64,000 nt of DNA, taken from contig JABAKD010000029.1 in assembly GCA_012845835.1 (NCBI GenBank), positions 14,312,392-14,376,391 of the forward strand, written 5' to 3'. Each line of letters starts with the position of its first letter. Position 1 is the stretch's first letter. This document shows positions 1 to 64,000 of this stretch, piece after piece. The position numbers and the translations under genes are program-made. The notes under the pieces are model-generated. The model did no database searches, was not told the origin of the DNA, and worked only from the letters and a program-made list of their open reading frames with translations. The DNA comes from Undaria pinnatifida (taxonomy: Eukaryota > Sar > Phaeophyceae > Laminariales > Alariaceae).

Positions 1-189
1 TTCGAGCAAAGCAAGTTACTAATTTTCATAGCGCGGAATAATAGGCACTCGTTTCGATGTGGCTAAAGCCGGATTTCTGTGACCGGCGACCGTTGTCTAC
101 GAAAAGATACAACTGCGGACCGGCGGCTTTTTTGCTCGCCCGATCACGACCTAAGGGTTTCCTTTTTTGTTTGACTTCGTGCGGTATCG

Positions 190-625
190 CATGACATGAT
201 GTGCGGTGCGATGCTGCAGATGTTCGCCTTGCCTCTCATTAAGTAGCGAACACCAAATACATCAGCCACGGGTTCGTTCTGTTCAACCGCTTCCCGATTT
301 TCTTCCTTGAAATGGGGCTGTACCATGCCATGCGGTGCGATGCAGGCGACGCCTCGCTTGAAGCTGCCGCAGGTACCGCAGCGGGCGGCGGTGGCCCTCC
401 CCCGTACTATTTGTAGTATATTTTGCCGCAAGATAGCTGTCTTGTTATATTCTTTACTGAACAGTAAAAAAGTACCGCAGACAAACAATGTGACAAAAAA
501 TGAAATACACCAGCTATCGTGAGTTATTTATGTTCAATCGCGATTTTTATGTACGAAGTATATGTAATTATTTCTTCCTTGAAATGGTGCGATGCGGCGA
601 GTGATCGCCATATATCATAGAAATC
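190..625 (+). repeat. Acceptor-side echoes of gene A exon 1
   Basis: Three degraded copies of the border at 740-830 lie here, near 196-240, 305-400 and 570-620. Each has the GTGCGATGC(G/T)GC core, then a GCC-T-CC stretch, and in the 305-400 copy also the 'TTGAAG..GCC..CC...TACCGCAG' continuation. No long reading frame is kept. No other gene is visible in bases 1-640. Confidence 0.6.
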
Positions 626-761
626 CCCAATTTTGTTGGTATGGCGATGGCGTCAACCACTGTGGGCTCGTTTAGTTTAATATTTTCCTCCTTTTGTTTT
701 ATCGTGTCTTTTTTATTTCTTGGTGTCGCGCGGCGCGGTGCTGTTCTGTGCGATGCGGCAG

Positions 762-1902
762 GTTATCGCCTCCCCCCTTTTGAAGTCGCCCCTGCCAGAG
801 CTACCGCAGAAACAGCCGATGCGCCTCCACGAACGCCTTCTCGGCGCTCTGGAGATAGCCGAGTCCCCGTACCAACAAAAGATACACGAGAAGATGCAGC
901 AGCAGCAGCAGCAACAACAGGAGCAGGAGCAGGAGCAACCACAGCAAAAGCAGCAACCAAAGCACCGACGGCTGAGCCAGGGAATGTCTCCCATCGGGAA
1001 GAACTATACGCAGGCCGTGTCCACAGGCGAGTTGTGTGTATGTTGTGTATGTCTGCGTGCCATTATTCCCTGTCTCCGACACAAGGTTAAGGTTGCTGTA
1101 CCCGGCCCCCCAAAGAGGATTCAAACGACGACGCGTATTTTCATGGCATCGCAATCACCCGTTTATCGTATTTCACCTCAAAAACTGTAGACGACCAATT
1201 TGTAATACCTGGTACGATCTACAAACATATCCGGTGTTGCTGTTTTTATTTGTGTATTGTGTGTATAATATGTGCTTCTTCCATGTTTCCACCACCAAGC
1301 CCTCGACAACAGGCCCACCCGTTACCGATTATTCGCGTCTTTACTGCTGTAGTGTACGAGCAATTTATAACATCTCCTGTGCCTACATATTTTCATTTCT
1401 GCCTTGTGTCCGCCCGTGTGCTGTTTGTATATTATTATAAAAAATGAAAATACACTCCAGCTGTGAGATCGAAGATTTCGTCGAAACTCCTCTTTGCAAG
1501 CTGTGTGTGATACTCCGATCGCGCGCATTACGAGTTGTGTGTCTTCATTAAGGATATAGGTCGGCGACTCCCCTTACAACTACAGTGTAGCTATCAGGGT
1601 CATAGAACATCTATAATGTCTCATGTTTCTCTTTTCGTTTCTGCCTTGTGCATGTCTGTGTGTGTGCTTCTTCCATGCCCCCGACACAAGGTTGCTTCTC
1701 TTCCATCAAGTGCGGCGGGACCGACGCGGGGTTTGGGGTGATAGACACATCGCCCGATTCAAGCGACAAGAGCGATCCCAGCCCTAGCCACAGCCAGCTG
1801 ATGGATGAGGGAGTGAGGAACAGCGTCCGCAAAGCCCTCTTCGCGCAAAAAATAGTGGCGGCGAGACCAAGTGCGAGACCAACGCCCGCTGGACCTGAGT
1901 GA
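762..1902 (+). CDS. Gene A: Gln-rich protein of unknown function, two visible exons
   Basis: I do not recognise this gene. Exon 1 (762-1035) follows GCGGCAG and opens with VIASPLLKSP. It contains a helical stretch (RLHERLLGALEIAESPYQQK), then a CAG-coded Gln/Glu run of about 25 residues, then a basic segment (PKHRRLSQGMSPIGKNY). It ends at GTGTATG in phase 1. Exon 2 (1691-1902) follows CCGACACAAG and starts in the matching phase. It is Ser/Asp-rich (DTSPDSSDKSDPSPSHS) and stops with TGA at 1900-1902. The matching phases and the acceptor echoes upstream of both exons support a real gene. The 5' end is not identified; a first exon may lie left of the window. Low-complexity Gln tracts also occur in non-coding DNA, so confidence is moderate. 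Confidence 0.45.
1036..1290 (+). repeat. Acceptor-side echoes of gene A exon 2
   Basis: The intron holds two partial copies of the sequence just before exon 2 (1645-1695). Around 1045-1095 there is a TGTATGTCTGCGTGCC...CCGACACAAGGTT copy, and around 1240-1280 a shorter one with TGTGCTTCTTCCATG. Both lie upstream of the exon they copy. Confidence 0.55.
1432..1606 (-). mobile_element. Retroposon R1, 5'-truncated copy
   Basis: This is a minus-oriented copy of the dispersed family whose 3' end reads AGCTTGCAAAGATGAG, then CTCACAGCTGGAGTGTATTT and an A/T-rich tail ending TATAA. Other copies are at 7000-8360, 20745-21785, 32545-32795 and 57700-57822. All share the 3' end and differ in 5' length, as in copies made by target-primed reverse transcription. 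Confidence 0.65.
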
Positions 1903-2874
1903 ATGATGACCGTTGGATAGGGGGATGGCGGTTGGATCTAGCAGATGACGGTTGGATCTGAGAGATGGCGGGTAGCTTTAGTCGTCTTTGTTAAGAAACC
2001 GAGGTGCTAATGAGGCTTGTTAAGAAGAAGTTCCCGTTCTTAAAGCCGCTATTAATAATGTGGCGTTTTTAAGAAATCCCCTTTCTTAAGAAGGCCTCTT
2101 TTTTTGTCATGGTCGGACAGGGGGGGAAGGAGGAGGGGGGGGGGTACCCGGGGAGGTTTAGTCGTCGAGGCGATATAGTTTTGTACATGGTGGTATTTTG
2201 GGGTTTCCTCACGGGTGGGGGCGCGGTGGGACGGTTTGGGTGAAAGTACGCCCAGCGACCCGGTATACGCCGTACTGCTAAATATAGCAGTGTTATTTGT
2301 AAATTGAGCGGAGTTAGCCGCGCATTCCTCTATTATTTATGGTGAGGGGGTGGTTGTTTTGGCTTGTATTTTGAATTTACAACTGGGGGAAACTGGGGTC
2401 GGGAGGGGCCACGAGGGAGGGGACCGGGGGGGGCACCGGGTGCATGAGGTATATAAGTATTTACAGCTGGTGGTTGATCGTTGTATTGGGTTTGGTTTTT
2501 GCGTTTGTCCCTTGTATTCTGTCTTTCGCGTCGATTTTTTGGCTGACATGCTTTAGTTTGCTGTGTGCGTGGAGTGTGCTTGGGGTGGGTTGAGCGAGCT
2601 TAGCGAGTGTGGAGTTTGTACCTGGTACATTATGTTTTTTTTATTGGTGTGGTGGTGGTGTTGGTGTTGATTGGCCATGTGGGTTTGTGTGAGTTGCGAA
2701 GACCGTGCTGCCTCGAGCCACTTGTCTTTTTTTTCCTGGTCTTCGTTTCGGGGGATGTGCTGTAGGCCTGACCGTGTGTGTAGCAGTTTGCTCCTTCTAA
2801 CTGCTGTGTGTACAGCGGTTTACTTATTGTTAACTGCTGTATGTGTGGAGCAGTTTGTTTTTACTTTACCAAAG
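1903..2874. other. Non-coding stretch, G/T-rich, no gene seen
   Basis: Between 1985 and 2105 there are several TTAAGAA/TTCTTAA motifs in both orientations. 2110-2450 is rich in long G runs, and 2575-2870 is T/G-rich with TGCTGTGTGT repeats. I see no supported gene. Confidence 0.6.
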
Positions 2875-3275
2875 GCTTGATCTGATCGTGGCGGCGGTAG
2901 GTAGTGGCAAAGAAGCGGTCAAAGAAGTGGATGCGTACAGCAGTAGTAAGCAGATGATACGAGGCGCCATTTAATGAATGCGACGGACGGCCGTCTAGGT
3001 CGCCAAGACGCACTATTATAGTTTTAGCGTGGGAGGTCCTACAGGAGAGACTGGCTGACGCCGTCTCCTTTTTACGTCTTTGCTACGAGCTGTCTAGGTT
3101 CTTGGTTGGAGGAGAACAACTACGGCAGAGGCACGATGATTTTGTACATCGCATGTCGAAAGGACACCACACCACTATATCCGTTTTTTTTAGAGTAGCC
3201 ATACCAGCGCTTCAGTTCAATCCCGTTATGACGACGAAACGCTTGGAATTAGACCAGGAAACTTCCAAGAGTTGA
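2875..3275 (+). CDS. Candidate gene B exons, helical protein, unidentified
   Basis: Two exon-like segments join in phase. Segment 1 (2875-2945) follows TTACCAAAG and reads LDLIVAAVGSGKEAVKEVDA before an AGTA|GTAAGC donor. Segment 2 (3028-3275) follows AGTTTTAG, opens with WEVLQERLADAVSFLRLCYE, continues through RFLVGGEQLRQRHDDFVHRM and reaches TGA at 3273-3275. Both are amphipathic-helical in pattern. The resemblance to helical bundles such as CYRI/FAM49 is too weak to name it. The intron between them would be only 82 bp, short for this window. A competing frame over 3194-3310 (listed separately) has better splice signals, so the true structure is unsettled. Confidence 0.3.
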
Positions 3276-3310
3276 AAAATTGGTCGCGCAAGGAGCGTTT
3301 GGGTACCAAT
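3194..3310 (+). CDS. Alternative exon over the gene B region, 39 codons
   Basis: A T-run plus TAG acceptor ends at 3193 and an excellent donor AAT|GTAAGT follows 3310. In between is an open 117-bp phase-0 frame containing YDDETLGIRPGNFQELKNW. It overlaps segment 2 of candidate gene B in a different frame, so only one of the two can be the main coding frame unless splicing is alternative. Its phase-0 end fits the phase-0 start of the exon-like segment at 9228. No family recognised. Confidence 0.3.
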
Positions 3311-5157
3311 GTAAGTACTGTTTGGAGAGTTCATGTTAGTGTTTTAGTACCCATAACGTACTACAACATTTTGGGGCAGCGGGGAACCATCATAGCGGCA
3401 GAGTAGAGCTATTCTAGCATCCAGCTTCCGAGAAGATTTCGTCCGTGCGTACGATATGCATGTGTGTATTCTCTTTGGTGTTGCGGGTGGCATATTGTAT
3501 GCGCGCAAACCGCGAGTTGACTACAGCAGTGGTACGATGTATTGGCTGCGCACGACTGCGCGGGCGCTAGGGGTGGCGTGTTTGTCTCACGCCGTTATTC
3601 TTTTTCGACCACGACTTGTTTTGGCACTACTCTGTAGTACGATATATAGGCTGGACGGTGGTAGCAGTAGTGATGGTGTCAGCTGGGTATTGATAGATTT
3701 CTGCGTGCGGGATTTAAGTGACGGCCGCAGTGGGCGCCGTTGTTGTATACACAGTAAGTATCACAGCAGCGCGCGCTTCAGTTTTTGTTTTGTTTCGTTT
3801 CGTTGTGCGGTTGTTTTTTTCAGTGCCTTGCTTCATTTGTTCCGCTTCTCGCTTGGTTTGGCTTGGTTTGGTTTGGTTCGGTTCGATTGGGTTGATGTGG
3901 CTGGGCTTGGGTTGGGCTTGGTTTTGGGGTAGGTTAGTTTAGTTTAATTTTTGGGGCACTTGTTTTTCCCCTTTTTTGCAGAAGGGGGTGGGTGACTCGG
4001 AGACGGGCGGTAAGGTAAATCCCCAGGGGCCTATTAATACTAGGAATGGAGTAGAGAGAAGGGTCTTGTGGCCGCAGTATAGCATGCAGAGCTGAGTAGA
4101 GATTCAGGTAGAGTACCTTACAGTACAGCTGAGTAGAAGTAGCCTACAATGGATGAGTAAGACTAGGAGCAAAGTGTTCGGGTGACATGGACTCCAGACT
4201 AAACAGGAATAATGCCTGAGGTAATGTGGGGCCTCAGGGTTATGATGGCGGTGCGCACTGGGCGGGGTTGCTAGTAGTTTATTTCTAAGAGTATTAACCT
4301 CTGCATCATGAGGACTAGTTGATGAAGAAGTGCTATTAATAGGATTAGGAATGAATTACTCAGCGTTTGTTTGCTGGAGAAGTACGCGTAGCTCTAGGAT
4401 TGACATACAGTAGGTACTATCATATATGATAGAAGAAAACCACACGCCACATTATGCCTGGCGCATACTGAGATACTCGTGTACCTGGCATGCGCTCTGC
4501 CACCCCTCTCCAGCCATAGAGAGTGGGAGAGAGTGACCGGGAATTTTCCGCGGGGGGCGGTGAAGGCTGGGGGTAGCGAGGGCGTGCCTGCCTGCATGAC
4601 TGCATGTCTGCCCGGCGCAATTTGCGTGACAACACATTACCCTCTCATTTTTTGGGGCCACATAATAAATACCTCTCCCTCGTGCATGACGCCTGCGGTG
4701 GTGATTTGCAGTCACACAAGTACCTACCCGGTACGTACCTACATGCCTGGTGCGGCGCGAGTGGTGGTAGCGCTGAGATTATTTTGACGATGCCCAGTCG
4801 TGGCTTGGTTCCGGTAGCGTGTTAATTTGTACCAATTGTCCCTTTTTTCTTTGTGGTGTACCTGGTACTTTTGTTGGGTTTTTTTTCGGGGGGGGGTTCT
4901 GTGGGCGTATTGTGTCTCGTCTGGTTTCTTTCGCACACCGCGTGTTTCGCGGTAGGCAGACATGATTACGAGTTATGCCAATCCACGTCTCTCATCCCGC
5001 AGCTTCTTGCCTGGCTGGGGAAATTTCAATATGAATATATAATAACAGTGGTAATATATAAAATATAATACAACATAAATTGTTACTATATGAATGAGGG
5101 TTACCGTGATCATCAGCCCTCGGCGTACAGTAGTAGCAGTAGTCAACTAGGTGAAGG
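3311..5157. other. Non-coding stretch, no gene seen
   Basis: 3840-3950 is a GGTTTGGCTT-type G/T repeat. 4015-4330 has GAGTAGA/TAGTA short repeats. 4850-4900 has a G run. Open frames here are short and lack splice context or recognisable protein. Confidence 0.6.
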
Positions 5158-5310
5158 TTGTTCAGCCGGTCCGATCGTGGAAAAACGACTATCGCAGCAG
5201 GGGAAACGGTGAATCTCTGCTCGATAAGAATAATGAAGGCGTTTATGTGGCACAACAGGGGGGGGGGGGGGGGGGGAGACACCTGTGACCCCGGTTTGTC
5301 CAGAAGATCA
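5158..5310 (+). mobile_element. SINE tail fragment
   Basis: It shares the order 'CCGGTCCGAT / GGGGAAACGG / AATGAAGGCGTTTATG / G-run / GTGACCCCGGTTTGTCC' with the SINE bodies at 37608-37958 and 33225-33540. It is divergent and lacks the tRNA-like head. No gene is visible in the following 5311-6127. Confidence 0.5.
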
Positions 5311-6127
5311 TTTGACGTATGCTGCAATCCCCCTGAGAGTTGGGCCTGCAAAAAAAATGGTGAATATACGGTAAAAAAGCAAAATGAATTATCGCCCTGT
5401 TTTCTCCCCACTGTCGTCGAAGATGTTGTGGTCCTGTAGATGTCGCGTCCATGTCTGGTGCTCTTGTTAGTGGTGCTCATGAAAACATGCCCTAGCGTGT
5501 AGTTGATGATCGCTGAGTGGTGTTCCTTTCCTTTACATCAAGCCAGGTAGTATATGTCAACGCAACCGCTTGCTTGAAAACGACAAACAAAATTCCTCAC
5601 ACACCTGACACAGAGAAGACGGGGCCCGAAGATTGTTCAGTATACCGACGGTCAGGAACAGGTTATCGAGCAGCGCACTTCATCTCACTACCGCTCCTCA
5701 CTCCACCTAAAACACTACGGACATGCGTTGGACCCAGTTCGCTGATGCCCAAAACCAATATATATATATATTTATGTTGATTCCTCCCCAAACTTCGCCA
5801 AAATTACAGTTTCAGACCGATACCCTGCCCCTGTTAATTATTCATGTGTACCAATAAATAATTGCGAGGATACTATCGTGCATTTTTTTCCAGCTATTAT
5901 GATAGGTTTAACAGTGCTACCTTACAATTGAATGTGTAATCTTCGTTGTTATATTTTTTCGTCTTTCATTACTAGACACAGGCGATTGATGTGTATTTCC
6001 AATCGCTAAGACTTGGTCATGCATGATAAGTAACGTAACGTAAAGCATTCCAATAAATTGTAATCTCTTATTTAGGTTTTGATTTATGAAACTTACTATA
6101 AAAACGGGCGATCGATTTATTAATAGT

Positions 6128-6190
6128 ACGCAGCTTGCAAATATAAGTATCGACCCGAAATTCGTCGAACTCACAGCTGACGTCGTCATA
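6128..6190 (+). repeat. R1-related 3'-end copy, subfamily with ACCCGAAATTCGTC
   Basis: It has CGCAGCTTGCAAATATAAG followed by TCGACCCGAAATTCGTCGA and CTCACAGCTGACG. Sister copies are at 44148-44200 and 44350-44420, with a weaker one at 11378-11440. Confidence 0.55.
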
Positions 6191-6250
6191 ATAATTTTAT
6201 GAAACAGAATATATATATATGAAGAAAAAACAAGCTAAAATCGTACACTC

Positions 6251-6890
6251 TAGATAATAACAATGTGAAAAAGAAGTACAGACAGTTATGTTAACACTGC
6301 GGTAGACCACACTACCCAGCTATTACGCAGGGTATTTCGTGCCTCCGGCCGTTTGCATGATCGCCTGACAACCTCTACCAAACGAAGTAGCATATGCCTA
6401 ACAAAGTAAAGTCACCCTCGCGTTCAATAGTGGTGACATCGCATGCCCGCGTCATCTCGCTTGGTGTATTTGTAAGATGTATCTCTGTCTTGGATTTGGC
6501 GACCTCAGAGCCCCACATCGGCACGGCAAAGATCATAGGCGTAAAATCGCATATATATGTGAGGCAATAATAATGTGAAAAAAAGGAGATACAGACAAAT
6601 ATGCTAAAATTGCGGTAAACCGCACTACAAACTTATTACGCAAGGTATTCCGTACATACATACCGTCTGCATGATCGCCTCCTAACCTATCTATGCCAAG
6701 CGAAGTACGACTAATGAAGTAACGTAATTGAGCGCGTGTACACTAAGCGTTCCTTTCAAAACAATAACGATTCGCATCTCTCCCTGTCGTCGCCAATGGC
6801 GGTGACATTGCATGACCAAATCACCTCGCCTGTTGTATTTGGCAATGTGCATCTCTTTCTTATAATAAGCGATGTAAGAAAATAATGGTA
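6251..6890. repeat. Direct duplication of about 310 bp
   Basis: The segment from about 6251 to 6510 (AATGTGAAAAAGAAG, ATTACGCAGGGTATT, GCATGATCGCCT, then a GGTGACAT..GCATG stretch) returns from about 6568 to 6890 in the same order with many substitutions. It is A/T-rich and non-coding. The age is old, judging by the divergence. Confidence 0.55.
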
Positions 6891-6999
6891 TCTACATGAT
6901 TGTACCTATCGATTGAAATATTCTATCTTTCGATCCATGTACAATAACAAATGATGAAGCTTTTAACAACATAGTTTACTACACCTAAGAACTGGGTTG

Positions 7000-8360
7000 C
7001 ACACTACATGTAACATCAAGCCTTCTAGAAAAATAAGCATTTTACCAGGCGGGCGATATAAAGGGGTGTCTTCTTCCTGCAACCGTCAGATTCGTCCCCT
7101 TCAAGGGTTTATAGTTTCCGCGCACATATTGAAATGCTCGCCCCCCCGCCCCCACCCCCCCCCCGATCCCTCTTGCTAAAACGCACCACCTGAAATCAAA
7201 AACACTACCAGCCAGCTGATATCATCTCATTATCCATCTAGCCATCCATGCCGTAGCTCCAACTCATCTCCCCCCGCCCCCCCTTTGTTCCCCGCCAAGT
7301 TCGTTTAAACGCCCCACTTACAATCGAAATCGGCCAGAGTAATAAACACCAATAAGCCATTGATATCACGTCATTATCTTTCTAGCCATCCATGACGTAG
7401 CTGTCATTAATCCCCCCTCCCCCCCTCCAACGCCCCCTCCTTCCCCACACCCCGCACGATCGCCTAGACCCAGCACCGCGCGTATAGCAAGCCGCTACAT
7501 ATATGATTAATACGCGGGATCGGAGGATCACAAACAATGTTGCGAACATCAGTGTCGACCAAATCCGTGATTTTAATATTATATGTGACCTAAACCTCTT
7601 GAAAACCCTTTCCCCCCACCCCCCCCCGGCCTTTTTTTTTTTTTTTTTTTCCCTCGCTCTCTCTTGCTTAAAAGCCCCACCTAATATCGAAATCCGCTGG
7701 AGTAATAAACACTTCCACGCCCTGGATATCGCCTCGTTATCGTTTCAGAGCCGTCCATGCCGCTGCTGCAATTCCCACCCACCCCCGCCCCCAACACCCC
7801 CTCCTTCCCCATCACCCGCACCATCGCCTAGACCTAGCACCACGCGTATAGCAAACCCCTGTATCTATGCGACCTAAAAGCCCTCCCCCCCGCCCCCGCC
7901 CCCCCCCCGCCACATTCCTCCCCCCCCTCCCCAAAAAATATTTATAGTTTCCACGAACAAATTGACCTGCCCCACCCGTCCCCTCCCCCCGCTCCCCCCC
8001 CCCCGCCCCCCTTTTGATCAAAATCAGGCCCCCACGTCCTTAAAAACTCCGCCCTCCCCTCACCGGATATTCGACTTACAGGATTCACTTGATAAACTGA
8101 TGCATTTCCTTCCACAGCTGTCAGATTTTGTCCCCCTCAGAAACAGGTTTCATAGTTTCCGCGCACAGACTGCCTAACATCACCCTGTTGACCCTGATAG
8201 CTACACTGTAGTTGCAAGGGGAGTCGCCGACCTATATCCTTAATGAGGACACACAACCCGTAATACGCGCGATCGGAGTATCACACACAGCTTGCAAATG
8301 TGAGTTTCGACAAAATCTTCGATCTCACAGCTGGAGTGTATTTTAATTTTTATAATATAT
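7000..8360 (+). mobile_element. Retroposon R1, longest copy, with C-rich internal repeats
   Basis: It ends at the family 3' end (8288-8360: CAGCTTGCAAATGTGAG, GATCTCACAGCTGGAGTG, A/T tail). Upstream are repeated blocks of about 230-400 bp, each holding 'GCCCCACCTAAT', 'AATAAACACTTCCACGC', 'ATCTTTCTAGCCATCCATG' and a C-run. The same blocks occur at 20745-21785. No reverse-transcriptase-like frame is visible, so it is non-autonomous or its coding part is missing. Confidence 0.55.
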
Positions 8361-8439
8361 CTAGACTAGATTTCTTATCAGTTTTTTTTTTCTGCTTCTA
8401 CCGCTACTATACTCATATCTACATACATATCATCTACTT

Positions 8440-8555
8440 ATTACCATCCAGCCCGCTACTCTCGCCCTCCCTCCCAGCAGTAATTCAGATCCGGGGTCAC
8501 ATAGCGGGCCCTCTCCCCCCCCCCTCCCCACTACGGTGCGTGTCTGCATTTTTTT
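8440..8555 (-). mobile_element. SINE-A tail fragment
   Basis: CTCTCGCCCTCCCTCCCAGC, then GTAATTCAGATCCGGGGTCA and CCCCACTACGGTG are the reverse complement of the SINE-A tail at 37850-37940. The tRNA-like head is absent. Confidence 0.6.
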
Positions 8556-8614
8556 GTTTTTATCGGTATATGTGTAGTAGCAATACCCACTGAGCTACTG
8601 AGTCAAGTGATTGA

Positions 8615-8845
8615 TGGTATAAGGCTTAGGTTGGGTAAGCTATTATTGGTTAACCTTTTGCAAGTGGTCAAACGGACTAATACCCCACTGATTCCTTAAC
8701 AAATGGCGTCGTCGACAGACCATGGGTTTGCTGAGTCGTGGGTTCGAATCCCACCATCCACAACACAATAAACTTTTCAGACTTTCCATGTCGAACTTGA
8801 AGAATACTCTCCCCGGTATCCCCAGGAAATGAAACCGCTTGGGTA
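8615..8845 (+). mobile_element. TRIM-like LTR element, incomplete copy 1
   Basis: A terminal repeat (8615-8701, 87 bp, ending CCTTAACA) is followed two bases later by a TGGCGTCGTCGACAG primer-binding-like site and then an internal block that is also found in the copies at 9527-9919 and 10639-11013. The expected 3' part is not next to it, so it looks broken. It is non-coding. It is an LTR-kin fossil, probably older than the copy at 10639. Confidence 0.6.
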
Positions 8846-9227
8846 TCGGTTTGCTTCCCCGGTTGATGAAAGTTAAAATTTAGAGATGTGGAACGACCTC
8901 TGGACCGGGGATGGGACCCTATATCCTCCCGAGGTGGAGCTGGCTCAACATACGAACCATATGATGACTACTCAGAAAATCTCCCGGTGGGGTTGGGATT
9001 TCCACACCGTGCGGAGAGGTATTAACCCGGATGATATCCGGGTTCGTCCCCGGGTTGTCGGAGTTTTTTGTAGATGTGTGTATGAATTCCAACCCCGGGA
9101 TGTGACCTTATCGTGCCCGGGTGACGCCTACTTTGTGTATGAATCCTGGCCGATGAGCGAGTATCAGACGATTTTTAAAAAAATAATTAGTCTACATGTT
9201 TTTTGTTTTCGTCTAAAAAAACTCGAG

Positions 9228-9509
9228 TCTGAAATTCTTCGCTGTCAAAATTGTAAGCGCTGTAGTCGCGTACTGTATGCACAACAAGTGAGCGATCTAC
9301 ACAACAAACAGCTAGCAACAAGCAGCAGCATTGCAACAGCATTCGAGGAGTTGAATGACGAAGGCAGCCATACCACCGTATTTCGCGCCTGGAACAACGT
9401 CAGCACGTCTCTCCACGATCAGACGACACACAGACAGTCGATCTGGGAGGCTCGGATCAAGATGATACTATTACATCATGCATTGTATATTTCAGAAGCT
9501 GGCTCAGTG
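9228..9509 (+). CDS. Exon-like segment, 94 codons, unidentified helical protein
   Basis: An open frame runs between a pyrimidine-rich TTTTTTGTTTTCGTC..GAG acceptor and a strong donor GTG|GTGAGT, phase 0 at both ends. It contains QLATSSSIATAFEELNDEGS and FRAWNNVSTSLHDQTTHRQS, a pattern like the helical arms of BAR-type proteins. I cannot assign a family. It lies between two TRIM-like copies, so it could be a host exon left in an intron-rich gene (possibly with the 3194-3310 exon) or a host fragment carried with an element. Confidence 0.3.
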
Positions 9510-9526
9510 GTGAGTGGCTACAGTAC

Positions 9527-9919
9527 TGTTATAAGGCTTAGTTTGGGTAAGCTACGAGTATTGGTTAACCTGTTGCAAGTGGTCAAACGGACTAATACCC
9601 CACTAATAACCTTAATAAATGGCGTCGTCGACAGACCATGGGTTTTTGGGTCGTGGGTTCGATCCCCACATCCACCATACATAATAATAAACATTTTCTA
9701 TTTTCCCCCATGGCGAACTTGAAAAATAATCTCCCCGGTATACCCAGGAAATGAAACGGCTTGGTTGGATATATTGACAGGTCCGCCCGTATATCCGGCC
9801 GACCTGCTACCCCGCCGTTTTAGGGGGGGAGAGTATTATAAGGCTTAGTTTGGGTAAGCTATTGGTTAACCTTTTTGCAAGTGGTCAAACGGACTAATAC
9901 CCCACTAATAACCTTAATA
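9527..9919 (+). mobile_element. TRIM-like LTR element, copy 2
   Basis: LTRs are at 9527-9617 (91 bp) and 9834-9919 (86 bp). After the 5' LTR comes TGGCGTCGTCGACAGACC (primer-binding-like). Just before the 3' LTR is a G-rich polypurine run (about 9822-9833). The interior holds a GGGTTCGAT/CCC tRNA-like arm and no coding frame. Flanking four-base sequences (GTAC / CTAC) only nearly match. It looks whole in layout. LTR-kin fossil. Confidence 0.7.
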
Positions 9920-10638
9920 CTACGAAGAGAACACGCAGCGCGGACATGGTCAGTCACCTTTCTTACTGGCCACGGATGCTTGATTGAGTAAAAGTATCAT
10001 AAGAAACGCACTCGACACGTTTCGTCGCCAGACTAAAGGGTCAGTCGGCGTGTGCTCGGATTTATCCGATCGAACTGCAAATTTTAATTATGAATGAAGC
10101 TCGGAATCGGATTTATTTTGAAAACGGTAGCTATTAGTCTAATCTAATGGTAGTACATTGTTATTATGATTGTGAGTCTATATCGAACTCTTGGCATTAC
10201 CTTACATACTGTACGCGCAGGCTATCTATGATTGATTGTGTGTGGTGACTTTTTTTACTCTACCACGTAGTAGTATTGAATCGAACAATTCGAAGTAAGT
10301 AAGTGCTGCCCTGCCCTACCCGAAGCATGGGTGCCGGCGAATGCCGGCACCTATGGCATGCGGAGCGCACCCATTCATGCGGAGTCCTTGTACTATATTA
10401 TACTCGTACTTTTTTACTGCTCTTTCTTGTTTCTGAAAATTCCTCGAAAAAAATCATTAAGCGGTAAACTAGGGAACCGCACGGCGACGCATATCGCTGG
10501 CGCTGAATTTACTATCACAGCAGTAGTCGTATTATAAACTTCGTATAATTATTTTTTAAAAAAAATGCGATACACCCTCGTTTTCCCCTGCTGCTATACT
10601 ATTATTATTATTATTGTTGTATTCTGTTTTGTGGAGAC
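9920..10638. other. Non-coding stretch with a short hairpin
   Basis: No gene is supported. At 10331-10350 there is a perfect palindrome with arms GTGCCGGC / GCCGGCAC and a GAAT loop. 10595-10615 is an ATT microsatellite. Confidence 0.5.
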
Positions 10639-11013
10639 TGTTAAGGTATTATTAGTGGGGTATTAGTCCGTTTGACCACTTGCAACTGGTTAACCAATAG
10701 CTTACCCAAACTAAGCCTTATAACACTCTCCCCCCCTTAAACGGCGGGATAGCAGGTCGGCCGGAGACACGGGCGGACCTGTCATTTACCCAAGCCGTTT
10801 CATTTCCTGGGGATACCAGGGAGAGTGTTTTTCAAGTTCGACATGGGGAAAGTCTGAAAAGTTTATTATTGTGGATGGTGGGGATCGAACCCACGACCCA
10901 AAAACCCATGGTCTGTCGACGACGCCATTTGTCAAAGTATTAGTGGGGTATTAGTCCGTTTGACCACTTGCAACTGGTTAACCAATAGCTTACCCAAATT
11001 AAGCCTTATAACA
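10639..11013 (-). mobile_element. TRIM-like LTR element, copy 3, whole layout with target duplication
   Basis: On the minus strand the order is LTR (11013-10930), two bases, TGGCGTCGTCGACAG (primer-binding-like), a 190-bp interior with a GTGGG/CCCAC tRNA-like arm, a purine run AAGGGGGGGAGAGTG, then the LTR (10725-10639). LTRs start TGTTATAAGG and end in CA. The four-base AGAC on both sides (10635-10638 and 11014-11017) is a target-site duplication. It is 375 bp and non-coding, hence a terminal-repeat retrotransposon in miniature. The two LTRs are close in sequence, so this copy is the youngest of the three. Confidence 0.75.
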
Positions 11014-12463
11014 AGACGTTATTATTATTAAATTATACTCAAAGGTACGTACGTACGTAGATCATTTATTTATGATTTATAATCTGCTTTGAGAAGCAGA
11101 AGACAGATATTATGGATCCCCTCCAATTGCCATGACTTAATAACACGAAGAAGAGCACCCCATTCAAAAGTCTTTAACGTCTGCAATACGAAAATCAAGA
11201 GCATGCTCATTTAGTCTATACACACCCTGGTGTGTATGATACCAGGGCCAATGTGTCCGTCTTAAATACTAGTTCCATTATTACTACGAATATTGTCGAT
11301 TTATACTGACTGGTTAGATTTTGACTCATGAAAATCTTACTACTGCACAAACAAGCGACGGGACCGCGGTGTGTTGAGCAGCTTGCAAAGATGAGAGAGT
11401 ACCGACTCCAAAGTTGTCGAACTCACGGCTAACGAAACAGCGTTGTTGTAACAATTTCATGACATTTTTTACCAGGTAGAGACATAACGACAGATTATTT
11501 TATTAATTCGTTGTTGTTGTGGAAAGCCGTCAGCCCAGCAGCAGCCATCAACCACCATCACACACATACATGCACACCGACAGCACACACATCATGCGCC
11601 TCTACCGCTCACTGCTGTGCTGTTCTGTACACACACCAGCAGCAGCAGCAAATAAATGGTGAATGCTTAGTCAAGTGGTGATGGTAGCCACAGCAGTGTT
11701 GATTTGATGGCGATGATGATGATGCTGGCGACGACGCCGGCGATGGTGACGATGATGACGATGATGCTGATAGCGGTGAGTAGGTTTGTAATGATGATGG
11801 TCATTATTATTGTGATTGATATGGTGGAGATTATATGTTGGCGACAGCCTTGAACATTCATTCGCGACTGACTGCCGCTTGCCGCGATTATGGCATCGTG
11901 GAGGACGACAGGCGATCCAGCCCGCCAGGACTATTTCTTTCCCCCCGGACAATTGTTTATAGCGTCAAATATTCGAACCGCGCGACATTTTCATAAGCTG
12001 AAACCAAGTAGTGACTTCGTTCACGTATCATGTTTACTTGATTTAGAATAATAACAAAAGCTTTTTTTTCACTCAGCAGGTAACGAAAACGCATATATTA
12101 TCATAGAAGCATCATAGGTACTCACTTACTTGATAAAGAATAAAACGATAAAACGCTTGATGATGATGCCTTCAGCAACGAGAACGAATGTTATTAAAAT
12201 AGTATTACTCACTTTTTCTTCCGTAAGTAACGACAACGAACGCGAACGGTTTTTTCGGGGGGGGGGGGTTGACACACGCGCTACGGTAGAGCAGATACAT
12301 ATAATAATTATAGGTGGTGCGATGAAAGCACCATTATTAATAATAGATTATTAGCGCATATAGACTATATCACTCACCCAAAAAACTAACTGATGGCGCG
12401 TGCCGCGATGGTTATTAGGTAGAGGTGCACCACGTTTTTTCTGAGGTGCCTCAGTCTGGGATC
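11014..12463. other. Non-coding stretch with an R1-related copy and trinucleotide repeats
   Basis: 11378-11440 is an R1-related copy (CAGCTTGCAAAGATGAG..CTCACGGCTAACG). 11640-11655 is a CAG run. 11705-11785 is a GAT/GAC-rich tract that could be read as an acidic Asp-rich segment before GTGAGT, but a stop lies just upstream. 11020-11060 has a TACG repeat. No gene is supported. Confidence 0.5.
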
Positions 12464-12552
12464 TCAACGCCTTTAGAACTGGAAACCCTTTTGGGGGACA
12501 AGATTACTTAAAGTTAGTATAGGGAGGGGTTTCGGGGCTCTAAAGGGGTTAA
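12464..12552 (+). mobile_element. 89-bp TTAA MITE, copy 1
   Basis: It ends in TAAAGGGGTTAA. The left end is TCAACGCCTTTA, a changed form of the family end TTAACCCCTTTA. The interior keeps ACTGGAAACCC and GGCTCTAAAGG. See the copy at 52588-52676 for the intact ends. Confidence 0.65.
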
Positions 12553-13185
12553 GACCTGTCCTTCTTGACCCCAAAATAAAAACTGATTGATTTTTCGAGA
12601 AACGTCAAGAAGACTGGTACTTGTACCACCGCATGGAAAATCCCATGGGGGGGGCCAGGTAAACAAACAAGAAGAGTCACATACATGCAGGAAAAACACA
12701 TGTCCAATAACTTCCGAGAGGATTTGGGGTTTTAAGGAGAGCCTCGCGTCATATTTCAGAAAACATTTCGCACGAAAAGTGTTTCATACCTTTGCCTATC
12801 TATCTCTCGTAGCACGCGTCTTGAAAAAAATCTGACTTTTCTTATTATAAAGTAACCTTAGAAGCGCAATCCCATGGATGGCCTAGATATATAAACAAGT
12901 AGTATTATACAAGTATAGTCTACATACCAAAAAAAATGATGTATATTTTACGGGTATACAAAAAATGAGTACGATATATGTATACGTTATTGTTGCAAAA
13001 AAAACGATGATGGCGTAGTCTATAGCGCTCATTCCGACGATTTCGACGATTTCGGATTAATCAAGGAGCCCCACCCGTCCTTCAGAAAATACTAGGTAAA
13101 ATACCAAAAACACCCTCGTAACTAATATACAAGGTATCGCAAAACGAGAGAATGGCATTCCGGACGACCATTTTGGGTCGAGATG

Positions 13186-13325
13186 GGTTAAGGACACCCG
13201 TCCTTCAGAAAACGAAATGGCCGACGCTATACGTCTATCGAAGCACCCGGGTTGAGATGGGTTAAGGAGACCCGTCCTTCAGAAAACGAAATGGCCGACG
13301 CTTTACGTCTATCGTGTAGCACCCG
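13186..13325 (+). repeat. Two-copy direct repeat, about 70 bp unit
   Basis: The unit GATGGGTTAAGGA..ACCCGTCCTTCAGAAAACGAAATGG..GACGCT..ACGTCTATCG occurs twice almost identically. Weaker relatives of 'AAGGAGCCCCGTC' lie near 13065, 15558, 44455 and 52690, often beside a TTAA MITE. Confidence 0.65.
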
Positions 13326-14521
13326 TCGTTTTCGCAGCAGAAGAACCCCTATTATTATACGAGTGGTACTAGTATAATACCGTATAGGTCCTACGGTCCT
13401 CGCCATGGTACAACGTACTTTTCGGGTTGGGAGAGTAGTCTATGTTTGTGCACTACTGCTGTAGTATACTCTTGTATACTCTTGTCCAGATTTGAGCACG
13501 GGGTACGGTGGAAGTTGGTTGTTCTCCGACCTGCCTGTGTTATTATCTGTACGCTCGCCCATCCTCGTTGGCGCTATTCGACGGTGTAACAACACCCCCC
13601 CACCACCCGTCGGCACGCCATACCAGACACACTGCTCCAGACATCTCGTACTATATGGGTAGAGTAGTGGGCGCCCCGATTAAGAGCGCCCCGTGGCAAG
13701 CCGAAACAACCTGGGTCCACAAAAACTATCGTAGTCTAACTCCAAGTGTTTTATCCTCCCATGTCGGGAGTGCGGTGCTAAAACGTGCTAAAACGGTGAA
13801 AACACACTGCTCTTATTATCTGTAGTGGGAAATACATAGCTTTTAGTATAGGTGCGGGACATGCTGATTTGACCGCTCTTATCCTGGGCGCTCTCAAATC
13901 GGGGTACACACTGTAGCCAAATGACTCATACCGGTCAAAGATGCTTGGAGACCGGTCTTTGGGGCGTGTCAAGACCTCAGTTGGTCTAATATGCTAGTTT
14001 TATAGCGCTGGAGGGCGTCAGTCAAGGAGTCAAACCGCGGTCTCTTGACATGTTTTGTGCTAGTCATATACCGGTAACATCCAAATAGAACTCTAATACA
14101 AGGTACAGTTTATCCATGACATATGTGCTGATCTATAAGCACCAAATTTTCTATCAACAATTACCAGGAAAACAAGCGATTATGCTGATTCCTTGCGGAT
14201 TATTACGTCATTGGGGGGCGTTAAGACCTCTGTTGGCCTCAATATACTATTAATATTATAAATAGTTTTACGGCTAGGCAACGAGTCAAACCGCTGTCTC
14301 TTCACCATTTTTTGTGCTGGTAGACAAAATCCGAATATTACTCCATACAGTCCATCAATTTGCTGGCCTACGCACGACGCTGCTATCAACAGATGGTACG
14401 CGGTTTAGCTGATTTCTCAAGGGATCACTGGTATCATTCCGTTTCTACGTTTTTACACCCGCGGGTAAGCAGCATCCCAAAACACAACAAAAAAGTATAC
14501 ACGGAAGAAAAACGAAATAAC

Positions 14522-14573
14522 GGAACGAACGAACGAACGAACGAACGAACGACCGAACGAACGAACGAACGGA
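14522..14573 (+). repeat. CGAA/CGAC tetranucleotide microsatellite
   Basis: About 12 units of CGAA with one CGAC. Non-coding context. Confidence 0.85.
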
Positions 14574-14821
14574 CTTCGCGCTTTTCAACGGTGGAGAAAA
14601 GCACTTTGGACCGCAACTCCGCAAGCACCGTGCACCTCATCTTTAAGCGCTACCAGGTACAACAAAAAGTAAATATTCAACACGCACGGTAACGCCTTCT
14701 ACACAAATGGCACGTGCTTTCTTTTCTTGCGTGTCCTGTGCCTTCCCTCCAATAATGATACAAAGCACGAAAACGAAAGCGAGAACGAAAATGAGCACGA
14801 AAACAACCCTTACCCCTGGTA

Positions 14822-14970
14822 CAGCAGCGTTCCCCCCAATACGGCGGTATCCCTATATAAGGCGGTCGCAATCGCTTGGCACGACTTGGGAATTGCACTC
14901 ATAACCAGGAATTAATAAGGCGGCTTCCCTCTATAAGGCGATCATGTTACTCTATTAATAGCACACAACC
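14822..14970 (+). mobile_element. CAGT-ended MITE (AAGGCGG family), copy 1
   Basis: It starts CAGCAGCGTTCCCCCCAATA, has CTATATAAGGCGGTCGCAAT and ends around CAACCGCTTTACTG. It is a diverged member of the family described at 39137. Confidence 0.6.
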
Positions 14971-15468
14971 GCTTTACTGTCGTCTATCGGAATTCTAGAA
15001 CCCAGACCGCACTGCGCGTACGAGGTCATGCGAAGTTCGCTCCGTCCAGAAAAGGAAAGAAAAGGAACGCCCTTTCGGGTCATGAGGAACTCCTCCCCCC
15101 CTTACGCACCAAACATGTGCACGAGAAACTACAGTCGCAATGCTTGCTGTAGATACATCACCCCCACTACACAAGAAGCGCCCCTTACCCCTACCCCTGG
15201 CCCCTGCCCCTAGGCACAGCAGCAAGAGAGCAAGCGCATGCTACCTACCACAGAGGTGCACACCACGTTTTTTCTTAATACTACCCCTCATTTTGAGAGG
15301 CCTGATACATCTCTCAGTCATGTCTCGAGACATGATATGCATGTCATTTTCAACCCAAAAACTGATTTGGACGAAAAATAATTTGAAAAAAAACCCTACA
15401 GGATAAAACAATACCACGGCCTAGGCGCATGATGAAACCCATTTGCGACCATTTAGGGTCAAGATGGG

Positions 15469-15557
15469 TTAACTCTTTTAGAGCCCCCAATCCCCTCCCT
15501 GTACTAAATCCAAGTAATGCTGTCCCCATAACGGGTTTCCAGTGGTAAAGGGGTTAA
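15469..15557 (-). mobile_element. 89-bp TTAA MITE, copy 2
   Basis: It is bounded by TTAACTCTTTTA and TAAAGGGGTTAA, with interior GAGCCCCCAATCCCC and ACGGGTTTCCAGTGG in reverse orientation to copy 1. Length is exactly 89 bp including TTAA at both ends. Confidence 0.75.
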
Positions 15558-17149
15558 GGAGCCCCGCCATTCAAAAAATGTTCCGGAAAAAAAAACTGAC
15601 TCTCTATATAATCAAAGCATACGTCCGTGTAGCACTTCCTACTTCCTGCCCCCAGCCCAGGCCCTCATCCACACGAAAAATGCCACTATTTAATAGGAGG
15701 AGCCCGCTATTTTGCGCGCCCGCGTCAAGGCCACTGTTGGCCTTCATATACTGGTTTTACTGTAGGGTCGATCAGTCAGTCAGAGGGTCAACCGCGATCT
15801 CCCGCAATATATATTGTCTTTCATGCTGGGGGGGGGCGGTATTTTTGTTTACTCAAGACCGCTTTTGGTCTCAATATACTAGGTTTAGCGTAGAAGGTGC
15901 GGTCAGTCAAGGAGTCAAACCGTGGTCTCCTATTACATTAACATCTACGAACGTGAGCATCCCCATGACACACTACCTGGAACACAATAATCGATCGTGT
16001 TTGAAACAACTCAAGAGCTGGCGCAACGGGCAAGGCAAAACAAAACAAAAAAAAACGCCCAATGCATGTCACAACACAAAAGACAAAACAAAATACAGCG
16101 CGGGGGGGAAGGTACTCATTTCATGCCGTAGTCTTCAGACCATAGCTATTAGACCCTCGCGTCCCTACTATGCCGGGACGGAGCACGTCGGGTTTTCACC
16201 GACCAGGCAGACATCGCGTGCACCAAGCACGAAGCGCCGTGAGGTGTTCGGCGAATCGCATGAAGGGTGAGCTGCATCCTACCAAGAACCACTCGGGGGG
16301 GGGGGGGAGCAAGACGTACATTTTGACTGACCGCGCTTGTCCCACGTACTATTGATATATTAATATGAATGTGCTACCAGGACATTGCTGCACCACTAGG
16401 TCGTGCCTTCACATGTTTTAGACCCCGAGCCACAAAAACAAACCCATGCACGGAAGCGCTGAGCGCGCACACGAGGGAGGCAAAGCGTGCTTGCTTGCTG
16501 CATCGCTGTATGATAGGTCATATTTGGCTCATAGACGCTGTTGCGGCTTGAGCAGACGCCGCCTCGGCCCGCCGTAACGCGGCCGCGCGCATTCTTTCCC
16601 TTCTGTCCGATAGCTCCCCCTGCCGGTCACCGCTGGGTGCTGCAGAGCCCCCCCCGGACCCCGCGAGAGACATGCCGGATCCTGTATATCAGTGTTGCAA
16701 AATTATAAAAATACGTCAGCTGTGAGTTCGACCAATACCGTCTGCTTCGAAGATGGGAAATTGAGGATTGACTACTGTTAACTCGTACGACTGTACACCG
16801 TTTGGATTGTTCATAGATATTCACTGTTAACTAACTCCAATATATATACTAAAACACCAACACCGAGATACCTTGCAGGCGGTGAGCATGCGCGCGGGGG
16901 CGGGTGGTCTTTTTGTTCGGTAACTGGGTTCAAACGGGGGCGCGGTAGGAAGTATTCCGGTCAAGAACAACATGAATTTTTAAACAGCGTAAGAGTCCAA
17001 TAGGCGCGGCAACAAATACACCGGCCAATAAAAATACCATTCACAGCTGGAGCGTATTGTAAAGTTAAAATAACAAGAAAAAAAAACAATCAGGTAGTGA
17101 AAAAGGCCGACATTTTTTATAACGATGCGCAGTCTGGTTACGATATTAT
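15558..17149. other. Non-coding stretch, repeats only
   Basis: 15722-15935 holds two more 'TTGGTCTCAATATACTAGG / GTCAAGGAGTCAAACCG' repeats. 16144-16310 matches 33540-33700. 16695-16735 and 17037-17065 are R1 tail fragments (CAGCTGTGAG; CACAGCTGGAGCGTATT). No gene is supported. Confidence 0.5.
16144..16310 (+). repeat. Dispersed repeat shared with 33540-33700
   Basis: TATTAGACCCTCGCGTCCCT, GGAGCACGTCGGGTTTTCAC and CGAAGCGCCGTGAGGTGTTC recur in the same order at 33540-33700. A fragment (ATAGACCCCCGCATCCCTAC) lies near 62120. Non-coding. Confidence 0.65.
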
Positions 17150-17402
17150 GATTGCGATATCCCAATTATGATATCCCGATGGTGATATCCTGGTCGTGAT
17201 GTCTTGATGACGACATCCTGATTGTGATCACATTCTGGTTCTGACTTGTGACGATCTGATTATATGATATCCGGACAGCAAAAAATCTGGTTGCGGTAGC
17301 CTGATCGTTAACACTGAGTGTGACATCGCACTTATGAGATCCTGATCGTGATACCCTATGAATGACCATTCCGATGACCATTCCGATGACCATTCCGATG
17401 AA
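17150..17402 (-). repeat. Imperfect minisatellite GATATCCTGGTCGTG and ATGACCATTCCG x3
   Basis: A degenerate unit of about 15 bp (GATATCC.GAT.GTG) repeats from 17150 to 17350, followed by three exact copies of ATGACCATTCCG. Open frames across it are repeat artefacts. Confidence 0.7.
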
Positions 17403-17965
17403 CAGTATCCTGATTGCACACCGGTGACCGTATACCGGTTGCGGTAGCACCCATTCCTTACCATACGAACAAAACAACAACCTGTAGAGCGGCACATTCG
17501 CCGTCGTCCCCACAACACACCTTGAAAGGCGTTTTTTATTTCGCACCCCCCCCCCCCCGCCCATCCTCTCCTGCTATGCTATACTGGCTATGCTATCCAT
17601 ATTGACCTCTTTGTCATAGTACCCACGTTTTGGGTAACAAAGCACTTTAAATTAGTGTGGGCTGAAGGGCTGAGATAAGAAATTCAAAGCCACCAGTGGA
17701 TCATCAATACACACATTCGAAGGCATTATGGATTCGTCCCCGCACTCCCCTCCCCTTACCCTCTCCTGCTTATGCGACACTGGTCACGCTATCTGTGTTA
17801 CGATAAGAACGAAAAAGAGAACAAAATCAACACCAAGCAGCGGGGCCATCAAACACACCTTGGAAGGCATTTTGGCTTCGTCCCCCAGCCGCCCCCCTTA
17901 CGGTCGCGGTCGACCTCCCAGGCGGCGCAACGACCGAGTATCCCGCGCTAGACGAACCCCTCCCG

Positions 17966-18468
17966 TCATTCACAGGGGCGTCTCCCAGCATACCCGGCGG
18001 CATCAGACAGGAGAACCAAGAGCCTGATTGTCAAAAGGGGTGGCGGTGTTATAGGGGGGAAAGGGGGAACGTTAGGGTTGGAGGAGGGGGGAAAGGGGGA
18101 AGACACTAGAAAACACCAACAGACAAAATAATTCCGTCGTAAGAAGTTCAAGAAACCGTTCCTCCGCCTCCGGCCCTCCCCCTCCTCCATCCCTCCTCCC
18201 CCCCCTGGCCTCCTCCTCCCCGCCCCCATTCCCTCTCGCAACCCCGCCTTCTCACCCATCCACGCGAGGCGGTTCACATATCCAGGGATAGGCTTCCCCA
18301 AGAGCTCCTCGCACAGAGCAGAGGCAAACGTGTTGCAATTTCGTGTCAGCACGTTGTAGCAGTCCGGCCCAAAGTCGTCCCTGAGCGAATCTATAGCCCG
18401 ACCCAAGGTCCCCGGCTCCCCCGAAAATGAGCCCATACTCAGCGCCTCTCTAAAACGAGCGCCGGGAG
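17966..18468 (-). CDS. DeSI exon C (catalytic Cys, C-terminal part)
   Basis: The acceptor AAAACCAG precedes 18468; the stop is at 17966-17968. The conserved part ends near 18255. The rest is low complexity (RRRPGGGGGMEEGEGRRRR) with a short hydrophobic patch and is of doubtful function. Confidence 0.85.
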
Positions 18469-20045
18469 CTGGTTTTCGGTTCGAAATGGCGTATTTTGGG
18501 GGGGCAGTGGGGTTGGGAAACGGACGGAGCGTTGGGAAGGAGAGGGAGACAGGGGGGGGGGGTTAAGCTTAGAAGAAAGCTAACACGAGAGGTGGGGGAA
18601 AAAAACGGACGTTATTATACGGCCCCCCAAAACGAGCACCGGGGGGTAGCCGGTTTTCGGTTCGAAAGGCGTTAGTTCGGGGGGAAGAGGGGTCGGGAAA
18701 AAGGACGGAGGGAGGGGGGGAGGGTGGAGGTTGACGCCTGTACAACCGGAAAACCGTTGTTGGGAAAAAATTACTTGGAATTAGTACAGGGAAGGGTGTC
18801 GGGGCTCTAAAGGGGTTAAGCTTGAGAGGGAAGCCGATTCAAACGATCGACAAACAAAACAGGCAAAAATATTCATATTTTTTTTTATTTTTACCGCCTC
18901 CTGGAGACTGTTTTCGGTTTCAGCGTTACTTAGGCGGGGTCGAGGGGTCGGGGAGTCAGACGGATGGGTGCACCAGTCCACAGAAGCATCGCTAATATCA
19001 AAAGATGAAACGAAACACCGTGCATACGAAGACTGTATGCCACGTAACAACGCAAGAGAGCACACGCCCTCTGTCGAATTTCCAAGCAGGTGTTCTCGAC
19101 AAACGAGGAGGATGCAAAAGCCGGAGCGACGCGTCGATGGAAAGATTTGACGACAGCGAGTGCTCAGACACAGCGTACGGTAGAGACACATCCTCGTTTT
19201 GTTCCCTGGAAGGTTCTTCGCTTTCTTAAGAAAAGCTCTATTGCCCACCCCCAAAAAACTGATTCCGAGACAAAACACGAAAGGCGAAAAACATGCAATT
19301 CGATGAGCAATCCCAGGTCCAACTGTATACGAGGTAAAACAAAAAAAATAACTGAAAAAAAAACAAAAACGAACATTTTGGGTAAATCTTTTTTCAAGAG
19401 CTCTACCCTCTATCGAAGAAGGCGTCAACAGCCATCGTTTTCCTTCGGGGTTTTCCCCCTGGACGTTTGGAGAACATCGCCTCCGAGAATTCATCCCGGG
19501 TTGTGCGTTATCCTACGCTAGGCGTGCAGCATCTTTTAAGATTTTTCGCAGCTCCTGCCACGAGGATCTCTGTATCTCACATCTCACCCGGACACATGAC
19601 TCCCAAAACATTCATTTGTTTGCGCAACGCGAACAACATGTCCATGCGCTAGACCTAAAACGACTATACTCGTAAAAAAAACCATACTGACCGATAGTTT
19701 CCACAGTTGAGCTAAAAACCGATCAGAAACGTTTCACGCGAAACGTTTAGCCCAATACTTCGAAGTAAGCCAATAAGAGCAACCCCTACCTACCGCCAGA
19801 TGCTTGAATAGTCTTTTATCTTGCCTGTCCCAGGGTATACGACCGTCACATGTACACGGCAGCATCAGTGTGTGCCGGAAATAAAACTTGAGGTCACCTT
19901 TTCGGGGGTCGTGGTCGAAGATTCCTCCCCCCCCGGCGAACGTGTACTCGCGCCCCCCGATCTCTAGGCCACTGTGGAAAACCCCAAGGCCGACGGGATG
20001 CCCGAACTCGTTGATCGGACTCAAGTCATAGACGTTGAGGACCAC
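17966..20045 (-). CDS. Desumoylating isopeptidase / PPPDE-domain cysteine peptidase (DeSI), 5' end missing
   Basis: PPPDE-domain proteins are papain-like thiol peptidases that remove SUMO or ubiquitin from substrates. Exon B (20045-19898) gives VVLNVYDLSPINEFGHPVGL, then GVFHSGLEIGGREYTFAGG with the catalytic His in FHSG, and ends DHDPRK in phase 1. Exon C (18468-17966) follows AAAACCAG, completes the codon and reads PGARFREALSMGSF, then YNVLTRNCNTFASALCEELL with the catalytic Cys in NCN, then GKPIPGYVNRLAWMG. Joined, they cover the conserved domain from its first strand to the last helix. After it comes a Gly/Arg-rich C-terminal extension of about 100 residues and a stop. That tail may instead be spliced further. 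The starting exon, upstream of 20045 on the minus strand, was not found. Decayed copies of both acceptor borders lie in the introns. Confidence 0.9.
18610..18960 (-). repeat. Acceptor-side echoes of DeSI exon C
   Basis: 18616-18675 repeats the exon C border (minus strand: TTTCGAACCGAAAACC, then GGTGCTCGTTTTG where the exon has GGCGCTCGTTTTAG). A weaker copy at about 18900-18960 keeps GTTTTCGGTTTCAGCG. A TTAA MITE (18731-18819) sits between them. Confidence 0.6.
18731..18819 (+). mobile_element. 89-bp TTAA MITE, copy 3
   Basis: Left end TTGACGCCTGTACAACCGGA, right end GGCTCTAAAGGGGTTAA, interior TTACTTGGAATTAGTACAGG. Length 89 bp. It lies in the DeSI intron. Confidence 0.7.
19898..20045 (-). 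CDS. DeSI exon B (catalytic His)
   Basis: Acceptor TTTATTGAACAG before 20045 and donor CGAAAAG|GTGACC after 19898. 148 bp, 49 codons plus one base. Contains FHSGLEIGGREYTF. Confidence 0.9.
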
Positions 20046-20164
20046 CTGTTCAATAAAAAATAAAAAAGAAAGGTAAACGTCGAGCGATGCATTAAGAACC
20101 ATTAACACAGAAGTAATTTTTCACTTTCACTTTCGACTCTCCAGCTAAACTCTGATTTGATTTT

Positions 20165-20270
20165 ACCCTCAGCGATCGTCTGGACAAGCCGGACAAGCCG
20201 CGGTCAAAGGAGTCTTCCCTTCTATCCCCTGGCACGTGCCTTCGTTTTCATCGCGCACAGGGTTCAGTAA
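20165..20270 (-). mobile_element. SINE-B body fragment
   Basis: GACAAGCCGCGGTCAAAGGA, CATCGCGCACAGGGTTCAGT and neighbouring bases match 33255-33345 of the SINE-B copy. It lies upstream of DeSI exon B. Confidence 0.55.
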
Positions 20271-20340
20271 TTACGGTCCAGCATTCCCACCTTTCAGTTT
20301 TTCACGCAGGTCGATGTTCATCGAACTTGAACAATTAACA

Positions 20341-20710
20341 GGCCACTGAGGCCGATATGATGCCCGAGGTCGCTGACAAGGACGAGGTCCTACTTCGACG
20401 TAAAAGTCCAGGACCTCCTGATTTGCACCACTGAGGGTGAAACGTCCAACGCAAAATAGAACCACTGATGGGAGGCATACGCGAGTCGACAAGGACACAA
20501 ACTGCCGAACACTTCTCGCGTTCCAAAAAGAGAGGGCATGTGCGTTATAACTTTTTCACACCAAAAAAAGAAGGCATGCAACGCGCCCGATGAGATACCG
20601 GAACCCCTTGACAGGGTTCGTTTCATGAACGTTGAGGACCGCCTGCTTTTCTAAATGAGTGTTAAACGTCCAACGCTAAACAGGACTATTGATAGGAGGC
20701 AGACTTACAG
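20341..20710 (-). repeat. Two acceptor-side echoes of DeSI exon B
   Basis: On the minus strand, copy 1 (about 20425-20345) has AATCAG then EVLDFYVEVG in place of VVLNVYDLSP. Copy 2 (about 20655-20585) has AAAGCAG then AVLNVHETNPVKGFRYLIGR in place of VVLNVYDLSPINEFGHPVGL. Both keep an AG acceptor and are about 234 bp apart. The intronic sequence next to each (AACGTCCAACGC..TGAT.GGAGGCA) is also shared, so the repeated unit spans intron and exon. Confidence 0.75.
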
Positions 20711-20744
20711 CTTACAACAGCGGAATAGGAGCACTGTTGCAATA

Positions 20745-21785
20745 TTATATATACCCCCCAACGCCCCCTCCTTCCCCACCACCCGCACGATCGCCCAGAC
20801 CTAAAATAGCACCACGCGTGTAGCAAGCCCCTACATATATGCGTAATACGCGCGATCGGAGTATCACACACAGCTTGCAAAGATGAGTTTCGACAAAACC
20901 TTCGATCTCACAGCTTGAGTGTATTTATATTTTTATAACATATGTGACCTAAACCAGTTGAAAACCCTCCCCCCCCCGCCCCCCTCCCCCCATTTTTTTT
21001 TTTTCCCCCCGCTCCCTCTTGCTCAAACGCCCCACCTAGCATCCAAATCTGCCAAAGCAATAAACACTTCCACGCACTTGATATCACCTCATTATCTTTC
21101 TAGAGCCATCCATGACGCTGCTTCAATTCATCACCCCCCCCCCCCCCAACGCCCCCTCCTTCCCCATCACCCGCACCATCGCCTAGACCTAGCACCACGC
21201 GTAAAGCAAACCTCTACATCTATGCGACCTAAAGCTGTTTGAAAAAACCCTTTCGCCCCCCCCCCCCCCCCCCCCCCACCCCCCCCCCCACCCCCTCGAA
21301 CACTCCGCCCTCTCCTCACTGATTGTACGACTTACAGGATATACATGATAAACTGATGCATTCTTCGCAAAACCGTCAGATTTATCCTCTTGAAGGGTTT
21401 ATAATTTCCTCGCACAAATTGAGTTGCCCGCCCCCCCGCCGCTGCTTCCTCTTGATCAAACCCAGGCCCCCACGTCCTTAAAAACTCCGCCCTCCCCTCA
21501 CCGGTTCATCGACTTACAGGATTCACAACTGATGCACTTCCTTCCACAGCTGTCAGAAGTTGTCCCCCTCAAAAACGGGTTTTATATTTCGCACAGACTG
21601 ACTAACATCACCCTGTTGACCCTGATCGCTATACTGTAGTCCCAAGGGGTGTCACCAACCTATATCCTTAATGAGGGCACACAACCCGTAATACGCACGA
21701 TCGGAGTATCACACACAGCTTGCAAAGATGAGTTTCGACAAAATCTTCGATCTCACAGCTGGAGTGTATTCTAATGTTTTATAAC
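20745..21785 (+). mobile_element. Retroposon R1, long copy (two 3' ends)
   Basis: It repeats the layout of 7000-8360: C-runs, AATAAACACTTCCACGC, ATCTTTCTAGAGCCATCCATG, then ACCCTGATCGCTATACTGTAG and the R1 3' end at 21715-21785. A second 3' end at 20868-20935 suggests one copy inserted beside or into another. No coding frame. Confidence 0.55.
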
Positions 21786-21856
21786 ACACAGGATACATTA
21801 GGTGTCCTCGAGTAAGATGGTGGTGTGGTGTGCTATACATTATAGAGAGCGATGGG

Positions 21857-21994
21857 ACCGCCTTATTGGGGGAAGCCGCCTTGTTCATTCCAGGTTATGA
21901 GTACGATTCCCCAGTCACACCAAGCGATTTTGACCGCCTTATATCGGGATACCGCACTCTACTCCGACGGCGTCATTGGGGGACCCCTACTCTG
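21857..21994 (-). mobile_element. CAGT-ended MITE (AAGGCGG family), copy 2
   Basis: CCGCCTTATTGGGGGAAGCC..GACCGCCTTATATCGGGATA..ATTGGGGGACCCCTACT. It ends just before the candidate ATCase first exon and so may have supplied part of its 5' flank. Confidence 0.7.
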
Positions 21995-22021
21995 TTGCCG
22001 ATAGTATTCACCCTTTCCTTC

Positions 22022-22138
22022 ATGGGAGAAAACGACGAAAGTGAATTCCATGATTTTCTAGCATCGGCCACTCAAAACAGCCTCCCCCCGGCTGCTGGGC
22101 AAGATGATGGCAGGTTTGCCGTCCGAGCCGCGGTGCAA
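22022..22138 (+). CDS. Probable first coding exon of the ATCase gene
   Basis: ATG at 22022 opens 39 codons (MGENDESEFHDFLASATQ..DGRFAVRAAVQ) ending at a CAA|GTGAGG donor in phase 0, which fits the phase-0 start of the exon at 25955. There is no hydrophobic signal or ASAFAP motif, so plastid targeting is not indicated. The link to ATCase rests on phase and position only. It could belong to a separate gene. Confidence 0.35.
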
Positions 22139-23351
22139 GTGAGGAGCTTTACGAGCTGTACGATGCTATCATACTACTACCGCTGCGCGTTCGTACTGGA
22201 CTAGACGGTGAACAGGACCGACCACATTTCTGTTCGTGTCATTTGTATTCGATACATACCAGAGCCCGATCAGGCTTGATGATACGTTAATACTAATATT
22301 AGACTGCCTGGCAGGTTTGCGTTGCTGGGTACGGTGTACGGCGTGATGCTGCAGCCGTGTCTCTGGACGACGTATGACATACATAATATAACATTTGTGT
22401 ACCGGTATGATACGTGTAGCTGCAGTCTGCACACACACAACTCTGCAAATACACACCGTATGAGCCGAACGTTTACTGCGCATGCCCGCAGTGACATTTT
22501 CTGGATTGTCTCTCAGTCATGCTACGAGTATACCATACACAGGATATCAGGGTAGCTTCCAAATTTTCGACAAAAAAAAAAAAAAAATCGACAAAAAAAA
22601 AAAAAATGTTGTCTATGGCTGACCGGCGATTTGCGGTGGTCTACCCTCAAATGTAGAGGGCATGTGTTCAAGGCGCTTGGTGCTTGGTCGAGGGCAGCTA
22701 ATTATTATACCCGTGGTGAGTTAGTTTGGAGGGCCCACAACCGGGTGGGCCCAAGTCTGTGTGGGATGAGGGTGTCAACCTGGAGTGTAAGCATGTGTTG
22801 TGTGAGTTTGTTTACCAATGAACCACCCCGAAACATCAGGCGTAGACAAGGGAACGGGTTTTTTCGAATACAAGACGCGGGTAAGCGGAAAGCTCTCGTA
22901 TAGGTTTGCTGATTGTCTGCTATGGCATGACGTACAGCATCGAACACATGGCTCTGTTGTCGATCTGCTCATGGTATGCTGTCTGTCGGCTACGCTGTGT
23001 TCTGTAGGGTATCGTATCATATGCCGTATATTGTTAGAAATCATAAAGAGGTCTGCAGTCTGTACTGGTTATAGCCTGTAACGATGTTCCAGTCTGGGAA
23101 TGGTATGATGACATGTGTTACGTTTCACTGCCGCTGCTGTCCTGGGGTAGCTGACACATTGAGACTTAAGTCCTTGTAATGTACTTGAACAATATTGACT
23201 GGGATTGCGTGCCCTCGGCTTACATCTACGACGTACTCTGTGGGATACTATAATACGAAGTACGACATAGTAGTAGTAGGCACAAAAACAAACGAAAATC
23301 TTGCTCAGGGGGGTAGAACATCTCTGGGGTTTAACGATACACCTGGCAACA

Positions 23352-23540
23352 CAGTAGGGGTCCCTCAATAAGGCGGTATCCCCATATAAGGCGGTATCCC
23401 GATACTTCAGTATAAGGCGGTCAAAATCGCTTGGCGCGACCATGAAAGTGCGCATAACGTGGACTGAATAAGGCGCATTTCCATTATAAGGCGGTCATAT
23501 TGCTCTGGCACACAACCGTCTCACTGGGGGATCCCTACTG
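23352..23540 (+). mobile_element. CAGT-ended MITE (AAGGCGG family), copy 3
   Basis: Starts CAGTAGGGGTCCCTCAATAA and ends GGGGGATCCCTACTG, inverted to each other. 189 bp. Interior ATAAGGCGGTCAAAATCGCT..GCACACAACCG as in the other copies. Confidence 0.75.
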
Positions 23541-25189
23541 TATCCTATATATCGTATAAGATAGCAGCGGCGCGAGGGGTACGACAGCACTACAGATGGT
23601 GCCCGTTCTCACGAAATTCAGTCATAGTAATAAATCGAGGGTCGTTCCTCGCGATGAAGAAAATTGACTGAAGAGTAAAAACGTGCTCAGGGTCGGGTGC
23701 TATAAATCCCACTCAACTTCTTGCAATAGCCAATACCGGTACAGATGTGGTAGCATGTGCTCAACGCTCAATGGCGGTGACGAAGCAAGAAATTGAGCCC
23801 CGACGCCTGACGGGGCCCATGAACAGCGACTAGAAAAACGACGACTGCGATCTTATCGAGCGTTTACAGTAGGAGGGTTTACAGTTGGAGGGGCGTGTAG
23901 CGGGACGAGTACGATGTATAATCTTAGCATCCTACGATACACGCGTGTCGCATAGCCCTTTACGTTGAAATTATTAATAGCTTAATAGGACACATTCCCC
24001 ATGATATCCCGCCTTATCAGTCCGGGCAGCTTCGTGTGGTCGATGACGATGACTAATCGTTTAAAATTAGGCGAAACTGTCACAGTAGCCAATGAGCGTA
24101 ATCTGGGTTTTGCGTCGCGGAAGAACGGACAGCAGTACGAGTCCAGGTGTTTGATGACTTAGACATGGAGAAGCTGAACCGCGTCGGAGCAGCCTTTTCT
24201 CGAGCCAACCAGAGCAGGAGCACGGACCCACCAACGGGGAAGTGGACGCCAACATAGTAGGTAGACAAGCAAAGCTATACCGAAATCAGCCAGACAACCG
24301 CTGAGCGTCTAGCCGATAGTTTCGCATCCCTTTTTTCGTCACGCCTTCCCAATTGAACCCCCGCAAGGGGTGAGTTAACAAATTGACGTTTCTTGCATGC
24401 TCAACCAGACTACGAATATACCAACCAAACGGGGAGCGCCTTCTGTATGCACACAGCAGTAGTATTAATACTGCAGCTATGCAGGACACCTTTAGACTAT
24501 GTATTAGAAAAATAAGAACAATAAATACTGAAATACTGACATACCGGTAGGCTGGGTTTCCTTGTTGGGCGAGGGCGCGTTGTACATTATATTCAGTACA
24601 CCACAATCGCGCCCGGGGTACTTCGTCCCTGTACAGATGCCCGCCTTTCCTTTGCCCTGTTCCGTATTTGGTGTCCTGTTCTGTATCTCAGGTAGGTACG
24701 TATCAAGTATCCCAGGCACGTACGTATCAGGTATCTATATCTATTCCAGATACGCGTCAGGTACCTATCCCAGGTACACCAAAATAGGAACCAGGGCAAA
24801 AGGAAAAGGCAGGCTGATATCAACAGGAATACGTACAATAAATCCTTTAGCCGTTATACTGCAGTTTGTGTAGCACCCTCACCAAAACAAGAAACCCAGC
24901 CCAGGCGTAGGTTCTTCTATTTCTTACAAAAAAAAATGGTCCTGTATCGCTTGCTGCAGTCGTACCATATATCGCACTCAGTACATCAGTACATGGTCAT
25001 AGGCAGCGGTTGGGGGGAGATGCAGGGCGTTTATGATACGACACGCCGCCGCACTATACGGATACCATCAGAAAGCGTGGCAGATACGAGCAGCGTACAA
25101 GGGTAACCAGATACCAGGCACACCCGTTTCCAAGCCATCAGCCATCGTCGTGGAAACCAAACGTGGCATCACGCCAAATCGAGCGCAGA

Positions 25190-25373
25190 AGTAGCAGGGG
25201 TCCCCCAGTAAGGCGGTTGTGTGCCAGCAGAGCATTATGAACGCCTTATAGAGGGAGGCCACCATATTCATTCCGGTTTATGAGTGAAGCTCCCCAGCGG
25301 TGCTCGCGATTATGACCGCATTATATCGGGATAACGCCTTACTCAAACCGCCTTATTGGTGGATCCCCTACTG
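25190..25373 (+). mobile_element. CAGT-ended MITE (AAGGCGG family), copy 4
   Basis: Starts AGTAGCAGGGGTCCCCCAGT, ends CTTATTGGTGGATCCCCTAC. About 184 bp, same interior motifs. Confidence 0.7.
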
Positions 25374-25954
25374 CACAAGAAAACGAGAAGAAAACAGCCT
25401 TTCGACTTCCGACGGGGGTCAAACGCAAAAAAAAGGCAACGAAAAAGGGCACATAAAGAGCATGATCCTTTCGGTATAAAAGGGGAGAAACGCAGTGCCT
25501 AGAATATCGGATGGGGAGGTAACCCGCAGCCGGACTAACGTAGAAGAGTTGCCCTGACATCGAGGCTGCTGTGCTCCGTGTAGCGTTGGCCTGTATGGTG
25601 CTTGCCCAATCAAGACCGCACCCATGCGGGGAATTCGTTGATTGACTGAATGAAAAATATACTGGGAGAGAAAAACCACACACCCTGCTTCCTTTCCAAC
25701 AACTCACCTCGGTTGGGCTTGCTTTCCGACCGTACATGGTTCTTCTTGCTTGGTGCAGGAGAGAACGTGCCGGAGGTTTAGAGGGAGGGAGAGAGAGGGA
25801 GGGAGATTTGGTGCAAGCGTGCTTGCTGCTGGTACAAAATTAAACCGGCGACCGGCGGGGTCGGTATATTTGGTTTGTTATAGATGCCAAGGCATGTTAA
25901 AAAATCTGATTCCCATCATCCGTCCCCTCAAATGCGGCGCAATTACAAGCTGAG

Positions 25955-26122
25955 GACAGAGACACGGACACACAGCAGCAACAGCCGCAGCAGCAGAAGC
26001 AGCTACACGTCCGCAACATCCTTGCTTCCGCACAAATTTTATCCATGGCAGCTGTGTATGAGGGTTCTCCGGTTTCGGCTGCGGTTGCAGAGGCCCGAAC
26101 GCAGAAAGCAGACCTCAACATG
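25955..26122 (+). CDS. Probable ATCase exon 2 (N-terminal extension)
   Basis: Open 56-codon frame between AAGCTGAG and a good donor AACATG|GTGAGC, phase 0 at both ends. It reads DTQQQQPQQQKQLHVRNILA then MAAVYEGSPVSAAVAEARTQ. Its phase fits the first conserved ATCase exon at 27638. An internal ATG at 26045 could also be the true start. The sequence itself is not conserved in ATCases that I know. Confidence 0.5.
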
Positions 26123-27637
26123 GTGAGCAGGCATTGATCTCAAATGAAGCTCGTCGTTGTTTTTTGCCAAGTATATCAAGTCTAATTTCAAGTTGTTTGC
26201 CGCGCAAACTTGCCTCCTCCGCTATCGATGATCTGTGTAGTACAACATGGCGACTACACTGCTGTCGTCCCGGCTCATCTCACACTGCGTGCATGACTTG
26301 TCTTGTCTTGTGGTGATAGTCTAGCCATCTAGATCTAAATCTAGACAGATCTACCCGACCTTTCGTTGATCGTGAGGATAACGCGGGGTAGGTTCTGCGC
26401 TGCACTGAGTACTCCGGGCGGCGCAGCGTGGAGGGAAAATATTGCGTCAACAACGTCAACCATTCCTACGTACGTGCGTACCTGGTAGGTACCACTTTGG
26501 ACGGAAATGTAACGACGATTGATACAATACGAGGAGTATACAACCGGTTATTACTTTTCCGTGCAGGGTGATACTGGTAGTTCTCTTCATCGAGCTTAGC
26601 TTTTGGTGGGTGGGCTCGCGCAGAGCTTGGAGCTGGGTGGTGAAAATTATTGCGGCACGAGTGAACGCGTGACAATCGGTGTTTCTCGGTTGCAAGTCGT
26701 ATGTCTTGGTTGAACTTTTTCAACTTAACTCGTCGATTTTGAAAAATTTACGGCAAGCACACACAATATCCTTGGAATTTACTGTAGCTCAATACGTACA
26801 GTATGCACATAAGTGTCGCAGAGCCGACCATGCAAGGCCAAGCATGGAGTCGCCGACGCATGTGCCATTAGCGTGCTCGACAGCAGTTCGCATGAATTAA
26901 GAGACGGCGATGGCGAGGTGAACCTGCAAGCCGCGCTCGACACTCCTCGTTCGTCGTCAGGAGCTTGAACTAGTTTACCGCTGGAATGCATGCGATTGCA
27001 AGATACCCAACACACACGTTTATGATTCAACTAAAGTGCAACCTTCACGACCCCGACCCCGACCCCGAGCCCGACCCCGCCTCCGACTCCGATCCCGACC
27101 CGGATCCCGATCCCGAACCTAACAGATAAACCCCAGCCCTGACCACGGCCATGAACCACGAACTACGAACACGATCACGACCCCGAACCCAACCCGAATA
27201 TCAAGCCCAAACCCTAAACCCCAAATCCGAACCCAACCCAACCCTAAGCCTAACCATGTCCCCAACCCCGACCCTAACCCCAACCCTGCTCCCGACCACG
27301 AGTCAGGATCAACGACCCCGACCACGATCCCAACCTCACCCTGACCCCACCTTGACCCCAACCCGAACGCCAACGGGAACCACCACCCCAACCCCAAACC
27401 CAAACCCAACTGGAATCATGACCCAAACTGGAACCACAACCCCAGCCCTAAATTCCAACCCCAACGCCAAACCCAACTGTAATCCCAACCCTAACCCAAC
27501 CCTAACCCTAACCCCAACCCTAACCCCAACCCCAACCCTAACCCCAACCCCAACCCTGACCCCAACCCCAACCCTAGTGCCAACCCCAACCCAAACCTCA
27601 ACCCCAACCCTAACCCTAATCCTGACCTAACGATCAG
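26123..27637 (+). other. ATCase intron ending in a telomere-like array
   Basis: 26123-27030 shows no gene. 27040-27637 is a degenerate CCCGAC / CCCAAC / CCCTAA array, listed separately. Confidence 0.5.
27040..27632 (+). repeat. Telomere-like CCCTAA/CCCAAC/CCCGAC array
   Basis: It begins with CCCGAC units, then mixes CCCAAC, CCCTAA and CCTGAC. The stretch 27490-27620 has many exact AACCCTAACCC runs, the complement of the TTAGGG telomere repeat. It stops only a few bases before the ATCase exon at 27638. A short GGGTTAGGG remnant sits at about 27915. Confidence 0.8.
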
Positions 27638-36439
<8,802 letters not shown>

Positions 36440-36474
36440 GATGCCCGTGTTTGTCGGCGTTAGAGTGACTAAGC

Positions 36475-36835
36475 TTAGCGGCGACGGTGATACGTAAGCT
36501 TGACGGTGACGGTGAACGCATGCTTAACGGTGGCAATGACCGTAAGCGTAACGTTGACGGTAACCGTGGCCGTGAGCTTGACGGTGACAGCGACCTTGAG
36601 CTTCGCGGTGAAGGTGACCATGGCCTTCACGGTGACGGTGACCGCAAGCTTAACGGTGATGGTGAACGTATGCTTGACTGTGACGGTGACCGTAAGCTTC
36701 ACAATGACGGTGAACGTGAGCGTGACGGTAGCGGTGACCGTAAGCTTGACGCTGGCGGTGACTGTAAGCTTGACGGTGACGGTGATTGTAAGCTTAATGG
36801 TGACGGTGACTGTGAGCGTGACAGCGACTGTTAGC
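36475..36835 (+). repeat. 18-bp minisatellite GGTGACCGTAAGCTTGAC
   Basis: About 20 units of an 18-bp repeat start 36 bp after the ATCase stop, so they probably lie in the 3' untranslated region or just past it. Because 18 is divisible by three, long open frames appear on both strands; these are not genes. Confidence 0.9.
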
Positions 36836-37607
36836 GTTAAAGTTTGTGGTTTGGCGTGTTGGCGTAAGCGTGGGTGTGTTAGCTTTATCGTTAGCATTAT
36901 AGCTATGGCGTTTGGCCGTTAGTATCGCGTTTTGTCGCGCTTGTGACCGTAATTTTGACGTCGAGCGTCAACGCTCTAGCTAGTGTTATTGATGACATTT
37001 TAGCGCTCTAGCGTTATGGCTTTGACTCTCTCTCTTTAGCGTGCTACCGGCTTGTCGTTAGTGTTTTAGCGTCAACGTTTTAGCGTTAGCGTGTCAGCGT
37101 TTAAGCGCCAGCGTGCTGACGTTCGTGTGTTAGAGTTTTATATTATAGCGTTAGCGTCTTAACGTATATCGCAATTACTGTGACAGCAATGTTGACGGTA
37201 ACCTTTAGCATGTCAGTGTTGGCACTGGCGAGTGGACTACCAGGGAGGGGCAGAGAACGAAAATGCTTTTATACGCCTTTCGGAAATGGGGGGGGGGGGT
37301 AGACTGCGTGGACCGTACCGTGTAGGAAGGGGGTCGGCGCAAGCGAAGCAGCTGGAAGCAAGATCAAGATGCTGTAGCGTTCTACTCCTGGGTTTGTCGC
37401 GTGGTTTGGCGGAGGGGGTGTCGGATTATGTCTTGTACAACACTAGGCGTGGGTGTTGTAGACTAAGCTAAAAACATACAAGGATTCAACCAAAACATCG
37501 GGAAAGTAATCGGAGCTAATGCCTCGCTATATCATGCTGTCAGAACGCACTTTGCATGTGGGACGGAGGAAGTATACAATTGCTCTTCTACATTGATGGC
37601 TACGTTG
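36836..37607. other. Non-coding stretch with GTTAGCGTTT repeats
   Basis: 36836-37210 has degenerate GTTAGCGT / TTTAGCGT units. 37211-37607 shows no feature apart from a G run. Confidence 0.5.
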
Positions 37608-37958
37608 CCGGTCGCCCCGGTGGTCTAGTGGTTACCCTCGAATACTACTATCAACAGCGTTGGTCCTTGAGTTGGATTCCCCACCGTCGTGAGATTTGGC
37701 TTTATTTGCAAAAATGCAAAAAATAGGATCAACTGCACTGCTGAGAGCGCCTGAGAAGCGTACGTAGGCACAATTCGACGCGAGTCGACGGGGGAAGAAA
37801 ACGCGGAATTATTCTCGCGATAAAAATGAAGGCGTTATTATACCGTAGTGGTGAGGGGGGAGGAGGGCCCGGTATGTGACCCCGAATCTGAGTTACTACG
37901 TGGAGGGAGCGCGAGAGTAGTGCGAGGATAATAAATGGGATGAAAAAAAAAGAAAAAG
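37608..37958 (+). mobile_element. tRNA-headed SINE-A, full-length copy
   Basis: The head CCGGTCGCCCCGGTGGTCTA carries an A box (TGGTCTAGTGG), followed by a B-box-like GAGTTGGATTCC. The body has AGGATCAACTGCACTGCTGA, GAGCGCCTGAG, TCGCGATAAAAATGAAGGCG and GTGACCCCGAATCTGAGTT. The tail is GGATGAAAAAAAAAG. It holds the unoccupied form of the site that carries a 733-bp insertion in the copy at 59520-60613. Confidence 0.75.
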
Positions 37959-38089
37959 CAGTTATCCATCTATTCCAGAGAACTCAATGACACGGCTAAC
38001 CCTGTTTTGTTAATAGCGAAAGTCGAGCGGGACGGCGGACATGGAAGGACCATAATGCTACAAAAGGGCGGAACGATTATTTTACTGTT

Positions 38090-38397
38090 GCAATAGGCAG
38101 CCCCATTTAAGGGGCCCTACTTGAAGAGCGCCGGGGTGGTAGGATCCCTTATATCCCGACGTCCCTTCCTCAACAAACTTTTCCCATCTGATTCGAGCAG
38201 AGAGTTCATGTCGGCGTGTTTCAAGCGGGAAACAGTGTGGTGGCCCCGTGTAAGGGACTTGCGGCCCCCACCACCACACTGTAAGGGACTGCAGTAGGTC
38301 CCCCTTAAAGTGACAAAAAACCGCGCGGAGAAATATGAGATTCCTTATAGACCGATTGTCCAAATCGCGGGGTTCCTTGAAAGGGGCTATCTACTGT
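38090..38397. mobile_element. About 306-bp inverted-repeat MITE
   Basis: The left end CAATAGGCAGCCCCATTTAA and the reverse complement of the right end CAGTAGATAGCCCCTTTCAA agree at most positions over about 25 bp. The interior has an additional inverted GTGTGGTGG/CCACCACAC pair. Non-coding, single copy here. Confidence 0.6.
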
Positions 38398-38879
38398 GCC
38401 AGGTGGTTTTTCCGAAACGATATATACCCTCATAGCATTTAGCTGGTACACAAAAACACACGTAAACGCCCATCCTTTCGTCCTTTCCACACGGTTCATT
38501 TTTCTTTGTTTTTTTCAAGGTTGTTTTCCTCACTCGTGTTAAGGCCGTAGTCTGCTCCAAATGCATTCGTACAATGATACAATGCTGTGAAACTGCAGGT
38601 TATACCTTCGAAGGCCTACGTATATACGCACGGTTGATGCTCCCACTCGGCTGTTGCCCCAACATTATAGCTCACCACCATAGCTACTGAATGCAACTAC
38701 TGTATCAGTGAGTGAAAACACACAAAAAAAGCAAAAAAAAAAGCAATACACGCCATGATACATGCCGTACACAGTGGCACGCATCTCTAAGGCAAAACAA
38801 CTACTATAATAAAAAAAAACACACACACACACTCAGCAGCAGGATGAAAGCGACGGTTCTACACTACGCCCACACCTCG

Positions 38880-39120
38880 GACAGAACAAATCCCCGTTAA
38901 TGATCTGTCATCGAGGTCAGATAGATCCCTGGTCTGTATGATCTGCATGCTGCCTGTAGGTCATGCAGCCGAGTGGGAACCGTGTGATCTGCATCGGTCT
39001 ATTAACAGTCTGTTGATAGCACATGTTTCCTGGGTTGGATATATGCTCCACAGATCTTGCACAAGACATCATATCAACAGATAAAGGATCTAGATGACAG
39101 ATGACCTAGAGCGTGATCTG
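38880..39120 (+). repeat. Dispersed GATCTGT/AGATCC repeat, copy 1
   Basis: GGTCAGATAGATCCCTGGTC, ATGCAGCCGAG and GGATCTAGATGACAGATGAC parallel the order at 53660-53895. Roughly inverted ends suggest a MITE. Confidence 0.5.
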
Positions 39121-39136
39121 TCCAATGTGTGCACTA

Positions 39137-39624
39137 CAGTAGCGGTCCCTCAACATGGCGGTTCGAATAAGGCGGCATCCCGATACAAGGTGGTCAAAAT
39201 CGCGAGACACGACTGGGGAAGGAATTGCACTCTTAACCTGGAGTGAATAAGGCAGCCTCCCCCAATAAGGCGGTCCTATTGCTCTCGCACTGCGTGCGGC
39301 CTTATTGGTAACCTGGACTGAATAAGGCGTCTTCCCCCAGTAAGGCGGTCCCATCGCTCTCGCACGCACCACAACCGCCTTGTTGGTGACCTGGATTGAA
39401 TAAGGCGGCTTCCCTCAATAAGGCGGTCCTATTGCTCTCGCACACAACCGCCTTATTGGTAACCTGGAGTGAATAAGGCGACTTCCCCCAATAAGGCGGT
39501 TCTATTGCTCTCTCACCCTACGTACAGCCTTATTGGTGACCTGGAGTGAATAAGGCGGCTTCCCCCAATAAGGCGGTCCTATTGTTCTCGCACACCACTG
39601 CCTTATTGGGGGACCCCTATATAG
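39137..39624 (+). mobile_element. CAGT-ended MITE (AAGGCGG family), copy 5, with internal tandem growth
   Basis: It starts CAGTAGCGGTCCCTCAACAT and ends CCTTATTGGGGGACCCCTAT. Inside, a unit of about 75 bp (GTGAATAAGGCGGCTTCCCC, AATAAGGCGGTCCTATTGCT, GCCTTATTGGTAACCTGGA) repeats five times, so this copy is about 490 bp against about 190 bp elsewhere. CAGT-starting ends with a TA target fit the pogo/Tc1-mariner group by resemblance only. Confidence 0.75.
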
Positions 39625-40661
39625 TGCACCCCTGCCTCCAACACCTCCGGTAGCCGCATGCACGCGGTACGAGCATACTGGCACACAGCGGACAACAACG
39701 GTCCGGTCACCTGCGCCATCCTTCCCCCCACTACTCCCGCAGACTAACCAGGAAAAATGCAGGAAATTTCGGGGGGTACTTGCAGGAAATTTCCGGAATT
39801 TTCAGCAAAGTTCTAGAACAATTCCAGGAAAGAGAGAAGAGTGTCAAAGAGTGCCAACATGCCTGGGGAGCGAAAACCAAAACAGATACACGCAGCGCGA
39901 ACAGCAAGCAGCAGTGCTGCGCGCAACAAGAACAAATCGTTGGGCGCATCACGTACAAGCGATTGGCGACAGACAAAGCAGCTACCAGGTCAACAATCAG
40001 AGGCAGCTCCTACCAGCAAGACCCAGCAACCACGCCGTGGTCGATACCTTAGTTCGCATCGATCGGCTCAGAAGAGCAAGAAGGGGCTCGCCAAAGTTGC
40101 CCCAGCAGCAAGCATTAGAACTTCTTACGGGCGTAAGCCGACGGCCTACAATCTACAACAACATACCCAATTTTTCCATCCCTTTCTCAGCCCACAAAGC
40201 ACAACCGGTCCACCTATCAAGCAATCAATCATTCAATCGATTCAAGCGAATCACTGAATCACGCACCCAATAAATCAAACCAACCAAATCAATCGCCCAA
40301 TCATTCAGAATAAACCAGTCGACACAACCATCACCAACTACCAACCATGCAATAACATCGGAGACCGAAATAAAAAGAAAGCCGCGCACGTCGTTGGCGG
40401 CTATAAACCAGGGAAAAGGCGTCCGCAACACAACACTCCCTCCTTACCCTCCCCACTGCTCCAAGCAACAGTGAGACACGAACTCCATCTACCAGGCATC
40501 GCGAAACCTCCCCCTACCGGAGTAATTTACCGAACGTTCCCAATCATCGTGACGTAACCCCCCCCCGCTAAGGAACACGAAAGCGAATATTCTCAATCAT
40601 CGTGACAGCCCCCCCCCCGCCCCCAGGAATACACTATCGAACGTTCTCCTCCCTTTCGTTG

Positions 40662-40857
40662 CAGTAGGGCTCCCTCAATAAGGCGGTCTGATTAGTGCGA
40701 TATCCCGATATAATGCCATCATATATCCCGAGACACGACTGTGGAAGTGCACTAAAGTACTCATAACCCGGAATGAACAAGGCGGCTTTCCCCAATAAGG
40801 CGGTCATTTTGTCATTTTGCTCTGGCACACCACCGCCTTATTGGAAGACCCTTACTG
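40662..40857 (+). mobile_element. CAGT-ended MITE (AAGGCGG family), copy 6
   Basis: Starts CAGTAGGGCTCCCTCAATAA, ends CCGCCTTATTGGAAGACCCT plus TACTG. 196 bp. Confidence 0.75.
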
Positions 40858-41695
40858 TTCCGCAAAAATTCACATGCCAAGTAGTTTGTTCCCAAAAACA
40901 TGGGTGCAGCTTGAACGGGGTCATTCATGCTCGAGGCAAAATTCCCACTCCGCGCCCAACTACAAGAACAATCGTAACATAAAAACCACGCCATACACCA
41001 CTCGATGAACCACCCGATATACCACGTGCGTTCCCTATATAGAGGCAAAACAACCCTCGCCCCCCGCCCCCCCCCCCTCCCTCCCGCCACCAACTCTCAA
41101 CAAAAACACCCTGCACCAAAACTATGTGAGGGTTGGTGCGAGGTTCAGCTTTTTACCCTTTTTCCTACAACAAAAGGCATGCTACTCTATTACCAGGTAG
41201 TTTTGGGCCGAAAAAAAGAAGGGTGCCGCTGAAATGGGTTAAACCCCCATGGCGAACGGTGCCCGTCCTCGCTTCAGCCCGTGGCCACCACGGTCATAGC
41301 ATCTCCGGGTACACTCTTGTCTCTCGCTCGCTCCCTCTCATTATCTTCCTCTCTCTCCCCAGCCCGTTTTCTCTCTCCTCCTCTCCCCCTCCTCGTCAAC
41401 ATCTCTCTCCACCCCCCCCCACGCCCCGCCTACCCCTCTCTCCCCCCCCCCCCCCTAAGATTCCTCTCTCCCTCCCTCCCACCGCTGCCACCATTGCCGC
41501 TATTGATGCTCGCACCAATTCCTCTCCTCAACACTTTCACTACCGGAAAACGATTCCATACTATTGCCAAGTAGTTTCCACCCAAAAAGGCGTCGGTGCA
41601 GTTACAAACGAGTTGCCGTTCGTCCGGAGTAACAAAAGCAGCCGCGGCCGCCAAGTAGTTTCCACCCAAAAAGCGTCGGTGCGGTTACAAAAGAG
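40858..41695. other. Region after the coiled-coil gene stop, C-rich, with a border duplication
   Basis: 41563-41745 holds two copies of about 86 bp (AAGTAGTTTCCACCCAAAAA, then GCGTCGGTGC, CGTCCGGAGT, AGCCGCGGCCGCCA) across the stop of the coiled-coil gene. 41320-41480 is a CTCTC/C-run tract. A long plus-strand frame across this area is antisense to the gene and low complexity. Confidence 0.55.
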
Positions 41696-62703
<21,008 letters not shown>

Positions 62704-64000
62704 CTGTACCAAATGGTGCGTAGTTCGTCGCGAGAGAAAAAACGGCAAACACCAAAAAAAATCAACAAAGTGCGTGTGGCACAAGGGTTGCGTGCAAAGC
62801 CGCCAGGAGACGGTCAGGCCAGTCAAGGGAAAAAAACGTCCAGCGGTCAAGGGTGTCAAACCGATAATTCCACACTAAAACCTGGTAGTGTGGCGTCAAG
62901 TATGTCAAACCGATCCTTCAAAACTAAAACCTACCTGGTAGTAGTTTGGCGTCAGTCAAAGCAAATTATTGGAAAATTGCCGCCCGTCGAGGGGTGGACG
63001 TGCCGTCCGACTCTTGGCATCTTTGGCTGCGTGTGCGTGATAAAGGGAGATAAAGGGGGGCGACACCGAGGGGACTACGGCCACGGTTTCATCACACAAT
63101 CGGGCTCACGCCCTGAGATCGCCGCCGAGACAGCGACTGGAGCGTTTTGAGGCATGCATAAGGAAAGGAGACAATGCTAAGTGGAGATATAGTGCTATAT
63201 CGTATTATAGCCCCCGTTTCCACTAGCGAGATTAGGCCACTCGCGCGAGCGTCTCTGTGCCTCACTCAAAAATGGGCTTAGAATATATAGACTATATATA
63301 CTTCGGAGTGTATTTTCATTTTTTATAATATACTTCGGAGTGAATATATATATCATGTTGTTGTTGTAGTTGTAGTTGTAGTTGTAGTTGTTGCTGTTGT
63401 TGTTGTTGTTCTCACATAAACTCGCATAATCAAGTCCGCGGTCACAGGACAGGTTCCAGTCACTCTGGAGCTGAGGAATACCCAAGGGAAAAGTACACAA
63501 ACCAAAGGTGGTCACGTTTATATCACAGCCGACGTAATTCATGCCTCCGTCAGAAACACGTAAAAAGTGAAACCGGGAGTCAGCGTACGATGTGCCAGGT
63601 CCATACTGGTGCATACGTCTCACTACTCGCGCCTGGAAAACCGACAATACCGCTTGCCACCCAAGAAAGACTACCACGTATATATTACACGCAGTATTAT
63701 CACCACGCATACGCACGTTAGACGCAAGTCAATTGGAAAAAAAAGAAACACAAAAAAGAAAAGAAGAGAAAGGAAAGGATAGGACAGGAAAGAAAAGAAA
63801 GCGAAAAAGGAAAGGAAAGTAAAGAAAAGACAAGAAAAGCAAGAAAAGACAAGACAAGAATAGGAAACGAGGAAAGCAAAGACAAAAACGTCATACTATT
63901 AATAGCAGACCCTAGGAACTGACTCAAGACGGCATTGGTCTCGTAGAGGGTATCAAGTGCATCAATTGCATTTTAAAGTTTCTTCAAATAAGTCAGCTGT
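62704..64000. other. 5' flank of the coiled-coil gene, no further gene seen
   Basis: 62870-62945 has a short direct repeat (CAAACCGAT..TC / AAAACTAAAACCT). 63300-63345 has an R1-like tail (GGAGTGTATTTTCATTTTTT). 63356-63412 is a TTG/TAG trinucleotide run. 63735-63880 is an AAAAG/AAGAC tract. A piece of the GACTCAAGACGGC..TTGGTCTCGTA repeat lies at 63920-63950. Confidence 0.5.

What the first reader, a model, noticed from the sequence alone, without database searches (positions are those of the whole stretch)
190..62460. Exon borders are repeated in adjacent introns across four genes, with a fixed polarity
At least ten exons in four genes (gene A, DeSI, ATCase, the coiled-coil gene) have one to three decayed copies of a splice border nearby. 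A copy of an acceptor border plus 30-100 bases of exon always lies upstream in the direction of transcription. A copy of a donor border lies downstream. The copies share intronic bases too and often have 150-250 bp spacing. This is what tandem duplication of a segment spanning an exon-intron border would leave: the outermost copy stays attached to the exon, the inner ones become intron. It suggests a recurrent duplication process that lengthens introns in this genome, and a source of new alternative exons. I know of no named family or mechanism that matches.
Basis: partly seen in the sequence, partly recalled or inferred. Interest (0 to 1): 0.92.

Follow-up and report, generated by a model that had tools for sequence, protein, structure and literature searches.

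The report
Kelp introns grow from exon copies
In the kelp Undaria, decayed copies of exon ends lie in the neighbouring introns, in our blind tests only on the side where splicing can skip them; they are most likely left by ordinary short tandem duplications, which would lengthen introns without changing the protein.

Summary
The window lies in a 511 Mb genome that I identify as the kelp Undaria pinnatifida. I rebuilt three genes (ATCase exactly as published, DeSI, a coiled-coil gene). After masking, 14 of 47 exon borders have a same-strand copy on the permitted side (acceptor copies upstream, donor copies downstream), 1 of 47 on the other side; one of the 14 is low complexity. A test fixed in advance on 55 chaperonin-family exons elsewhere gave 11 of 110 permitted hits, 0 of 110 reverse and 0 of 220 inverted. 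Plain intron probes there hit as often (69 of 780 one-sided), and 119 of 123 local repeat pairs are direct. So this genome probably makes many 100-600 bp tandem duplications, and those crossing a border survive in one orientation because only then can splicing skip the extra copy (inferred). Copies decay like intron; I found no sign of use as exons, though no RNA was available. The 181-194 bp spacing in this window did not recur. It is a replicated case of a known kind, tandem duplication inside genes, with intron growth as outcome.

The parts
26045..36439 (+). ATCase gene, 8 exons: 26045-26122, 27638-27786, 28827-28986, 31709-31921, 32366-32500, 34240-34365, 34947-35102, 36386-36439
   Evidence: the one splice solution printed that gives P0001 (Undpi1, HiC_scaffold_29.g13198) exactly
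16518..25737 (-). DeSI/PPPDE gene, 5 exons: 25737-25708, 20045-19898, 18468-18256, 18023-17859, 16681-16518
   Evidence: complete ORF, Pfam C97, Ectocarpus homologue P0122
41705..62673 (-). coiled-coil gene, 14 exons; exons 6-14 have an Ectocarpus homologue (P0121), exons 1-5 rest on frame and phase; donor of exon 4 and the exact end of exon 14 not resolved
31308..31603 (+). two copies of the acceptor border of ATCase exon 4 (31709), upstream
   Evidence: copy borders 31330 and 31524, exon part 65/76 and 70/79 identical
29107..29516 (+). two copies of the donor border of ATCase exon 3 (28986), downstream
27957..27993 (+). weak copy of the donor border of ATCase exon 2, downstream
   Evidence: z 5.6, 37 bases, 81%
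20334..20702 (-). two copies of the acceptor border of DeSI exon 2 (20045), upstream (ends approximate)
18601..18687 (-). copy of the acceptor border of DeSI exon 3 (18468), upstream
   Evidence: z 14.2
17480..17765 (-). two copies of the donor border of DeSI exon 4 (17859), downstream (ends approximate)
61970..62423 (-). three copies of the acceptor border of coiled-coil exon 2 (61475), upstream
58713..59001 (-). two copies of the acceptor border of coiled-coil exon 4 (58524), upstream
55581..55679 (-). copy of the donor border of coiled-coil exon 5, downstream
   Evidence: z 26.6
50856..50916 (-). weak copy of the acceptor border of coiled-coil exon 9 (50688), upstream
   Evidence: z 5.1
48925..49153 (-). 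two copies of the acceptor end of coiled-coil exon 10 (48793), upstream; the farther one does not span the border
46561..46671 (-). copy of the acceptor border of coiled-coil exon 12 (46451), upstream
   Evidence: z 18.0
45713..46251 (-). two copies of the donor end of coiled-coil exon 12 (46321), downstream; the farther one does not span the border
162..402 (+). two copies of the gene A acceptor border at 762, upstream
   Evidence: z 8.9 for the best one; alignments
1043..1299 (+). two copies of the gene A acceptor border at 1691, upstream
   Evidence: z 5.8 for the best one; alignments

Best explanation
The copies are most likely remains of ordinary local tandem duplications of about 100-600 bp; local direct repeats of that spacing are common in the sampled parts of this kelp genome, and some of them span an exon-intron border. 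After such an event the protein stays unchanged only if splicing uses the outermost copy, the one joined to the rest of the exon. The inner copy, with its exon piece, then becomes intron and decays, and the intron is longer by one unit. That fixes the polarity without any polar mechanism: acceptor copies end up upstream and donor copies downstream, while the reverse would change the protein and is lost. Shown: the copies, their strand and side, direct local repeats far above inverted ones, and decay. Inferred: the duplication step itself, the loss of reverse cases by selection, and neutrality of the copies. Exon-anchored copies probably also stay recognisable longer, because one partner is held by selection.
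For: Window: 14 of 47 permitted, 1 of 47 opposite, 0 of 47 on each inverted side. Replication with a design written down first, on the 55 of 57 listed chaperonin-family exon matches that were at least 100 nt long, in 10 regions on 6 contigs: permitted 4 of 55 (5' ends upstream) and 7 of 55 (3' ends downstream); reverse 0 of 55 and 0 of 55; inverted 0 of 220. From z>=4 to z>=8 permitted hits go from 12 to 8 and reverse hits stay 0; one inverted hit appears at z>=4. The same design in the window: 11 of 36 permitted, 0 of 36 reverse, 0 of 72 inverted; one of the 11 is a duplication at the 3' end of the last coiled-coil exon, not a splice border. Local repeat pairs with lag under 1 kb are 119 direct to 4 inverted in 157.5 kb, covering 10.3% of bases. 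Copies include intron bases, and in four families two copies end at nearly the same exon base: +79/+76, +46/+45, +52/+53, -104/-103. In exonic triplets the true exon has the fewest private changes: 34 against 70 and 66, 53 against 80 and 128 with MAFFT. Mismatch by codon position is 0.189, 0.188, 0.265, flatter than I would expect of a conserved exon. Simulated visibility of exon-anchored pairs is 1.64 times that of intron pairs.
Against: Not all families show the whole tandem unit: the predicted intron part is significant at p<=0.004 in 6 of 13, at p<0.03 in 2 more, and not in 5; beyond 40 nt from the border it is significant (p<0.05) in only 3 of 12 tested. In four other families the copies end at different exon bases (coiled-coil 2: +43, +78, +78; DeSI 2: +80, +66; DeSI 4: -49, -39; coiled-coil 12 donor: -67, -82). 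The triplet pattern is not proof of slow exons: the intron bases beside the border show it too (18 against 53 and 44, hand sum), which points to splice-site constraint or to the copies having been aligned to the true border. Border families are denser in this window than one-sided intron probes (14 of 47 against 56 of 656, p 6e-5); for 13 of 30 local duplications crossing a border with 190 bp units, p is 0.0017 without and 0.12 with a two-fold visibility gain, and 0.016 with it for 125 bp units (the 17 non-border loci were grouped by hand; a gain of 1.64 was not put through this test). Six of ten replication regions had no hit. No RNA data and no second species were available.
Confidence: 0.85

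Rival explanations
1. A border-specific or unit-specific duplication process: something about exon borders, such as a nucleosome-length unit of about 187 bp, makes duplications there more likely.
For: In the window 8 of 13 families have their nearest copy at 181-194 bp (0 of 20,000 simulated sets as tight; 11 strong families p 0.002), against 2 of 22 hand-sorted non-border lags in 175-195. Beyond the self-overlapping bins the stacked profile is highest at 160-220 bp on the permitted side and flat on the other. Non-echo introns show 1.8% at 180-200 bp against 10 of 47 borders. Borders are richer than intron in this window.
Against: Replication: 0 of 11 permitted hits has a lag of 175-195 (one further hit at z 4.8 has 183). 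Local direct lags in 157.5 kb are broad, 6.0 per 10 bp at 175-195 against 4.7 and 3.0 beside it. Border rate equals one-sided intron rate there.
Confidence: 0.07
2. The copies are tandemly duplicated, alternatively used exons or splice sites.
For: 8 of 22 copies have neither stop nor frameshifting gap and 13 of 20 spanning copies keep AG or GT. Alternatively used duplicated exons are known in other genes (U2AF1, listing).
Against: None of the 22 listed copies carries both splice sites of an exon; 14 of 22 are broken; codon positions differ almost evenly; the published ATCase protein skips them. No RNA was tested.
Confidence: 0.03
3. The pattern is chance, low complexity or assembly error.
For: The window is rich in tandem repeats (72 TRF rows); the ATCase exon 2 acceptor, coiled-coil exon 7 donor and exon 14 acceptor hits were low complexity or vanished on masking.
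Against: Shuffled, reverse-complement and opposite-side controls are near zero after masking. The copies are well diverged from the exon (exon parts about 67-89% identical), too much for an assembly duplication.
Confidence: 0.02
4. Mobile elements, such as introners or captured exon pieces, carried the copies.
For: Dispersed repeats do occur in these introns, and half of the Undaria assembly is masked as repeats.
Against: Copies match the adjacent exon, on the same strand, within about 1 kb, most with its intron bases; inverted local pairs are 4 against 119 direct. I did not look for terminal repeats or target duplications around the copies.
Confidence: 0.03

Closest known systems
Tandem genomic duplication across an intron-exon boundary, potato RdRp gene (PMC4974935, passages read)
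   Same: Tandem duplication of the 3' end of an intron plus the 5' end of the next exon; the extra copy is handled by splicing.
   Different: In potato one recent event made a new intron. Here many decayed copies lie in existing introns, both acceptor and donor borders are involved, and no new intron was seen.
Internal gene duplication (Gao and Lynch 2009; seen only as cited in PMC4974935, paper not held) and the AGGT duplication model of Rogers 1989 (as described there)
   Same: Duplication within a gene, with splice sites in the duplicated stretch.
   Different: The Rogers model explains intron birth from exon; this is intron growth by turning exon ends into intron.
Tandem exon duplication with mutually exclusive splicing (recalled)
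   Same: Local same-strand copies of exon sequence in introns.
   Different: Here one exon end is copied, with one splice site, and most copies are broken.
Introners (PMC9860276, passages read)
   Same: Change intron content on a genomic scale.
   Different: Introners are dispersed elements; these are local copies of the neighbouring exon.

Membership tests
Tandem genomic / internal gene duplication | copies lie close by in the same orientation | tested here: met
   119 direct to 4 inverted pairs; border copies at z>=5 on the same strand only after masking
Tandem genomic / internal gene duplication | duplicated stretch carries exon and intron bases across the border | tested here: met
   20 of the 22 listed copies span the border
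Tandem genomic / internal gene duplication | copies abut head to tail (homology fills the whole unit) | tested here: inconclusive
   predicted intron part significant at p<=0.004 in 6 of 13, at p<0.03 in 2, absent in 5; blastn pairs as long as their lag for ATCase 3 and 4, though ATCase 3 is among the 5
Intron gain by tandem duplication | a new intron appears | tested here: not met
   in the ATCase, DeSI and coiled-coil models the copies lie inside introns of the model; whether those introns are old was not tested
Mutually exclusive duplicated exons | whole exon copied with both splice sites and open frame | tested here: not met
   exon part 22-104 bases, one border only; 14 of 22 broken
Mutually exclusive duplicated exons | copies used in mRNA | not testable with these tools
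   no RNA reads; only the published ATCase protein, which skips them
Introners | intron made of a dispersed element unrelated to the neighbouring exon | tested here: not met
   copies match the adjacent exon and its border; dispersal of the copies was not searched
Nucleosome-length (satellite-like) tandem units | unit length fixed near 180-190 bp | tested here: not met
   seen in the window but 0 of 11 in the replication, broad lags

The most novel reading that the evidence does not exclude
Kelps carry an unusually active 100-600 bp tandem-duplication process that works as a one-way ratchet: each border-crossing event turns an exon end into intron, so their introns keep a readable fossil record of their own growth, and this explains a substantial part of why kelp introns are longer than those of Ectocarpus.
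Probability: 0.35. Interest if true: 0.72.

Novelty: new variant of a known kind. Interest (0 to 1): 0.5.

Why it matters
Longer introns are usually credited to mobile elements (recalled). Here the exon serves as a yardstick that shows, copy by copy, growth by local duplication and the filter that splicing would impose on it. That makes the rate, size range and age of intron-lengthening events measurable, and it warns annotators that exon-like pieces in kelp introns can be relics. Published mean intron lengths are 1,057 or 1,203 bp in Saccharina against about 703 bp in Ectocarpus, and local duplication is a candidate cause for the difference.

Tried and rejected
Spacing near 187 bp: looked strong in the window, then failed in the replication and in the lag spectrum. 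Border enrichment: present in this window, absent in the replication, so I do not claim it. Exon part against intron part identity: the gap was small (about 78% against 75%, my hand sum of 20 rows), and triplets of intron bases beside the border show the same bias as exonic ones (hand sum), so slower change of the exon side is only indicated. Rows dropped before counting: self-matches at d 0; further weak or distant rows for ATCase 3 and 4, DeSI 3, coiled-coil 9 and 10 (scores 85-133); and all rows for the coiled-coil exon 7 donor and exon 9 donor. The exon 7 donor copy at 53023 vanished on masking; the exon 9 donor scored z 4.5 and z 6.2 in the other design. A scan of viral contigs for ATCase gave no relative. 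Protein searches named no Undaria protein for DeSI or the coiled-coil gene; one unnamed frame, P0169, is 98% identical over DeSI exon 3. No related brown algal DNA was reached, so age and conservation of the copies are untested. Literature: in the listings I saw no title or abstract start reporting border copies in brown algal introns; these are keyword searches of open papers with capped lists.

Full report
What the window is. Spliced exons read from the window match an annotated protein at 100% over all 267 query residues; the source names it Undpi1, HiC_scaffold_29.g13198. That Undpi1 means Undaria pinnatifida is recalled; the genome that holds the window has 511,146,479 bases, close to the 511,280,173 of the published Undaria scaffolds (passages). 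My search printed one splice solution that reproduces the 356-residue protein, with 8 exons. DeSI has 5 exons and a complete frame. The coiled-coil gene has 14 exons; exons 6-14 match an Ectocarpus protein, exons 1-5 rest on frame and phase only, and the donor of exon 4 was not resolved and not tested.

Is the pattern real? For 47 borders I aligned a border probe to the flanks, with dinucleotide shuffles as null. Masked result at z>=5: 14 of 47 on the permitted side, 1 of 47 on the opposite side, 0 of 47 on each inverted side (unmasked version: 16, 1 and 1, inverted tested on the permitted side only). The opposite-side hit is the exon part of that exon's own donor copy. I discard one of the 14 as C-rich, leaving 13 families at 12 of 27 exons; two are weak. 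Gene A adds two acceptors.

Anatomy. The 22 copies that I list carry 22-104 exon bases, 20 of them with intron bases across the border, and none carries both borders of an exon. In four families two copies end at nearly the same exon base, for example +79 and +76 in ATCase exon 4 and +52 and +53 in coiled-coil exon 10. I infer for these that one duplication was followed by expansion of the array. In four other families the ends differ (coiled-coil 2, DeSI 2, DeSI 4, coiled-coil 12 donor). For 6 of 13 families the intron part predicted for a tandem unit is significant at p<=0.004, for 2 more at p<0.03, and for 5 it is not; beyond 40 nt from the border it is significant at p<0.05 in 3 of 12.

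Decay. Of 22 listed copies, 14 have a stop or a frameshifting gap and 8 have neither; 13 of 20 spanning copies keep AG or GT. Mismatch rates at codon positions 1, 2 and 3 are 0.189, 0.188 and 0.265. In triplets of exon and two copies, private changes are fewest in the true exon: 34 against 70 and 66 (copies were aligned to the exon, which favours this), and 53 against 80 and 128 with MAFFT. In both counts the family with three copies enters three times. Intron bases beside the border show the same bias (18 against 53 and 44, hand sum). So the copies decay like intron, and a slower exon is indicated rather than proven.

Is it special to borders? In the window, 53 of 328 random intron probes have a same-strand copy on either side (23 upstream, 33 downstream) and 27 of 328 an inverted one; some of these probes are the border copies themselves. 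A random 190 bp duplication would cross a border in 18.7% of placements, and exon-anchored pairs stay visible 1.64 times as long in a simulation. Against 13 border families and 17 non-border loci (grouped by hand), that gives p 0.0017 without and 0.12 with a two-fold visibility gain.

Replication. With the genome briefly reachable I listed 57 exon matches of the chaperonin family PF00118, fetched 20 stretches (157.5 kb in 10 regions), wrote the test down and ran it on the 55 matches of at least 100 nt. Permitted: 4 of 55 and 7 of 55. Reverse polarity: 0 of 55 and 0 of 55. Inverted: 0 of 220. Ten of 55 exons, in four of ten regions, have a copy. Five of the hits were displayed, and their matches run past the edge of the exon match into flanking bases. 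In the same regions 55 of 390 plain intron probes have a local same-strand copy on either side (38 upstream, 31 downstream) and 9 of 390 an inverted one. Thus permitted exon ends (11 of 110) equal one-sided intron probes (69 of 780, p 0.72), and the reverse cells are depleted (0 of 110, p 0.00016). The window, at 11 of 36 in the same design, is richer than the rest, as one expects of a window picked for this feature.

Spacing. Nearest copies in the window cluster at 181-194 bp in 8 of 13 families, and a stacked profile agrees. The replication gives lags of 94 to 559 with 0 of 11 in 175-195, and local direct pairs there spread over 100-600 bp. I treat the cluster as local.

Explanation. Local direct repeats are common here: 119 direct against 4 inverted pairs under 1 kb, covering 10.3% of 157.5 kb. 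I read them as tandem duplications. When a unit spans a border, only use of the outer splice site keeps the message, so the inner copy becomes intron. Selection against the reverse case and neutrality of the inner copy are inferred. The span from border to farthest copy in the 13 families sums by hand to about 5.1 kb of about 35.4 kb of intron, an upper figure because it includes whatever else lies between.

Known or new. The potato RdRp case shows a tandem duplication across an intron-exon boundary that made an intron, and the paper cites internal gene duplication as commonly observed (passages). What appears new here, within the searches named under tried and rejected, is the outcome (growth of existing introns), its frequency, both border types, and a polarity test fixed in advance in a brown alga. 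Kelp introns are reported longer than Ectocarpus introns (passages). I rate this a new variant of a known kind.

Noticed in passing
25738-26044: DeSI (minus) and ATCase (plus) start codons lie about 307 bp apart, back to back, so they may share a two-way promoter.
   Followed up: no
39234-39609: A 73-75 bp tandem array (ATAAGGCGG family); many of the best-scoring of its 60 listed relatives (1,936 candidates) lie on one other contig, C25, roughly 5.5-12.6 Mb, as a satellite-rich region might.
   Followed up: partly
57720-57880: A palindromic, MITE-like element read by eye; related ends (CTCCAGCTGTGAGATCGAA) recur in the window, for example near 1450, 8320, 20900 and 21750.
   Followed up: no
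41566-41736: A tandem duplication of about 84 bp (91% alike; TRF gives period 83) at the end of the last coiled-coil exon, partly in coding sequence.
   Followed up: no
27206-27616: Degenerate CCCTAAC/CCCAAC arrays, telomere-like, just before ATCase exon 2; they made a false border hit before masking.
   Followed up: partly
51001-51261: A 65-copy AGCA array, 96% uniform, inside a coiled-coil intron.
   Followed up: no
8615-11013: A repeat with direct and inverted copies about 85-99% alike, probably a recent mobile element.
   Followed up: no
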